DNA of 64,000 nucleotides from Natrinema saccharevitans (GTDB lineage Archaea > Halobacteriota > Halobacteria > Halobacteriales > Natrialbaceae), in contig NZ_LWLN01000001.1 of assembly GCF_001953745.1 (NCBI RefSeq), forward strand, positions 3,409,759 to 3,473,758, written 5' to 3'. A program made the position numbers and the translations under genes. Each line of letters opens with the position of its first letter. Position 1 is the first letter of the stretch. This document shows, one piece after another, positions 1-64,000 of the stretch. Under the pieces are notes generated by a model, which was not told the origin of the DNA, did not search any database, and worked only from the letters and a program-made list of their open reading frames with translations.

Positions 1-1128
1 GCGCTCGTGGCGGCCGCCGACGGTCCCCACGTCGGGGTAGCGGGGCTCGAGGTCGTTGAAGCCGTAGGCCCGTCCGAGGTCGTCGATGACGTCCAGCGGG
101 TGAAGGACGTCGACGCGGTAGGGGGGGATCGTCACCTCGTAGACGAGATCTCCTGCCTCGTTTTCGTCCCGCTCCGCCTCGAGCCCGGATCGCTCGGCGA
201 GGTCGATGACCGCCTCGGGGTCGAGCCCGATGCCGAGGATGGTCTCGATGCGGTCGTGGGCGACCGTCTTCGTCTTCGTCGAGAAGTCGGGACGGACGAT
301 CTCGTGATCGGGGTACTCCACCGTCACTTCCTCGATCGTGGCTCCGCGGGCCGACAGCGCGTAGCAGACGATGTTCAGCATCTTGTCGATCGTCCACTGG
401 TCGGTGCCCGTCATCTCGACGAACAGGTCACGGGAGTCCGTCGACACCTCGGTGCGGCGGCCGTTGATCACCGGCGGGAACGAGAACAGCCCGATGTCGT
501 CGTAGATCGCCGGATACCGCTCGTATCCGCTCACCAGATCGGCGTAGGTCTGGCCCGTCTGGTGGTCCTCGAGGACGTCCGCGGGCGTCATCTCGGCGTC
601 CGAATCGAGGGGGACGAACCGGTCCTCGTCGGGCTCGAGCCCCACGTACTCGATAGTCGGGTTCCCTTCGGTCGCGGAACTGCCTTTGAGCATCGTCAGG
701 TCGTGGATTCCGATCGCGCCCTTCGCGCGCTTGCGGCCCATCGTCGCGTGGAGTTTCTCCTGCAGTTGAATCAGGGACTCGAGGGCCTCGTCGTCGAGAT
801 CGACGTCGCGGATCACCGCGCCCGTGACGTAGGGCCGCTCGTCCGGCACCGACTCGTCGACCTCGATCGTCCAGTCGGGCGAGTTCGGCGACGGGACGTG
901 GATGCCCCGCGCGTCGCCGTACTGGTACCGCAGCGAGCGGGCGACTCCCTCGACCGAGAGCCGGTCGAGCCGGTCGGGCGCGAACTCGAGTTCGAACGCA
1001 CCGTCCTCGGTTCGGCCCTCGAACTCGAGGCCCAGCCCGAACAGGTCGTCTTTCAGTTCGTCGTCGTCTTTCTCCTCGCTGCCGGTCAGCTCGCGCAGTT
1101 CGTCGGGGTCGATGTCGACCGTGGGCAT
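1..1128 (-). CDS. pheT: Phenylalanyl-tRNA synthetase beta subunit, N-terminal part (runs off window start)
   Basis: The first 376 codons of pheT, read leftwards off the window edge without a stop. With PheS it forms the cytosolic alpha2beta2 enzyme that charges tRNA-Phe. The visible part covers the N-terminal region, the B3/4 (editing-type) domain, and a B5-type segment near residues 290-330 (TKTKTVAHDRIETILGIGLD). The start ATG at 1128 overlaps the pheS stop by one base (TGATG), so the two genes are translationally coupled. Archaeal PheT proteins are about 550-600 residues, so roughly the last third lies outside. No internal stop or frameshift is seen. Identification is secure from the length, the context and the B5 motif. 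Confidence 0.95.
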   Translation of the reverse strand, partial: MPTVDIDPDELRELTGSEEKDDDELKDDLFGLGLEFEGRTEDGAFELEFAPDRLDRLSVEGVARSLRYQYGDARGIHVPSPNSPDWTIEVDESVPDERPYVTGAVIRDVDLDDEALESLIQLQEKLHATMGRKRAKGAIGIHDLTMLKGSSATEGNPTIEYVGLEPDEDRFVPLDSDAEMTPADVLEDHQTGQTYADLVSGYERYPAIYDDIGLFSFPPVINGRRTEVSTDSRDLFVEMTGTDQWTIDKMLNIVCYALSARGATIEEVTVEYPDHEIVRPDFSTKTKTVAHDRIETILGIGLDPEAVIDLAERSGLEAERDENEAGDLVYEVTIPPYRVDVLHPLDVIDDLGRAYGFNDLEPRYPDVGTVGGRHER

Positions 1129-2708
1129 CAGTAGGTCACCTCCGTCTCGCGCAGCAGTTCCAGGTCACACAGCGTCCCGTGGATGTCCCGGATGTCCTCG
1201 AAGCCGTACATCAACATGAGCAGCCGCTCCAAGGCTAGTCCCCAGGCCATCACGTCACACTCGACGCCGAGTGGCTCGAGCATCTCCTCCCGGAAGATCC
1301 CCGAGTTGCCGATCTCGACGAGTTCGCCCGTCGTCGGGTGGGTGCCGAACAGCTCGAAGCTGGGCTCCGTGTAGGGGTTGTAGTGGGGTTTGAACCGGAT
1401 GTCCTCGATCCCGAACTGGGAGTAGAACTCCTCGAAGGTCCCCATCAGGTCGCGAACGGAGAGGTCCTCGGCCATCACCCAGCCCTCGATCTGGAAGAAC
1501 TCGAGCAGGTGGGTCGGGTCGAGCGTGTCGTTCCGATAGACCTTCTCGACGCTGAAATAGCGCTGTGGCGGCTCGAGATCACCGATCTCCTCGCCGGAGA
1601 GATACCGGGTCGACAGCGAGGTGGTGTGGCCCCGCAGCGCGAGCGCGCGGGCGAAGTCCTCGTCCCACGGCGAGTGATAGCCCTCGCCGTCCGGGCCGAC
1701 GCCCTCCCTGTGGGCGCGCTCGACGCGGCCGACGAGGTCTTCGGGGAGGTCGTCGATGTGGGTCGGGTTCTCGAGGGCGAACCGGTCCCAGTGGGTCCGC
1801 GCGGGATGGTCCTGGGGCATGAACAGGCAGTCGTTGATCCAGAAGTCCGCGTCGACGTGGGGGCCGTCCATCTCCCGAAAGCCCATCCCGACGAGGGTGT
1901 CCTTGACCCGCTCGGCGGTCTGGCGCAGGATGTGGACCTTGCCGCCGTCGAAGCGCTCGGCGTCGGCCTCGACGTTGTAGTCGGCGAACTCGACGTCTTC
2001 CCACTCGCCGTCTTCTCGCGGCTCTTGGCCGCTCGAATGGTCGGCGAAGCTTTGCTTCGCCCAACTGGTCAGTAGTTCGGGCGTGACCTCGCCGACCGTC
2101 TCGCTCGTTTCGATGCCCGCCATCAGTTCCGTGACGGCGCGTTCGGTCAGCGTGACCTCGCGGACCGTCGACTCGCGGCGGTCGACCAGTCCGCGGCGCT
2201 CGAGCTGGTCGATGGTATCGGCGTCGGCGTCGGCGCCGTCGAGCGGCGTCTCGCCGACCTCGGCCAGCGCTGCCAGCGCGTTCGCCTCGGCGTCGGCCTC
2301 GGGGTCCGCGTCGGGATCGGCGGTGATCTCGCCGCTGTCGATGACGCCGTAGCCCTTCCGCGCGTAGTTCGAGAGCGCGATGTCGACCGCGTCGCCCTCG
2401 AGCCCCGATGCGCCGATGATCTGCCCCATCGAGACGGGGTCGGTATCGGCACCGGCCTCGAGGGCGGCCTCGTACAGCCGCACTTCGGGGAGAGCGTCAC
2501 CGGCGTACTCGACACCTTCGTCGGTGAGCGACACTGTTTCGTCGACCCGCTCGCTGACGGCGACCAATCCTTCGTCCTCGAGTTCGAAGACGGCCCCCGT
2601 GACGGTCTCGGGGGGCAGGTCGGTCGCCGCGGCGAGGGCGTCGACGGACGTTGCCTCGTCCGCGCTCGCGGCCTCTAGGACCGCGAGCTGTTGTTCGGGA
2701 AGTTGCAT
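1128..2708 (-). CDS. pheS: Phenylalanyl-tRNA synthetase alpha subunit
   Basis: 526 residues, the catalytic class II subunit of PheRS. The N-terminal half (about 1-210) is a set of winged-helix-like modules as in other archaeal and eukaryotic PheS. The C-terminal half holds the class II core: FFQIEGW, the motif-2 neighbourhood FKPHYNPYTEPSFE, the segment GNSGIFREEML, and motif 3 AWGLALERLLML close to the C terminus. It sits directly upstream of pheT with a one-base overlap. The start ATG at 2708 follows a non-coding stretch. Nothing is missing from the catalytic core. Confidence 0.97.
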   Translation of the reverse strand: MQLPEQQLAVLEAASADEATSVDALAAATDLPPETVTGAVFELEDEGLVAVSERVDETVSLTDEGVEYAGDALPEVRLYEAALEAGADTDPVSMGQIIGASGLEGDAVDIALSNYARKGYGVIDSGEITADPDADPEADAEANALAALAEVGETPLDGADADADTIDQLERRGLVDRRESTVREVTLTERAVTELMAGIETSETVGEVTPELLTSWAKQSFADHSSGQEPREDGEWEDVEFADYNVEADAERFDGGKVHILRQTAERVKDTLVGMGFREMDGPHVDADFWINDCLFMPQDHPARTHWDRFALENPTHIDDLPEDLVGRVERAHREGVGPDGEGYHSPWDEDFARALALRGHTTSLSTRYLSGEEIGDLEPPQRYFSVEKVYRNDTLDPTHLLEFFQIEGWVMAEDLSVRDLMGTFEEFYSQFGIEDIRFKPHYNPYTEPSFELFGTHPTTGELVEIGNSGIFREEMLEPLGVECDVMAWGLALERLLMLMYGFEDIRDIHGTLCDLELLRETEVTY

Positions 2709-3083
2709 TCGCTTGTTTGGATGGCCGCGTGTCGGTCAGTTAGCGGTTCCGATACTGCCTGGGGCGACTCCCGGCAGGGCGTCGAACGGTCGGTTTCGCA
2801 GCGGGCGTCCGGTGTGAACGCCCGCGGATCCACCGGCCCGAGTCACCGGGCGAAGAAGAAACCGAATCCCGTGTGTGGTCGCCGTGGCTGCTCGCCGACA
2901 CCGGCACACTCAGGTCGTTCGCGTTCCGAGCCCTGTCTCGGCCGCCTCGACAGGACACCGGCACACGCACGTCGTCTGCGGGATTCGAGTGCCATATCCG
3001 GGATGATTCGCGAGCGGGCTAAAACGTTGTGGTACGAGCCATCACACCACTCGTGTTCGGCTGCCGGCGGCTCGCGGCCGTCC
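2709..3083. other. Intergenic region between pheS and an upstream hypothetical gene
   Basis: 375 bases. It must hold the promoter of the pheS-pheT operon and the 3' end region of the gene at 3084-4325. I see no convincing TATA box, RNA gene or repeat. Short reading frames cross it but have no coding character. Confidence 0.4.
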
Positions 3084-4325
3084 TCACCCGTCTGGCACGC
3101 GCGTCGTCTCGAGCGAGCCGGTATCGACCCACTCGAAGCCGGCTTCCTCGGCGGTTGCGGTCGCCTCGGGGATAGCCGCGGGGTCGAACTCGTCGGCGAA
3201 CTCGATGCGGACCGCTTCGGACTCGGCGGCCGGGAGTTCCGGCAGGAAATCGTCGTCATCGAGCAGTCCCCGCACCGAGACGGTCCCGCCGGCGTCGAGG
3301 GCGGCCCCGAGCGCACGATAACGGTCGTCCTCGGACGCGCAGTCGACGTCCGCTCCGAACGTGTCGTTCGTGACGCGCGCGGTCTGGCTGGTCCCCGAGA
3401 GCGTGCCGAACTCGTCGGTGTCGGTCGATCGGCGGCTTCGGTTCGTGTCCTCGGCCCCCGTCGGTGTGGTGTCGGTCGTGGATTCGCCGTCGGGGTCGTC
3501 CCGGTGTCGTGAGCGCGCAGGCGTCCCTCGCAGTTCGAAGCCGTCGATCTCGTTCGAGCCGCCGGCCCCCGACGCCGCGTCCGAACCCGCCGCCGGCTCC
3601 GCTTCGTCGATGAGCGATTCGACGTCGTCACCGCCGGTTCCGGTGTCCGGTTCGTGCCCGGCCCGCTCGAGTGCCCACGGCGGCCACGGCTCGGCGTCGC
3701 TCGATCGGGTCGCGTCGTCGGCCGACGCGTCCGGGACGTACGCTGCGAGACCGAATTCGGGACACAGCGGCCGCTCGCCCGCTTCGATTCCCGGGCCGTA
3801 GCGATCGCGGAGTCGCTCGTGTTCGGCTTCGTCGATCAGCGCGGCCCGCCAGCGGTCGACTCCGGCCGACAGCAGGACGAACCGCGCGTCGGTTCCCGCG
3901 AGGACGGCGTCGTTGATCGCCCACAGGACTGCCGGGAGGTTATCGGTCCCCAGCGGCGTCTCGGGATACGTGACGGTCGTCTCGCGACGGCGGCCGTGGC
4001 GATCGGTCGCCGTGAGTGTGGGTCCGTCACCGGTGTGGGAGACGGCCAGCGACCAGCCGATCGACTCGAAGACCGCGACGAGTTCGGCCTCGAGGTCGAC
4101 CGCGGCGTACCGCGCCGAGCAGGCGAGCCCCCGGTCGCTGTCCGTGATCGTCCGGCGAAGCACCGTCGTCTGGTCGACGCCCGTCGCGAGCGCGTCGGCA
4201 AGCGCCCTCTCGAGCGACCCGTCGCTGGCCGACGCGCGGTCCAGGGCCGCCGGTGTGACGCCGAACGCACCGAGAACGTCGGCGGAAACCAGAAGTTCGT
4301 CGGACTCGTGGCGGGACCGAGCCAT
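3084..4325 (-). CDS. Hypothetical acidic haloarchaeal protein
   Basis: 413 residues, not recognised. Two folded-looking ends are joined by a long low-complexity acidic linker. The N-terminal domain (about 1-200) mixes helices and strands; the segment RFVLLSAGVDRWRAALIDE could be a ligand-binding or Rossmann-like piece. The linker (about 215-320) is rich in D, E, S, T and G. The C-terminal domain (about 330-405) contains SVRGLLDDDDFLPELP and a final two-layer alpha/beta-like stretch. It has no signal peptide or membrane segment, so it is probably cytoplasmic. It stands alone between trpS and pheS, all on the minus strand, with gaps over 150 bases on both sides. Confidence 0.8.
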   Translation of the reverse strand: MARSRHESDELLVSADVLGAFGVTPAALDRASASDGSLERALADALATGVDQTTVLRRTITDSDRGLACSARYAAVDLEAELVAVFESIGWSLAVSHTGDGPTLTATDRHGRRRETTVTYPETPLGTDNLPAVLWAINDAVLAGTDARFVLLSAGVDRWRAALIDEAEHERLRDRYGPGIEAGERPLCPEFGLAAYVPDASADDATRSSDAEPWPPWALERAGHEPDTGTGGDDVESLIDEAEPAAGSDAASGAGGSNEIDGFELRGTPARSRHRDDPDGESTTDTTPTGAEDTNRSRRSTDTDEFGTLSGTSQTARVTNDTFGADVDCASEDDRYRALGAALDAGGTVSVRGLLDDDDFLPELPAAESEAVRIEFADEFDPAAIPEATATAEEAGFEWVDTGSLETTRVPDG

Positions 4326-4497
4326 CAGTATTGTCCCGTTTCACGAACGGCTGTATATAGTTTCGTCAGACGCTCTCCCCCCAGCTCCCCGCTCCGAAAA
4401 CCCGATCGAGCGGCGTCGGACGGAAATCTATCGACCGTCTCCGGCGCGACGTGAACCGTCCCGGGACGACCCCGGAAACGAGTGCCGATACTCCGCC

Positions 4498-6135
4498 TCA
4501 GCGACGCCGGGGCGACTCGAGTTCGATGTCCGTTTGCTCGAGCAGGCCCGCGACCTCCTCGCGTTTCTCCTGATGTTCCTCGAGGAACTCCCGCATCAGT
4601 TGCGCGGCCTGCTCCTTGCAGTCGCCACAGAGGCGTTCGCCGCCGACGCACTCGTCGTAGACGCGCTTGGCGAACTCGTCGTCGTCGCCGGACAGCAGGT
4701 AGGCGTAGAGTTCGTAGACGGGACACTCGTCGGCTTTCCCGCCTTTCTCGCGCTGTTCCTCGGCGGTCTCGCGGCCGCCGGTGGTCGCGGCCTTGACCTT
4801 GTCGTAGCCGTCCTCGGGGTCGTCGAGCAAGGAGATGTGGGAGGCGGGGATCGACGAGGACATCTTGCCGCCGGTCAGCCCGGTCATGAACCGATGGTAG
4901 ATCGAGGAGGGCGGTCGGAAGCCGTAGCCGCCGTTTGCGACCTCGACCTCGCGGGCGAGTTCCTCGGCCGCGGCGGGGTCGAGGTCGAAGGCGTCGACGT
5001 GGTTCTCGTAGACCCGCTTTTCGCCCTCGACGGCGTCGATCAGGGCGTCGAATGCCTCGTCGGTCGCCCGCCGGTCGAAAAAGCGGGTGCGGGGCCGGAT
5101 CGGCTCCATGCCGGCCTCCTCGAGTTTCGTCAGGACCGAACGCAGCGTATCGGCGTCGACCGTAAGTTCCGACAGCGGCGTCTCCTCGACCGCCTCGGCG
5201 ACGTGAACGCAGCGCAGTTGGTCGTCGTCGAACTCGTCGGGCTCGAGGTCCGCGTAGAACTCGGCCACGAGGGCGCGTTCGTCGGGCTCGAGTTCGAAGC
5301 TGGCGTACGCTTCGCTCACCTTGAAAAAGCGCATCCGTTCGGCCAGATCCCGCGCCAGCCGGACGTGGGGGTCCTGGTCGGGACCGACCGGGATCACGGT
5401 CGGCTTGGGCTCCTCGAGTTGCGGGTAGAGGATGTCGGCCATCTGGGTGACGACCGACTGCATGTGCGAGACGTCGGTCTCGCCGTCGAAGCCGTAGATC
5501 GCCTGGAACTCCGAGAAGTTGGCGTCGGCACCGAGTTCGAACGCCAGGTCCTGCAGTTCGCGATTCGTCGACTGGCGATAGAGCTCGCCCTCCTCGGGGT
5601 CGAAGCCGAGCGCGAGCAGCGAAAGGAGGTAATCGCGGGCGTGGTCGTCGATTTCCTCCCAGGACATGCCGCGGGCGGAGTTGGCCTCGAGGTCGGCGAT
5701 CAGCGCGTAGGCGTCGGCTCCCTGCTGTTGGTGCCAGATGATCTCGTCGAAGACCAGCTTGTGGCCGATGTGGGGGTCGCCGGTCGGCATGAAGCCCGAG
5801 AGGACCGCCGCCGGCTCGTCGTTCCGGAGGGCCTCGGCGACCGGCCGGTAGTCCCGGTGGCCGAAGATGACGCCCCGTCGCATCAGGTAATGCGGGTTCG
5901 GGACGTCCTCGAGGATCTCGTCGAACTCCTCGATGCCGAACTCCTCGAACAGCTTGCGGTAGTCGGAGACGCTCGAGGATCCCCAGGGGTCCAGCGCGAC
6001 GTCGGTGACGGCTCCGCCGTCAGCTCGAGGGATCGGAGATCCCTCGCCGTCGGCACCAGTGGCCCCTCCATCAGCGAGCGGTTCCCCGGTCGTCGGTTCC
6101 CCGGACTCCTCCTCGAGTGGGTCGTCTCCGGTCAT
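4498..6135 (-). CDS. trpS: Tryptophanyl-tRNA synthetase
   Basis: 545 residues, a class I aminoacyl-tRNA synthetase that charges tRNA-Trp. The HIGH-type motif is PHIGHK near residue 120 and the KMSKS-type motif is GGKMSSS near residue 423. The archaeal/eukaryotic-type signature VGPDQDPHVRLARD lies between them. An acidic N-terminal extension (about 1-60) precedes the core, as in other haloarchaeal TrpS. I chose the ATG at 6135 (MTGDDPLEE) over an upstream in-frame start at 6189, because the upstream residues are a basic, low-complexity run that does not look like protein. The C terminus has four cysteines spaced as a possible zinc site (DECPVYE, DECVGGERLCGDC). Confidence 0.95.
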   Translation of the reverse strand: MTGDDPLEEESGEPTTGEPLADGGATGADGEGSPIPRADGGAVTDVALDPWGSSSVSDYRKLFEEFGIEEFDEILEDVPNPHYLMRRGVIFGHRDYRPVAEALRNDEPAAVLSGFMPTGDPHIGHKLVFDEIIWHQQQGADAYALIADLEANSARGMSWEEIDDHARDYLLSLLALGFDPEEGELYRQSTNRELQDLAFELGADANFSEFQAIYGFDGETDVSHMQSVVTQMADILYPQLEEPKPTVIPVGPDQDPHVRLARDLAERMRFFKVSEAYASFELEPDERALVAEFYADLEPDEFDDDQLRCVHVAEAVEETPLSELTVDADTLRSVLTKLEEAGMEPIRPRTRFFDRRATDEAFDALIDAVEGEKRVYENHVDAFDLDPAAAEELAREVEVANGGYGFRPPSSIYHRFMTGLTGGKMSSSIPASHISLLDDPEDGYDKVKAATTGGRETAEEQREKGGKADECPVYELYAYLLSGDDDEFAKRVYDECVGGERLCGDCKEQAAQLMREFLEEHQEKREEVAGLLEQTDIELESPRRR

Positions 6136-6303
6136 CACCTGCGTTTTGGCGCGCCGGCGCGCAAAAGCCTTCGGCTTCGCCGTTCGCATACCCGGTCGAT
6201 GCCGGATGGACGATGGCGTTCATACGGTCCCCTGTCAGCCAGTACCGGTGTCCCCGCAGGACGGTCGCGGGGACACACCAGTACACAGCGACACTGATCC
6301 GTA

Positions 6304-6780
6304 TCAGGCGTCGGGTCGGGGCATTTCCTCGAGGTCGCGGATCCGGGCGGTCTTCTCGACGGCTCGGTACTGTCGTTGCCACGCATCCCGCGGGAACAGG
6401 CCGTTCCGGTCGAACAGTTCCCGGGCTGCGTCGGTGAGTTCGTAGAACTTGTATGGGTAGTCCCGAAGCCGCTCGCCGGGTTCGAACGCCCGTTCCCGAA
6501 CGACGCCGACCGATTCAAGCGCGCCGAGGTGTCGCCGAATGGCGTCGTCACTGAGCGGTGGGTTCATGTAGTCCAGTTCCTCGACGCTCGGGGCACCTTT
6601 CGGGTGGCCGACGATGTCCGCGATGATGTCGGCTCGCTTCTTGTCGGTTGCCTTCTGGAGTGCCCGCCACGTATCGAACCCATCGTCGGTGACGTGCCCC
6701 ATCCCTTGCGTCGGATCGGCTACCGCCGTCTCCGGCCTCATATCCCGTTGTTGGACCGCCACTGGCATAAACACTTGCAT
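6304..6780 (-). CDS. Winged-helix transcriptional regulator (ArsR-like HTH)
   Basis: 158 residues with one helix-turn-helix domain at about 45-120 (RADIIADIVGHPKGAPSVEE, then SDDAIRRHLGALESVGVV as the recognition-helix region, then the wing YKFYELTDAARELF). It is a DNA-binding regulator of unknown target. The start is uncertain: in-frame ATGs at 6780, 6768, 6741 and 6705 are possible, and residues before MGHVTDDG may not be translated. It is transcribed away from the gene at 6869, so it may control that gene from the short divergent intergenic region. Confidence 0.8.
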   Translation of the reverse strand: MQVFMPVAVQQRDMRPETAVADPTQGMGHVTDDGFDTWRALQKATDKKRADIIADIVGHPKGAPSVEELDYMNPPLSDDAIRRHLGALESVGVVRERAFEPGERLRDYPYKFYELTDAARELFDRNGLFPRDAWQRQYRAVEKTARIRDLEEMPRPDA

Positions 6781-6868
6781 CTGAATGAGTTTAGTTTCAC
6801 AAGTGATTCCACAACTAGTCTACCACTACCCCCGCAATTGATGTTGTTTCCGAGACGATTCGGGGCCG

Positions 6869-7465
6869 ATGGAACCGGACGGCGATGACGGTGTCGACTC
6901 CGACCGGGGTCTCCCGGCTGAAGACGAACTCCTGACCGAACTCGAGGGTGTCAGCCTCACGCCGAGCGACCACCAGCGGATCAAAGACCTCGTGAACGGT
7001 CCGGAGATGGACCGTATCAGGGGTCACGAGCGACGGTATCTGGTCGTCGGTGCAGGGGGCGAAACGGGGGCCGCCACGAGACGCGGGATCGTCTACGACC
7101 GCCTCGATGCACGGTCCGATCCGCCGGCGGTCGCGATGCAACTCGAGGAGTTCGGACTCACGCCCGAGGAGATCGAACTGTGGACGCGCGTCTTCGATAT
7201 CCTCTGTGGACGGGCGACGCACATCGTCGCCGTTATCGAAGATTTCGACGGTGGATACGTCTGGGAACTGGGCTTGCTGTTTGCCCCCGCTTATCGCGAC
7301 AAAACGTGGGTACTGAAACGGCGCTATCCGGCCCCGGCGACCGAGCGAGAACGCTACGACAACGGAATGGCCGCCTCGTACGTCGAACTCCTGCTGACCG
7401 GCGACCGCGCGTGCGAGTGGCACGACGCCGACGAACTTCGGGACGCCGTCGACGAAATTCCGTGA
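6869..7465 (+). CDS. Rossmann-like protein, possibly TIR / nucleoside deoxyribosyltransferase-type
   Basis: 198 residues, not securely recognised. The N terminus is helical (about 1-55). The rest looks like an alpha/beta Rossmann-type domain: a first strand with a glycine-rich turn (YLVVGAGGETGAATRRG, about 57-73), a strand THIVAVIEDFDGGYVWELG (about 113-131), and a later strand KTWVLKRRYP. The acidic residue in VWELG after a short loop recalls the position of the catalytic glutamate in nucleoside deoxyribosyltransferases and TIR-like NAD hydrolases. That is resemblance only. It has no membrane segment. It lies divergent to the HTH gene at 6304-6780, so the two may form a regulator/target pair. 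Confidence 0.7.
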   Translation: MEPDGDDGVDSDRGLPAEDELLTELEGVSLTPSDHQRIKDLVNGPEMDRIRGHERRYLVVGAGGETGAATRRGIVYDRLDARSDPPAVAMQLEEFGLTPEEIELWTRVFDILCGRATHIVAVIEDFDGGYVWELGLLFAPAYRDKTWVLKRRYPAPATERERYDNGMAASYVELLLTGDRACEWHDADELRDAVDEIP

Positions 7466-7526
7466 GTTCCGCGAGGGCGCTCACCGAGCGCATACCGTTA
7501 TGGGTGCGCCGTCCGACCGGGCATCT

Positions 7527-8453
7527 ATGACCGGATTTCCGCTCCTCACCGACGGCGACGTCTACTCGCAGTTCGACTACGAACAGGTCGTCGACGCCAT
7601 GCGTGACGCCGTCGCCGAACGAGCCGCGGGCACGCTCGAGGCGCCGCCGCGCTGGCGGGTCCCGGCCGGCGAGGGCGACCTCGTCTTTACCGCGGGGGCC
7701 GCGACTGGATCGACGAACGCCGCCGGCTTTCGCGTCTACGAGACTCACGGCACCGGCGACGATCACACGGAACTGGTGGCGGTCTTCGACGCGACGACCG
7801 GTGCGTTCGAGGGTCTCGTCGCGGGCCACGCCGTCGGCGGGCTTCGCACCGGCGGCATCGGTGGCGTCGCGATCGACGCGCTCGCCCGTCCCGACGCCGA
7901 GACGCTGGGGATTCTGGGCACGGGCTTTCAGGCGCGAGCGCAGGTCGGCGCGGCGTGTGCGGCCCGCGACTTCGACGCGGTCGCGGTTTACAGTCCGACC
8001 GCCGAGAGCCGCGCGTCCTTCGCCGAGATCCTCGGCGGCGCGGTCGAGCCGCCCGTTCGCGCGGCCGACGACCCGGAGCCGGTCGTCCGCGAGGCCGACG
8101 CGCTCGTCTGTGCGACAAACAGCGAAGAGCCCGTGTTCGATCCCGACTGGCTCGAGCCCGGCACCCACGTCACGACGATCGGCCCGCGGTTCGAAGACGC
8201 CCACGAACTCCCCCTCGAGGTGGTCGAGCGGGCCGACGCGATCGCGACCGACTCGCTCCCGCAGGTCGATGCCTACGACCGCCCCTACATCGCTTCGGGT
8301 GCGGACCGCGACCGGATGGTCGAACTCGCCGCCGTCCTCGAGGACCCCGATCTCGGCCGCCGGCGCGCGGACGACCTCACGCTGTTTTGCTCGGTCGGGC
8401 TGGCCGGGACGGAGGTCGTCCTCGGGAAGCGGTTCCTCGAGCGGTTCGCGTAG
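7527..8453 (+). CDS. Ornithine cyclodeaminase / mu-crystallin family oxidoreductase
   Basis: 308 residues. The family includes ornithine cyclodeaminase, archaeal alanine dehydrogenase and imine reductases; all use NAD(P) on amino or imino acids, and the substrate cannot be told from sequence. Visible features are the N-terminal substrate-domain segment (PPRWRVP, GFRVYETHG), the conserved GLRTGGIGGVA helix start, and the Rossmann nucleotide-binding loop LGILGTGFQARAQ near residue 130. The C-terminal CSVGLAGTEVVLGK is a typical family ending. I chose ATG 7527 over an upstream in-frame start at 7500, since MTGFPLLTDGDV is the usual family beginning. Confidence 0.9.
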   Translation: MTGFPLLTDGDVYSQFDYEQVVDAMRDAVAERAAGTLEAPPRWRVPAGEGDLVFTAGAATGSTNAAGFRVYETHGTGDDHTELVAVFDATTGAFEGLVAGHAVGGLRTGGIGGVAIDALARPDAETLGILGTGFQARAQVGAACAARDFDAVAVYSPTAESRASFAEILGGAVEPPVRAADDPEPVVREADALVCATNSEEPVFDPDWLEPGTHVTTIGPRFEDAHELPLEVVERADAIATDSLPQVDAYDRPYIASGADRDRMVELAAVLEDPDLGRRRADDLTLFCSVGLAGTEVVLGKRFLERFA

Positions 8454-8678
8454 CGAACAGCCTCCGTCCTCTGCGGTGGCGCGCGCTGTCGGCCAGCCGA
8501 ACGTAGTGAGGGTGGCCGACGACGTTGCGCGAGGGATGAGTGAGGGAACGGCGTGACCGAACGAATCGGCTGGGGAGGGCGTGGCTATTCCGTGTTGCCA
8601 GTTTGAGCAGGACACTCGTCGTTTCGTCCACGCTGCCGGTATAACGCCCGTCTTCGGTATCGATACCCCGGCCGGTTA

Positions 8679-9755
8679 CTAGGGCGTCAATCGCTCGAGC
8701 GACCACCACTCGATCCCGTCGCCACCGGCGGAGTCCTCGCCCACCAGCGCGAACACCATCGTCTTCCGGACGCCGTGGGCCAGCCGCACGTCCAGCGCCA
8801 GATCCCGCGGCTCGAAGACGTAGCCGGCCGGATGCACCCGCACCAGCAGTTCGGAGTGGCCCAGGTTCTCGACGGACTCCACGTCGGCGTAGGTCCGGAA
8901 GTCAGCGCCGAACTTGTAGCCCGTCTTCGGCACGACGCCGCGCTCTCGCAGGGCCGCGTAGACGCGCAGCCGTCGATCGAACCGCTCGCCTTCGACCTCG
9001 CGGCCCCGCTCGCGAACCGTCGCCGGCTCGAGGTCGATCGCCCCCCGTTCGGCCAGGTAGGCCGCCTCGAGCAGGGAACACTGCAGCGTCGGCTCGTCGT
9101 ACTCCCGACCCTCGAGGGGCTGGCCGTAGAAGGTCTTCTCGTAGAGTTCGAGCGGCGGCTCCCAGACGACGACTCGATCGGCCAGCAGGTCGGCCTCGCA
9201 GCCGTCGGGCAAGGCGGCGTCGGCCCCCGACGAACCGGTGGGGTCGCGCCGATCGACCTCGAAGTAGGTGATCTCGCTCTCCTCGTCGACGACCGCCAGC
9301 ACGCCCGGCCGGAGTTCGGCGGCGGGAACGTCCGTCCGCTCGCCGACGATCCGCAGTGCGTAGGCGATCTCGCCGTCACCGGGGCCCTTGCCCCGCGGGA
9401 AGACCGCGAAGTCGGCCGCGCCGCCGGGCGGGTCGGCGACCCACGGCTCCGCCGCCGGCGAGAGGTAGAAGCCCCGCGAGCGCAGGTCCGCGTAGACGAG
9501 AAAGCGCACGCCGAAGTCGTCGCCGGGCTCCCGCGAGATGAACTCCCGGAACCCCAGCCGCTCGCCCCCGTCGACGTCGACGACCGCCTCGAGGTCGCCC
9601 CGGTAGAGCAGGTGGGCCGCCTCGACCGGCGCGAGCGCGATCTCGTTGCCGGAGAGCGGGTAGCCGTACCCCCGCGAATCGTGATACCGCTGGCGCGCGT
9701 CACCGCCCACGCGGACGACGTCGTCGGCCGCGTCGAACCGCCCCTCGAGTGTCAT
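8679..9755 (-). CDS. endA: tRNA-splicing endonuclease
   Basis: 358 residues, the tandem-repeat homodimeric form of the archaeal enzyme that cuts bulge-helix-bulge motifs in pre-tRNA and pre-rRNA. The N-terminal half is a degenerate copy of the fold (FGVRFLVYADLRSRGFYLSP) and the C-terminal half is the catalytic copy. The catalytic triad is visible: Tyr in GYKFGADFRTY (about 279), His in LVRVHPAGY (about 306) and Lys in VRKTMVFAL (about 329). I chose the ATG at 9755 (MTLEGRFDA). It probably processes the rRNA stems found later in this window, since those look like bulge-helix-bulge sites. In many haloarchaea it lies beside trpS; here about 2.5 kb separates the two. Confidence 0.93.
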   Translation of the reverse strand: MTLEGRFDAADDVVRVGGDARQRYHDSRGYGYPLSGNEIALAPVEAAHLLYRGDLEAVVDVDGGERLGFREFISREPGDDFGVRFLVYADLRSRGFYLSPAAEPWVADPPGGAADFAVFPRGKGPGDGEIAYALRIVGERTDVPAAELRPGVLAVVDEESEITYFEVDRRDPTGSSGADAALPDGCEADLLADRVVVWEPPLELYEKTFYGQPLEGREYDEPTLQCSLLEAAYLAERGAIDLEPATVRERGREVEGERFDRRLRVYAALRERGVVPKTGYKFGADFRTYADVESVENLGHSELLVRVHPAGYVFEPRDLALDVRLAHGVRKTMVFALVGEDSAGGDGIEWWSLERLTP

Positions 9756-10047
9756 GGCCGGGTGTTTGCCGGCCGGCACTAAGTGGCTGCGGATCGATTC
9801 CTCGTTTCACTCACACCGGCGGGTCGGCTTCGGTGACAAGCCGCTGCAAACACTGTGAAAGCCCCTGACGCGGTGGACTCCCGCGACTCGCTGCGGTCCT
9901 CAGTCGCTCGCTCCGCTCGCTCGTTGCGGTCCTTGCGTCGTCGGGGTTCGCCCACCGCGTCAGCCCCTTTCAGTCCCACCCACCGCAGCGGCGGCCGGTC
10001 AGCGGGCTGTCGCGCGGCGGATACTGACCTCTCTCGCTGCCGTTCGG

Positions 10048-10818
10048 TCAGTCGTCGGCCGCGGCGTCGCTCTCGAGCGGTCCCTCGAGCGCCCGATCAC
10101 ACGTCGCGTCGAGACAGCGGATCCCGCTTGCGGTCTCGAACGTCGGCAGGCCACAGCCGCACTCGCCGTCGACCACGCCGGCGGGGACGGCGAAGCCGAC
10201 CTCGCAGTCGGGATAGCGTTCGCAGCCGGCGATGAGCCCGCCGCGCCGGAGGATCCGGAGATCGCCGTCGCAGTCCGGCTCGGGGCAGTTCCACTCGCGG
10301 TCGAAGGCCTGTTTGACCGCCGCGTCGAGCGATCCGCAGCCCCGATCGAGACAGACGTTAAAGGCCAGCCCGCGCTCGACGCGCATCTTGGGGAGGCCGC
10401 AGTCGCACTGCTCCCCCCGGACCGTCGCGTCGGCGGGGACGCCGTACTCGTCGCCACAGCCGACGCAGTGGACCCCGCTCGAGCGCACCAAGGCCCCGCC
10501 ACAGTCGGGACACGTGCCGACGGGGGTTCCGGCCGCCGACGAGGGGTAGTGGGCGAACCCGTCCTGTTCGTGGGCGGCGATCCGCAGCGTCTGGGTGTCC
10601 TTTTTGGCGACGAGGGTGAAGCCGCCCGTGCGGTCGCTCGAGACGCTGTCGGCGCGGGTCAGCCACGCGACGGGCTGGTAGCCGTCGGTGTCGTGGACCA
10701 GTACGGTGTTGTCGGGCTTGACGATCGTCGTCACTCGGCCTCGATACTCCTCGCGGTCGCCGTTCTCCGCGATGACGGTACAGTCGCCGGCGAGCACGCG
10801 GATCGCGTCGTCGATCAT
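10048..10818 (-). CDS. NucS N-terminal-like domain fused to topoisomerase-type zinc ribbons
   Basis: 256 residues. The N-terminal ~80 residues (IDDAIRVLAGDCTVIAENG, then VLVHDTDGYQPVAWL) resemble the N-terminal dimerisation domain of the mismatch/flap endonuclease NucS (EndoMS). The nuclease domain itself is absent. The rest is a series of CxxC zinc-ribbon units (CPDCGG, CVGCGDEYG, CDCGLP, CPEPDCDGDL, CGCGLP) like those at the C terminus of type IA topoisomerases. It is probably a nucleic-acid-binding protein without its own catalytic site. The start at ATG 10818 is supported by a TATA-like box about 27 bases upstream, as expected for a leaderless haloarchaeal message; an in-frame ATG at 10890 is the alternative. 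Confidence 0.85.
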   Translation of the reverse strand: MIDDAIRVLAGDCTVIAENGDREEYRGRVTTIVKPDNTVLVHDTDGYQPVAWLTRADSVSSDRTGGFTLVAKKDTQTLRIAAHEQDGFAHYPSSAAGTPVGTCPDCGGALVRSSGVHCVGCGDEYGVPADATVRGEQCDCGLPKMRVERGLAFNVCLDRGCGSLDAAVKQAFDREWNCPEPDCDGDLRILRRGGLIAGCERYPDCEVGFAVPAGVVDGECGCGLPTFETASGIRCLDATCDRALEGPLESDAAADD

Positions 10819-10841
10819 GGCCGCGTTGGCCGCGGTATCGT

Positions 10842-10849
10842 ACTTAAAA
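10842..10849 (-). promoter_or_regulatory. TATA box of the NucS-like/zinc-ribbon gene
   Basis: On the minus strand the box reads TTTTAAGT, about 27 bases before ATG 10818. This spacing places transcription start at or next to the start codon, the usual haloarchaeal leaderless arrangement, and it decides the choice of start. Confidence 0.55.
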
Positions 10850-10905
10850 TCGCGGTCGCGGTAGTCGCCCTCGCCGCCGACAGTCCGCACTCGCGCCAGC
10901 CGTCG

Positions 10906-11604
10906 TCAGTCCGCGGTCGGTTCGGTCGCCGTCTCGTTGCCGTCGCCGGGGCCGCCGGCTCGGCCCTCACCAGGGGCGTCGACCGGGCCGCCGGGGCCGC
11001 GATCGGTCCCGATCGAACGACCGACGTCGTTGCCGGCGATCGAGCGGGCGATCGCGGCCGTTTCCGGGCCGCCGAGGTCGCCGGCTCGCGCCCGTAACTG
11101 CCCGATCGACTCGGCGTCAACGTCGTTGTCGGCGAGCGCTCGGTCGGGGACCCCGGCCGCGGCGGTTTCGGCCGTGGCGGCCCGACGCTCGACACTCCGC
11201 ATCTCGGCGGCGGTCGTCGCGACTTCCGCCCGGTAGCGACCCTCGCTGATCTCGCCGGTTTCGCGGGACTCGTTCAGGGTCGCGAGCCGTGACTCGAGTT
11301 CGTTGAGGCGCTGACGGCTCTCGTTGACCTCCGTGGCGACCACGGCTGCTTTCGTCTCGTTCGTCTCGGCGCCGGCGAACCGCACGCCGAAGGCTCGCTC
11401 CGAGACGTCGCCCTCGAGTTCGGCGTTCTGGACGCCGACGGCCGCGGCGAACTGTTCGCCGGGTGCGATCGAGTCGTTGCCTGCGCCGCCGTCGGTGCCG
11501 TCCTGTGCGCCGCCGCTCGGGGCGACGGTCGCCGCGGCCAGCGGGACCGCGACCGCTGCGACGAGTATGACCGCGACGAGCGTGATCGATGTGGGTCGGT
11601 TCAT
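10906..11604 (-). CDS. Secreted coiled-coil haloarchaeal protein
   Basis: 232 residues. It has an N-terminal Sec signal peptide (hydrophobic run TLVAVILVAAVAVPLAAA, about 8-26). A short beta-like region follows, then a charged coiled coil at about 85-150 (NESRQRLNELESRLATLN) and a glycine/proline-rich C-terminal tail. It has no second membrane segment and no lipobox I can recognise, so it is probably exported. Function is unknown. It lies upstream of, and in the same direction as, the NucS-like gene, but with a gap holding that gene's own promoter. Confidence 0.8.
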   Translation of the reverse strand: MNRPTSITLVAVILVAAVAVPLAAATVAPSGGAQDGTDGGAGNDSIAPGEQFAAAVGVQNAELEGDVSERAFGVRFAGAETNETKAAVVATEVNESRQRLNELESRLATLNESRETGEISEGRYRAEVATTAAEMRSVERRAATAETAAAGVPDRALADNDVDAESIGQLRARAGDLGGPETAAIARSIAGNDVGRSIGTDRGPGGPVDAPGEGRAGGPGDGNETATEPTAD

Positions 11605-11754
11605 TGGTGGTGGGTGTCGCTCGCTCGATACCAGGCGGGGCGAGGACTTGGGGTCATCGACGGTTAACGCCGTTCAACGCCGTTTTCGATCCGGCTCCGT
11701 CCGGCGATTTCGACGGTTTTCGACCCGCGACCGTCTCGGCCGGTCCGACGCGAG

Positions 11755-12942
11755 TCATTCGTCCTCACCCGTCGAGTCCGACACGATCCCGTCGTCGACC
11801 TCGGGCAGCGAGAGGACGTTCTCGCGGCCGAGCCGGAACGACTCGAGCTCGCCGTCCTCGCGGAGCCCGCTGACGACCTTGCTGGTCTTCGCGTCGGTCC
11901 AGTCCAGTTCCTCGACGACCGCCTGCTGTTTCATCCGGCCGCCCCGTTCCTTGACCAGCCGGAGGACCTGTTCTTCGTTGCTCAGCAGTTCCGGATCGAC
12001 CTGTTCGGCCGTGCCCGCGGCCACGGCGTCGCTTGCCGGGTCAGACGCGTCCGCCGGACTCGAGTCGCCGGTCGCCGCCGTCTCGACGTCCGGGCCGGCT
12101 GCAGACTCGGCGTCGGAACCGGACGCGGACTCGCTCCCGGAACCGGCCGCAGCGGTCCCGTCGCTGTCGGGCCGATCCGCCGTCGGCTCGCGGTTCCGGT
12201 ACCACCACGCGCCGGCGGCTCCGAGGCCGAGCAGGACGACCGCCCCGGTCGCGATCAGCAGCGGACTCGAGCCGGTCGCCCCGCCGCCGGCGGTGACGAC
12301 GACGCGGGGCTCGTCGTCGACGAAGTCGGTGTCGTCGCCCCGCCAGATCACGGCCCGCTCGCGCTCGTCGTCCGGATCGGGCGCGACCGACGTCCGCTCG
12401 TAGCCGTCGGGCCACTCGATCAGCAGGCGGGTCCCGTCGTCGAGGTAAAGCCCCGCGACGGCGTCGCCGGCACGGAGCCGATCGCCCTCGACGGCGGTGA
12501 ACCCGTCCCAGCGGAACGTGTACCTGACGACGCCGTACTCGCGGGCGAACGACTGGCGCTCGGTCTCGACGGCGAAGTCGGCGGCGGCCATCTCCCGACC
12601 GGTCGCGTCGCTCGCCGTCGCGACGGTGCCGTTCATCCGCTCGGCGAACTGCGCCGTGTGGTTCGCCGGGTCGTCTTGGATGTCCTCGCGCAGCGACTCG
12701 AACGCCGCTTCGCTCTCGTTGTCGTCGAGTCGGATCCAGAACTCGAGGGTCCAGTCGGCGCTGCCGTCGGCCCGGAGCGCGACGTCCATCCGGACCTCGT
12801 CGGCGTCGATCCCGTCCTGCTGGAGGGTAAACGGCTCCGACTGGGCTCCTCCCGTCGCCGCCGTTCCGGTGGCCGCGATGGGGCCGGCAGCGACGAGCAG
12901 TATTACGACGACCGCGACCGTCACGCCGGCGCGACCGTTCAT
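11755..12942 (-). CDS. Membrane-anchored winged-helix transcriptional regulator
   Basis: 395 residues in a haloarchaeal architecture: signal peptide or first membrane helix (about 8-28), an extracellular beta-rich sensor-like domain (about 35-225), one transmembrane helix (PLLIATGAVVLLGLGAAGAWW, about 228-248), a disordered acidic linker (about 255-315), and a C-terminal winged helix (about 318-380: LSNEEQVLRLVKERGGRMKQ, then TDAKTSKVVSGLREDGELES). The DNA-binding domain faces the cytoplasm and the N-terminal domain faces outwards, so it may sense an envelope signal directly. Target genes are unknown. Confidence 0.85.
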   Translation of the reverse strand: MNGRAGVTVAVVVILLVAAGPIAATGTAATGGAQSEPFTLQQDGIDADEVRMDVALRADGSADWTLEFWIRLDDNESEAAFESLREDIQDDPANHTAQFAERMNGTVATASDATGREMAAADFAVETERQSFAREYGVVRYTFRWDGFTAVEGDRLRAGDAVAGLYLDDGTRLLIEWPDGYERTSVAPDPDDERERAVIWRGDDTDFVDDEPRVVVTAGGGATGSSPLLIATGAVVLLGLGAAGAWWYRNREPTADRPDSDGTAAAGSGSESASGSDAESAAGPDVETAATGDSSPADASDPASDAVAAGTAEQVDPELLSNEEQVLRLVKERGGRMKQQAVVEELDWTDAKTSKVVSGLREDGELESFRLGRENVLSLPEVDDGIVSDSTGEDE

Positions 12943-13053
12943 ACGGGTCGGTACTTCCCAGCTCGGTTAAAACACACGGATGCCGGAGACTGGACCTTCA
13001 ATCCCTGAAACGGTTGTGTGGGGAATATTCGACCAGAAAACATAGGAGAACTG

Positions 13054-13302
13054 TCACTCACTGGTACCGTTCGGGACGGCCGCGTCGTCGCCGGGCGTGA
13101 CGGTTCGAACGGCCTCGCCGATCGCCTCGAGGACACTCCCGAGGAAGTCGGTGATCGCTCCGAGGAGGTCGGCAACGAACTCCGGAACGGGGTCCGGCAT
13201 GTCGTTCGGCGGGCCGTCCGCGGGTTGGACCGCCGCGGCGCCCGTCGCGCCGAGGAGGAGGGTCAGTGCCACTGCGATCGCGAGTATCGGTCGTCGCTGC
13301 AT
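13054..13302 (-). CDS. Small secreted protein (copy A of a duplicated pair)
   Basis: 82 residues from ATG 13302; an in-frame ATG at 13335 would add 11 basic residues. A signal peptide (PILAIAVALTLLLGATGAAA) is followed by a short mature part with an amphipathic helix (VPEFVADLLGAITDFLGSVL) and a tail ending VTPGDDA. The mature part resembles that of the gene at 14396-14893. Each lies next to a small four-helix membrane protein, so the pair appears duplicated. Function is unknown. Confidence 0.7.
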   Translation of the reverse strand: MQRRPILAIAVALTLLLGATGAAAVQPADGPPNDMPDPVPEFVADLLGAITDFLGSVLEAIGEAVRTVTPGDDAAVPNGTSE

Positions 13303-13428
13303 CACGACTCGAGAGCGTGGACTCTCCCTCATCAACCGGGCAGTCGGTGACCCCGATTTGCGCCGGTTTGTGCCGGTTATCGACCGTCGGCGGCCGGTAT
13401 CGATCGCCCTCGGCCGACGGCGAGGGGC

Positions 13429-13779
13429 TCACGCGCCAGGGACGCCGAACGCGCCGACCCCGAGCCGGAAGACGGCGTTGAGGACGAACAGGATCGCGAT
13501 CGCGGCGAGCCAGGCGACGAACCCGATGGCCGCGGCCGTCCCCCAGCCGCCGGGGTAGCGCCAGTTGATCACCCAGACCCAGGCGATCAGGGCGAGTATC
13601 GGGCCCAAAAGCGGGATCCACGCGGTCAGTCCCCAGGCAAACCCGCCGAGGATCGCCGTGACGAGCGCGTGCGAGTAATCGTCCACGTCGGCGACGATCC
13701 GCGCGCTGGCGTAGATCGCCAGCCCGCCGACCACCAGTGCGACCAGAAACGCGACGAACGAGCCGATGACGGAGACCAT
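13429..13779 (-). CDS. Small integral membrane protein (copy A of a duplicated pair)
   Basis: 116 residues, nearly all hydrophobic, with four predicted membrane helices (for example IGSFVAFLVALVVGGLAIYA and the block around LLGPILALIAWVWVINWRY). It is a paralogue of the gene at 13997-14371: both share a D/RDYSHA-L-TA motif after helix 1, a W-x(4)-PLLG-x(4)-IAW block, the W-x-I-x-WRY motif and the ending GVPG. Function is unknown. Confidence 0.82.
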   Translation of the reverse strand: MVSVIGSFVAFLVALVVGGLAIYASARIVADVDDYSHALVTAILGGFAWGLTAWIPLLGPILALIAWVWVINWRYPGGWGTAAAIGFVAWLAAIAILFVLNAVFRLGVGAFGVPGA

Positions 13780-13996
13780 ACGGACCGGTTCGGCCTCCAG
13801 CTACGTATAATGGACCGCTCGGGGCCGTCGCATTCGGGTCGGTGTGAACGAGACGACTCGTGATTCGAACCGCCGGCTCGAGCCGGCACCTGCGCAGCAC
13901 GGCGGTCCGTGGACGGGGGCGTCCGGGAGAAGCGTCAGCGGGGTGGTGGAGGGGACGTCAGCGGGACGGGGGCGGAAACGCCAGCGGGGGCGCGAT

Positions 13997-14371
13997 TCAG
14001 GTGCCCGGCACGCCGAGCGCCGACACCGAGCCGATGCCGAGCAACTCGAGGGCCGCGAGGACGACCACGGCGGCCGCCCAGGCGGCGACGCCGACCCCGG
14101 TCGACCGGAGCCAGCCGAGGTCGTAGCGCCACTTGACGATCGTGACCCAGGCGACGATCGCCAGCAGGCCGCCGAGCAGCGGCACCGCCTCGAGGACCGC
14201 CCAGGCGAGGGCGGCCAGCAGCGCGGTCAGTACCGCGTGGCCGTAGTCGCGGGTCTCGGCGACGACGTAGGTACCGGCCTGGAGGGCCGCGCCGCCGACC
14301 AGCAGGCTCACGGCGAACGCCAGCAGTCCGTCCTCGAGTCCGGTCGGGGCCGGCTGCGCGAATGGGGGCAT
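13997..14371 (-). CDS. Small integral membrane protein (copy B of a duplicated pair)
   Basis: 124 residues, four predicted membrane helices, paralogue of 13429-13779. The shared signature runs RDYGHAVLTALL, EAVPLLGGLLAIVAWV, TIVKWRYDLGW, and it ends ALGVPGT. It lies 24 bases downstream of the secreted protein gene at 14396-14893 and is probably co-transcribed with it. No function is known to me. Confidence 0.82.
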   Translation of the reverse strand: MPPFAQPAPTGLEDGLLAFAVSLLVGGAALQAGTYVVAETRDYGHAVLTALLAALAWAVLEAVPLLGGLLAIVAWVTIVKWRYDLGWLRSTGVGVAAWAAAVVVLAALELLGIGSVSALGVPGT

Positions 14372-14395
14372 AGGTGTGTAGCGTTATCGGGCGGT

Positions 14396-14893
14396 CTATT
14401 CGTCGCTCGAGTCGTCGCCCTCGTCGGGCCGTTCGTCGCCGGTGCTGTCCTCGTCAGCGTCAGCGTCGCTGTCCTCGTCGGTGGCGTCGCTCTCGTCGGC
14501 GTCGTCACCGCTCTCGGTCGCGTCATCCCCGCCGGCAGCGTTCTCGTCGTCCGGCGTCACCTCGCTGATCGCGTCGCCGAGCGAGGTCTCGAGGTCGCCG
14601 CTCAGGAACGACGAGGTGCGGTCGTGGATCGCGGAGACGTGGTCGGGGACCTGCTCGGGCAGGTCGACGGCGGGGCCCTGCCCGTTCCGGTCGTCAGCGC
14701 CGGCGGCGGCCCCGTTCTCGCTTCCGTCGTCGCGGTCGTCCGCGGACCCTGCGTGGTCGTTCGCAGGGTGGTCGTCGGTACTGTCCGCGCCCGTGTCTAC
14801 GGAGACGGGAGCGGAGCCGGGCGCCGCGGCGGCGAACCCGGTGGCTGCGATCAGTGCGGCGAGTGCGACTGCGATGGTGGTCGTTCGGTTCAT
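14396..14893 (-). CDS. Secreted acidic protein (copy B of a duplicated pair)
   Basis: 165 residues from ATG 14893 (MNRTTTIAVALAAL); an upstream in-frame start at 14926 would add 11 residues ahead of the signal peptide. The signal peptide covers about 1-24. A disordered acidic linker follows, then a helical patch LPEQVPDHVSAIHDRTSSFL and ISEVTPDDE, similar to the mature part of 13054-13302. The tail is almost only D, E, S and A. It lies just upstream of its small membrane-protein partner. Confidence 0.75.
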   Translation of the reverse strand: MNRTTTIAVALAALIAATGFAAAAPGSAPVSVDTGADSTDDHPANDHAGSADDRDDGSENGAAAGADDRNGQGPAVDLPEQVPDHVSAIHDRTSSFLSGDLETSLGDAISEVTPDDENAAGGDDATESGDDADESDATDEDSDADADEDSTGDERPDEGDDSSDE

Positions 14894-15197
14894 AGCTTGC
14901 AGCCGACTCTCGGCGGGTCGACGCACTTGAAGGGGTACCGCCGTGAACGTGCTTTGACGCCGTTTTCGGGGGTTTGACCGACGTTTTCGCCCGTTTCGTC
15001 CGGTTTAACGCGATCCGATTGCCGGCGAATCGGCGATGCTCGGTCGGCTCTCCAACGACGACGGGACGGCGCGTCGCGCGACACGCGCTGCCGCCTCGAG
15101 CGGGCCGACCGACGGGCCGCCGCTGGCAATCACGGGGGACGCCCGGCGACGGTCGCGGAGACACAACGGATTTGCTCGCCGACGCCGACGACGGCAT
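14894..15197. other. Divergent intergenic region
   Basis: 304 bases between a minus-strand secreted-protein gene and the plus-strand DJ-1-family gene. It must carry promoters for both. A frame upstream of 15198 is open but basic and low in complexity, so I did not include it in the gene. No repeat or RNA gene is seen. Confidence 0.4.
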
Positions 15198-15797
15198 ATG
15201 GCCGATATCGCCGCCGAAATCGTGCTGTTCGATGGCTTCGACGAACTCGACGCGATCGGTCCCTACGAGGTCCTCCGGAACGGGGCCCGGGCCGGCGCGT
15301 CGCTCGAGACGCGACTCGTGACCCTCGCGGAGACGGCTCTCGTGCGGGCGAGCCACGACTGTCGCGTCGAACCGGACGGGACGCTGGGGTGGCCGGACCT
15401 GCTGCTCGTTCCCGGCGGCGGCTGGACGACCGAGGGCGGCGTCCGTACGGTCGTCGAGGACGGGGCGCTGCCGACCGCCGTCCGCGAGCGGTCCGACGAC
15501 GGGGCGACGATCGCCTCGGTCTGTACCGGCGCGATGGTGCTTTCGGCGGCGGGGATCCTCGAGGGTCGGCCGGCCGCGACCCACCCCGACGCGCGGGACG
15601 ACCTGGCGGCCACCGCGGCGACCGTGGTCGACGAACGCGTCGTCGACGACGGCGACGTCGTCACTGCGGGGGGCGTGACGTCGGGCATCGATCTGGCGTT
15701 GTGGCTGCTCGAGCGGGAGTTCGATGCGGAAATCGCCGAGGCGGTGGCCGCCGAGATGGCCCACGAACGGCGCGGCGACGTATTCGAATCGTCGTGA
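15198..15797 (+). CDS. DJ-1/PfpI family protein
   Basis: 199 residues, glutamine-amidotransferase-like fold. The nucleophile elbow is SVCTGAMVLSAAG with the conserved cysteine near residue 111. The family acid is in VLFDGFDELDAIGPYEV near the N terminus, and a histidine follows in ATHPDARD. Members include cysteine-dependent hydrolases, glyoxalase/deglycase-like stress proteins and isonitrile hydratases; this one cannot be placed further. I chose the ATG at 15198 (MADIAAEIVLF), which begins directly with the first strand of the fold. Confidence 0.9.
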   Translation: MADIAAEIVLFDGFDELDAIGPYEVLRNGARAGASLETRLVTLAETALVRASHDCRVEPDGTLGWPDLLLVPGGGWTTEGGVRTVVEDGALPTAVRERSDDGATIASVCTGAMVLSAAGILEGRPAATHPDARDDLAATAATVVDERVVDDGDVVTAGGVTSGIDLALWLLEREFDAEIAEAVAAEMAHERRGDVFESS

Positions 15798-16008
15798 GCG
15801 GCGGGGGTACCAACGCGAAGCGTCCTGTTACCGTGGCAACGGTGAGCAGCCACGTCCTCCCCAACCGATTCGCTCACGCTCGCACGGTGTCAGCAGCCGT
15901 CCTCACTTCCGTTCGGCCGGCTGATAGCGCGCGCCACCGAAGGGAGTCGCCACTGCTCGCCCCGTCGTGCCAAACGGCTATCCGTCACGACCGGATAGCC
16001 TGAGCCAC

Positions 16009-16662
16009 ATGAACGCAGTGCTGTTCGATATGGACGGCGTGTTGGTCGACAGCGAGGACTACTGGGTCGAGTTCGAGCGCGAGGAGATCTTCCCCGCGAC
16101 CGTCCCCGACGCCGCGGTCGACGTGGCCGAGACCAGCGGGATGAACTTCCGCGATATCTACGACTACCTCGAGGCCGAGTACGGGACGGCGATCTCCCGC
16201 GAGTCGTTCGTCGGGCGCTTCGATGCCGCCGCCGAGGAGATCTACACCGAGCGCGCGGAGCTACTGGACGGCTGCCACGACCTGCTCGTCGAACTGGACG
16301 ACCGCGGGGTCGACACGGCGCTCGTCTCCTCGTCGCCCCACGACTGGATCGACATGGTCACAGAGCGCTTCGACCTCGAGGGGGCGTTCGACCGCGTGAT
16401 CAGTGCCGACGACGTCGACGCGGCGAGCAAGCCCGAACCGGACGTCTTCGAGTACGCGGCCGCCGAACTCGGCGTCCCGGCTGCGGAGTGCGTCGTCGTC
16501 GAGGACTCCGAAAACGGGATCGAAGCCGGCGATAGAGCGGGCGCGACCGTCGTCGCCTACCGGATCGCGGCCCACGGCGACATCGACCGCTCGCGGGCCG
16601 ACGCGGTCGTCGATTCCCCCGCGGCGCTCCGGGATCGCCTGCTCGAGGCCGTCACGGCGTAG
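16009..16662 (+). CDS. HAD-superfamily phosphatase (beta-phosphoglucomutase/gph-like)
   Basis: 217 residues. Motif I is VLFDMDGVLVDSED with the nucleophilic Asp near residue 8. Motif II is LVSSSPHDW, the motif III lysine is in ASKPEPDVF, and motif IV is VVVEDSENGIEAG. A helical cap lies between motifs I and II. It is a subclass I HAD hydrolase acting on a small phosphorylated metabolite; substrate unknown. I chose the ATG at 16009, which places the first strand immediately at the N terminus. Confidence 0.92.
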   Translation: MNAVLFDMDGVLVDSEDYWVEFEREEIFPATVPDAAVDVAETSGMNFRDIYDYLEAEYGTAISRESFVGRFDAAAEEIYTERAELLDGCHDLLVELDDRGVDTALVSSSPHDWIDMVTERFDLEGAFDRVISADDVDAASKPEPDVFEYAAAELGVPAAECVVVEDSENGIEAGDRAGATVVAYRIAAHGDIDRSRADAVVDSPAALRDRLLEAVTA

Positions 16663-16827
16663 TAGTCGGTCGATTCGGCCGACATCGACGCCCCCATTCG
16701 AGCCTCGAGACGGGTCCGAGCCCGCCGCGCCCGAATTACGCCTCCTGGCGCTTGAAATAGTGATTTTCGCGGAGAAACGAATAACGCGGGCGCAAGGTTT
16801 AGTAGGCGAGCATATAACTCTCCTGTA

Positions 16828-17946
16828 ATGACGCTCTTACCGGTCGACACCGACGTCCTGGAAGACGTCTGTCGGGATATCGCCCAGGACAACTACGGAT
16901 TTATCTACGTCTCCGATCAGAAAGGCGAGATCAAGGCAGCCTACGAGAGCGCCGACGTCGGCCTCGTCAACGCGCGGTCGCTGTCCTCGAGCGATCTCCA
17001 CGAGGCGCTGACCGAACTGGCCGCCGCCGAGTTCGTCGGTCTCGAGCAGTTGCGCGACGGCGTCTTCTACGTCGATCCGTTCGGCGTCAAGGGGAACATG
17101 AACATCACGCGGGAGTTGACCAACCTGTTCGGGCAGCGGCTCGTCGTCACGGGGGAGACGCTGCGCTCGCGGTTCTCGCTCGCCATCGACGATCTGGACT
17201 TCTTCGCCGACGAACTCGCGGATCGCAACTATCTCCGACGGATCACCGCGGGCAAGCGCGACTACTACACGATCGGCCCGCAGCTCAAAGAACACGCCGA
17301 CGACGTCGGCCTCGACGCCCGGCTCGAGCGCGAGGCCGCGAACGGGAAGATCGCCCACAGCGATCTCGAGAGCGTCATCGACGTCGACGCGACCGCGGAC
17401 GTGATCCGCTATCTCGACCGGGAGGGGTACATCGTCGACCTCGACGGGGAGTATCTGGTCGAGGAGGCGATCGACGAGTACGCCCAGTATCTCGCCGCGC
17501 AGATCGAAGACGCGATCGAGGCGGAGTTCGAGGACTCGAGCTACGTCCTCCGGACCGGCGAGTTCGAGCAGGTCGTCCAGAACGAGATCGACAGCCGGTT
17601 CGACGTCCTCTCGACGGCCCGTAGCGTCCGCGGGGAGATCCTCGAGGGGGCCCGCGAGACGCTGGTCGATCGGCTCGGGCTCGAGGAGGGCCGGGAAATG
17701 GTCGAAGCGGTCGACCCGTTCGAGGACGTGGTCGCGGACCACGCCCGACGCATCCTCGCGGACGTAAAGGCCGAGCAGGACCAGTTACCGGGCACGCTTC
17801 CGGAGTGGGTCGAACTGGCCGAGGACCACGTCGCGGAGCTGCAGGTCAGCAACGCGACCGCCGTCAACGAGTACGTCCGCGACGCGGTCCGGGAGCGCTA
17901 CAGGGGGCTCGTCAACGAGGAGGAGTTCGGCGGAATGGCAGCGTAA
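16828..17946 (+). CDS. Tandem winged-helix protein, first gene of the ESCRT-like operon
   Basis: 372 residues, not a named family. It reads as at least three consecutive winged-helix-like units (about 1-75, 85-150 and 155-215; note SSSDLHEALTELAAAEFVGL, RSRFSLAIDDLDFFADELAD and HSDLESVIDVDATADVIRYL), each ending in a short strand pair. The C-terminal half is helical (about 220-365). It has no signal peptide or membrane segment. Tandem winged helices are the building blocks of ESCRT-II subunits and of UFL1-type proteins; that is a fold-level analogy, not a homology I can prove. It lies 25 bases upstream of the coiled-coil gene and leads a five-gene operon that ends with the AAA+ ATPase and beta-propeller genes. 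Confidence 0.82.
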   Translation: MTLLPVDTDVLEDVCRDIAQDNYGFIYVSDQKGEIKAAYESADVGLVNARSLSSSDLHEALTELAAAEFVGLEQLRDGVFYVDPFGVKGNMNITRELTNLFGQRLVVTGETLRSRFSLAIDDLDFFADELADRNYLRRITAGKRDYYTIGPQLKEHADDVGLDARLEREAANGKIAHSDLESVIDVDATADVIRYLDREGYIVDLDGEYLVEEAIDEYAQYLAAQIEDAIEAEFEDSSYVLRTGEFEQVVQNEIDSRFDVLSTARSVRGEILEGARETLVDRLGLEEGREMVEAVDPFEDVVADHARRILADVKAEQDQLPGTLPEWVELAEDHVAELQVSNATAVNEYVRDAVRERYRGLVNEEEFGGMAA

Positions 17947-17971
17947 GACAACGGGAGAGGAACTCAACACT

Positions 17972-19024
17972 ATGTCTCAAAAGTACGAATTCGAACGCAT
18001 CGAAAGCGACGGACGGGAGTACGTGATCGCCGATCCGGTCGATCAGACGGCCGATCCGGTTCGACTCGAGGCCCGCTGGATCGAGGGCGACGACGTCGAC
18101 GGGGAGTGGGAGCGAGCGATCCGAGCGATCATCAAGACAGATCTGCTGGGGTCGATGGAACTGAAGGAGGGCAACGGTCGGATCGACCGCAGACAGGCGA
18201 TCGAGACGCTGGCCGCGGCCAGCGACGACGAGGGCGATATCGTCACCAGCGAACAGCAGGCCGAGGCGTTGCTCGAGTTCTTCGCCGAGGAGGATATCGT
18301 CGACCTGCAGGGTGGACGGGTCGTGATGCTTCGCAATCCGAGCGACGAACCCGACGAGATAAACGGGCGGATGATCCTCAACTGGGCGGCCGCGATCGAC
18401 GCCTGCGTCGAGAAGATCACCGAGACCATCGAGCGGGTCGAGAGCGCCAAGGAGAAACTCGAGAACCGGATGGCCGACATCGACCAGGAGTCGGGGACGA
18501 TCGACGAACACCTAGCGGAGACCGCCCAGGAACTCAGGAGCCTCGGCGACGGCCCCGGCGTCCCGCAGGACCCGTCGGAACTCCCGCAGGACGATCGCGA
18601 ACGCTTCCAGCAGCTCAAACGGAAGCTGATCTATCACAAGAAGATGAAAGAAGCCGATCAGGAGAACCTGGCGGAGAAAGTCGAGAGCGGGGCCGACCGG
18701 CTCGCCGACAACATCGAGATGCTCGAGTCGGCCAAGACGACGCTCGCGAACAAGCGCGAGCAGGTCCGCACGCAGGCGCTGAAAAAGCAGACGTTCCCCG
18801 ACGAGGCGATGAATATCGTCGACAACATGGGAGAGTTGACGACTCAGCTCGCCGGTGTCGGCGGTATCGAGGAGGAGGTCGAGAACACGGCCGACCACGA
18901 GCTGGACGCGATGGTCGACGACGTCCTCGGCGATATCGAGAGCGTCGGGGAGACCGCCCAACAGACCGCCGGCGAGGAGGTCGCGGAGACGGACCGGGAA
19001 ACGAGCGAACTCGAGATGTCGTAG
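17972..19024 (+). CDS. Winged-helix plus coiled-coil protein, candidate ESCRT-III-like filament subunit
   Basis: 350 residues. A winged-helix-like N-terminal domain (about 45-122: WERAIRAIIKTDLLGSMEL to GGRVVMLRNP) is followed by long charged helices (about 133-190 and 205-290, for example VEKITETIERVESAKEKLEN and YHKKMKEADQENLAEKVESG). A short proline-containing break and an acidic tail follow, with helix HELDAMVDDVLGDIESV at about 309-325. In eukaryotic CHMP7 a winged-helix module also precedes an ESCRT-III helical core, and ESCRT-III subunits end in short acidic helices that bind Vps4. The basic first helix and acidic C terminus fit that plan. It sits two genes upstream of a Vps4-like AAA+ ATPase. 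The ESCRT-III assignment is inference. It is cytoplasmic by sequence. Confidence 0.85.
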   Translation: MSQKYEFERIESDGREYVIADPVDQTADPVRLEARWIEGDDVDGEWERAIRAIIKTDLLGSMELKEGNGRIDRRQAIETLAAASDDEGDIVTSEQQAEALLEFFAEEDIVDLQGGRVVMLRNPSDEPDEINGRMILNWAAAIDACVEKITETIERVESAKEKLENRMADIDQESGTIDEHLAETAQELRSLGDGPGVPQDPSELPQDDRERFQQLKRKLIYHKKMKEADQENLAEKVESGADRLADNIEMLESAKTTLANKREQVRTQALKKQTFPDEAMNIVDNMGELTTQLAGVGGIEEEVENTADHELDAMVDDVLGDIESVGETAQQTAGEEVAETDRETSELEMS

Positions 19025-19025
19025 G

Positions 19026-19733
19026 ATGCGCGGGGACTCGCTGCTGGGCGGCGTTCGTCGGGTCGACGAGCAGGGTTCGCGGCTGCTGTCCCTGCGGACG
19101 TTTTCGGGTCCCGAGCCCGCGAGACGGGTCGAGATCGCGATGGACGCCCTCCTCGATCTCGCCGAACTGCTGCGTGCCGGGGCCCCGTTTCCGCCGCGAC
19201 TCGAGCCCGACGCGGCGGCGCGGACCGCCGACGCGCGTCCCGACGGCGGCTCCCGGGTTGGCGGAACGAACGGGGACGAAGACTGCGAGGACGCCCTCGT
19301 CCGGCGGGTCCTCGCGGCCGGGTACGAGCGCGGGGCGACGACCGTCGAGGGGTTCGACGACGCGACTGCCGACCGAATCGCGGCCGCGAATCGGCTCGAG
19401 ACCGTCGACTCGCGGGTGATCGTCCCCCTGTCCCGGACCGCGCCGCACGCGTTCAACTGGCGGCCGGTCATCGAGGCGCTGCTCGACCGCCTCGAGGGGG
19501 TCCGGTCGGCCTTCGGGCGGGTCCGGGACCGAGTGCGGGCCGCGGGGATCGACCGGCCGTTCGCGGCCGGCTGCGAGGCGATCGTCGCGATGCTCGAGTC
19601 GCTCTCGCTGGTGGTAGAGCGGGCGGACGCCGGGGGTCGGTACGTCCGCGATCGGACCGACCAGCGACAGGGCGAGTTACTGTCGACGATCGCGGACGCG
19701 ACGACGCAGCTACGGGGTGACGAGAATGCTTAA
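19026..19733 (+). CDS. Small helical protein between the ESCRT-III-like and AAA+ genes
   Basis: 235 residues from ATG 19026, one base after the upstream stop. The frame is open further upstream, but that part lies inside the previous gene. The N-terminal half (about 1-100) is helical with a gap of low-complexity residues at about 60-85. The C-terminal half (about 145-230) looks like a helical bundle (RPVIEALLDRLEGVRSAFGR and CEAIVAMLESLSLVVERADA). No motif or named domain is recognised. Its stop overlaps the start of the AAA+ gene by eight bases, so it is translationally coupled to it. An adaptor or cofactor role is inferred from position alone. Confidence 0.8.
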   Translation: MRGDSLLGGVRRVDEQGSRLLSLRTFSGPEPARRVEIAMDALLDLAELLRAGAPFPPRLEPDAAARTADARPDGGSRVGGTNGDEDCEDALVRRVLAAGYERGATTVEGFDDATADRIAAANRLETVDSRVIVPLSRTAPHAFNWRPVIEALLDRLEGVRSAFGRVRDRVRAAGIDRPFAAGCEAIVAMLESLSLVVERADAGGRYVRDRTDQRQGELLSTIADATTQLRGDENA

Positions 19734-21435
19734 CCTGACGCCAATACTGAAACGAGACCAGCCGACGTCACGCATCGAGATCGGAGCCAAAAAGGTCGGC
19801 CCGAACACCGACACCGTCGAGATCCGTCACAACGACCGGCGCGCGTTCTTCTACGTCGAGCCGGTCGACGACTCGATCGTCGACGGGATCGGAAACAAGG
19901 TCCGGATGCACCGGAACGTCAAGACGGTGTTCGGCGGGATCGATCGGGGCACGGACTTCCTGGTCGATCCCGACGCGACGAAACGCGACGTCGTCGAGTG
20001 TTCGTCCGCGAAGATCCACACCAGCGAAATCGCGCCCGACGACCTCGAGCCGTTCCTCCGGGAGAACGACTACCTCCTCCATCGGATGGAGGAGGTCGTC
20101 CCGAAAGGCGACGAGCTGGCGACCTTCGAGGTCGCTGCGATGGAGCCGACGGATTACGCCACGCTACGGGTCACGCCCGACACGGACCTCGAGTTCATCG
20201 ACGCCGGCGAACTCCGGGAGCTGCGCGCGACCCGGACCCCGGCGGCCCGGGGCGGTCCCGGACCCGGCGGCCCCGGACAGGAGGGAGACGGCGACGAGGA
20301 GGTGCAGGTCTCGCTCGAGCCCAAGAAGCCGACCGTCAGCTTCGAGGAAGACGTCGCCGGGTTACCGGAGGTCAAACGCACGGCGGAGAACCTGCTCGCC
20401 CTGTTCGATCCCGACGTCCGAGACGAGGTCGTCGAGCGCTACGGCGACGAGTTCGCCTCGCGGGGCAACAGCATGCTGCTGTACGGCCCGCCGGGCTGTG
20501 GGAAGACGCTCATCTCCGAGGCGATCGCCTACGAGGCCAAGTACAACTCGAACATCGAGGACAGCTACGGCGAGGTGAAGTTCCTGGAGATCAAGGGCAG
20601 CGACGTCCTCTCGAAGTACTCCGGCGAGTCCGAGAAACGCGTCGAAGCCATCTTCGAGAAGGCCCACGGGATCGCCCAGGAGGGCTTTGCGGTCCTGTTT
20701 TTCGACGAGGTCGACACCCTCATTCCGGATCGGGGTGACGACTCCTTGCAGCGCCACGAGCGGTCGCTGACCAACGCCTTCCTCCAGGAGATGAACGAGA
20801 TCGAGGACAACCTGCTCGTGATCGGGGCGACGAACATGCCGTTTACCATCGATCCGGCCGCGACCCGCCGGTTTCCGATCCAGCAGTTCATCCCGCAGCC
20901 CGACGAGACGGTGATGGCCGAGGTCTGGCGGAAACACCTCTCCGAGATGGCCGGGACCGACGGGATCGAGTACGAGCGACTCGGGGCCCGCTCGGAGGGG
21001 TACACGCCGGCCGAGATCGCCGACCGCGTCCTCGGGAGCGAACTCCAGCGGGAACTCGTCGAGAGCGTCCACCTTCCCGACCGCGAGCCGATCGAACCGG
21101 ACACCGACTACTTCCTCGAGCGCCTCGCCGAGACCGAGCCCAAGACGATCCGCCAGTACGTCGCGAGCGTCCGGACCCAGATCGACGACCTCGAGGGGTA
21201 TCCCGAACTCAAACGCTACGTCGAGGACCAGGCCGAGCGCCTGGACATGCGGCTGGGATCGGAGCCCGCGTCGCTGGGCGAGTTGCTCGGCGGCGGTAGT
21301 ACTGAGGCGAAGCCGGCAGGTGACGGCGGTGACGCCGACGACGCGGAGCCGGCGTCGTCCGGGTCGGTGCCGATAGACGTCTCGGACCCGGACGAGGCTG
21401 CCGACGGCGAACGTGGGGGTGACGACGATGAGTGA
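19726..21435 (+). CDS. AAA+ ATPase with Vps4-like motor domain
   Basis: 569 residues from ATG 19726, preferred over GTG 19717. The N-terminal region (about 1-170) is strand-rich and not a MIT domain. A glycine/proline linker (about 170-195) leads into one AAA+ module: Walker A GPPGCGKT at 254-261, Walker B LFFDEVDTL with Asp327 and Glu328, sensor 1 Asn370 in GATNMPF, and paired arginines ATRRF at 381-382 as arginine fingers. The stretch after sensor 1 (PFTIDPAATRRFPIQQFIP) closely follows the pattern of Vps4/katanin-class ATPases. A helical lid and a long acidic C-terminal tail follow. It probably forms a hexamer that threads or disassembles partner filaments, with the coiled-coil protein two genes upstream the obvious candidate. 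It is a single-ring protein, unlike Cdc48/VAT. Confidence 0.92.
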   Translation: MLNLTPILKRDQPTSRIEIGAKKVGPNTDTVEIRHNDRRAFFYVEPVDDSIVDGIGNKVRMHRNVKTVFGGIDRGTDFLVDPDATKRDVVECSSAKIHTSEIAPDDLEPFLRENDYLLHRMEEVVPKGDELATFEVAAMEPTDYATLRVTPDTDLEFIDAGELRELRATRTPAARGGPGPGGPGQEGDGDEEVQVSLEPKKPTVSFEEDVAGLPEVKRTAENLLALFDPDVRDEVVERYGDEFASRGNSMLLYGPPGCGKTLISEAIAYEAKYNSNIEDSYGEVKFLEIKGSDVLSKYSGESEKRVEAIFEKAHGIAQEGFAVLFFDEVDTLIPDRGDDSLQRHERSLTNAFLQEMNEIEDNLLVIGATNMPFTIDPAATRRFPIQQFIPQPDETVMAEVWRKHLSEMAGTDGIEYERLGARSEGYTPAEIADRVLGSELQRELVESVHLPDREPIEPDTDYFLERLAETEPKTIRQYVASVRTQIDDLEGYPELKRYVEDQAERLDMRLGSEPASLGELLGGGSTEAKPAGDGGDADDAEPASSGSVPIDVSDPDEAADGERGGDDDE

Positions 21436-24427
21436 CGGCTACCGACAGGTCGGCTCCTTCGAGAGCGAGCGCGTCGACGCCGTCGCCGTCGGCGACGGGG
21501 CCATCGCCGTCGGGACCGGCGAGCGGATCGTCCTCGTCACGGGAAGCGATCGCGTCGAGCTCGATCACGGCGAGCGGGTCGTCGACCTCGCGGTAGCCGA
21601 TCGCGTCCTCGTCCTCTCGGCGGACGCGCTGACGGTCTACTCGCGGAACGGCGATCGGATCCGACGACAGCCGGTCGCGGACGCCCACGCGATCGCGACC
21701 GTTCCCGGCGAGGGAATCGTCGGCGTCCTCGGACCCGATCGGCTCCGAGCCGTCGACGTCGCGACCGGCCGCGAGCGGTTCGACGTCGAGCGCACGCGGC
21801 CGGGCGGCCCGGCCGACGACGGCCTGCTCGGGACGCCCGCCGGCTTCGTGATCGCGACGTGGTCGTTCCTGACCCGGATCGACCCGGACGGCGAGATCGG
21901 CTTCGATCGCAACCTCGAGGCGGTCGTGCGGAGCCTGGGGCGATGTGACGACGCTGTCGTCGCGGCCTTACAGAACGATCGGCTCGTCTCGGCGGCCCTC
22001 GAGACCGGTGCGGAGCGCTGGCAGACCGCGCTTTCGGCCGACCACGTCGCGCCGGTCGGGGAGTCGTCGGTGCTGGTGACCACGACCGACGGCATCCGCG
22101 CGGTCGATCCGGACGGGGAGACGGCGTCGGTGCCGGGGCTCTCGACGGGCGACGGCTACGCGACGGCCGACGGCTCGCTCGTCTGTTCGATCCGGGACGG
22201 GACCGTCTCGACGTACGTCCACAACCGCGACCGGCTCCGTCTGACGGTCGCGACCGACGCCGTCGGCGTCGGCGGGACGATCGACGTCGAAGCGACCAAC
22301 GCGACCGACCGGGAGCGACGCGTCGACCTCGCCGCCGCCGTCGAAGGCGCGACGCTGTCCCCGAGCGAGCGGACGGTGGCGCTCGAGGCGGGGGAGACGA
22401 CGATCGTCGACTTCCCGGTCGAGGCGGTCCGCTCGGAGGGCGAACGGACGGTCGAACTCGCCGTGGACGGGTCGGTCGTCGAGCGGTCCGCCGTCGAACT
22501 CGACGACGCCGCGAGCGGCGGGATCGCCGTCGAGGCCGACCTCGCGGTGACGGCCGTCGACCACGGCGTCGCCGAACTCGAGGTCGCCGTCGAGAACGTC
22601 GGCGGCGTTGCCCTCGAGGGGGTCCGGCTGCTCGAGACCGACGCCGGGACCGAGTCACTCGAGCCCGGCGGAACGTGGACGGGGACGGTCACGCGTCCTT
22701 ACGAGCCCGACCGGCGGGTCTCGGTCGGGCTCGAGGTCGCCCGCGGGGATCGGCGGCGGGAGTACGCGCCGACGTGTACGCTGCCGCCGACGCCGACCGT
22801 CGACGTCGAGGCCGACGGCGACGCGGTCCGCGCGACCGTCGACACGGCCGGTTCGGTGACGGTCGTCGACCGGCTCGTGATCGAACTCCCCGGCGCGGGC
22901 CGGGTCCGGACCGAGGTGACGATCGAGCGCGACGAACTGCTGCTCGTCGTCCCGCAGTTCGACGAGGGGACCGCCCGGATCGGCTTCGAGTCGCTCGACG
23001 TCGACGAGCGACTCCGGCTCTCCGGCGGACCGGCCTCCCTCGCCAGCGCGTCGGGGATCGGCGGCTCCCGGTCGGCCGATCGGGACCGCGATCGCGACGG
23101 GCCGACGCGGAACGACCGCGACGCCGCGTCGAGTTCCCCGCCTACGAGCGAGTCGTCGGGACGAGAATCGACCGCTCCCCGAAGCGAGGACGGGCGGCAG
23201 AACTCGACGGGGCCCACCGCCGAGACCGGTCTCGACGACGAGTCCGACGCGGCGTCCCCGACCGCTGCGCCGGACGCGACGTCCGCGGCCACCGGGGCGG
23301 ACGAGGCGTCGACGGCTGACGAGTCGGGTTCGGACTCGAGAGCGCGCGACGGGGCGGCCCACGCCGACGACGCTGCGGGCGGCGACGATCGGGCCGGGGA
23401 GTCCGGGCTGGTCGCGACGCGGCGGCTCGAGGGCGACTCCGCGCCGGTCGGGCACGCCGTTCGCGACCGGATCGAACTCGCCAACGAGGGCGATTCGACG
23501 GTCGACGTCGCCGTGGAGATCGGCGAGTCGACGGTCGACGCCGGACGGCTCGCAGCCGGTGAGCGGACGACGCTCGAGCGGTCGGTCGCGATTCTCTCGG
23601 GCACGGAAACGACCGTCTCGCCGGCCGCGATCAGTGCCGACGGAACGGTCAGCGAGCGGCTCTCGGACCGGTCGATCGCCGACGCCGGCGGCGGCGTCGC
23701 CGTTCGCGCGACGGTCGATCCGGCCGACGGGAGCGTCGTCGCCGAACTGGTAAACCGCGAGGACCGGCCCCGTCGGGTCGACGCCCTCGAGATCGATGGG
23801 CGGTCGATCCCTGTCGAGGCGCGGCTCGCGGCCGGCGAACGGACGACCGCGACCGGCGGGCTCGACGGCTGGACCGGGACGAACGCGGCCACACTCGAGG
23901 GGACGGTTGCGATCGCGGACGAGGACGGAACCGCCAGGCGGGTCGATATCGTCGCCGCGGTCGCGTCGGGGGCCGGTGTCGACGCCGCCGGCGACGACGG
24001 CGACCCGTTCCGGATCGCGATCGGGTCGGGGACGCAGGTCGCCGGCGAGTACGGCACCGTCGTTCTGGTCTTCGAGAACGAGGGCGAGCGGCCGCTGGCG
24101 GACGTGGCGGTGTCGGCGAACGGCGAACCGATCAACGACCTGTTCTACTCCGAAGCGCGCCGCGAGCGCCTCGGGCCCGGCGACCGGATCGAACACTTCG
24201 TCGACATCGAACCGGGCGTGTCCGAGCCGTCGTTCGAGGCGACGGTCCGGTACGCGGTCGACGGTGCCGACCGCGAGGCCGCCGTTCGCGCGGCCGGTCC
24301 GGCGACCGACGACGAGGCCGCGTGGACCGACGACCACCGCGAGCGCTGGTCGGTCGAGCGTGTCGAAACCGAGTCCGCATCGCCGGACGCGCCGTCGTCG
24401 CTGTCGACGCCGTTCCGCCGCGCGTAA
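21428..24427 (+). CDS. Beta-propeller protein with repeated Ig/CARDB-like domains
   Basis: 999 residues from ATG 21428, which overlaps the AAA+ stop by eight bases. The N-terminal ~275 residues are short repeated strand units (AVAVGDGAIAVGTGERIVLV, LAVADRVLVLSADALTVYS) that look like a propeller of WD40/PQQ type. They are followed by Ig/arrestin-like beta-sandwich units (about 280-520), an acidic Ser/Asp/Ala-rich linker (about 540-660), and two or three further Ig/CARDB-like units (about 665-970). There is no signal peptide and no membrane segment, so unlike most CARDB proteins it should be cytoplasmic. Propeller and arrestin-like folds are common in eukaryotic trafficking coats; here the role is unknown, but the coupling to the AAA+ gene suggests a cargo or scaffold part. 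Confidence 0.88.
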   Translation: MSDGYRQVGSFESERVDAVAVGDGAIAVGTGERIVLVTGSDRVELDHGERVVDLAVADRVLVLSADALTVYSRNGDRIRRQPVADAHAIATVPGEGIVGVLGPDRLRAVDVATGRERFDVERTRPGGPADDGLLGTPAGFVIATWSFLTRIDPDGEIGFDRNLEAVVRSLGRCDDAVVAALQNDRLVSAALETGAERWQTALSADHVAPVGESSVLVTTTDGIRAVDPDGETASVPGLSTGDGYATADGSLVCSIRDGTVSTYVHNRDRLRLTVATDAVGVGGTIDVEATNATDRERRVDLAAAVEGATLSPSERTVALEAGETTIVDFPVEAVRSEGERTVELAVDGSVVERSAVELDDAASGGIAVEADLAVTAVDHGVAELEVAVENVGGVALEGVRLLETDAGTESLEPGGTWTGTVTRPYEPDRRVSVGLEVARGDRRREYAPTCTLPPTPTVDVEADGDAVRATVDTAGSVTVVDRLVIELPGAGRVRTEVTIERDELLLVVPQFDEGTARIGFESLDVDERLRLSGGPASLASASGIGGSRSADRDRDRDGPTRNDRDAASSSPPTSESSGRESTAPRSEDGRQNSTGPTAETGLDDESDAASPTAAPDATSAATGADEASTADESGSDSRARDGAAHADDAAGGDDRAGESGLVATRRLEGDSAPVGHAVRDRIELANEGDSTVDVAVEIGESTVDAGRLAAGERTTLERSVAILSGTETTVSPAAISADGTVSERLSDRSIADAGGGVAVRATVDPADGSVVAELVNREDRPRRVDALEIDGRSIPVEARLAAGERTTATGGLDGWTGTNAATLEGTVAIADEDGTARRVDIVAAVASGAGVDAAGDDGDPFRIAIGSGTQVAGEYGTVVLVFENEGERPLADVAVSANGEPINDLFYSEARRERLGPGDRIEHFVDIEPGVSEPSFEATVRYAVDGADREAAVRAAGPATDDEAAWTDDHRERWSVERVETESASPDAPSSLSTPFRRA

Positions 24428-24533
24428 CGAGTTCGATTTCTCGACGACGCCCCGACGGTTTGCTGTCCCGATGTCCCGGTTGCACCGGTATTGACTGACA
24501 GTAGACCGTCCCGACGGAGTGCGTCGCCGCCGG

Positions 24534-26786
24534 TCAGACGAGGAAATCGCCGCTGACCGACGCGCGAGCGTCCCGGAGGTACTGGTACGTACCGCGTGCG
24601 GTGCGGACGACGATGCCGATCACGAGGAGGCCGTACACCCCGGTTGCGCCAAGCAGCGACCACCGGGTCACCTCGAGCGTGGCGGTCCGATCCGCGTACT
24701 CCGACTCGACCGCTTCGACGCGGCTCGTCTCGCCGGCCTGCTCGAACGTCGCCGTCGCGTTCTCGTAGGCGACGTTCATCTCGTCGACCCGATCGGTGTA
24801 GGTGTCGTACTCGGCCGGGTTCAGGAGCAGCGGCTGGCCGGCGACCGTCACGAACTGCTCGGACTCCATCGTCTCCCACGTCTCGTCGGCGCGCTGGCGG
24901 GCACGCTCGCCGTCCGAGACGGCCTGCGTGTAGTTCTCGAAAGCCGACTGTGCCTCTTGCTCGAGCGCGGACGCCCGCTCGTCGTCGCCCTGCAGCAGCG
25001 TGACTCGGGCGAGTTGCCGCTTGATCGTCGCCTTCTCGATCAGCGAGACGTTCTCGGACTCGAGGCGGGACTCGTAGTGCTGTGCCTGCTCCTGGATACC
25101 GGCGTCGAGATCGCTCTCGGCCGCGGACAGCACCGGTTCCGTGTCCGATCGGAACGCCGCGCCGTCGAGTTCGTCCGCGTAGAGAGTCATCGTGTTGTAG
25201 GCGGCCGCAGCCTGGACGACCTCCTGTTGGGCCTGATCGTACTCGCCGGCGGCCTGTCGCTCGCTCGCGGCGTCCATCGACTCGAGGTACAGCGACGAGG
25301 CCGTCCCGAATGAGATCACGGTCGTGATGCTGTCGTCCTCGATGTCGCCGTCGCGCATCCGCGTGTCCATGGTCTCGACCATCGAGAGCGTTCCCTCGGC
25401 GACGGGACCGTCGTAGGCTTCGACGTCGTTGCGGATCGGATCGAGGTTCACCGGCACCGGCGATGCGGTGACCGTTACGGTCTCCTCTTCGACGCCGGTT
25501 CCGTCGACGGCGTACGTCCACTCGTAACTGGTACCCAGCTCCGCGTCGGTGTCGAACGCGGCCTGAAACACCACCGGACGGGACCCGCCGGCGTCGAGCC
25601 GCGACGGCGCTTCCTCGATCGTCAGCCAGCTGTCCGGCCCGTCCTCGAGCGTTATCTCGAGGTCCTCAACGTTCTGGTATCCCAACGTCTCCCCAATCGA
25701 CGCCGTCTGACGGGTACTCTCGCCGATCGGCACGTCTCCGATATCGATCCGGTCCGGGGTCTCGAGCGTTACCGCGTGATCGACGGTGATCGTTCCGTCG
25801 AAGTTCGCGTCGGAAACGGTGGCATCCGACGCGCGGGCGGTTCCCGAGATATCGTAGGCCCCCTCGTCGAGACCGGTATCCGCAGCGACCGCCACTTCGA
25901 CCGTCCCGGTCGACTGCCCGTCGATCGTCTCGGGTCGGTCCGTGATCGAGACATCGATTCCCCCGCTCGGGGCCGACGCCGTGACGGTCTCGAGATCCAT
26001 CTCGAGGTCACCGGCGTTCTCGACCTCGAGGTCGATCGTCTCCGTGACCGTCGCCGTCGAGTCCCGCGGCTCGTCGAACGTGACCTGATCGTCGTCGAGT
26101 TCGACGTCGCCGAACCGGGGCGGGTAGATGACTTCCCCTTCTACGTCGACGGTTCGGGCCGCGTCGTCGTTGCCGTCGGGAACGAGTTCGACCTCCCACT
26201 CGAGGTCCTCGTGCTGGGCGGCGTCGTCGTCGACCGTGGCGGTCCACTCGAGCGTCCCGCCGGTTTCGTAGACGTTCAAGCTCGCGTCCGGATCGGAGCT
26301 ATCGACACTCGCGCTGACGTACCTCCACGACCCATCGCCGCCGATTTGTTCGATGTCGACCTCGCCGGACGCCTGTCCACCGACGAGTACTTCGCCCACG
26401 TCGAGCGGTTCGTCCTCGAGGCCGGCGATCGGTGGTCGAGTAACCTCGATCGTTTCGGAGTCGTCCCCGGTACTCACGGTGACGGTCCCGCCGCTCGCGT
26501 CGTCGTCCGCACTGATCTCGAGCGTGATCGTCTCGGAACTTCCGGCGGGAACGGTACGCTGACTCGGATCGACGTCGATCCCGGTCGGCGATGACACGTC
26601 GATCGAGACGGACTCGTTTCCGGTGTTGTCGACTTTGACGTCCTCTGTCGCGGTGCCGGTACCGACCGTGACCTGCCCGTCGTCAACGGTGACGGTACTC
26701 TGTGCGGCCGCTGGTACGGTCGCGATCGCCAGTCCGATGGCGAGGGCGACCACGACCAGCAGCGCCCGTCTATACATCGCTCTCAC
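24534..26786 (-). CDS. Type I membrane protein with Ig/CARDB-like ectodomain and helical stalk
   Basis: 750 residues, last gene of the minus-strand tubulin operon. It has a signal peptide (LLVVVALAIGLAIATVPAAA, about 9-28), several beta-sandwich domains of CARDB type outside the cell (about 30-455), an alpha-helical region (about 465-700, with AGEYDQAQQEVVQAAAAYNT and ATIKRQLARVTLLQGDDERA resembling TPR-like helices), and one membrane helix (LLGATGVYGLLVIGIVVRTA) about 40 residues from the C terminus, leaving a short cytoplasmic tail. It overlaps the upstream gene by 17 bases. Function is unknown; the architecture suits a surface receptor or anchor. Confidence 0.88.
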   Translation of the reverse strand: MRAMYRRALLVVVALAIGLAIATVPAAAQSTVTVDDGQVTVGTGTATEDVKVDNTGNESVSIDVSSPTGIDVDPSQRTVPAGSSETITLEISADDDASGGTVTVSTGDDSETIEVTRPPIAGLEDEPLDVGEVLVGGQASGEVDIEQIGGDGSWRYVSASVDSSDPDASLNVYETGGTLEWTATVDDDAAQHEDLEWEVELVPDGNDDAARTVDVEGEVIYPPRFGDVELDDDQVTFDEPRDSTATVTETIDLEVENAGDLEMDLETVTASAPSGGIDVSITDRPETIDGQSTGTVEVAVAADTGLDEGAYDISGTARASDATVSDANFDGTITVDHAVTLETPDRIDIGDVPIGESTRQTASIGETLGYQNVEDLEITLEDGPDSWLTIEEAPSRLDAGGSRPVVFQAAFDTDAELGTSYEWTYAVDGTGVEEETVTVTASPVPVNLDPIRNDVEAYDGPVAEGTLSMVETMDTRMRDGDIEDDSITTVISFGTASSLYLESMDAASERQAAGEYDQAQQEVVQAAAAYNTMTLYADELDGAAFRSDTEPVLSAAESDLDAGIQEQAQHYESRLESENVSLIEKATIKRQLARVTLLQGDDERASALEQEAQSAFENYTQAVSDGERARQRADETWETMESEQFVTVAGQPLLLNPAEYDTYTDRVDEMNVAYENATATFEQAGETSRVEAVESEYADRTATLEVTRWSLLGATGVYGLLVIGIVVRTARGTYQYLRDARASVSGDFLV

Positions 26787-27762
26787 CCACCGTAACGACG
26801 GAGCCGACCTGTGCGGCCTCGTACGTGCGTCGCCAGACGAAGAGCCGCCCGACGACGATCGTTCCCAACAGCCCGGCGACGACGCCGTAGCCGATCAGGA
26901 TCGCGGCCGACGCGGCCGCGAGCGTCGTTCGTGCCTCGTCGACCTCGGCACTGGCGTTGGCCAACTCCGTCTCGCGGTCTGCGAGCCCGTGTTCGACCGC
27001 CCGATCCCGGGCGTCGCCGAGCTGACCGGCGGTCGCCCGCGCGTCCTGATACGCCGCGAACGTCTCGAGACCGTTGGTGCCGATCGCGGCCTGGACGTCC
27101 GTACAGTCGGTACAGCTCTCGAGGAACGTCGTGGACGCGTTCCCGGCGGCCGCGATCGTGTCGCGGTCGCGGTCGTACTCGGCGGCCAGCCGTTCGGCCT
27201 GCACCCGGAACTGGGACGCCTCGTCTGGCATGTCGGCCCGCTCGTAGGCGGTCGCGGTCTGCTCGAGGCGGTCGAGTCGCTCCGGCGTGCGGTTCGTCGC
27301 TTCGGCCTCCTCGTAGAGGCCGTCGCCGAGCCGCTCGTAGAATCGCGTCAGCGCGAAGTCGGCGAGTGTCGCCTGCGTCTGGTCGTGCTCCTCGAGGTCC
27401 TCGATGTGTGCGCTGGCGTTCTCGGCGGCCGCGAGGCTGGCCTCGTACTCGCCCTCTTCGGCGCGGACGTAGGCCCGATCGAACGCCCGCAACGTCCCGA
27501 GGACGGCGTCGAACTCGGCGCGTTCGGCGGCGCTGAGATCGCCGGTGACCTGTGTCTTGGAGACGGCGAACGTCCGGACCGTCTCCAGTTCGTCGTACTC
27601 CTCGTAGGCCTCGGTCCCCTCCATCGATCGGAGCGTTTCGAAGTACCCGTTGGCGGTCCGTTCCTGTGCGGTCGCAGTCCCCCCTAACAGCGGTACCGTC
27701 GCGACGGTCGCGACGAGCAGCGCCGTCAGTAGTATCGTCCGTTTCCGTTCCTGTGTTTGCAT
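26770..27762 (-). CDS. Type I membrane protein with helical ectodomain
   Basis: 330 residues. The signal peptide covers about 1-32 (TILLTALLVATVATVPLLGG). The ectodomain is almost all helical with repeated A/E/D/Y-rich helices (AFDRAYVRAEEGEYEASLAA), reminiscent of TPR-like pairs, and carries a CTDCTD cysteine pair near residue 215. One membrane helix follows (AAILIGYGVVAGLLGTIVVG, about 286-306), then a short tail. It lies two bases from the upstream gene and overlaps the next by 17 bases. Its layout mirrors the C-terminal half of 24534-26786. Confidence 0.87.
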   Translation of the reverse strand: MQTQERKRTILLTALLVATVATVPLLGGTATAQERTANGYFETLRSMEGTEAYEEYDELETVRTFAVSKTQVTGDLSAAERAEFDAVLGTLRAFDRAYVRAEEGEYEASLAAAENASAHIEDLEEHDQTQATLADFALTRFYERLGDGLYEEAEATNRTPERLDRLEQTATAYERADMPDEASQFRVQAERLAAEYDRDRDTIAAAGNASTTFLESCTDCTDVQAAIGTNGLETFAAYQDARATAGQLGDARDRAVEHGLADRETELANASAEVDEARTTLAAASAAILIGYGVVAGLLGTIVVGRLFVWRRTYEAAQVGSVVTVGESDV

Positions 27763-27764
27763 CT

Positions 27765-30701
27765 CTAGAACACCGTTCGTGAGAGTCGTTCGCGAAGCGC
27801 GTCGCGCTCGAAGAGCCCCTCGACGGCCTCGAGCAGCAAGAGTGCGGCGTAGATGGTCGCGATCGCCTCCTCGCCGCGGCCGGCGTCGCTGCCCAGTTCC
27901 CAGGCGTGGCGGACCATCTCCTCGGCCGGCGCCGCCTCCGAGACCGAGCCCCGTTCGGTCTCGACCCGGTCGGTGACGTCCTCGTAGCGGTCCTTGAGCG
28001 CGTTGCGCTGGGTCATCAGGTCGGACTCGAGGCGGTCGATGACCGTCTCGAGGTCACACCTGCCGTCCCACTCGAGGCCGGGGTCCGGCATGTCGGCACA
28101 GGCCGCGAAGAGGTCGACGTTTCGCTTGGTCGTCATCGCGTCGTTGATCGCCTCGATCGACTTCTCCGCGGCGGCCAGCAGCGAGTCCGCGACGGCGTCG
28201 GGATCGGTCTCTCCGTGGGCGAAGTGATGGCCGGCCTCCGGCAGGCGCTCGACCGCCTCGAGCATCGCCTCGACGACCGACCCGTAGTATCGCGGGATCG
28301 TCGTGTCTCGGCCCGCGTGGTCCGACAGCTGTCGGATCCGTCGTCGGAGCCGGTCGATCCGCTCTCGCTGGGCGGCGGACAGCGACCACGTGAAGGTCGC
28401 GTCGACCTCCGCCGTCGCCGACCGGTCCTCGCGGACGGTCAGGATCGACTTCCCGCCGTCGAAGATGTCGTCGCGACCCGCCGGCGGCGCGATCTCGGCC
28501 CGGTACTGGCCCGCCAGGAGTCCGTCGCGCGTCGCCACCCCGTCGTCGCCGGTCCGCAACGTGATCGTCCCGTACCGCTCGCGAAGCACCTGTTCGCGCG
28601 GACTGAGTCGGAGCGGCGTCGAGCCGACGGGCGCGCCGTCGACCCGGGAGCGCAGCCGGACCCGTCCGGTCCGGGGCGCGAGCGCGACTTCGCGGTCGCC
28701 GTCCTGTGTGAACGCGACGGTTTCGGTCCGGTCGTCGTACTTCTCGTGGCTGATCTCGACCTCGGTACTCGAGCCGGCGCCGTCGGGCTCGAGGGTGACG
28801 GCTCCGCTCTCGTCCGTCGTCTGCGTCGTGCCGTCGTCGCGCCGGGTCACCGTCGCGCCGGGGATCGGCTCACCGTCCTCGCGATCGGTGACCGTCACCG
28901 TCGCCGGGAACGGCACGGTGAGCGTCACGCTGGATCGCCGCCGGGTGGCCTCGACGGCCTCGGACTCGTGCTGGCCGTGTTTCGCAGCGAGCGTCCAGTT
29001 CCCCCGCGTCGGAACGCCGATCCGTCCCGTTCCGTCCCTGATCGTCGTGGATTTCGGTGTGGCGTCGGAGGCGTCGGCCCGCCGGTAGCCGATCTTCGTC
29101 CGTCCGTCGAGCGGGCGGTCGCCGTCGGTGACGGTCACGTCGATCGTGAACCCGCCGGTCGACCCCGTCGCTCTGCCGGCCGGGAAGCCGACGTAGTAGT
29201 AGGTCGCCGGTGCCGCCGCCGTCCCGAGGACGACGCCGACGAGGGCGGTTGCGTGGTGAGTGAACGCCGCTAGTGCGATATCATCCGGTTTCAGGCCGCC
29301 ACCGACCGTTTCGAGGAGGACGAGTGCGATCGCCAGTGAAAACCCGACCGCGATGATGCCAGTGATCTTGAGCCGGTCTCGGGTCCACTCCTCGCGGAAC
29401 CGGAAGGCTCCGTAGCCGACGGCGGGCCCGATCAGTCCCGGAACGACCAACAGCGCGGCGAACGTGCCGATTCGGAGTATCGACTCGAGAAGAGTGGACT
29501 CGTCTCCGCCGTCGGATTCATCGGCGGCGCTGCTCGAGGCGGGGTCGGCCGGGGCGGCCGAAAGTTCGACCGTCCCGACGCCCGCGTTCGTCCACAGAAC
29601 GAGCGTGTCGTTCGCGGACACCGTCGCGTTCTCGAGCGCGAGTCGGCCGTCCTCGATCGTCCCGCTGCCCGCGAGCGCGTACGTGCCGTTCGCGCTCGCG
29701 TTGACGACGGCGTTGGTCACGGAGAGGCCGTCGACGCCCTGCTCGAACGCGACCGCCGACCCGTCGTCGACGATCGTCGCGGAGAGTTCGAACGACTCGA
29801 GCGGGAGTTCCGGATCGTCGACCAGCGTGCCGTCGCCCGACGAGACGGTCGCGTCGACCTCGCTCGCTCCCGTGAGCCGTGAGAGATCGATTTCACCGGG
29901 GTCGGCCGGCGTCGCGCTGTTGTTGATGTACTTGGTCCCGTCGTCCTCGACCGCGACCTCGTAGTCGGTTCCGGTCTCGAACAGCGGGTGCCAGAGGACG
30001 AGGCCGTCGTCGGTGTCGTGCAGGGCCGGCTCGAGCGTTCGCGTCGACTCGTGGTCGGCGATCGAAACCTCGAGGTCGATTTCGGGACTCGGATCGACTG
30101 CGTCGACGAGGGCCGACTGCGGGATCGTCAGTTGAGTTCCGCCCGCTCGGACCGCGGCCTCGAGATCGGTGTCGCCGGCAGTGACGGTCACGGTGTCGTT
30201 CTCGGTGAGCCCGGCGGTGTCGTCCCCGTTGAGCGGGAGAACGAGTTCGGAGTCGCCGTCGATCCAGACCGGCGCGTCCGCTGCGAACGTCACGTCGTGG
30301 AGATCGACCGTGTCCTCGTAGGCCTCGCCGTCGGCGGTGACTCGAACGGTCGCGCCGACGAGCGACGCACCGTCGTCGACGCCAGCGGTGAGGTTCTCGA
30401 TCGGTACCTCGGCCGTGCCTCCGCTGACCGCGGCCGTCTCGTTGCTTCCGTCTGGGTTGACGAGCCCGACGGTCACGTTGTCGAACTCGCCGTCGAGTCC
30501 GCCCACGTCGACCTCGACGTTCCCGTCGGCCCGGGTAATCGTCACGTCGCCGCCGTCTCCGCCGTCGTCCTGTACCGCCGTCGCTGCCGCGGCCGCGACC
30601 GGCGTCACCGCCGTCCCGGCGACGACGAGCGCCAGAACGAGGGCGACGAGCGCGCGACCCGCGCGCGAGCGACCGTCGGTAGTGGATGCCAGCGCCGTCA
30701 T
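27765..30701 (-). CDS. Large membrane protein with Ig-like domains on both sides and a C-terminal helical module
   Basis: 978 residues from ATG 30701, which has a GGAG-type ribosome site just upstream and starts 2 bases after the tubulin-like gene's stop. The longer open frame reaching 31481 overlaps that gene and is not used. Order: signal peptide (about 15-40), extracellular beta domains (about 50-390), a group of three membrane helices (about 408-497, including FAALLVVPGLIGPAVGYGAF), cytoplasmic carboxypeptidase-regulatory-like beta-sandwiches (about 505-770, for example GEPIPGATVTRRDDGTTQTT), and a helical C-terminal domain (about 775-978) ending LLLEAVEGLFERDALRERL. That ending resembles the end of 36994-39003. 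It could link an envelope-facing part to cytoplasmic tubulin-like filaments. Confidence 0.88.
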   Translation of the reverse strand: MTALASTTDGRSRAGRALVALVLALVVAGTAVTPVAAAAATAVQDDGGDGGDVTITRADGNVEVDVGGLDGEFDNVTVGLVNPDGSNETAAVSGGTAEVPIENLTAGVDDGASLVGATVRVTADGEAYEDTVDLHDVTFAADAPVWIDGDSELVLPLNGDDTAGLTENDTVTVTAGDTDLEAAVRAGGTQLTIPQSALVDAVDPSPEIDLEVSIADHESTRTLEPALHDTDDGLVLWHPLFETGTDYEVAVEDDGTKYINNSATPADPGEIDLSRLTGASEVDATVSSGDGTLVDDPELPLESFELSATIVDDGSAVAFEQGVDGLSVTNAVVNASANGTYALAGSGTIEDGRLALENATVSANDTLVLWTNAGVGTVELSAAPADPASSSAADESDGGDESTLLESILRIGTFAALLVVPGLIGPAVGYGAFRFREEWTRDRLKITGIIAVGFSLAIALVLLETVGGGLKPDDIALAAFTHHATALVGVVLGTAAAPATYYYVGFPAGRATGSTGGFTIDVTVTDGDRPLDGRTKIGYRRADASDATPKSTTIRDGTGRIGVPTRGNWTLAAKHGQHESEAVEATRRRSSVTLTVPFPATVTVTDREDGEPIPGATVTRRDDGTTQTTDESGAVTLEPDGAGSSTEVEISHEKYDDRTETVAFTQDGDREVALAPRTGRVRLRSRVDGAPVGSTPLRLSPREQVLRERYGTITLRTGDDGVATRDGLLAGQYRAEIAPPAGRDDIFDGGKSILTVREDRSATAEVDATFTWSLSAAQRERIDRLRRRIRQLSDHAGRDTTIPRYYGSVVEAMLEAVERLPEAGHHFAHGETDPDAVADSLLAAAEKSIEAINDAMTTKRNVDLFAACADMPDPGLEWDGRCDLETVIDRLESDLMTQRNALKDRYEDVTDRVETERGSVSEAAPAEEMVRHAWELGSDAGRGEEAIATIYAALLLLEAVEGLFERDALRERLSRTVF

Positions 30702-30703
30702 AC

Positions 30704-31930
30704 TCACTCCGCGTTCCGTTCGACGTAGCTCTCGAGGTTGTCGACGATCCGGTCGAGCTGTGTGGCCGTGAGGTCTGCGCCGCCGCCGCGGGACTGGCCG
30801 GCGAGGCTCTCGCCGAGCATCTCGAAGTCGTCCCAGGAGTGATCGAGCAGGGGATTCAGGTCGAATCCGCCAAGCAGCAGGAGGACGTCGACGTCGCTGC
30901 CCCGCCCCCGCTTTGGCGTCAGGCTGGCCTGGCCGGCGACGTTGATGTCGTGTTTCCCGGTCCAGTCGCGGAACGCCTCGTAGACCTCCGGCTCGGTGAT
31001 CTCGCCGTCGTCGATCATCCGCTCGGGCGCGCGAACGATCGCGTACGCCGCCGCCGTCGTCTCCACGTCCATGGGGACGAAGGTCCCCTCGGCCGCCTGA
31101 TCGAGCATGTACTCGAGTTCGTAGACGGAGCCGTTGAGGTCCGTCGCGACGGCGGGCGTGAAGTGGTAGGCGTCCATCTGGGACGGGATCGTGACGTAGT
31201 CCTTGATGTCGATGACGCTGCGGGTCTCGCGGCCGGCCCCGATCATCAGATCGATCGCGGTGATGATCGCGTCGTTGATCGAGTCGTACTGGTCGCCGGC
31301 CCCGGTCTCCTCGTCGTCGAGATGGGAGTTCGAGGCGAGCAACACCATGTCGGCGTTCTGCTCGTCCTCGTCGGTCCGGAGCAGCCGCGAGAGTCCACAG
31401 ACCGCGTTGAAGTGTCGCTGGGGCTGCTCGTAGTAGTACGGCCAGACGCCGAACGCGGCGTGGATCACGCTGTCCATCCACTCCTGGGCGGCGTTGTCGT
31501 CGTTCAGATCACGCAGCCCGTCCTTGAACTGGTCGATCACGTAGGGGATCGATCCGTTGCCGGTCCCGCCGCCGAGCGTCGCGACGTGCATGAACGCGTC
31601 GCTCGTGCCGAACTCCGTGATCCGGTTGACGATCCGGTCGAGGTCCTCTCGCGCGCAGGCCTCCCCGTTCGGGAAGAAGTTGCCGGCCCCCTGCTGGGAG
31701 CCGAACTCGAGGGCGTGGGACTCGATGACCGCCTCCTCGTCGGTGGTGTTTAACTTCGCTTTGAGCCGGTCGATCGTGTTTCGCAGGTCGGCCCTGTTTG
31801 TGTTCATCACGAGGATCCGATCGTCGATCCCCGGGTTCTCGGTACGGTCGAAAAACTGCGATGCGATGCGTCCGCCACCCTCTCCCGAGGCGATGACGCT
31901 CCATCTCGTAAACGTGTCTGTCTGTGCCAT
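30704..31930 (-). CDS. FtsZ/tubulin-superfamily GTPase, type 1 of the cluster
   Basis: 408 residues. The nucleotide-binding T1 loop is GEGGGR at 16-21. The tubulin signature (T4) is GGGTGNGS at 120-127, in place of the FtsZ form GGGTGTG. A strand MVLLASNSHLDD and the helix QYDSINDAIITAIDLM probably correspond to the core after the signature, including the N/D of helix H7. It is distinct from canonical FtsZ1, FtsZ2 and CetZ in its signature and in its flanks, and it lacks the conserved FtsZ C-terminal peptide. It lies 3 bases after a coiled-coil membrane-protein gene and 2 bases before another. It probably polymerises with GTP, but filament formation is inferred. Confidence 0.9.
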   Translation of the reverse strand: MAQTDTFTRWSVIASGEGGGRIASQFFDRTENPGIDDRILVMNTNRADLRNTIDRLKAKLNTTDEEAVIESHALEFGSQQGAGNFFPNGEACAREDLDRIVNRITEFGTSDAFMHVATLGGGTGNGSIPYVIDQFKDGLRDLNDDNAAQEWMDSVIHAAFGVWPYYYEQPQRHFNAVCGLSRLLRTDEDEQNADMVLLASNSHLDDEETGAGDQYDSINDAIITAIDLMIGAGRETRSVIDIKDYVTIPSQMDAYHFTPAVATDLNGSVYELEYMLDQAAEGTFVPMDVETTAAAYAIVRAPERMIDDGEITEPEVYEAFRDWTGKHDINVAGQASLTPKRGRGSDVDVLLLLGGFDLNPLLDHSWDDFEMLGESLAGQSRGGGADLTATQLDRIVDNLESYVERNAE

Positions 31931-31933
31931 AGG

Positions 31934-34021
31934 TTACTCCAACTCGATCGCGTCGCCGCTGGTCGTCACGCTGTGCTCCTCGCCGACGTCCGCGATGACC
32001 GCCCGGATCACCGACCGCGGGACCGGTGCCGTCAGGAAGTTCCGCTCGAGGTCGTCGAAGGAGAGCCGCTCGCCCGGCTCGAGGTTGTACCTGACTACGT
32101 TAGTCAGTTCGCGCTCGAGCCGATCGCGATCGAAGACGACGACATCGCCGTCGTCGGTTTCGGTCGCGTCGTAGCCGTCGGCCTCGGCCCAGACGGCAAG
32201 CAGACAGGGCGCGTGCGACGCCCGGACCGGCAGATCCATCGCCGTCGAGACGTGGCCCTCGTCCTCGAACAGTTCCTCGAGCCGCGGTCGCAGCTCCGAC
32301 AGATGCTCGTGCATGTCCGCGTCGGTGTCGGAACAGACCCGCTCGCGGAGGCTCTGTTCGGTGAACTCGACGTCGACGGTCGCGTCGCCGTCGACCCGAA
32401 CCGACCGCTCGATCGGCCCGAACGCGTCGTCGCCCGGCTCGGCCTCGAGCGTGTGATCGCCGGCCGGCACGTCCGCGAACGACGCCGTCCCGGCGACCCG
32501 GGTCTCGACCGTCGCCGTCTCGTCGTACCCCGCGCCCGACAGCGACAGCGTCGCCGTTCGCTTCGCCCCGCCGCGCTCGTAGGCCACCTCGACCGTGAGG
32601 TCGTACGTCTCGACGTCGCCGCGCCGGAGAACCGGCACGGCCGGATCGAACTCGACGCCCTCGTTGCGCCGGTAGTAGAGCCCGAGGAACTCGTCGGCGT
32701 TTCGCACCGGGAGGTCGTCCGCGCGGACCTCGCCCGACGACTCGAGTTCCGCCTCGATACTGTCGGCGACGTCGTCGTAGGCGTCGACCACGGCGGCCTT
32801 GGTGCTGGCGGTGTCGACGGCGTCGGCCAGCCGACCCGCGACGTCTCGCCAGCGGTCGGTGAACCGTTCGAAGTCGTCGATTTCCTCGAGGTCGTCGACG
32901 ACGTCGTCGTCGAGCAACGCCGGCTCCGCGTAGTACCCCGGCGGCAGCTCCGCCCGCCGGAGCGTCTCGACGTCGGCCTCGAGGTCGCGTTCCATCGCCG
33001 CGAGCATGTCGAGACAGGCCCGCCGGAGGTCCGCCCGACGGCGGCTCACCTCCGAGAGGTCGAGCGCCGAGTCCATCCCGGTGACGGCCGCCTCGACCTC
33101 GTCGACCGTCTCGAGGTACGCCGCGTCGACGTGCGTCGCGACGCCGGCTTCTTCGACGGCCTCGACCAGCGTCAGCACCGCCTCTCGCTCGGCGTCGAAC
33201 GAGCCGGAGAACTGGTCGCGCAGTCGGTCCCGCGCCTCGAGGACCGATTCGACCGCCGTGTCGTACTCGTGACGGTCGGCGGCGTCGGCGGCGGCCTCGA
33301 GTTCGCGCTCGATCGCGTCGGCGTCGTCGGGCCGCTGTCCGCCTCGCCCCATCTCGCGGACGGTTTCGATCGCCTCGTCGATCGTCTCGGTCGCGGCCGT
33401 TCGCCCGGCTTCGAGGTCGTCGCGACACGCCGGAACGGCCGCGTCCTCGGCCGGCCGTTCCAGCGCCGCGTCGCGACTCGCGAGGTCGACGTCCTCGAGC
33501 CGGTCGATGGCGTCCTCGATCCGGTCCAGTTCCGCGGTCGCGAACGATCGGAACTCGGCCTCGGCGTCGCCCTCGAGCCGGTCGATCTCGGCCGAGAGGC
33601 CCTCGAAGGCCTGCACGTCGGCGTCGCCGACGCCGTTCAGATCGAACGCGCCCGACCGGAGATCGAACTCGACGCCCTGTGCGCGGAAGTCGCCCGCGAT
33701 CGACTCGAGCTGTGCGTCCGCGGTGAACTCCCAGTCGGGGTAGCGTTCGCGGAGGTCGTTCAGTTCGCGGACGGTCTCCTGGAAGTCCTGTGCGACGGTC
33801 CGTCCCCGCTTGCGGACGTACTGTTGTTCGCTCGTTCCGCTGCCGGCCACGACGCTGCGAACGTACAGCGCGATTCCGCCGACTATAAACAGCGGGACGC
33901 CGCCCAGGACGACCCAGACGGCGACGTCGGAACTGGTCGAGACGAACACGCCGGCACCGATCGCCGACGAGACCACGACCAGCGCGCCGATCACGAGCGC
34001 GCTCTTCAGGTTGGCGTTCAT
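31934..34021 (-). CDS. Membrane-anchored coiled-coil protein with Ig-like and winged-helix-like C-terminal domains
   Basis: 695 residues. Two closely spaced N-terminal membrane helices (about 7-29 and 34-56: ALVIGALVVVSSAIGAGVFV, VWVVLGGVPLFIVGGIALYV) form a hairpin anchor, leaving the bulk in the cytoplasm. A long helical/coiled-coil section follows (about 70-430: VRELNDLRERYPDWEFTADA and many E/D/R/A-rich helices). Then come a beta-sandwich (about 480-565) and a final alpha/beta domain of winged-helix appearance (about 570-695: DLERNFLTAPVPRSVIRAVI). Its start overlaps the upstream stop by four bases (ATGA) and the tubulin-like gene follows after 3 bases. It is a likely membrane anchor for that GTPase; no enzymatic motif is seen. 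Confidence 0.87.
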   Translation of the reverse strand: MNANLKSALVIGALVVVSSAIGAGVFVSTSSDVAVWVVLGGVPLFIVGGIALYVRSVVAGSGTSEQQYVRKRGRTVAQDFQETVRELNDLRERYPDWEFTADAQLESIAGDFRAQGVEFDLRSGAFDLNGVGDADVQAFEGLSAEIDRLEGDAEAEFRSFATAELDRIEDAIDRLEDVDLASRDAALERPAEDAAVPACRDDLEAGRTAATETIDEAIETVREMGRGGQRPDDADAIERELEAAADAADRHEYDTAVESVLEARDRLRDQFSGSFDAEREAVLTLVEAVEEAGVATHVDAAYLETVDEVEAAVTGMDSALDLSEVSRRRADLRRACLDMLAAMERDLEADVETLRRAELPPGYYAEPALLDDDVVDDLEEIDDFERFTDRWRDVAGRLADAVDTASTKAAVVDAYDDVADSIEAELESSGEVRADDLPVRNADEFLGLYYRRNEGVEFDPAVPVLRRGDVETYDLTVEVAYERGGAKRTATLSLSGAGYDETATVETRVAGTASFADVPAGDHTLEAEPGDDAFGPIERSVRVDGDATVDVEFTEQSLRERVCSDTDADMHEHLSELRPRLEELFEDEGHVSTAMDLPVRASHAPCLLAVWAEADGYDATETDDGDVVVFDRDRLERELTNVVRYNLEPGERLSFDDLERNFLTAPVPRSVIRAVIADVGEEHSVTTSGDAIELE

Positions 34022-35037
34022 CGGATCACCTCCAGCAGCGAGGGCTCGACGACGACCGCAAGCACCACGGCACCGATGATCGCCAGGAGGAGACCGACAA
34101 GCATCGGGAGCAGGGCGGTCTTCCGGTCGTAGGAGACGTTCCGGCTCAGCTTGATGGCCTCCTCCACGCGCCGCGCGGCGACGAGCGGGACCGCCACGCC
34201 GGCCGCGACGCCAACCGCGAGGCCGGCCGCGAGCGAGCCGAACGTCGCCGTCCGAACCGTCGATTTCGCCTCGGACCGCTCGGCCGTGACTGCTTTACGG
34301 TACTGCTCGACCGCCGCGTCGGCCGCGGTCCGCTGTGCGGTCGCGTTCGTCCGGACCGCCGCGAGCGCGGCCATCGATCCGCCCGAGTCGCCCGTCCGTT
34401 CAAGGAGGTATTCGGTGATCGCGTTCTCTCGATCAGTCATGTTTCCGTACGTACTATCGAGCCGTTGCAGTTCCGTCTCGGCGGCGTCGGGGTCGGCGTC
34501 CCCGTTCTCGATCTCCGTCGTCGCGTTCTCGAGCGCCGCCGTCGCGTCGGCCAGCGACGTCCGGGCGCTCCGGTACTCGTCGACGCTGTCCTCGTCGATC
34601 CGCTCGAGCGGGTCCGCGTCGGCGTCGGTCGTCGCTACTTCGACCGTCAGGCCGCCGGCCTCGTCCGCGTCGAGGTTGACGTACTCGGCGAAGGAGATCT
34701 CCCGCTGGCCGTTCCCGGTGACCGTGACGGTGTAGACGACGGCGTCGCCGTACTCGTCGCTCGCCCGCTCGACCGCGAACCCGTCATCGTCGTCGATTGC
34801 TTCGGTCTCGAGCCAGTCGCTCCGATACGCCGTCTCGCCGTTACAGTAGGCGAGGTCGAACGTCGAACCCTCGTACAGCGTCTGGTCGTCGGCGGTCCAC
34901 TCGCCGCCGACGTCCCCGACGACGGTCGGTCCGTCGGCACGACAGTCGAGTTCGGTCGCGCCGACGGCTCCCGACCCGACGGCGAGGGCCGCACACAGCA
35001 CCACCGCGAAACACGCGAGTCGCCGCGTCCCCGTCAT
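34018..35037 (-). CDS. Membrane protein with small ectodomain and coiled coil
   Basis: 339 residues from ATG 35037 (MTGTRRLACFAVV); the longer frame upstream lies inside the neighbouring gene. It has a signal peptide (about 1-27), a beta-rich ectodomain with two cysteines (about 28-130: LDCRADGPTVVG, FDLAYCNGETAYR; a disulfide is possible), a helical hairpin (about 135-250), and two membrane helices (about 255-280 and 305-330: LPMLVGLLLAIIGAVVLAVV). Four-base overlaps with both neighbours place it firmly inside the operon. Function is unknown. Confidence 0.85.
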   Translation of the reverse strand: MTGTRRLACFAVVLCAALAVGSGAVGATELDCRADGPTVVGDVGGEWTADDQTLYEGSTFDLAYCNGETAYRSDWLETEAIDDDDGFAVERASDEYGDAVVYTVTVTGNGQREISFAEYVNLDADEAGGLTVEVATTDADADPLERIDEDSVDEYRSARTSLADATAALENATTEIENGDADPDAAETELQRLDSTYGNMTDRENAITEYLLERTGDSGGSMAALAAVRTNATAQRTAADAAVEQYRKAVTAERSEAKSTVRTATFGSLAAGLAVGVAAGVAVPLVAARRVEEAIKLSRNVSYDRKTALLPMLVGLLLAIIGAVVLAVVVEPSLLEVIR

Positions 35038-35300
35038 CGCAACCGCCCCTCGAACTCCCGGTTTTTGTACCAGTAGGTCGCACCGCTGGCGATCGTGGCC
35101 CCGAGTCCGGCCCCGAGGAGGAAGCCGCCGACAGCGATCGGAAGCGACTGCTCTGCGAGCGCGATCGCGGCGGCGGCCTCGGACGTCGCCTCGGTCGCCG
35201 TGTCCACGCCGATGCCGGCCGCCCCGCTCGTCCCCGCGAGGAGTCCGGTCGCGGCGACGAGACAGAGGAGACACAGCACCGTCCGTCGGCGACCGATCAT
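35034..35300 (-). CDS. Small membrane protein (signal peptide plus one membrane helix)
   Basis: 88 residues from ATG 35300, which overlaps the stop of the tubulin-like gene by four bases. The N terminus is a signal peptide (VLCLLCLVAATGLLAGTSGA). A short helical segment and one glycine-rich membrane helix follow (LPIAVGGFLLGAGLGATIAS), then a basic tail NREFEGRLR in the cytoplasm. Its stop overlaps the next gene by four bases. Such a small coupled membrane protein next to a tubulin-like GTPase could act as a membrane tether; this is inference. Confidence 0.8.
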   Translation of the reverse strand: MIGRRRTVLCLLCLVAATGLLAGTSGAAGIGVDTATEATSEAAAAIALAEQSLPIAVGGFLLGAGLGATIASGATYWYKNREFEGRLR

Positions 35301-36694
35301 GCGAGCAACTCCTCCGTCTCGTCCTCGTAGGCCTCGGCCGCCGCCTCGATGTCCGCGAGCCGATCGATGTCCTCGCGGCGGTAAGTCAACAGCGTCGTCA
35401 CCGACGCGAGGTTCCGGTCGCTCATCGCGACGCCGATGTTGACCTCGTTGAGACCACAACTGCGCTCGAGATACTCCTTGACCGTCCCGATCTCGACGCT
35501 GTTGCCGCCGGCCTCGAGGTTCGATTTCGGGGCCCTGATCAGCGAGATCGCCTTCTGGGCGTCCTCTACGTCGGCCTTCGCGAGCGTCTGCTTGGCCGCC
35601 GAGAGCCGAGACAGCGCCGCGCTGTCGATGTCGCGTTTGCCGACGAACGGGAGCAAATAGCCCGGTAGCGACTTGGTCATCGTCACCGAGCGCCCGATCG
35701 CGGCGTAGCCCGGCGTCGACTCCTCGCCGGCGACGCCGAACGACAGCGACGTCACGATGTCCCGCACGTCGATGTCGGGGGTGTCGATCCCGTCGACCGC
35801 GCTGGGATCGACCCCGCTCAACACCGGTCCGGCGACCATGTCGTAGACCGACGCGGCGACGTAGTCGTTGTACTCGCCGAACTCCCCGCCCGCCGAGTCG
35901 AGATAGGAGATCCGCTGGTTGTCGACCAGCACGATCCCGTCGACTTCCTCCTCGAGACGATCGAGACCGTACCGGGCGTTCCAGGCTTGCCGACCGGGAC
36001 TGGGGCTGTCTCCGTCGGCCGCCCCATCCTCGTCGGCCGATCCGCGCGTGTTCGGCAACACCGCGATCGCGACGACCTTGGCCCGGCCGTCGGTAAACGC
36101 CTTGATCTCGCGAGCGAGATGGGGACCGATCCCGCAGCCGGTCCCGCCCCCGAGCCCGAGACACAGGAACGCGAACTGGACCGTTCCCGTCCCCGTCGGA
36201 TCGGTCTCCTGGGCGGAGTCGGGCTCCGGTGGTGCCCCCTCGGTCTCCGTGCCCCCGTCTTCGAGGGCTTCCTCGTCCTCGAGCGACTCGTCGAACGCGT
36301 CCTCGGCCTGATCGTCGAACGCGTCTTCGAACGAGCCCGCGGATCCGGCCTCGAACTTCTCGCCGAGGATCGTCTGTATCTGCGGGGCGTGTTCGGCCAT
36401 CACCTCGTCGGCGTCGACGGGGTTTCGACCGAACCCGCCGGTCACCATCTCCTCGAACCCCGCCTCGGTGCCCTGGACGAGTCCGTGCTGTTCCGCGATC
36501 CCGTACTGATCTTCGGGCGGCACGTTCGAGAGGTTCTGCAGGTCCCGCATCGTCGAATTGAACACCAGCGGCCGACCGACCGTCGAGATGTCGGCCGAGT
36601 CGAACAACCCAAGCAGCGAATCGTCGGTGTAATCGAACACCGAATCGACGATGGCTCCCCCCGCTTGTCCGGCCCCAACGAACAGGTACGTCAT
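35297..36694 (-). CDS. FtsZ/tubulin-superfamily GTPase, type 2, with acidic insertion
   Basis: 465 residues, first gene of the eight-gene minus-strand operon. The T1 loop is GAGQAGG at 7-13 and the tubulin signature is GGGTGCG at 182-188. Between them, at about 115-165, is an unusually acidic, low-complexity insertion (EDAFDESLEDEEALEDGG and more) that should loop out from the core. The later segment EFGEYNDYVAASVYDMVAG probably corresponds to helix H7 and the catalytic loop. The C-terminal half (SAAKQTLAKADVEDAQKAIS, EYLERSCGLNEVNIGVAMSD) fits the second tubulin domain. The pattern differs from canonical FtsZ and CetZ. Confidence 0.9.
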   Translation of the reverse strand: MTYLFVGAGQAGGAIVDSVFDYTDDSLLGLFDSADISTVGRPLVFNSTMRDLQNLSNVPPEDQYGIAEQHGLVQGTEAGFEEMVTGGFGRNPVDADEVMAEHAPQIQTILGEKFEAGSAGSFEDAFDDQAEDAFDESLEDEEALEDGGTETEGAPPEPDSAQETDPTGTGTVQFAFLCLGLGGGTGCGIGPHLAREIKAFTDGRAKVVAIAVLPNTRGSADEDGAADGDSPSPGRQAWNARYGLDRLEEEVDGIVLVDNQRISYLDSAGGEFGEYNDYVAASVYDMVAGPVLSGVDPSAVDGIDTPDIDVRDIVTSLSFGVAGEESTPGYAAIGRSVTMTKSLPGYLLPFVGKRDIDSAALSRLSAAKQTLAKADVEDAQKAISLIRAPKSNLEAGGNSVEIGTVKEYLERSCGLNEVNIGVAMSDRNLASVTTLLTYRREDIDRLADIEAAAEAYEDETEELLA

Positions 36695-36705
36695 CTAACT
36701 ATCAA

Positions 36706-36723
36706 AACCGGTCTTGTCCGGTT
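36706..36723. repeat. Perfect inverted repeat upstream of the type-2 tubulin-like gene
   Basis: AACCGG, six bases, CCGGTT. It lies 12-29 bases upstream of ATG 36694, in the probable leader or start region of the eight-gene operon. It could be an operator half-site pair or a small leader hairpin. It is short, so chance occurrence is possible. Confidence 0.4.
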
Positions 36724-36993
36724 CCAAATGTAATTATCGGATCGTACATGTCTTATCAACCGGGTAACTCGAGTATCGTACAATAAAGGTAATGGCCCGC
36801 GACGAGGCCGTTTCCGGCAATCGTTTCCCGTTACAGTAACTTTCAGATACTCGCCAGATTCTTCTACCTATACGAGTTTTATAATTCCAATTGCTGTGCC
36901 AGGAATAATCGCGGATTCCCGGCCGAGATCCGCAACACGCCAGCGAGCCGATCCGGCCGGGAGAGACGCGGCGTCGCTCGTCCGCAACACCCG

Positions 36994-39003
36994 CTACCCG
37001 CGGAGCCGACGGAGCATGACGCTGTACTCGTTTCGCTCGTAGAGGGCTTCGACGTGGTCCAGCACCTGATCGGCAGCCCCACAGAGGCCGGCCGCCCGCA
37101 TCGGGTCCTCGCTTTCGGCGCGCTGGGCCTCGTCCCGGAGATCGTCGGCCAGCGAGAGGAAGTGCCGCGGAATGGTGTGGTTGTGATCGGCCCTGACCTC
37201 GACGTATTCGCGTTCGATGGCGTCGATCCGCTCTTCGATCTCGGCGACCGACTGCCCGAGGTTCGCCCCGCTGTCACCGCCCAGCGAGCGGGACAGTCGC
37301 GGCAACAGCGTCCGATCGTAGAAGGTCGCCTCCTGATACATTGCGTACAGCTGGACGTCGGTGATACCGTCGCGATCGAGCATCGCCTCGAGTTCCCGCA
37401 CCCGATCCGCGAGGTGCCGGTAGACGTCGCCGTCCTTGCGCCCGAGTTCGTCGTCGATCGCGTCGAGCCGTCGCCGCACGTCGCGTTCGCCGATGTCGGC
37501 GACGACGGCCCGCAGGTCCGCGTAGGCGTCCAGCGAGTCGACCGTCGAGCGCAACACCGACTCGACGCCGTCGGGTTCGGACTCGCTCAGCGTCTCGAGC
37601 AGTTCGCGGGACTGTGACGACTCCGGTCGCACGCTCCGCTCGAGGTCCGAAGCAGCCGACGCGACCGACGTCTCGGTCGTTCGCGTCGCGTCCGGGTCCT
37701 CGAGCGCGACCGAACCGCTTTCGAGGGCGTCCGCGAGTTCCGCGGTTCGGTCGGCGACGTCGCCCGTCCGGAAGGAGACCGCGCCGCTTCGGTCGGCCTC
37801 GCGACAGACCGTCTCGGCCGCGGTCCGTATCCGCTCGTACTCCCGTTCGGACCGTTCCAACTCGGCTTCCGTCTCCGAGAGTGCCGCCTCCGTTTCCGCG
37901 AGTTCGGATTCGACCGCCGACGATTCACCGCCCTCGAGGACGCGATCGAACACCGGTTCGAGACCGGCGGCGATCGCCCCCTCTCGCACGGACAACGTAC
38001 GTTTCGCCGACTGGAGCTGTGCGTCCGCCGTCGGATCGTCGATTCCCTCGACGGCGTCGGCGACGGCTCCCGCTTGCTCGAGCCGGTCGACCGCGTCCTC
38101 GAGGGCGTCCTCGAGTCGCGCCTCGTCCGGGTCCGGGTCCGAGAGAACCCGACACAGTTCGTCGGCGATCGGGTCGGTCGGTCGCGTTCGCGAGGTGACG
38201 TCGTCCGCGACCGTCGTCACCGGATGCGCCGCCGTCTGAGCCGGCTCGTTGCCGTCGTCTCGAGCGGGCGCGGGTTCGCCGCCGCTCTGCTCGGTGACCG
38301 CTGACGGGCCGGACTCCCGATCCGCCGCCGGCTCCGTGCGATCCGTCGCCCTCTGTGTCCCCCGTCGGTTCGGGTCGGTTCCGGGGCCACGGCTCGAACC
38401 GGGATTTTTGATCTCCCGAACCCGCTGGCGGACCTCGGAGACGACCTCGTCGACGGTGTCCGTCGCGATCGAACTGATTCTGGTCGATTCCCCGCCGGCC
38501 GTCTGGATCTCGAGTTCGGTGAACGTCCCGTCCTGATGGGAGCGGACGCCGGTCACCTGATCGTAATAGATCTCCTCGTTGGTGCCGCCGCCGGACCCCG
38601 ACCGCGCTTCCATGTCATATCTCGCACCTTTGTTCAGGTTGATCGACGTATCGGTGATGACGATAGTCGTGTTGTGGTACGTATCGGATGGACTGACAAG
38701 CGGCGGCGAATTCCCGGAATTGTACGTCAGATTGTATAAATCCGCGCTGTCGACCTCGATGCCCCGTCTCGCGTTCCGCTCGGATTCGCCGATGAACTTC
38801 TGGATGAGCGGTTCGTACTTGTTGTTGATTTCCCTGACGCCCCAGTACCAGACGACGATGCCTCCGAGCAGTCCGAGTCCGATGAACGGCCCGATCGCTT
38901 CCATGGCCGCTCCGACGATCGTAAACACGACCGTCACGCCGATGATCACGCGCCACGGCGACCACCCCACCCTCCACCGGAGATTGTTGATGTCCGCTGC
39001 CAT
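36994..39003 (-). CDS. Membrane protein with PH-like domain and long coiled coil
   Basis: 669 residues from ATG 39003 (MAADINNLRW); earlier in-frame starts would add about 40 residues of doubtful coding character. Two N-terminal membrane helices (about 17-55: VIIGVTVVFTIVGAAMEAIG, LGLLGGIVVWYWGV) are followed by a beta-rich domain at about 85-185 that reads like a bacterial-type PH/GRAM domain (TTIVITDTSINLNKGARYDM, EIYYDQVTGVRSHQDGTFTE, ending in helix TVDEVVSEVRQRV). A disordered linker (about 190-280), helical/coiled-coil parts (about 285-600) and a C-terminal helical module (about 605-669) complete it. The last module resembles the end of 27765-30701. It stands between two tubulin-like genes. 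Confidence 0.87.
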   Translation of the reverse strand: MAADINNLRWRVGWSPWRVIIGVTVVFTIVGAAMEAIGPFIGLGLLGGIVVWYWGVREINNKYEPLIQKFIGESERNARRGIEVDSADLYNLTYNSGNSPPLVSPSDTYHNTTIVITDTSINLNKGARYDMEARSGSGGGTNEEIYYDQVTGVRSHQDGTFTELEIQTAGGESTRISSIATDTVDEVVSEVRQRVREIKNPGSSRGPGTDPNRRGTQRATDRTEPAADRESGPSAVTEQSGGEPAPARDDGNEPAQTAAHPVTTVADDVTSRTRPTDPIADELCRVLSDPDPDEARLEDALEDAVDRLEQAGAVADAVEGIDDPTADAQLQSAKRTLSVREGAIAAGLEPVFDRVLEGGESSAVESELAETEAALSETEAELERSEREYERIRTAAETVCREADRSGAVSFRTGDVADRTAELADALESGSVALEDPDATRTTETSVASAASDLERSVRPESSQSRELLETLSESEPDGVESVLRSTVDSLDAYADLRAVVADIGERDVRRRLDAIDDELGRKDGDVYRHLADRVRELEAMLDRDGITDVQLYAMYQEATFYDRTLLPRLSRSLGGDSGANLGQSVAEIEERIDAIEREYVEVRADHNHTIPRHFLSLADDLRDEAQRAESEDPMRAAGLCGAADQVLDHVEALYERNEYSVMLRRLRG

Positions 39004-39112
39004 TATACAGCGAACGAATGCGTTCAGGTCGTGATTAAGCTTCTGCCCTGATATGTGTCTTTCAGCTGAATTTCCGGTAAAGAAACCGGTCTCCCGATCG
39101 ATACCCGCTATC

Positions 39113-39188
39113 GTAGCCACTGAAATGATTTCCACACCGGTCGCGAAGCCATCGTGCGATCGAGTGTACGATGACTTTCAGTGGCTAC
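39113..39188. repeat. 13-base inverted repeat in the tubulin-3 / PH-protein intergenic region
   Basis: GTAGCCACTGAAA at 39113-39125 is matched by its exact reverse complement at 39176-39188, with 50 bases between. The right arm extends into a 12-base block (TGGCTACTATCG, 39182-39193) that recurs at 40889-40900, just upstream of the type-3 tubulin-like start. The arms may be operator sites for a shared regulator. No mobile-element gene is present between them. Confidence 0.6.
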
Positions 39189-39290
39189 TATCGAGACGAG
39201 TCGTTCGCACCCTGGAATCGACCGAGCGCGATCGAGTATTCCCTGGCTTTTGTCCGGTAGTACGACCAGTAGAACCCTCCGTCCGCCCCA

Positions 39291-40886
39291 TTATGCCATG
39301 TTCTCGCGGCCGAGACAGGAAAACAGCGCCTCGACGGCGTCCCACTCCTCGCGGACGTTCTCGGCCTGTTCGCTGCTGCCCTCCTGTTTGAGCCGCTGGG
39401 CCCGCTCGTACATGTCCGACAGCGACGGCATCTCTGGGTTCCACAGCGTCCCCCAGAGGTGGACGTCGTCGAGGTCGGGCGTGACGAGCTGTTTGACGTG
39501 GACGTCGACGGTCTCGATCCCCGCGGTGTCGCCCGCGTCGAGAAACTCCTCGCCGGAGACGATTTCAGTCACCGTCCCGTCGGCGACGAACTCCGACACC
39601 TCGTCCATCTTCTCGGCGGGGCCGTACAGGAGGAAGGTCCCGCCCCAGGCCGTCGTCGGGTCGAACTCGGCCAGCTTGTTCTGGAACAGCGCGTTCCGGA
39701 CGAGGATCTCGAGCTTCGAGCGATCGAACGAGTTCGCGCGCGATCGGCCCAGAATCGGCGCGAGGATCACCGCCGGCGTGAACGACGCGTCCGGGTTCAG
39801 CCGGTACTTGTCCTCGACCGGCCGGAAGCTGTCGGCCGGATCGAACACGTCGCCCATGATCGACATCGTCGCGTCCCGGTCGAGGAACTGCGGCACCGAC
39901 GACATCGTAAACGCCTCGAGGAAGGCCACGAGCGGCCGGTTGATATCCGTGTACTGGGGCGGGTTGAACTCCTCGAGCCGATCGATCCGCGGGCGGATGT
40001 CCGCCTGAACGGCCTCGAGGCGATTGTTGTCGAACGGGATAATTGCGTCGACCGCTCGCGAGGTGCGCGCGAGCCCGACGACGCCGTTTACCTTCGCGCG
40101 GCCGCCGTACTTCGAGTACTCGGTCCCCTCGGAGGGGATGACGACGCTGCTAAAGAGCGGCTTCGGAACGATCGTGTCGTCTCCGAGGACGTCGTTTCGG
40201 AGGCGATCGGCGACGACCGGCGTCGCGCCACAGCCGGTGCCTTTCGTGACGCTGTGGATGAACATCACCGCCTGCGAGTCCTGAATCCGATCGGTCCGCA
40301 TGTCCCAGCGCTCCCGGAACGGATCGGCACCGTCCTCGAAGTCGGCTTCCATCAGTTCCTTGCCGATGTCCCACCGGTAGCCGGCGCCCGCGTAGTCGTG
40401 GCGGCCGAACCCGATGATGCAGTTGGGCAGCAGGTCGTTGCGGCTGTACCCCTTCTCCTCCTGGGCGTAGTAGGTCTGCTCGAGTTCGCTGACGTTCGTG
40501 TTCAGGGGGCCGTAACCGGCGAGTCCGCCCTCCCAGATCCGGGCGCGACGTTCGTTGTTCTCGGCCAGCGTCTCGCGGCGTAACAGCACCGCGTCGAGGA
40601 TGTTGTTCCCCGCCCCGCCGACGCCAATGAGAAACCACTTTTTGCCGTAGGAACTGTCGAGCAGGTCTTCGCTCGGCGTCTCGGTCGGTCCCGGATCCGG
40701 TCGCGTCTCGCCGGTGGTCGCGTCCCCCTCGTCGGCCTCCTCGGCGAACACTTCCTCGCACAGTTCGGGATACACCTGTTCGACCGATTCCGGTTCGTCG
40801 CCGTGTGCGGCCCGGACGTGGTCGACGAGGGTCGACTCCGTCCACTCCCCCTCCCGTGCCATACAGATCTTACAGAGGTTCGTCAT
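39291..40886 (-). CDS. FtsZ/tubulin-superfamily GTPase, type 3, with N-terminal C2H2 zinc finger
   Basis: 531 residues. It begins with a C2H2-type zinc finger: Cys5, Cys8, His23 and His28 (CKIC, then DHVRAAH). An acidic disordered linker (about 30-78) leads to a tubulin-type GTPase: T1 loop GVGGAGNN at 88-95 and signature TKGTGCGAT at 204-212, where the first glycine pair of the usual GGGTG is replaced by Thr-Lys. DNNRL (about 265) is probably the sugar/ribose-contacting region before the second domain. The zinc finger suggests binding to nucleic acid or a protein partner, which is unusual for a tubulin relative. Its own promoter lies just upstream. Confidence 0.88.
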   Translation of the reverse strand: MTNLCKICMAREGEWTESTLVDHVRAAHGDEPESVEQVYPELCEEVFAEEADEGDATTGETRPDPGPTETPSEDLLDSSYGKKWFLIGVGGAGNNILDAVLLRRETLAENNERRARIWEGGLAGYGPLNTNVSELEQTYYAQEEKGYSRNDLLPNCIIGFGRHDYAGAGYRWDIGKELMEADFEDGADPFRERWDMRTDRIQDSQAVMFIHSVTKGTGCGATPVVADRLRNDVLGDDTIVPKPLFSSVVIPSEGTEYSKYGGRAKVNGVVGLARTSRAVDAIIPFDNNRLEAVQADIRPRIDRLEEFNPPQYTDINRPLVAFLEAFTMSSVPQFLDRDATMSIMGDVFDPADSFRPVEDKYRLNPDASFTPAVILAPILGRSRANSFDRSKLEILVRNALFQNKLAEFDPTTAWGGTFLLYGPAEKMDEVSEFVADGTVTEIVSGEEFLDAGDTAGIETVDVHVKQLVTPDLDDVHLWGTLWNPEMPSLSDMYERAQRLKQEGSSEQAENVREEWDAVEALFSCLGRENMA

Positions 40887-40888
40887 TC

Positions 40889-40900
40889 TGGCTACTATCG
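40889..40900 (-). promoter_or_regulatory. Repeated 12-base element before the type-3 tubulin-like gene
   Basis: On the minus strand the element reads CGATAGTAGCCA, 3 bases before ATG 40886. The identical block occurs at 39182-39193 upstream of the PH-domain membrane gene. It lies downstream of the TATA-like box, a usual place for an archaeal repressor site. Confidence 0.4.
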
Positions 40901-40917
40901 TATCCGTACGTCGGAAC

Positions 40918-40925
40918 TATCTAAA
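40918..40925 (-). promoter_or_regulatory. TATA-like box of the type-3 tubulin-like gene
   Basis: Minus strand TTTAGATA, 32 bases upstream of ATG 40886. Transcription would start within about ten bases of the start codon. Confidence 0.45.
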
Positions 40926-41104
40926 GGATTACGTGTGAGTCATCGCCGGTGACATGCCTTCGCCCTGTCGTTTCCCGCTTTCGTGTCTCATTGGTAATGG
41001 AGATGGGAAATTTATGCTCGAGTGGTCCGTAACGCGGGTCCTCGGACGGCGACCGTCGGGCGACCGGCATCGATGGCGCGGCGGCGGCCACCGGCGGGGT
41101 CGGT

Positions 41105-42580
41105 TCAGTCGCCGTGGCGCTCGACGAACCGTTCTTGCAGTGCGTCCAGTCCGTCCCGCGGCGTCGTCCGACCGGCGAACTCGATCTCGAGGAAGCCCGG
41201 CGGTGCGCCCTCCTGTAAATCTACGCCCTGGACGAGATCCGTCTGCCGGCGACAGAACGCGGCCAGTTCCTCGAGGACCGCCGCTCGAGCCACCCCGTCC
41301 GGGAGTCGCTCGGTCTGACACTGGACCGTCGCCCCGTCGGGACTTCCGTCCAGTTCCCGGAGGACGAACAGGATCTCGTCCGCCACCGCTTCGGGTGCGA
41401 CGGCGGATCGGCTCTCCGTGACCGCCGTCGACCCGTCGTCCGGTTCGCCGACCGCCGTCGCGTCGGCCGGCTCCCCGACGCCGTCCGTCGGCGACGGACG
41501 CTCGCCGGTGGGACCCCGATCCGCGACGACGAACGCGTCGCCGTCGATCGTCGCGTCGACGTCGTACTGTCGCTCGACGATCGGCTCGAGGTCGGTCATC
41601 AGCGCCGTCGAGACGCCGGCCGGAATCGCGACCCGCCCGCTCCCGTGTTCGATCGTCCCGACCAGCCCGCCGAGGAAGTCGACGGTGACCAGCAGTTCGT
41701 CGGCGGCCTCGTCGGCGTCCCGAAGCGCCCGCCGGGCGTCGTCGAACGAACAGCGATACAGCTGCCGGGTCGCGTCGGAAATGCGTCGCTCGATCTCGCT
41801 GACCCCCACCACGTCGTCGTGGCGGCCCTCGAGGACGAACTCCGCGACGCGATCGGCCAGCGCACCCTCGAGGCGGTCGACCAGCTCGCGGACGTCCGAC
41901 AGCGTCGCCTCGATCTCGCGTCGCCGGTCGACGATCGCTTCCTCGCGGTCGCGAACGTGGCGACGGACCGCCTCGCGGTGGTCGTCGACCGCCGCGGCGG
42001 CCATGGCCGCCTCGCGGATCGACCCGTCCTCGAGCCGGTCCCGGACGGCCCGCTCGGCCGCGTCGACGTGGACCGTCTCCCCGGTCGGCGGCAGGGACAG
42101 CTCCCGATATCGGCTCGGGAGGTTCACGATCTCGTACGCCCGGCCGTCGGGTCCGGTGACCCCCACGTCGAGGCGTCCGTCAGCCAGCGCCTCCTCGAGG
42201 CCGCGACGAAGTTCGCGCTCGGCGCGGTCGAGTCCCTCTCGGTCGGCGACGCGGCCCTCGGCGACGAGTTCGCGCACCCGTTCGACCGCGTCGGGCGCGA
42301 TCGGAGCCAGCCGCTCGAGGGTCGCCTCGCCGATGCGGTCCTCGAAGGTCGCGCCGTCGGACTCCTCGCGAGCGGTCGTTTCTCGGCCGTCGCCTCCCGG
42401 TATGGGGCCCGCACCGTCGTCTCCCTCCGCCGTCTCGGTCCCGCGTCTGCGGCCGACCGCGATCCCCGCGACGAGTACCACCACTGCCCCCGCGATCGCG
42501 AGCGGAAGCGGATCGTCCGCCAGCGAGAGTACCGCGTCCGGTCGAGTCCCCCATTCCGCCACCCGCGACTCGAGCTGCAT
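41105..42580 (-). CDS. Membrane-anchored coiled-coil protein, probable member of the cluster
   Basis: 491 residues from ATG 42580 (MQLESRVAEW); the longer frame upstream overlaps the helicase gene's 3' end and is not used. There is one membrane helix near the N terminus (LPLAIAGAVVVLVAGIAVG, about 26-44), then an acidic linker (about 48-80). A helical/coiled-coil section (about 85-330) holds DRRREIEATLSDVRELVDRL. A C-terminal alpha/beta domain (about 410-491) includes EILFVLRELDGSPDGATVQC. The plan (N-terminal anchor, coiled coil, small terminal domain) is the same as at 31934-34021, and it is next to the type-3 tubulin-like gene in the same direction. No enzyme motif is seen. Confidence 0.82.
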   Translation of the reverse strand: MQLESRVAEWGTRPDAVLSLADDPLPLAIAGAVVVLVAGIAVGRRRGTETAEGDDGAGPIPGGDGRETTAREESDGATFEDRIGEATLERLAPIAPDAVERVRELVAEGRVADREGLDRAERELRRGLEEALADGRLDVGVTGPDGRAYEIVNLPSRYRELSLPPTGETVHVDAAERAVRDRLEDGSIREAAMAAAAVDDHREAVRRHVRDREEAIVDRRREIEATLSDVRELVDRLEGALADRVAEFVLEGRHDDVVGVSEIERRISDATRQLYRCSFDDARRALRDADEAADELLVTVDFLGGLVGTIEHGSGRVAIPAGVSTALMTDLEPIVERQYDVDATIDGDAFVVADRGPTGERPSPTDGVGEPADATAVGEPDDGSTAVTESRSAVAPEAVADEILFVLRELDGSPDGATVQCQTERLPDGVARAAVLEELAAFCRRQTDLVQGVDLQEGAPPGFLEIEFAGRTTPRDGLDALQERFVERHGD

Positions 42581-42713
42581 ATCGGAACTGTGGACAGTAA
42601 ACACGCAAAGAACTGTCGGCTGTCGAACCGGCCCGCCGGTACCGGCGTTCACGGCCGCCGTGTGGCCCGCGTCGAGAGCCGTGGCGTCGGCCCGACGGGT
42701 CGGGCCCTGCTCG

Positions 42714-45068
42714 CTATCGAACGTCGACCGTCCGGCTCGCCGTGATCGGTACCAGCGGCTCCTCCGGGAAGGCGACGCTGACGGTGAACTCGAGTTCGTC
42801 CGCGTCGGCACCGAAGACGCCGACCGGGACGGCCTCCTCGTCGCGCAGGTAGGCGTTCGTACTCGTCATCTCGACGCCGTTGACCGTCACCCGAATCCCC
42901 GCGCGGGCCGGCTCGCCGACGTTGCGGACCGTCACTTCGCAGACCTCGTTTTCCCCCGTCGCGACGGTCTCGGGGAACTGCCCCCAGTCGATCTCGAGGG
43001 CGGGAAGCGATCCCGCGCCCTCGGCGACGCGCTCGGCGACGCCGTCGGAGAGGCCGGCGTCGATCAGCCCCTCGACGCCGGCGTCGGTGACGTCGCCGGG
43101 GGTCGACAGTCCCTCTTTCGCGAGCTTGCTCGCGCGGCCCGGCCCGACGCCGTCGATGGCGGTGAGCCCGACCGCGTCCTCGGCGACGCCGTTCTCGATG
43201 CGGGCCTCGACGCGGCGCGCGAGGTTCGCGGCGTGGGGGCCGACGAACCGATCGAGGAAGGCACCCAGCGCGGAGACGAGCCGGGTCGCGTTGCGCCGGA
43301 TGGCCCACGCGTCGCTGCGCAGTTCCGCCGGCGTCGAGCCGCTCGCGGCCCCGCGCAAGATCGCGAGGACCTTCCGCTCGCCGGCGTCGAGGTCGTCGGT
43401 GTCCTCGCCGACCAGTACCGCCGATATCGCGTCGCGTTCGTCCTGCCGGGCCGACACCGAGTCGAACTCCTCGGCGGTCGCGACCGTCTCGAGGACGTCC
43501 GCGGTCGTGATCGGGCCCGACTCGGCCCGATCACAGAGGACGTCGAAGCGAGCCGCAGTGTCCAACCGGAGGTAGTACTTCGAGGTCAACACGCCCAGCG
43601 GCGTCGCCTCGATCGAGAGGTCCGCGCCGGTCTCGACGAAGCCGCGGTCGACCAGCCCCTCGAGGCAGTCTCTGACCCGCCCGCGCAGGTTCGGAAAGTC
43701 GTACTCGTCGGGTTTGGACTGGCCGCGGACGTAGTAGAAGGTCGTCTCGAGCCAGTCCATCACGTCCTCGAGATCGGTGATCGTCCCCATCGCGATCTCG
43801 GCGTTGAGATGCGTCTCGAGGCTCTCGGCGAGTCGGGACTCGATCTCCTTGCCGTCCCGGAGCAGGCGGCGGTACTTGTCGGCCTCGCTCGAGTCGCAGA
43901 CGACCCAGCCGTAGCCGACGTCGTCGTAGCCCGGCCGGCCGGCGCGGCCGAGCATCTGGAGGGCGTCGAGCGGGCTCATGTCGACCTCGCCCTCGAGGGG
44001 GTCGTGGTACTTCGTATCGCGGATCACGACACAGCGGGCGGGCAGGTTGACGCCCCACGCCAGCGTCGACGTCGAGAAGAGGAGTTCGACGTGGCCCTGC
44101 TTGAACCACTCCTCGACGAGGTCCCGTTCCTCCTTCGAGAGGCCCGCGTGGTGGAAGGCGACGCCGTCGAGGATCGACTGCCGGAGGGTGTCGTTGTCGA
44201 TCGCTTCCTTCAGATCGGTGTGGAAATCGTAGTCCCCCCGGACGCCCATCGAGACGTCGCGTTCGGCGATCTCGTCTCTGGCCTTCTTGGCCGCCTGCAC
44301 GGTGTCCTGTCGCGAGGAGACGAAGACCAGCGCCTGGCCGTCCTCCCGGAGGTGGGGTTCGGCGAGGTCCAGCGCCCGGTAGAGCCGGCGGTACTTGTCC
44401 GCGAAGGCGTTGTCGCCGTGGGTGTAGGTCCTGACGCCCGATTTGAGGTCGACGGGCCGGTACTCGTCGCCGAACTCGAAGGTGGCCTCCTCGGGGGCGT
44501 CGAGCCACGCCGCCACGTCGTCGACGTTGGGCATCGTCGCAGACAGCGCGACGATGCGGGGATCACAGAGCCGGCGCAGCCGGGAGATCGTCACCTCCAG
44601 CACCGAGCCCCGTCGATCCGCGTCCAGCAAGTGAACCTCGTCGATGACGCAGACGTCGATGTCGGTGACGAAGTCGTAGCGTCGGGAGTCGTGTTTGCGG
44701 GTCGCCGAGTCCAGTTTCTCGGGAGTCATCACGAGGATGTCCGCCCGGCGCGCGCGGCGGGGGTTGAGATCGCGCTCGCCGGTGACGACGTAGACCGAAT
44801 AGTCCAGCGCCTCGAAGCGGTCCCAGTCGTCTTCCTTCTCGTTGGTCAGCGCTCGCATCGGCGCGATAAAGAGCGCGGTACCGCCGTCCGCGAGCGACTT
44901 ACAGATCGCCAGTTCCGCGAGCGCCGTCTTCCCCGAGGCCGTCGGCGCGCTCGCGACCACGTTCTCCGACGACTCGAGCAAGGCCGGCAGGGCCTCGCGT
45001 TGCATGCGGTTGAACTCCTCGAAGGCGAAGGCGTCGGCGAACTCGGGGAGAATCTCGGCGACCTCCAT
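42714..45068 (-). CDS. Hel308-type superfamily 2 DNA helicase with C-terminal Ig-like extension
   Basis: 784 residues from ATG 45068. Motif I is APTASGKT at 41-48, the DEVH box is near 141, and motif VI is MLGRAGRPGYD near 375. The winged-helix and ratchet domains follow, then a helix-hairpin-helix near 645-680 (LTAIDGVGPGRASKLAKEGL). This is the order of archaeal Hel308 (a Ski2/Polq-like 3'-5' helicase that acts at stalled forks). Hel308 usually ends near 700-720 residues. Here about 95 more residues (690-784) form a strand-rich CARDB/Ig-like unit (VCEVTVRNVGEPARAGIRVT and onwards). The role of that domain is unknown. Confidence 0.9.
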   Translation of the reverse strand: MEVAEILPEFADAFAFEEFNRMQREALPALLESSENVVASAPTASGKTALAELAICKSLADGGTALFIAPMRALTNEKEDDWDRFEALDYSVYVVTGERDLNPRRARRADILVMTPEKLDSATRKHDSRRYDFVTDIDVCVIDEVHLLDADRRGSVLEVTISRLRRLCDPRIVALSATMPNVDDVAAWLDAPEEATFEFGDEYRPVDLKSGVRTYTHGDNAFADKYRRLYRALDLAEPHLREDGQALVFVSSRQDTVQAAKKARDEIAERDVSMGVRGDYDFHTDLKEAIDNDTLRQSILDGVAFHHAGLSKEERDLVEEWFKQGHVELLFSTSTLAWGVNLPARCVVIRDTKYHDPLEGEVDMSPLDALQMLGRAGRPGYDDVGYGWVVCDSSEADKYRRLLRDGKEIESRLAESLETHLNAEIAMGTITDLEDVMDWLETTFYYVRGQSKPDEYDFPNLRGRVRDCLEGLVDRGFVETGADLSIEATPLGVLTSKYYLRLDTAARFDVLCDRAESGPITTADVLETVATAEEFDSVSARQDERDAISAVLVGEDTDDLDAGERKVLAILRGAASGSTPAELRSDAWAIRRNATRLVSALGAFLDRFVGPHAANLARRVEARIENGVAEDAVGLTAIDGVGPGRASKLAKEGLSTPGDVTDAGVEGLIDAGLSDGVAERVAEGAGSLPALEIDWGQFPETVATGENEVCEVTVRNVGEPARAGIRVTVNGVEMTSTNAYLRDEEAVPVGVFGADADELEFTVSVAFPEEPLVPITASRTVDVR

Positions 45069-45122
45069 CACACGGACAGGAGAAGCGGCGGGTCAAAGGC
45101 GTTTCCTTCGAGTCGTCTCCGG

Positions 45123-45719
45123 CTACCGCGACGCGAGGACCGTCGCGATCGCGGCCCCGAGCGTGGCGAAGACGAGCGGGTAGATCACGCCGCCGAGGAC
45201 GACCGCGGGCACGAGCGCCGGCGCGACCGTCCGCGTCGCTTCGATTCCGAACGCCGACACCTCGGCCGTCGACTCGGCGGCGACCGCGCCGACGCTCAGC
45301 ACCGCCGAGTAGCCGATCATCATCGGGATGCCGATGGTGATGGCGTCGCCGAGCTCGCTCGCCCCCAGCCGGACGGCCAGTCCCGCCCCGGCCGCGACCA
45401 GCGCGAGCGGGACGACGACGTACAGCAGGTCGGCTGTTCCGCCCGTTTGCGCGATGAGATCGAGCGTGTCGCTCCCGCCGACCGAACCGACCCGCCCGGT
45501 GACTTCCACGTCGACCATGTGGGCCTCGTAGAAGTACCAGGCAACGCCCCGCCAGTCGACGACGCCGTCGCCGAACCGCTCGCGGATCTCGCTCCCGATC
45601 AGCAGGTAGGTGACGAGATAGCTGATCGCGGCCGTCAGGACGCCGACGCCCGCACTCGCCGCGATGCTCGAGCGGCTCGATACCGCGGGTTCGCCGGACG
45701 CCGTTCGAGTCGTCGACAT
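45123..45719 (-). CDS. Haloarchaeal multi-pass membrane protein
   Basis: 198 residues with about five membrane helices (for example GVGVLTAAISYLVTYLLIG, DLLYVVVPLALVAAGAGLAV, LVPAVVLGGVIYPLVFATLG) and an extracellular loop of about 45 residues between helices 1 and 2 (WRGVAWYFYEAHMVDVEV). Not recognised as a transporter family. It lies 54 bases upstream of the helicase gene in the same direction. Confidence 0.8.
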   Translation of the reverse strand: MSTTRTASGEPAVSSRSSIAASAGVGVLTAAISYLVTYLLIGSEIRERFGDGVVDWRGVAWYFYEAHMVDVEVTGRVGSVGGSDTLDLIAQTGGTADLLYVVVPLALVAAGAGLAVRLGASELGDAITIGIPMMIGYSAVLSVGAVAAESTAEVSAFGIEATRTVAPALVPAVVLGGVIYPLVFATLGAAIATVLASR

Positions 45720-45762
45720 CGTATCGGGGCTCCCGGGACCGCAATAGTGGGTCTTGTGGTTC

Positions 45763-46278
45763 TCAGACGGTCGACTCGTCGGTCGCGACGGCCTCGAGCT
45801 GGTCGCTGAGCCGACTGCTCGCTCGCTCGGGACTGGGTACCCGCTCGAAGGTCAGCTCCGGCTCGCCCGAGCCCGCAGTGTAGACCGTCAGATCGCCGTA
45901 CCCGAGCATGCGGCCGATCCACGACTGCCGGAGGCTGGTGTTCTGGACTCGCTCGAGGCGAAACTGGGTAATGTCTCTGGAGACGACGCCGCGTTTCTTG
46001 TAGAGTTCCGTCGAGGTGATGACGTAGCGGGTGTTCGTCCAGCGAAGATAGCGGGCACCGGCGACGGCCGTGCCGACGACGGTCACGAGGACGCCGAGGA
46101 CCGTCAGGGTCCCGATGCCGTCGGTCCCGCTCCAGCCGGCGAGGAGAAACCCCGCGATCGCGATCGCGATCCCGACCGGCAGCCGCGTTCCCATCGTGAC
46201 CGGATGGGGACGGCTCTCCCAGACGACGTCCTCGTCGTCGCTGATGTGAAACCAGTCGGGCGTCGAACCGAGGGCCAT
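45763..46278 (-). CDS. Bacterial-type PH domain membrane protein
   Basis: 171 residues. Two membrane helices (about 33-50 and 58-76) are followed by a bPH2-type domain: LRWTNTRYVITSTELYKKRG, then GVVSRDITQFRLERVQNTSL, then GDLTVYTAGSGEPELTFERV. This strand order and the R-V-Q-N motif are typical of the DUF304/bPH2 family of small envelope proteins. Function is unknown. It is divergent from lipA. Confidence 0.88.
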   Translation of the reverse strand: MALGSTPDWFHISDDEDVVWESRPHPVTMGTRLPVGIAIAIAGFLLAGWSGTDGIGTLTVLGVLVTVVGTAVAGARYLRWTNTRYVITSTELYKKRGVVSRDITQFRLERVQNTSLRQSWIGRMLGYGDLTVYTAGSGEPELTFERVPSPERASSRLSDQLEAVATDESTV

Positions 46279-46434
46279 CGGCCCCGCCTATTCCGTGCCC
46301 GTCCGTAAAGCTATCGGGGTAACGGACCCGTTACCGCCGATCCGTTCGAGCCGACGACGACTCGAGGCGTACTGCACCCGGCGGTCGTTCACCGGATCGC
46401 CACGGTTTTTGCCTGCGCGGCCCGATGTATTGGT

Positions 46435-47403
46435 ATGCGTCGCGCGCGCAAGCCCGACTGGCTGAAGAGCCGCCCGCCGTCGGGTCAGGAGTTTACCGGT
46501 ATTCGGGAGACGTTGCGCGAGTACGACCTCCATACCGTCTGCGAGGAGGCCAACTGTCCCAATCTGGGCGAGTGCTGGTCCGGTCGGTCGGGACCCGGCG
46601 GCGGGTCGGCGGACGGCGGAACGGCCACGTTCATGCTCATGGGCGATCGCTGCTCGCGCGCTTGCAACTTCTGTGACGTCGAGACCGGCGGCATGGAGCC
46701 GCTCGACCCAGACGAACCGGAAAACGTCGCCGACGCTATCGCCACGATCGGACTGGACTACGTCGTGTTGACCAGCGTCGACCGCGACGACCTCCCCGAC
46801 CAGGGCGCGGGCCACTTCGCCGAGACGATCCGCGAGATCAAGGCCCGCCATCCCGGCATCCTCGTCGAAGTGCTGATCCCGGACTTTCGGGGTGAGAAAC
46901 GGCTCGTCCGGAAGATCGTCGACGCCGAACCGGACGTGATCGCCCACAACGTCGAGACCGTCGAACGCCTGCAGTACCCCGTTCGGGACCGCCGCGCGGG
47001 CTACGAACAGAGCCTCTCGGTCCTGGAGCAGGTCGACCGCGAGTCCGACATCTTCACCAAGACATCGATCATGCTCGGCCACGGCGAGTACGACCACGAG
47101 GTCTATCGGACCCTCGCTGACTGTCGCGAACGCGGCGTCGACATCGTCACCCTGGGGCAGTACCTGCGGCCCTCGCGGGACCACCTCGCGGTCCGTCGCT
47201 ACGACCATCCACACAAGTACGAGACGTGGCGACGCGTCGCCGAAGAAGAACTGGGGTTTCTCTACTGCGCCAGCGGCCCGATGGTCCGCTCGTCGTACAA
47301 GGCCGGCGAACTGTTCGTCGACGCCGTATTGGCCGAGGGCAAGAGCCTCGAGGAAGCGAGAGCCGACGCCCGCCGCTCGAGGCCCCAGCAAACGGAGCCC
47401 TGA
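46435..47403 (+). CDS. lipA: Lipoyl synthase
   Basis: 322 residues, a radical-SAM enzyme that inserts two sulfurs into octanoyl chains on lipoyl domains. Both iron-sulfur clusters are visible: the auxiliary cluster cysteines in CEEANCPNLGEC (about 37-48) and the radical-SAM CxxxCxxC in CSRACNFC (about 75-82). The conserved VLTSVDRDDLPDQGA and NVETVERLQYPVR segments and the C-terminal GPMVRSSYKAGE are typical. It sits just upstream of the 2-oxoacid dehydrogenase genes, whose E2 carries the lipoyl lysine, so the function fits the neighbourhood. Confidence 0.96.
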   Translation: MRRARKPDWLKSRPPSGQEFTGIRETLREYDLHTVCEEANCPNLGECWSGRSGPGGGSADGGTATFMLMGDRCSRACNFCDVETGGMEPLDPDEPENVADAIATIGLDYVVLTSVDRDDLPDQGAGHFAETIREIKARHPGILVEVLIPDFRGEKRLVRKIVDAEPDVIAHNVETVERLQYPVRDRRAGYEQSLSVLEQVDRESDIFTKTSIMLGHGEYDHEVYRTLADCRERGVDIVTLGQYLRPSRDHLAVRRYDHPHKYETWRRVAEEELGFLYCASGPMVRSSYKAGELFVDAVLAEGKSLEEARADARRSRPQQTEP

Positions 47404-47761
47404 TACGGCTACCTGCCAGTCATTGCCGGCGCACCCGCGACACGAGCGGCGGGTGCGCCGGGACATCGGGGCAGCAATCCGTCTGAGCGACGGCCGACGA
47501 ACCTACTCGAGTCCATCGGCAGTCCGCCGCGAGCCCGCTCGCGACCGAAGTCCGAGTTCGTCCAATCCGCTCCCCCTCTCACGACTCGAATTTCACGAAC
47601 ATCAAAGAATGATCTGTTTTGCACGTCTTCAACCGATACTGTTCGGTATCGAACGGTGATTCGATGACTGCCCCGAAGAATCACACTAATAGTAACGTAT
47701 TTTGGGAAACTCCTTTACCCTGAGCGATAGTTCAGTAGGATATGTACAGGTGGGTTTCCCC
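47404..47761. other. Intergenic region before the 2-oxoacid dehydrogenase operon
   Basis: 358 bases. AT content rises after 47,575, as expected for a promoter. Candidates are the AT-rich runs around 47,680-47,702 and 47,740. TTCGGTATCGAA at 47,641-47,652 is a small palindrome that could be an operator. I see no RNA gene. Confidence 0.35.
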
Positions 47762-48871
47762 GTGAGTACGTTACAGCGCGACCCCCGTGAGCGAGTACAG
47801 GTCCTCGACGAGGCCGGCCGCGTCCTCGACGGCGCCGACGTGCCCGACCTCTCCGAGGAGGAACTCGTCGAAATGTACGAGCAGATGCGACTCGTCCGGC
47901 GGTTCGACGAGCGGGCTGTCAGCCTCCAGCGCCAGGGTCGAATGGGTACCTACCCGCCCCTGTCGGGCCAGGAGGCCGCACAGGTCGGCAGTGCCCACGC
48001 ACTCGCCGACGGCGACTGGGTCTTCCCCAGCTACCGCGAACACGGCGTCGGGCTGGTTCGGGGCCTCTCGCTCGAGCGTACCCTGTTGTACTGGATGGGC
48101 CACGAGCAGGGCAACTACATCCCCGAGGACGTCAACATGTTCTCGGTCGCGGTTCCGATCGCGACCCAGATCCCCCACGCGACCGGCGCGGCCTGGGCCT
48201 CGAAGCTCAACGGCGAGGAGAAGGCCTTCGTCTGTTACTTCGGCGACGGCGCGACATCGGAAGGCGACTTCCACGAGGGGCTGAACTTCGCCGGCGTCTT
48301 CGACACGCCGACGGTCTTCTTCTGTAACAACAACCAGTGGGCCATCTCGGTGCCCCGCGAGCGCCAGACCGCGAGCGAGACCCTCTCCCAGAAGGCCGCC
48401 GCCTACGGCTTCGAAGGTGTCCAGGTCGACGGGATGGATCCGCTGGCGGTCTACAAGGTTACCAAAGAAGCCGTCGAGAAGGCCAAAGACCCCGACGCGG
48501 ACGAACTGCGACCGACGCTAATCGAGGCGGTCCAGTACCGGTTCGGTGCCCACACCACCGCCGACGACCCCTCCGTCTACCGCAACGAGGACGAGGTCGA
48601 ACGCTGGAAACAGAAGGACCCCATCCCGCGCCTCGAGACGTATCTGCGCTCGAACGGGATCCTCGACGACGAACGGGTCGACGCGATCGAGGCCCGGATC
48701 GAGGACGACGTGGCCGACGCCATCGAGGGGGCCGAGTCGTTCGACCGGCCCGATCCCGAGGAGATCTTCGCCCACGTCTACGAGGGGATGCCCCGGCGGC
48801 TGCAACGGCAACTCGAGTACTTCGAATCGATCCGCGAGGATCACGGCGACGACGCGCTCTTGGAGGGCTAA
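47762..48871 (+). CDS. pdhA: 2-oxoacid dehydrogenase E1 component, alpha subunit
   Basis: 369 residues, the thiamine-diphosphate-dependent decarboxylase alpha subunit. The TPP motif is [20 protein letters not shown], ending at [11 protein letters not shown] (about 160-190). The upstream [20 protein letters not shown] and the phosphorylation-loop-like region near [15 protein letters not shown] are typical. I chose the GTG at 47762 ([12 protein letters not shown]), because the in-frame residues upstream are not protein-like. It is the first of four closely packed genes for one complex. The substrate is annotated as pyruvate by habit; branched-chain or other 2-oxoacids are possible in haloarchaea, where pyruvate oxidation usually uses ferredoxin oxidoreductase. 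Confidence 0.93.
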
Positions 48872-48874
48872 CAC

Positions 48875-49870
48875 ATGGCAGCAGAATCAGGATCGGAGAG
48901 TTTGACGCTGGTACAGGCGGTCCGGGACGGACTACACACGGAGATGGAACGCGACGACGACGTCGTCGTCATGGGCGAAGACGTCGGGAAAAACGGCGGC
49001 GTCTTCCGCGCGACCGAGGGGCTCTACGACGAGTTCGGCGAGGACCGGGTCGTCGACACCCCGCTGGCCGAGTCCGGCATCGTCGGCACGGCGATCGGGA
49101 TGGCCGCCTACGGGATGCGACCGGTCCCCGAGATCCAGTTTCTCGGCTTTATCTACCCCGGATTCGACCAGATCGTCTCGCACGCGGCGCGCCTGCGAAC
49201 GCGCTCGCGCGGGCGATTCACCTGCCCGATGGTGATCCGGGCCCCCTACGGCGGCGGCATTCGCGCCCCGGAACACCACTCCGAGTCGACCGAGGCGATG
49301 TTCGTCCACCAGCCCGGGCTCAAGGTCGTCGTTCCCTCGACTCCCTACGATACGAAGGGGCTGTTGATCAGCGCGATCCGGAGCCCGGATCCGGTGATCT
49401 TCCTCGAGCCGAAGCTGATCTATCGGGCGTTCCGTGAGGACGTCCCGGACGAGCCCTACGAGGTGCCACTCGGCGAGGCGGCCGTCCGCCGCGAGGGCTC
49501 GGACGTCTCGGTCTACACGTGGGGCGCGATGACCCGGCCGACCCTCGAGGCCGCCGAGAACCTCGCCGCGGAGGGGATCGACGCCGAGGTCGTCGACCTG
49601 CGAACGGTGTCGCCGTTGGACGAGGAGACGATCGTCGAGTCCTTCGAGAAGACCGGCCGCGCGGCGGTCGTCCACGAGGCCCCCAAGACGGGCGGGCTGG
49701 GCGCGGAGATCACCGCCACCCTACAGGAGGAGTCGCTGCTGTATCAGGAGGCGCCGATCGAACGGGTCACCGGGTTCGACACCCCGTTCCCGCTGTACGC
49801 GCTCGAGGACTACTATCTCCCCGAGGCGGCGCGCATCGAGGACGGCATTCGACGGGCCGCGGAGTTCTAA
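48875..49870 (+). CDS. pdhB: 2-oxoacid dehydrogenase E1 component, beta subunit
   Basis: 331 residues, transketolase-like beta subunit that completes the E1 active site. Diagnostic segments are VVVMGEDVGKNGGVFRATEG, ADVVDTPLAE-type DRVVDTPLAESGIVGTAIG, EIQFLGFIYPGFDQI and VIRAPYGGG. The C-terminal domain has AEVVDLRTVSPLDEETIVES. It starts 3 bases after pdhA. No defect is seen. Confidence 0.95.
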   Translation: MAAESGSESLTLVQAVRDGLHTEMERDDDVVVMGEDVGKNGGVFRATEGLYDEFGEDRVVDTPLAESGIVGTAIGMAAYGMRPVPEIQFLGFIYPGFDQIVSHAARLRTRSRGRFTCPMVIRAPYGGGIRAPEHHSESTEAMFVHQPGLKVVVPSTPYDTKGLLISAIRSPDPVIFLEPKLIYRAFREDVPDEPYEVPLGEAAVRREGSDVSVYTWGAMTRPTLEAAENLAAEGIDAEVVDLRTVSPLDEETIVESFEKTGRAAVVHEAPKTGGLGAEITATLQEESLLYQEAPIERVTGFDTPFPLYALEDYYLPEAARIEDGIRRAAEF

Positions 49871-49872
49871 CC

Positions 49873-51537
49873 ATGGTCAGGGAGTTCGAACTACCGGACG
49901 TCGGCGAAGGGGTCGCGGAGGGCGAACTGGTCTCGTGGCTGGTCGAGCCGGGTGACGAGGTCACCGAGGACCAGCCGGTCGCGGAGGTCGAGACCGACAA
50001 GGCCCTCGTGGAGGTCCCCGCGCCGGTCGACGGTACGGTCCGCGAGTTACACGTCGAGGCGGGCGAGGTCGTCCCCGTCGGGACGGTGATCATCTCGTTC
50101 GATGTCGCAGGCGAAGAGAGCGAAGGAGCCACAGAGCAGACCGAATCGGAGCAGGAGTTGACCGGCGAACCCGCCGGCGTCGACGAACCGAGCGAGCAGC
50201 AGGGCGAGGCCGCCGGTGATCCCGGGGCGACCGGTGCCGACACCGAAGCTGTCGCCCCGCCCGACGACCGCGTTTTCGCGCCGCCGCGCGTTCGCCGCAT
50301 GGCTCGCGAGCAGGGGATCGCTCTCTCGAGCGTTCGGGGGAGCGGTCCCGGCGGGCGGATCACCGCGGCCGACGTGCGGGCCGCGGCGGGCGGCGAGTCC
50401 GGCGGCCAGACGGCGGGGTCGCAGTCACGGAGCGCCGGCGCGGCGGCAGACGAGGTCGCGTCCGAGACGGCCGATTCGACCGGACGCGGCGTCGGCGCTG
50501 GTGCCGCCGAGGAGACGGCCGCCGGGAGCGCGACGACGGCGACCGCGGACTCGAGCGCCCGGCGACGCGAGACGCCGGGGCAGGTCGAGCCCGCCGACCG
50601 CGACAAGACGCTGGCAGCGCCCGCGACGCGACGGATCGCTCAGGAGGAAGGCGTCGACATCGACGCCGTCCCCACCGACGAGGAGCACGACGGCGCGGCC
50701 TTTGTCACGCCCGAGACGGTCCGCGAGTACGCCGAGGCCCAGCGGCAGGCACAAGAAGCCGACCGCGAAGCGCTCGAGGCGGGCGAATCGGTCGGGACGA
50801 CGGGCACCGACTTCGCCGAGGGCGAGCGCGAACGCCGCGAGCCGTTCACGGGCGTGCGCAAGACGATCGCCGACGCGATGGTCGAGTCCAAGTACAGCGC
50901 GCCCCACGTCACCCACCACGACGAGGTCGACGTGACCGAACTCGTCGCGGCCCGCGAGGACCTCAAACCGCGCGCCGAGGAGCGCGGGATCCGGCTGACC
51001 TACATGCCGTTCATCGTGAAGGCCGTGGTCGCGGCGCTGCACGAACACCCCGAGATGAACGCGGTCATCGACGAGGCCAGCGAGGAAATCGTCTACCGCG
51101 ACTACTACAACATCGGGATCGCGACCGCGACCGACGTGGGACTGATGGTCCCCGTCCTCGAGGACGCCGACCGGAAGGGGCTCCTGCAACTCTCCTCGGA
51201 GATGAACGAGGTCGTCCAGAAGGCCCGCGACCGGACGATCAGTCCCGACGAACTCCGGGGCTCGACGTTTACGATTACCAATATCGGCGGTATCGGCGGC
51301 GAGTACGCCACGCCGGTCATCAACTACCCCGAGGCGGGCATCCTCGCGATCGGGGAGATCAAGCGCAAGCCCCGCGTCGTCACCGACGAGGACGGGGCGG
51401 AGTCGATCGAACCGCGTTCCGTGATGACCCTCTCGCTGTCGTTCGATCACCGACTGATCGACGGTGCGGTCGGCGCGCAGTTTACCAACACCGTCATGGA
51501 GTATCTCGAGAACCCGCACCTACTATTGCTCGAGTGA
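49873..51537 (+). CDS. pdhC: 2-oxoacid dehydrogenase E2, dihydrolipoyl acyltransferase, with two subunit-binding domains
   Basis: 554 residues from ATG 49873. One lipoyl domain covers 1-80, with the modified lysine Lys43 in VETDKALVEV. After an acidic linker comes a peripheral subunit-binding domain (about 135-172: APPRVRRMAREQGIALSSV, then GRITAADV). A Ser/Ala/Gly/Thr-rich linker leads to a second subunit-binding-like unit (about 240-285: AAPATRRIAQEEGVDIDAV, then FVTPETVREYA). The catalytic core (about 320-554) starts FTGVRKTIADAMVESKYSAP and holds the active-site motif SFDHRLIDGAVG. Having two such domains could let it bind both E1 and E3 at once. The gene is coupled tightly to pdhB and the E3 gene. 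Confidence 0.94.
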   Translation: MVREFELPDVGEGVAEGELVSWLVEPGDEVTEDQPVAEVETDKALVEVPAPVDGTVRELHVEAGEVVPVGTVIISFDVAGEESEGATEQTESEQELTGEPAGVDEPSEQQGEAAGDPGATGADTEAVAPPDDRVFAPPRVRRMAREQGIALSSVRGSGPGGRITAADVRAAAGGESGGQTAGSQSRSAGAAADEVASETADSTGRGVGAGAAEETAAGSATTATADSSARRRETPGQVEPADRDKTLAAPATRRIAQEEGVDIDAVPTDEEHDGAAFVTPETVREYAEAQRQAQEADREALEAGESVGTTGTDFAEGERERREPFTGVRKTIADAMVESKYSAPHVTHHDEVDVTELVAAREDLKPRAEERGIRLTYMPFIVKAVVAALHEHPEMNAVIDEASEEIVYRDYYNIGIATATDVGLMVPVLEDADRKGLLQLSSEMNEVVQKARDRTISPDELRGSTFTITNIGGIGGEYATPVINYPEAGILAIGEIKRKPRVVTDEDGAESIEPRSVMTLSLSFDHRLIDGAVGAQFTNTVMEYLENPHLLLLE

Positions 51538-51596
51538 CCGAAGACGGAGCTACCGAACATGACATTCAGTACACGCACGACGGAGGCGGATCGCTG

Positions 51597-53066
51597 ATGG
51601 TCGTCGGAGACGTCACGACCGGCACGGACGTACTCGTAATCGGCGCGGGCCCCGCGGGCTACGTGGCCGCGATCCGCGCGGGACAGCTCGACCTCGACGT
51701 CACGCTCGTCGAGAAGGACGCCTACGGCGGGACCTGCCTGAACTACGGCTGTATCCCGTCGAAGACCCTGATCACTGCGACCGACGTGGCTCACGACGCC
51801 GCGACCGCCGAGGAGATGGGAATCCACGCCGAGCCGGAGATCGACCTCGGCGAGATGATGGCGTGGAAAGACGGCGTCGTCGACCAGCTCACGGGCGGCG
51901 TCGAAAAGCTCTGCAAGGCCAATGGGGTGACCCTGCTCGAGGGCACCGCTCGCTTCGCCGGCGAGAACACCGCCCGCGTCTCCCACAGCGGCGAGGGCCA
52001 GGGCTCGGAGAGTCTGGAGTTCGAACACGCCATCGTCGCGACCGGCTCCCGCCCCATCGAGATCCCCAACTTCGACTTCGGCGACGAGCCCGTGCTGGAC
52101 TCGAGACAGGCGCTGGCGCTCGAGTCGGTACCGGACTCGCTCGTCGTCGTCGGCGCGGGCTATATCGGGATGGAGCTGGCGGGCGTCTTTGCCAAACTGG
52201 GGACCGATGTGACCGTGATCGAGATGCTCGACTCGATACTGCCGGGGTACGACGACGATCTCAAACGCCCCGTCAAAGGACGAGCCAACGACCTCGGGAT
52301 CGACTTCGAGTTCGGGTACACGGTGTCGGACTGGGCCGAGCGAGACGATGAGGAGGGAATCCGCGTCGTCGCCGAACCCGCTTACCACGCCGCTGCCGAC
52401 GGTGGGAGCGCCGACGCCGTCGAAGCGGAGCGTCTCGAACTCGAGACCGAGAAGGTCCTCGTCGCCGTCGGCCGCCGGCCCGTCTCGGACACGCTCGACC
52501 TCGAGGAAGCCGGCGTCGAGACCGACGACGACGGGTTCGTCGAAACCGATTCCCGCGCGCGCACGAATATCGACCATATCTTCGCCGTTGGCGACGTCGC
52601 CGGCGAACCGATGCTCGCCCACAAGGGCAGCGCGGAGGGCAAGGTCGCCGCCGAAGTTATCGCCGGCGAACCCGCCGCGATCGACTATCAGGCCATGCCC
52701 GCCGCCGTCTTCACCGATCCCGAGATCGGGACCGTCGGAATGACCGAGTCCGAGGCCGCCGAGGCCGGCTTCGAGCCCGTCACCGGCCAGTTCCCGTTCC
52801 GGGCCAGCGGCCGCGCGCTGACGACCGGCGAGAGCGATGGGTTCGTCAAAATCGTCGCCGACGAGGACGCCGGCTACCTGCTCGGGGCTTCGATCGTCGG
52901 CCCCGAAGCCTCGGAACTGATCGCCGAACTCGGCCTCGCGATCGAACTCGGCGCGACCCTCGAGGACGTCGCCGCGACGGTCCATACCCACCCCACCCTC
53001 TCGGAGTCCGTGATGGAGGCCGCCGAGAACGCGCTCGGGCACGCGATTCACACGCTGAATCGGTGA
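51597..53066 (+). CDS. lpdA: Dihydrolipoyl dehydrogenase (E3)
   Basis: 489 residues, the FAD- and NAD-dependent flavoprotein that reoxidises the lipoyl groups. The FAD motif is VLVIGAGPAGYVAAIRAGQ, the redox disulfide is GGTCLNYGCIPSK, the NAD motif is VVVGAGYIGMELAGVFAKLG, the second FAD motif is IFAVGDVAG, and the C-terminal HTHPTLSE carries the catalytic base histidine. I chose ATG 51597 (MVVGDVTTGT), which has a GGAGG-like site upstream; a GTG at 51534 would overlap the E2 stop and add residues without family support. It is the last gene of the operon. Confidence 0.96.
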   Translation: MVVGDVTTGTDVLVIGAGPAGYVAAIRAGQLDLDVTLVEKDAYGGTCLNYGCIPSKTLITATDVAHDAATAEEMGIHAEPEIDLGEMMAWKDGVVDQLTGGVEKLCKANGVTLLEGTARFAGENTARVSHSGEGQGSESLEFEHAIVATGSRPIEIPNFDFGDEPVLDSRQALALESVPDSLVVVGAGYIGMELAGVFAKLGTDVTVIEMLDSILPGYDDDLKRPVKGRANDLGIDFEFGYTVSDWAERDDEEGIRVVAEPAYHAAADGGSADAVEAERLELETEKVLVAVGRRPVSDTLDLEEAGVETDDDGFVETDSRARTNIDHIFAVGDVAGEPMLAHKGSAEGKVAAEVIAGEPAAIDYQAMPAAVFTDPEIGTVGMTESEAAEAGFEPVTGQFPFRASGRALTTGESDGFVKIVADEDAGYLLGASIVGPEASELIAELGLAIELGATLEDVAATVHTHPTLSESVMEAAENALGHAIHTLNR

Positions 53067-53295
53067 CGCCGGCCATCGAACGGACGACCTGACCGAGGTA
53101 GCCGCTCAACGCTACGCCGGCGCGCGCTGAACCGGAGGTTGCTACCGGCGAATCACGGACCAGTCCCGAGTAAGTCGGTCAGGAACGGCGTGGCATCTCC
53201 GTGCCGCTGCGATAGCGAAACGCGCCTCGAGCGCGGTACCGAGACGAGAACTCCACAACCATCCGTTACGTCCGCAACCGTTGCACGGCGACCGC

Positions 53296-53592
53296 TCACT
53301 GTGCGTACATCGAGTACGCGATCACGAGAAAGCCGATCAACACGAGCAGGCTCTCGAGCAAGATTCCCGTCACGAGCGCGACACCGAGCACCTCGTACAG
53401 CATGCCGGCCAGAACGAACCCGAGCGTCACGATCCCGAACCCGGCTGCGAGATAGCCAAGCGCCGGCTGGCGCGTCCGTCGATAGGCCTTGAAGGCGAAG
53501 TACGTGATGACGCTTCCGACCACGAGGACGAGCGTCTTCACGACCGCCAGCGCGAGCATCGTTTCCGTCGGACCGGCAGGAAACGGGTTCAT
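53296..53592 (-). CDS. Small haloarchaeal membrane protein paired with an HTH regulator
   Basis: 98 residues from ATG 53592 (MNPFPAGPTE), three membrane helices (LALAVVKTLVLVVGSVITYF, LGYLAAGFGIVTLGFVLAGM, LLESLLVLIGFLVIAYSMYA) with a basic loop KAYRRTRQPA between the first two. It overlaps the upstream HTH gene by four bases. Many haloarchaea carry this regulator/membrane-protein pair; the function is unknown to me. Confidence 0.87.
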   Translation of the reverse strand: MNPFPAGPTETMLALAVVKTLVLVVGSVITYFAFKAYRRTRQPALGYLAAGFGIVTLGFVLAGMLYEVLGVALVTGILLESLLVLIGFLVIAYSMYAQ

Positions 53593-53966
53593 GTTTCCTT
53601 TCGCACCTCCGACCACAGCTCCGCGAGTCGCTCGTCGGCTGTCCGGGTCGGCCGCTCGATCTCGATCGTCAGCTGCCGCTTCTCGTCCAGCCCCAGCGTG
53701 ATCTCGTCGAACGCGACCGAGTACTTGCTTGCGTGGTGGCCGTCCTGTCGAATCTCGGTCGACTCCTCGAGCAGTGTCGCCTCGGTCAGTAACTCGAGTT
53801 TCCGGTACAGCGTCGACTGCGGGATCTCACACCGCTTCGTGAGTTCCGACGCAGTCATGGGTTCCTCGAGGTTGCGGATTATCTCGCGGCAGTCGGGATC
53901 GTCCAGCGCAGAGCAGATCTCCTCCGCGGACGGCGTCGACTCCGAAGCGAACGGGTCCCGGACCAT
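53589..53966 (-). CDS. Winged-helix (ArsR-like) transcriptional regulator
   Basis: 125 residues. The HTH is at about 15-80: EEICSALDDPDCREIIRNLE, then MTASELTKRCEIPQSTLYRK as the recognition helix, then the wing with RQDGHHASKYSV. The remaining ~40 residues are strand/helix with an acidic C terminus. It is coupled by a four-base overlap to the small membrane protein downstream and has its own promoter (GATAAACC on the minus strand, about 30 bases upstream). Confidence 0.9.
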   Translation of the reverse strand: MVRDPFASESTPSAEEICSALDDPDCREIIRNLEEPMTASELTKRCEIPQSTLYRKLELLTEATLLEESTEIRQDGHHASKYSVAFDEITLGLDEKRQLTIEIERPTRTADERLAELWSEVRKET

Positions 53967-54290
53967 TCGTCCCTACCTTACGACGCACGTGGTTTATCGG
54001 CATCGATGCGGCTCGCACTCGCCCGAGCCGACCGCCCGTACTGATTGACACGAACGGCCGTCAGCGGTCGGTGACACGAAGCCTTCTTGCGCGTCCACGC
54101 CCGACGACGACGCACGCGGGTATCATCCGGCCCGACTCCCTACGAGGGTGGGATGACCGGCCGACCTCCGCCCGCGTGACATTCTCGCGACCGATTATCG
54201 CGCTGCTCGAGCCAGGGGTGTTTTAGTAGTAACACGACGGCCGTTCTCGTGGAAAATCGTGCTATGGTATCGGGATTCGATGCGAGGATC
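53967..54290. other. Region between the HTH gene and the first rRNA promoter
   Basis: 324 bases with no gene. The left edge holds the promoter of the HTH gene. The right half grades into the rRNA promoter array; a TTTTAGTAGTAAC stretch near 54,230 could be a sixth, weaker promoter but lacks the conserved upstream element. Confidence 0.4.
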
Positions 54291-54291
54291 G

Positions 54292-54308
54292 TTCGACGGC
54301 CTTATGTA
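54292..54308 (+). promoter_or_regulatory. rRNA promoter P1
   Basis: TTCGACGGC followed by CTTATGTA. It is the first of five copies of a BRE-plus-TATA unit. The downstream CGGGCACTCGATTGTAATGC block, about 25 bases on, resembles the start-site block of P4. Confidence 0.75.
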
Positions 54309-54419
54309 CCTCCCGGGCACTCGATTGTAATGCGAACAACGCGGCGCTCGCCGTCGCGTCCTTCGGCCGTCACCCGGCACGGAGGAACTGCACATCTGCT
54401 CTCGAATTTCGTCGGTTCG

Positions 54420-54437
54420 TTCCGACGGCCTTATTGA
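54420..54437 (+). promoter_or_regulatory. rRNA promoter P2
   Basis: TTCCGACGGCC followed by TTATTGAC. It has the same BRE-like GACGGCC as P1 but a weaker TATA match. Confidence 0.65.
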
Positions 54438-54490
54438 CACTCGAGGGCTCCACCGAGGACGTGGTCACGTCCGGGAACCGGCCGTGACAG

Positions 54491-54508
54491 TCCGGGGCCC
54501 TTATACGT
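54491..54508 (+). promoter_or_regulatory. rRNA promoter P3
   Basis: TCCGGGGCCC followed by TTATACGT, then GGGCGTTCAGTCGTGATCG at the expected start region. Confidence 0.7.
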
Positions 54509-54570
54509 GTCCGGGCGTTCAGTCGTGATCGTACACCCCTCGCCGGCCGTGTTTTCCGGTGCGGGTGCGA

Positions 54571-54588
54571 TCCGACGCCCTTATATGC
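54571..54588 (+). promoter_or_regulatory. rRNA promoter P4
   Basis: TCCGACGCCC followed by TTATATGC, the best TATA match of the array. It is followed by GGGCATTCGGATGTGAATGC, which is conserved with P1 and P3. Confidence 0.75.
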
Positions 54589-54663
54589 TCGAGGGCATTC
54601 GGATGTGAATGCAAAAGACGACGTGATCGACGGGCCGTTCAACTCGGTCCGTCATCTCGGATA

Positions 54664-54688
54664 GTTCGAACCCGAAGGGGTTATGTAC
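54664..54688 (+). promoter_or_regulatory. rRNA promoter P5 (closest to 16S)
   Basis: GTTCGAACCCGAAGGGG followed by TTATGTAC. The BRE part differs from P1-P4. It lies about 210 bases before the 16S start, and transcripts from it still include the 5' arm of the 16S processing stem. Confidence 0.65.
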
Positions 54689-54763
54689 CCCAGACGGTGT
54701 ACGAATACGTCCGAAGGAAATGAGGATTCCACCCCTGCGGTCCGCCGTACAGATGGGATCTGA

Positions 54764-54781
54764 TGTTAGCCTTGGTAGTTC
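54764..54781 (+). other. 5' arm of the 16S processing stem
   Basis: The 18 bases TGTTAGCCTTGGTAGTTC are the exact reverse complement of 56467-56484. Pairing loops out the whole 16S gene, the standard archaeal pre-16S stem cut by the splicing endonuclease at a bulge-helix-bulge. Confidence 0.85.
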
Positions 54782-54892
54782 GGTGACGCCCGATCGGTCA
54801 CACGACCGGCGTCAGCGAACGTGGACCCATGTGTGAGTGTGTACCAACATTCACCGCCAACAGACCCTCCCCAACTGGGGAGATCAAATAGC

Positions 54893-56364
<1,472 letters not shown>

Positions 56365-56466
56365 ACAGACCGGGACCGGGGCGTCGCCCCGGCCCAAAAG
56401 TCGTGGCGCGTAGCGCCACGCAGTCCACGTTCGATCGACCCACGTCGTGGCCGATCGGGCACCTTT

Positions 56467-56484
56467 GAACTACCAAGGCTAACA
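56467..56484 (+). other. 3' arm of the 16S processing stem
   Basis: GAACTACCAAGGCTAACA pairs perfectly with 54764-54781 across the 16S gene. Confidence 0.85.
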
Positions 56485-56517
56485 CCTACTCCCGCTGTCC
56501 GCCTTTGTGGCGGACGT

Positions 56518-56589
56518 GGGCCCATAGCTCAGTGGTAGAGTGCCTCCTTTGCAAGGAGGATGCCCAGGGTTCGAATCCCTGTGGGTCCA
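56518..56589 (+). tRNA. tRNA-Ala (anticodon UGC)
   Basis: 72 bases in the 16S-23S spacer. The acceptor arm GGGCCCA pairs with TGGGTCC. The anticodon arm is CCTCC-TTTGCAA-GGAGG with anticodon TGC at 56550-56552, and the T arm is CAGGG-TTCGAAT-CCCTG. The discriminator base is A and the CCA end is not encoded. The spacer tRNA-Ala is standard in haloarchaeal operons. Confidence 0.98.
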
Positions 56590-56734
56590 TGGCTCGGGTT
56601 GGACCGAATCGTGCCCCTTAAGTGGGGCAGACGATTTCGGTCTAATCCGAACGAACCGATGCACCACCCCGCGCAAGCGTGGGTGGGAAGGGTCAATGCA
56701 GGCCGGCCGTCTACCGGCGTGCAGATGAGACCGT

Positions 56735-56757
56735 GTGTACGTGTAGTCCAGGCGTCC
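56735..56757 (+). other. 5' arm of the 23S processing stem
   Basis: GTGTACGTGTAGTCCAG is exactly complementary to 59789-59805, and GCGTCC continues the pairing after a three-base bulge in the 3' arm. The adjoining GGACCCGTTC, further 3' in this arm, extends it. The bulges match a bulge-helix-bulge cleavage site. Confidence 0.8.
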
Positions 56758-56818
56758 ACTGGACCCGTTCCCCGGGTCACGATGTTGCGACTCTGTCGCA
56801 AACGCCGATCCGATGAAC

Positions 56819-59740
<2,922 letters not shown>

Positions 59741-59770
59741 TACTACATCGCATTGGATCCGTGACGCGCG

Positions 59771-59805
59771 AACGGGTCCGGACGCAAACTGGACTACACG
59801 TACAC
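59771..59805 (+). other. 3' arm of the 23S processing stem
   Basis: AACGGGTCCGGACGCAAACT and the following GGACTACACGTACAC pair with the 56735-56770 region across the 23S gene. Confidence 0.8.
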
Positions 59806-59863
59806 TCGGTCTTGACACACCACCGATATTGGAATGATCACGGTTCGATTCCGTGAGTCGGCG

Positions 59864-59985
59864 TTACGGCGGCCATAGCGGCGAGGTGCCTCCCGTACCC
59901 ATCCCGAACACGGAAGATAAGCTCGCCGCCTGCGTTTCGGTCAGTACTGGAGTGGGCGACCCTCTGGGAACCCCGATTCGCCGCC
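59864..59985 (+). rRNA. 5S ribosomal RNA
   Basis: 122 bases starting TTACGGCGGCCATAGCGG and ending ATTCGCCGCC, so the terminal stem GGCGGC/GCCGCC closes. The conserved CCCGTACCCATCCCGAACAC segment is present. No tRNA-Cys follows, although many haloarchaeal rRNA operons have one there. Confidence 0.96.
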
Positions 59986-60012
59986 TCCATTCATACTCAC
60001 TTTCACTTTCAG

Positions 60013-60052
60013 CCCCGAACAGCCACTGCACTCCAGTGGTTGTCGGGGTTTT
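60013..60052 (+). terminator. Hairpin plus T-run after 5S, probable terminator
   Basis: CCCCGAACAGCCACTG pairs with CAGTGGTTGTCGGGG, with one small internal mismatch, over a five-base loop; TTTTCTGT follows. It lies 28 bases after the 5S end. Archaea mostly terminate at T-runs without needing a hairpin, so the hairpin may instead be a processing element. Confidence 0.6.
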
Positions 60053-60463
60053 CTGTATTTATACGGAGCTGAGTCTGGATTCCGCTCTTCGATCGCCGCT
60101 ATAATCGAATAGTGACGCTATCTCTTGGGATGGGCGTCCGAGAAAACCCCATTCCCGCCCGCTCACGTGGTCGTTCTTTCCAGTAGAATTCGTAGAGAGG
60201 TCTCTCAGTCGCAGTAAAATGTCGCCCGGAACACTAACGTCCAGCCTCATCCCGTGGCGGCGTGCCGCGTCGGCTGGCTAACCCTCGTGCCGGGCGGAAG
60301 GACTCGAGGAGTCCTCCAGTAGACGGATGTCGCGTGCCCGGGTTCGCCGTGCTGTCATCGCACCCGAAACGGGTCTGCTCTGACGGGGACTGAAGGCACG
60401 CACCGGACCTATGCGCGTGGGCCGTTTAACTCTTGTAGCTCGGTCCCCCACACGAAGAGAGTC
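60053..60463. other. Intergenic region between the rRNA operon and coxB
   Basis: 411 bases. I see no gene, tRNA or clear repeat. The left part is less GC-rich (to about 60,240) than the right part. Confidence 0.4.
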
Positions 60464-61235
60464 TCAGTCGGGATCGGGCGCAGCCGTGACAGTACCCTCG
60501 TTCTCCGCGAGCCACTGATCGTAGGTGTCACGCTCGACGACGACGATGGAGCCGTCCATTCGGGAGTGGCCAGCCCCGCAGAACTCGGCACAGACGGCGT
60601 CGTAACGGCCGGGTTCGGAGACGATCGTGCGGGCGCGAGTGTAGTCTCCCGGGAAGGCGTCCTGTTTGACGCCCAGATCGGGGACGAAAAGCGAGTGGAT
60701 GACGTCGTCGCTGGTGAGCCAGAACGTGACGTCCTCGTCGGCGGGGATCACGATTTCGGACTCGGTCGTGACGTTTGCCTCTGGGTAGGTGGCCTGCCAC
60801 TCCCACTGGTAGCCCCGGACGTGGATCTCCTCGTCGTCGTTTTCGGGGAGGTCCGCGAACGAGTCGAACCCCTCCTGGCTGGTGTCTTCGCCCTCGAGGG
60901 CCTGCGAGGGGGAGACGTAGGGGTTGACGAGGACGCTGTAGCCCGAGAGGCCGACGAACAGGAGGATGAGCGCGGTCGCGACGGTCCAGGTGATCTCGAG
61001 GGCGGGGTCCTCGGTGGTCGGTTCGGGGTCGTCGTTGTCGTGGAAACTTGACGGCCGCGTAGACGAGGATCAGGAGGACGAAGAGAGTGAGCGGCAGGGC
61101 GACATAGAGTAGTTGATACTCGAGGCCGTCGATGAGGTCGCTGTTTTCGGACTGAGCGGCGACCGGACCGATCGCGAGAAGCGCCGAGAGCGCCGCGACG
61201 ACGAGCGCGGCGAGCGTGCGTCGACGGTGACCCAT
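60464..61235 (-). pseudogene. coxB: Cytochrome c oxidase subunit II with a single-base frameshift
   Basis: 772 bases, one more than a multiple of three. From ATG 61235 the frame encodes a signal peptide (LVVAALSALLAIGPVAAQ) and the first membrane helix (LLYVALPLTLFVLLILVYAA) up to VKF, then goes wrong at the AAA run 61044-61046 (TTT in the coding strand). Removing one base there restores HDNDDPEPTTEDPALEITWT, the second membrane helix, RGYQWEWQATYP, and the cupredoxin domain with the CuA ligands His in DDVIHSLFV and CAEFCGAGHSRM. The repaired protein would be 256 residues. Everything apart from the one base is intact, which fits a very recent mutation or a sequencing error. Confidence 0.9.
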
Positions 61236-61260
61236 GGGCGGGGATTCGACGACCGGCGGA

Positions 61261-61266
61261 ATATAC
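61261..61266 (-). promoter_or_regulatory. TATA box of coxB
   Basis: GTATAT on the minus strand, 26-31 bases before ATG 61235, which is consistent with leaderless transcription. Confidence 0.5.
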
Positions 61267-61371
61267 GGCCTTCGTGATTCGGTGAACTGTCACGAGCGTG
61301 GGGTGGTCGTAAGCAGCGGATACTCCCAAACGGCGTGTCACGGGCGGTGACAGTCAGGGAAACGCCGGGCC

Positions 61372-61381
61372 ATATTTATTT
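61372..61381 (+). promoter_or_regulatory. TATA-like box before coxA
   Basis: ATATTTATTT, 74-83 bases before ATG 61455. Transcription from it would give a leader of about 50 bases that can form the hairpin CGATGG-TGAGC-CCATCG (61387-61403). Confidence 0.45.
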
Positions 61382-61454
61382 GAGCCGATGGTGAGCCCAT
61401 CGCCATGTGCGGCCGAGAGCGACGCGCTCGAGCGATCGGGGGTGACCGGCGGCG

Positions 61455-63737
<2,283 letters not shown>

Positions 63738-63741
<4 letters not shown>

Positions 63742-64000
63742 GTTCGGACGACGAGTCGACGGGCAGTGGACCGGAGCCTCCGGCTACCGACGAGACGGGG
63801 CCGCTCGAGCCCACGGCGGCCTCGGAGTCGCTGGTGTTGACCTACGCCGCGCCCTTTTTCGGCGTCGTCCTGATCGCGGTGGGGCTGCCGCTGGCGATCG
63901 TCGGCGGCTACGTCGTCGTACAGGACGGGATCGGGCTCTGTGGCGCGCCCACGATATCGGCGACACCGACCGACGAGTACGAGGGCGCACTGGCGACCAT
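63738..64000 (+). CDS. Membrane protein downstream of coxA (partial, runs off window end)
   Basis: The first 87 residues of a gene whose ATG overlaps the coxA stop by four bases (ATGA). An acidic, disordered start of about 33 residues is followed by one membrane helix (AAPFFGVVLIAVGLPLAIVG, about 37-57). It is probably an accessory oxidase component, by coupling only; the family is not recognised. Confidence 0.7.

What the first reader, a model, noticed from the sequence alone, without database searches (positions are those of the whole stretch)
16828..42580. ESCRT-like module next to three tubulin-like GTPases: candidate membrane-remodelling system
Seen: a five-gene plus-strand operon (tandem winged-helix protein; winged-helix plus coiled-coil protein; small helical protein; Vps4-like AAA+; propeller/Ig protein) converges on a minus-strand block encoding three different FtsZ/tubulin-superfamily proteins and at least six membrane proteins. 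Known: eukaryotic and Asgard ESCRT machines combine winged-helix ESCRT-II, coiled-coil ESCRT-III and Vps4; tubulin/FtsZ proteins form GTP-driven filaments. Inference: the two blocks form one machine for membrane scission, vesicle formation, surface-protein sorting or cell shape. Divergent ESCRT-like loci in non-Asgard archaea and FtsZ-like families in predicted membrane-remodelling systems have, as I recall, been proposed, so parts may be described; whether this full combination has been is not something I can check.
Basis: partly seen in the sequence, partly recalled or inferred. Interest (0 to 1): 0.95.

Follow-up and report, generated by a model that had tools for sequence, protein, structure and literature searches.

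The report
Haloarchaeal ESCRT–tubulin membrane-remodelling island
A 26-kb gene block that is present or absent as one piece among related salt-loving archaea joins an ESCRT-like ATPase gene set to three unusual tubulin-like proteins and seven predicted membrane proteins, and is predicted to form one machine that shapes the cell membrane or sorts its proteins.

Summary
In detail: five plus-strand genes (16828-24427) converge on ten minus-strand genes (24534-42580) with three divergent tubulin-superfamily GTPases and seven predicted membrane proteins. The ESCRT half is not new: its order matches the 'Halo_adaptin' ESCRT system of Makarova et al. 2024, whose text also names one CetZ-like protein. 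Added here: the halves are one unit. Of 194 genomes of the class, all 20 with the ESCRT half carry all three tubulins and all 15 genes in the same order (three split exactly between the halves). Thirteen of 15 cluster-free relatives tested show a clean empty site. Both halves share a history that conflicts with the flanking Hel308 tree. Two genomes keep tubulins A and B without the ESCRT half or tubulin C; beside them lies an FtsZl1-type gene of another predicted membrane-remodelling system. ESCRT-III structure is unproven: models of both helical candidates gave no significant match, and the ATPase scores nearer CDC48 than CdvC, below both cut-offs. Best reading: a trans-envelope membrane-remodelling or surface-protein-sorting machine; its function is inferred. 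New variant of a known kind.

The parts
16828..17946 (+). gene a: 372-aa protein, first gene of the ESCRT-like operon; corresponds by position to arCOG11740 (winged-helix protein) of the Halo_adaptin system
   Evidence: Ortholog in 20 of 194 genomes; no Pfam hit over cut-off; wH fold not modelled here
17972..19024 (+). gene b: 350-aa protein, N-terminal mixed alpha/beta region then long helices (132-174, 230-272); corresponds by position to arCOG11741 (wH + coiled coil)
   Evidence: AlphaFold2 model pLDDT 81.7, pTM 0.74; no PDB match at E <= 0.001
19026..19733 (+). gene c: 235-aa helical protein; corresponds by position to the 'PspA-like, derived ESCRT-III' of Makarova 2024
   Evidence: Model pLDDT 82.9; no PDB match at E <= 0.001; 0 of 44 members hit Snf7 or PspA in Pfam at E <= 1
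19726..21435 (+). gene d: AAA+ ATPase with one AAA domain, 569 aa, with intact Walker A (GPPGCGKT), Walker B (FFDE) and an RR pair
   Evidence: Pfam AAA 111.6 bits; motifs invariant in the 19 of 20 orthologs aligned; NCBIfam CDC48 133.1, CdvC 113.6 bits, both below cut-off
21428..24427 (+). gene e: 999-aa protein, by position the propeller/Ig 'adaptin-like' protein; also kept in the ESCRT-less variants
   Evidence: Found in 22 genomes after HMM iteration
24534..26777 (-). gene f: predicted signal segment, Ig-like ectodomain (ASH/HYDIN-like, below cut-off), C-terminal TM
   Evidence: hydropathy TM 5-23 and 706-724
26770..27762 (-). gene g: predicted signal segment, C-terminal TM
   Evidence: Hydropathy
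27765..30695 (-). gene h: multi-TM protein with CarboxypepD_reg-like domain (27.5 bits, cut-off 32.3)
30704..31930 (-). gene A (TubA): 408-aa tubulin-superfamily GTPase, T4 loop GGGTGNG, acid pair D241/D244
   Evidence: Pfam 38.5 bits; invariant in the 21 of 22 orthologs aligned; PDB best 4b46 E 6.8e-13
31934..34021 (-). gene i: two N-terminal TM segments, then a large region with weak Ig-like matches
34018..35037 (-). gene j: predicted signal segment plus two C-terminal TM segments
35297..36694 (-). gene B (TubB): 465-aa tubulin-superfamily GTPase, T4 loop GGGTGCG, acid pair D309/D312; closest of the three to the genome's CetZ-type protein by profile score
   Evidence: Pfam 46.4 bits; invariant in 22 of 22; hhalign to L003 prob 98.7%
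36994..39003 (-). gene k: predicted membrane protein with charged, likely coiled-coil cytosolic part
   Evidence: TM in window protein; none predicted in 10 of 20
39291..40886 (-). gene C (TubC): Cys2His2-like N-terminus (C5, C8, H23, H28 invariant), tubulin-superfamily GTPase, T4 remnant GTGCG, acid pair D349/D352
   Evidence: Pfam 46.4 bits; glycines G216, G218, G220 and the acid pair invariant in 19 rows (17 of 20 orthologs plus 2 distant relatives)
41105..42580 (-). gene l: N-terminal TM segment then a long cytosolic part
16009..16659 (+). left flank n: HAD-type phosphatase-like gene (name recalled from sequence, not scanned), outside the unit
   Evidence: Lies beside Hel308 in 13 cluster-free genomes
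42714..45071 (-). right flank m: Hel308-type helicase, outside the unit
   Evidence: Pfam DEAD, Sec63, Helicase_C

Best explanation
This is one 15-gene haloarchaeal unit, present or absent as a whole at one site among the window's close relatives, that likely encodes a membrane-remodelling machine in which three tubulin-like GTPases, predicted to be held to the membrane by seven predicted membrane proteins, work with an ESCRT-like AAA+ module. Proposed working (inferred): f, g, h and j, with predicted signal segments and ectodomains, would gather cargo or envelope contacts outside; the cytosolic parts of h, i, k and l would recruit GTP-driven filaments of A and B (perhaps a hetero-filament, as the two always occur together) and of C, which would mark and shape a membrane patch; e and the a-b-c proteins would link that patch to d, whose ATP-driven pulling would take the assembly apart and drive scission or release. 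Shown: the gene set, order, co-inheritance, conserved GTPase and AAA+ motifs, and the single insertion site. Not shown: filaments, contacts, membrane bending, scission and cargo.
For: Co-occurrence: a and d each in 20 of 194 genomes, the same 20; A and B each in the same 22; C strong (>500 bits) in the same 20 plus two weak relatives. Order and orientation of all 15 genes conserved in the 20. Three g26 genomes keep both halves although they lie apart. Empty site: n and m are neighbours, 13-710 bp apart, in 12 of 12 cluster-free genus-g1 genomes and in G052; the cluster sits between them in G000, G164, G085 and G167. Common history: G038, G141 and G037 join family f1, and G014 joins G161, in both the a+d tree and the A+B+C tree (8-row and 2-row clades, support 100), while Hel308 places G038 with its genus-mate G013 and family f4, and G037 with G036 and G161; G141 is weaker, as Hel308 makes its family f7 the sister of f1. 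AU tests reject f4 (without G014) as one clade for each half, and reject the f1+G038+G141+G037 grouping for Hel308. Partial Mantel a/d against A/B/C given Hel308: 0.70-0.86, 0 of 2000 permutations reach each. GTPase motifs: A, B and C keep T4 glycines and an invariant acid pair, aligned with the T7 acids of a CetZ-type protein for A and B. AAA+ motifs invariant. Prior description of the ESCRT half.
Confidence: 0.6

Rival explanations
1. An ESCRT-type vesicle-forming and protein-sorting system in which the tubulins are accessories, as proposed for Halo_adaptin by Makarova et al. 2024: Ig/propeller proteins bind cargo, an ESCRT-III-like protein and the ATPase bud vesicles.
For: Published reading of the same gene order; the window genome has five further tubulin-family genes elsewhere with 102-171 bits, so division is probably served by others.
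Against: Three tubulins are as strictly kept as the ATPase; A and B persist without the ESCRT genes in G042 and G048, so they are not mere accessories; no ESCRT-III fold confirmed.
Confidence: 0.25
2. Not scission: a cell-shape or surface-organelle machine in which the tubulins form a cytoskeleton attached to envelope proteins and the AAA+ protein is a Cdc48/VAT-like unfoldase that recycles them.
For: d nearest CDC48 (133.1 bits) rather than CdvC (113.6); nearest solved structures VCP/p97; A and B score best against the FtsZ-family chains 4b46 and 3zid (that these are CetZ types is recalled).
Against: Both CDC48 and CdvC cut-offs missed by far; gene order matches a system placed in the Vps4 tree by Makarova 2024.
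Confidence: 0.3
3. A horizontally moving accessory island for defence or competition between cells.
For: Patchy: 20 of 194 genomes, clean empty sites, apparent transfer between families.
Against: Of ten of the 15 cluster proteins scanned, PADLOC gives AAA+ matches for d (best IetA 94.6 bits) and weak matches for b (18 bits), and PHROGs gives matches for the same two only; no integrase or transposase domain over its cut-off in the 15 proteins.
Confidence: 0.1
4. Two unrelated operons that happen to converge.
For: The halves are on opposite strands and are split in three g26 genomes.
Against: 20 of 20 co-occurrence, shared empty site, shared history.
Confidence: 0.03

Closest known systems
Halo_adaptin ESCRT system (Makarova et al. 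2024, mBio, PMC10936438; abstract, sections 5 and 8 and passages read)
   Same: [quoted passage not shown] One carrier here, G014 (contig 3148033 bases, 47% GC), has the chromosome length and GC that I recall for Haloquadratum walsbyi C23; the paper names H. walsbyi.
   Different: The text names one CetZ-like protein and one membrane protein; here there are three tubulin families and seven predicted membrane proteins, shown to be one presence/absence unit. I could not read that paper's figure 3B or Table S2, so they may show more of these genes.
FtsZl1 membrane-remodelling systems (Makarova and Koonin 2010, PMC2875224; passages read)
   Same: Divergent FtsZ/tubulin protein encoded with membrane proteins, predicted to remodel membranes; an FtsZl1-type gene (Tubulin_2, PF13809) sits near the A/B module in G042 and G048, and a relative of it near k-C-l in G081.
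   Different: None of the window's three tubulins has a PF13809 hit; the window genome has no match to the FtsZl1 query at E <= 1e-15.
CetZ (4b45/4b46, recalled as CetZ; passages of Brown and Duggin 2023, PMC9856176, read)
   Same: T4 loop and T7 acid pair; best PDB match of A is 4b46.
   Different: Best matches to solved tubulin-superfamily chains are only 29.9-51.4 bits; weaker Pfam scores than the five other tubulin-family genes of the genome.
Thaumarchaeal artubulin beside Snf7 (Yutin and Koonin 2012, PMC3349469; passages read)
   Same: A tubulin gene next to an ESCRT gene.
   Different: One true tubulin and a Snf7 gene; different lineage and gene set.
Cdv / ESCRT-III-Vps4 of TACK archaea
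   Same: AAA+ ATPase encoded after a helical protein.
   Different: No Snf7 family match seen for c; CdvC equivalog cut-off 650 bits, d has 113.6.

Membership tests
Halo_adaptin ESCRT system | Order wH, wH-coiled coil, helical protein, AAA+ ATPase, Ig/propeller protein | tested here: met
   Order: against the text; that a carries wH domains and e a propeller was not confirmed by a fold
Halo_adaptin ESCRT system | ATPase has VAT_N-related N-terminus and no MIT domain | tested here: inconclusive
   No MIT hit in Pfam; profile of the N-terminal 180 aa, 12 of 20 orthologs, finds no PDB chain at E <= 1
Halo_adaptin ESCRT system | PspA-like ESCRT-III upstream of the ATPase | tested here: inconclusive
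Halo_adaptin ESCRT system | CetZ-related protein and membrane protein in the locus | tested here: met
   Three tubulin-superfamily proteins, seven predicted membrane proteins
ESCRT-III (Snf7/PspA) | Long alpha1-alpha2 hairpin core with family-level fold match | tested here: inconclusive
   b has helices 132-174 and 230-272, no significant match; c likewise
Vps4/CdvC | NCBIfam CdvC equivalog NF041006 cut-off 650 bits | tested here: not met
   113.6 bits
Vps4/CdvC | Placement in the Vps4 clade of a tree | not tested
CDC48 | TIGR01243 cut-off 802.65 bits, two AAA domains | tested here: not met
   133.1 bits, one AAA domain
Tubulin/FtsZ superfamily | PF00091 above cut-off 33 bits | tested here: met
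   A 38.5, B 46.4, C 46.4 bits
Tubulin/FtsZ superfamily | T4 GTP loop and T7 acid pair | tested here: met
   A and B aligned with the CetZ-type L003; for C the pair is invariant but its T7 place was not covered by the alignment
FtsZ (cell division) | TIGR00065 cut-off 295.2 bits | tested here: not met
   21.2, 23.9 and 31.1 bits
CetZ | CetZ family-specific residues and tree placement | not tested
   Only profile similarity was measured
FtsZl1 | PF13809 Tubulin_2 domain | tested here: not met
   No PF13809 hit at E <= 1 for A, B, C; a TubC relative, P0147, has 14.7 bits, below the cut-off of 27; window genome not among the 23 of 194 with a match

The most novel reading that the evidence does not exclude
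Halobacteria carry a mobile, dispensable membrane machine built on a core of tubulin filaments and envelope proteins into which different scission modules are plugged: an ESCRT-like AAA+ set with tubulin C in the full 15-gene form, or an FtsZl1-type filament protein with membrane GTPase-like proteins in the reduced form. Two systems predicted separately in 2010 and 2024 would then be alternative outfits of one tubulin-based machine, and the full form would be a prokaryotic case of ESCRT-like and tubulin machinery inherited as one unit.
Probability: 0.4. Interest if true: 0.85.

Novelty: new variant of a known kind. Interest (0 to 1): 0.62.

Why it matters
ESCRT and tubulin machines are usually studied apart, and in archaea their joint use rests on scattered neighbourhoods. 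A 26-kb unit that carries an ESCRT-like ATPase set with three tubulin families, is present or absent cleanly between close relatives, and seems to have crossed families as a block, gives matched with/without strains and a defined gene list for testing whether tubulin filaments and AAA+ disassembly act together on an archaeal membrane. It also suggests that genes named 'cell division protein FtsZ' in a number of haloarchaeal records (TubC) are misnamed.

Tried and rejected
Chance convergence of two operons: rejected.

Vps28-like or ESCRT-III fold for gene c, and ESCRT-III for gene b: sought by two AlphaFold2 models, two Foldseek searches and two VIA second looks, by PDB profile searches and by Pfam on members (44 of 44 for c; 20 of 60 for b). 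Nothing significant. No ESCRT-III chain is among the 50 VIA rows shown for b or for c; this does not exclude the fold.

Defence: PADLOC and PHROGs on 10 of 15 cluster proteins gave matches for d and weak ones for b only.

Spread outside the class: the TubA profile in 148 genomes of the phylum gave orthologs (>590 bits) only in three genomes of the window's order; three more distant genomes have hits of 59-60 bits, probably CetZ-like but not checked.

Promoters: upstream of a, B, C and l there are conserved TTTA-type boxes in close relatives (8 genomes looked at), but I saw no motif clearly shared between the two halves; inconclusive.

The first try at aligning with canonical FtsZ/CetZ read wrong frames and was discarded; one search replaced it and used two of the five canonical loci (L003, L005). 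One search failed in script and was replaced.

Rows dropped: G174 from the Hel308 comparison (its Hel308 match is in two pieces), leaving 19 of 20 carriers; in TubC alignment A3 17 of 20 orthologs plus 2 distant relatives; in A6 21 of 22 TubA; in A9 19 of 20 d; G014 left out of the f4 clade test. G062 and G182 were tested for the empty site and are uninformative (n is 12.6 kb from m, or absent). Genes c, g, j, k were not in the correlation table.

Papers: PMC10936438 abstract, sections 5 and 8 in full, and passages; PMC9856176, PMC2875224, PMC5898192, PMC3349469, PMC7617429 and PMC10927574 passages only; others only as search listings. Statements on prior art rest on searches; the library holds open-licence papers only, listings were capped, and supplements could not be read.

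Full report
What is there. The window lies in a haloarchaeal genome (G000, contig C1 3409759-3473758; archaeal rRNA operon at 54.9-60.0 kb). Five plus-strand genes a-e (16828-24427) converge on ten minus-strand genes f, g, h, A, i, j, B, k, C, l, listed from 24534 to 42580. Several neighbours overlap (c-d, d-e, f-g, i-j), as in operons; B, k, C and l are set apart by 218-299 bp. Pfam finds an AAA domain in d (111.6 bits) and tubulin GTPase domains over the cut-off in A, B and C (38.5, 46.4, 46.4; cut-off 33), and nothing over its cut-off in the other cluster proteins. Hydropathy predicts at least one TM segment in each of f-l in the window; f, g, h and j begin with a hydrophobic segment that could be a signal peptide. 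The genome has five further tubulin-family genes elsewhere with 102-171 bits, so the three here are extra and divergent.

One unit: co-occurrence. In 194 genomes of the class (65 genera, own genome included) gene a is found in 20 and gene d (E <= 1e-60, all over 500 bits) in the same 20. TubA orthologs (over 300 bits; the next match has 64 bits) are in 22, TubB in the same 22. TubC is strong (over 500 bits) in the same 20 as a and d, with two weak relatives in G081 and G031 (228 and 192 bits). So the ESCRT half implies all three tubulins in 20 of 20, over 12 genera; only G042 and G048 have A and B without it. After two rounds of HMM search all 15 genes are found in the same order and orientation in all 20: 16 contiguous (in G147 k is in two ORFs), G162 broken by contig ends inside gene c, and G017, G061 and G098 (one genus) split exactly between e and f, with the halves about 245 kb apart in G017, about 60 kb apart in G098 and on different contigs in G061. 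Still, each of these three keeps both halves.

One unit: the empty site. In the carriers G000, G164, G085 and G167 the cluster lies between a HAD-type gene (n) and Hel308 (m). In 12 of 12 cluster-free genomes of the window's genus in the sample, and in G052, n and m are neighbours with 13-710 bp between them. Two further cluster-free genomes tested, G062 and G182, are uninformative; the carrier G105 keeps m beside l but n lies about 13 kb from a. Around this site the whole 26-kb block is thus present or absent as one piece.

One unit: shared history. In 19 carriers with an intact Hel308, trees of a+d and of A+B+C both place G038 (family f4), G141 (f7) and G037 (f3) with family f1, and G014 (f4) with G161 (f3). 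Hel308 places G038 with its genus-mate G013 and other f4, and G037 with its genus-mate G036 and with G161; it puts G141 with G033, the two being sister to f1, so G141 is the weakest case. Holding eight f4 rows together (without G014) is rejected for a+d (p-AU 1.1e-64) and for A+B+C (7.6e-38); holding f1 with G038, G141 and G037 is rejected for Hel308 (2.5e-4) (quick trees, groups named after seeing the trees, so the p values are optimistic). Pairwise identities of a or d with A, B or C correlate at 0.87-0.94, while those of each of these five with Hel308 correlate at 0.72-0.79; after Hel308 is partialled out the former are 0.70-0.86, and 0 of 2000 label permutations reach each of them. The simplest reading is that the halves were transferred together. 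The core proteins a, d, A, B, C are 37-93% identical to the window's across carriers, while e, f, h and l change faster (20-73%).

Modules. In G042 and G048 the retained genes are e and f-g-h-A-i-j-B; a, b, c, d, k, C and l are not in the fetched regions, and a, d and C are absent from the whole genome at the thresholds used. Near them lies a 1157-aa FtsZl1-type protein (Tubulin_2, 36.5 and 35.7 bits, cut-off 27) with membrane proteins, some holding P-loop-like motifs (read from the sequence) but no Pfam match. FtsZl1-type genes are in 23 of 194 genomes, only one of which (G174) has the ESCRT half, on another contig. In G081 a k-C-l set with an e-like protein also stands near an FtsZl1-type gene; in G031 a C-l set stands with an h-like protein kinase and an unassigned tubulin-like ORF. 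With so few cases the reading that FtsZl1 replaces ESCRT is suggestive only.

Biochemistry that the sequence allows. TubA keeps GGGTGNG and D241/D244 in the 21 aligned orthologs, TubB GGGTGCG and D309/D312 in 22, TubC G216-T217-G218-x-G220 and D349/D352 in 19 rows. For A and B the acid pair aligns with the T7 acids of the genome's own CetZ-type protein (that T7 supplies catalytic acids is established knowledge for FtsZ and tubulin); for C the alignment stops before it. PDB profile searches put A nearest to 4b46 (51.4 bits), B to 3zid (46.5) and C to bacterial tubulin BtubA (29.9). TubC starts with an invariant C-x2-C and two invariant histidines. d keeps Walker A, Walker B and two arginines (R381, R382) in the 19 of 20 aligned. 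All four proteins are predicted active.

Mechanism. The steps are given in the best explanation; all steps beyond motifs, order and co-inheritance are inferred. I prefer a trans-envelope membrane-remodelling or sorting machine because four kinds of parts are kept together: proteins with predicted ectodomains, membrane-tethered proteins with large cytosolic parts, three nucleotide-driven polymer-type proteins and one AAA+ motor.

Prior art and novelty. The name Halo_adaptin occurs only in the 2024 paper and its preprint in the library searched, and the two arCOGs and the ATPase accession only there too. Searches for combinations of haloarchaea, ESCRT, CetZ, tubulin, Vps4, FtsZ-like and vesicles showed no other description of this locus in the rows listed (20 of 87, 20 of 27, 7 of 8, 4 of 5, 4 of 4). 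The paper's figure and supplements could not be read, so I do not claim that the three tubulins are unpublished as a list; the single-unit evidence and the link to FtsZl1 were not met in the passages read. I file it as a new variant of a known kind.

Noticed in passing
L079:1160-3481 (G017), similar in G061 and G098: Where the ESCRT half stands alone, two CetZ-like ORFs lie a few kb upstream of gene a, on the opposite strand.
   Followed up: partly
L059:2154-3524: A 456-aa ORF with tubulin-like glycine motifs but no Pfam hit, near the C and l relatives of G031.
   Followed up: partly
P0147 (protein): A TubC relative of unnamed source has a CarboxypepD_reg-like insert (26 bits, cut-off 32.3) between its zinc-finger-like N-terminus and GTPase domain, weakly like gene h: a possible hint of contact between C and h.
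   Followed up: partly
window 39291-40886: Many TubC relatives are named 'cell division protein FtsZ' in public records although the window's TubC scores far below the FtsZ cut-off.
   Followed up: yes
L051 (G038): Gene b of G038 is only 38% identical to the window while a and d are 71-73%: possible local replacement of b.
   Followed up: no
L118 and L119 (G174): Hel308 of G174 matches in two pieces.
   Followed up: no
window 16700-16827, 36695-36993, 40887-41104, 42581-42713: Conserved TTTA-type boxes upstream of a, B, C and l in close relatives suggest several promoters in the block.
   Followed up: partly
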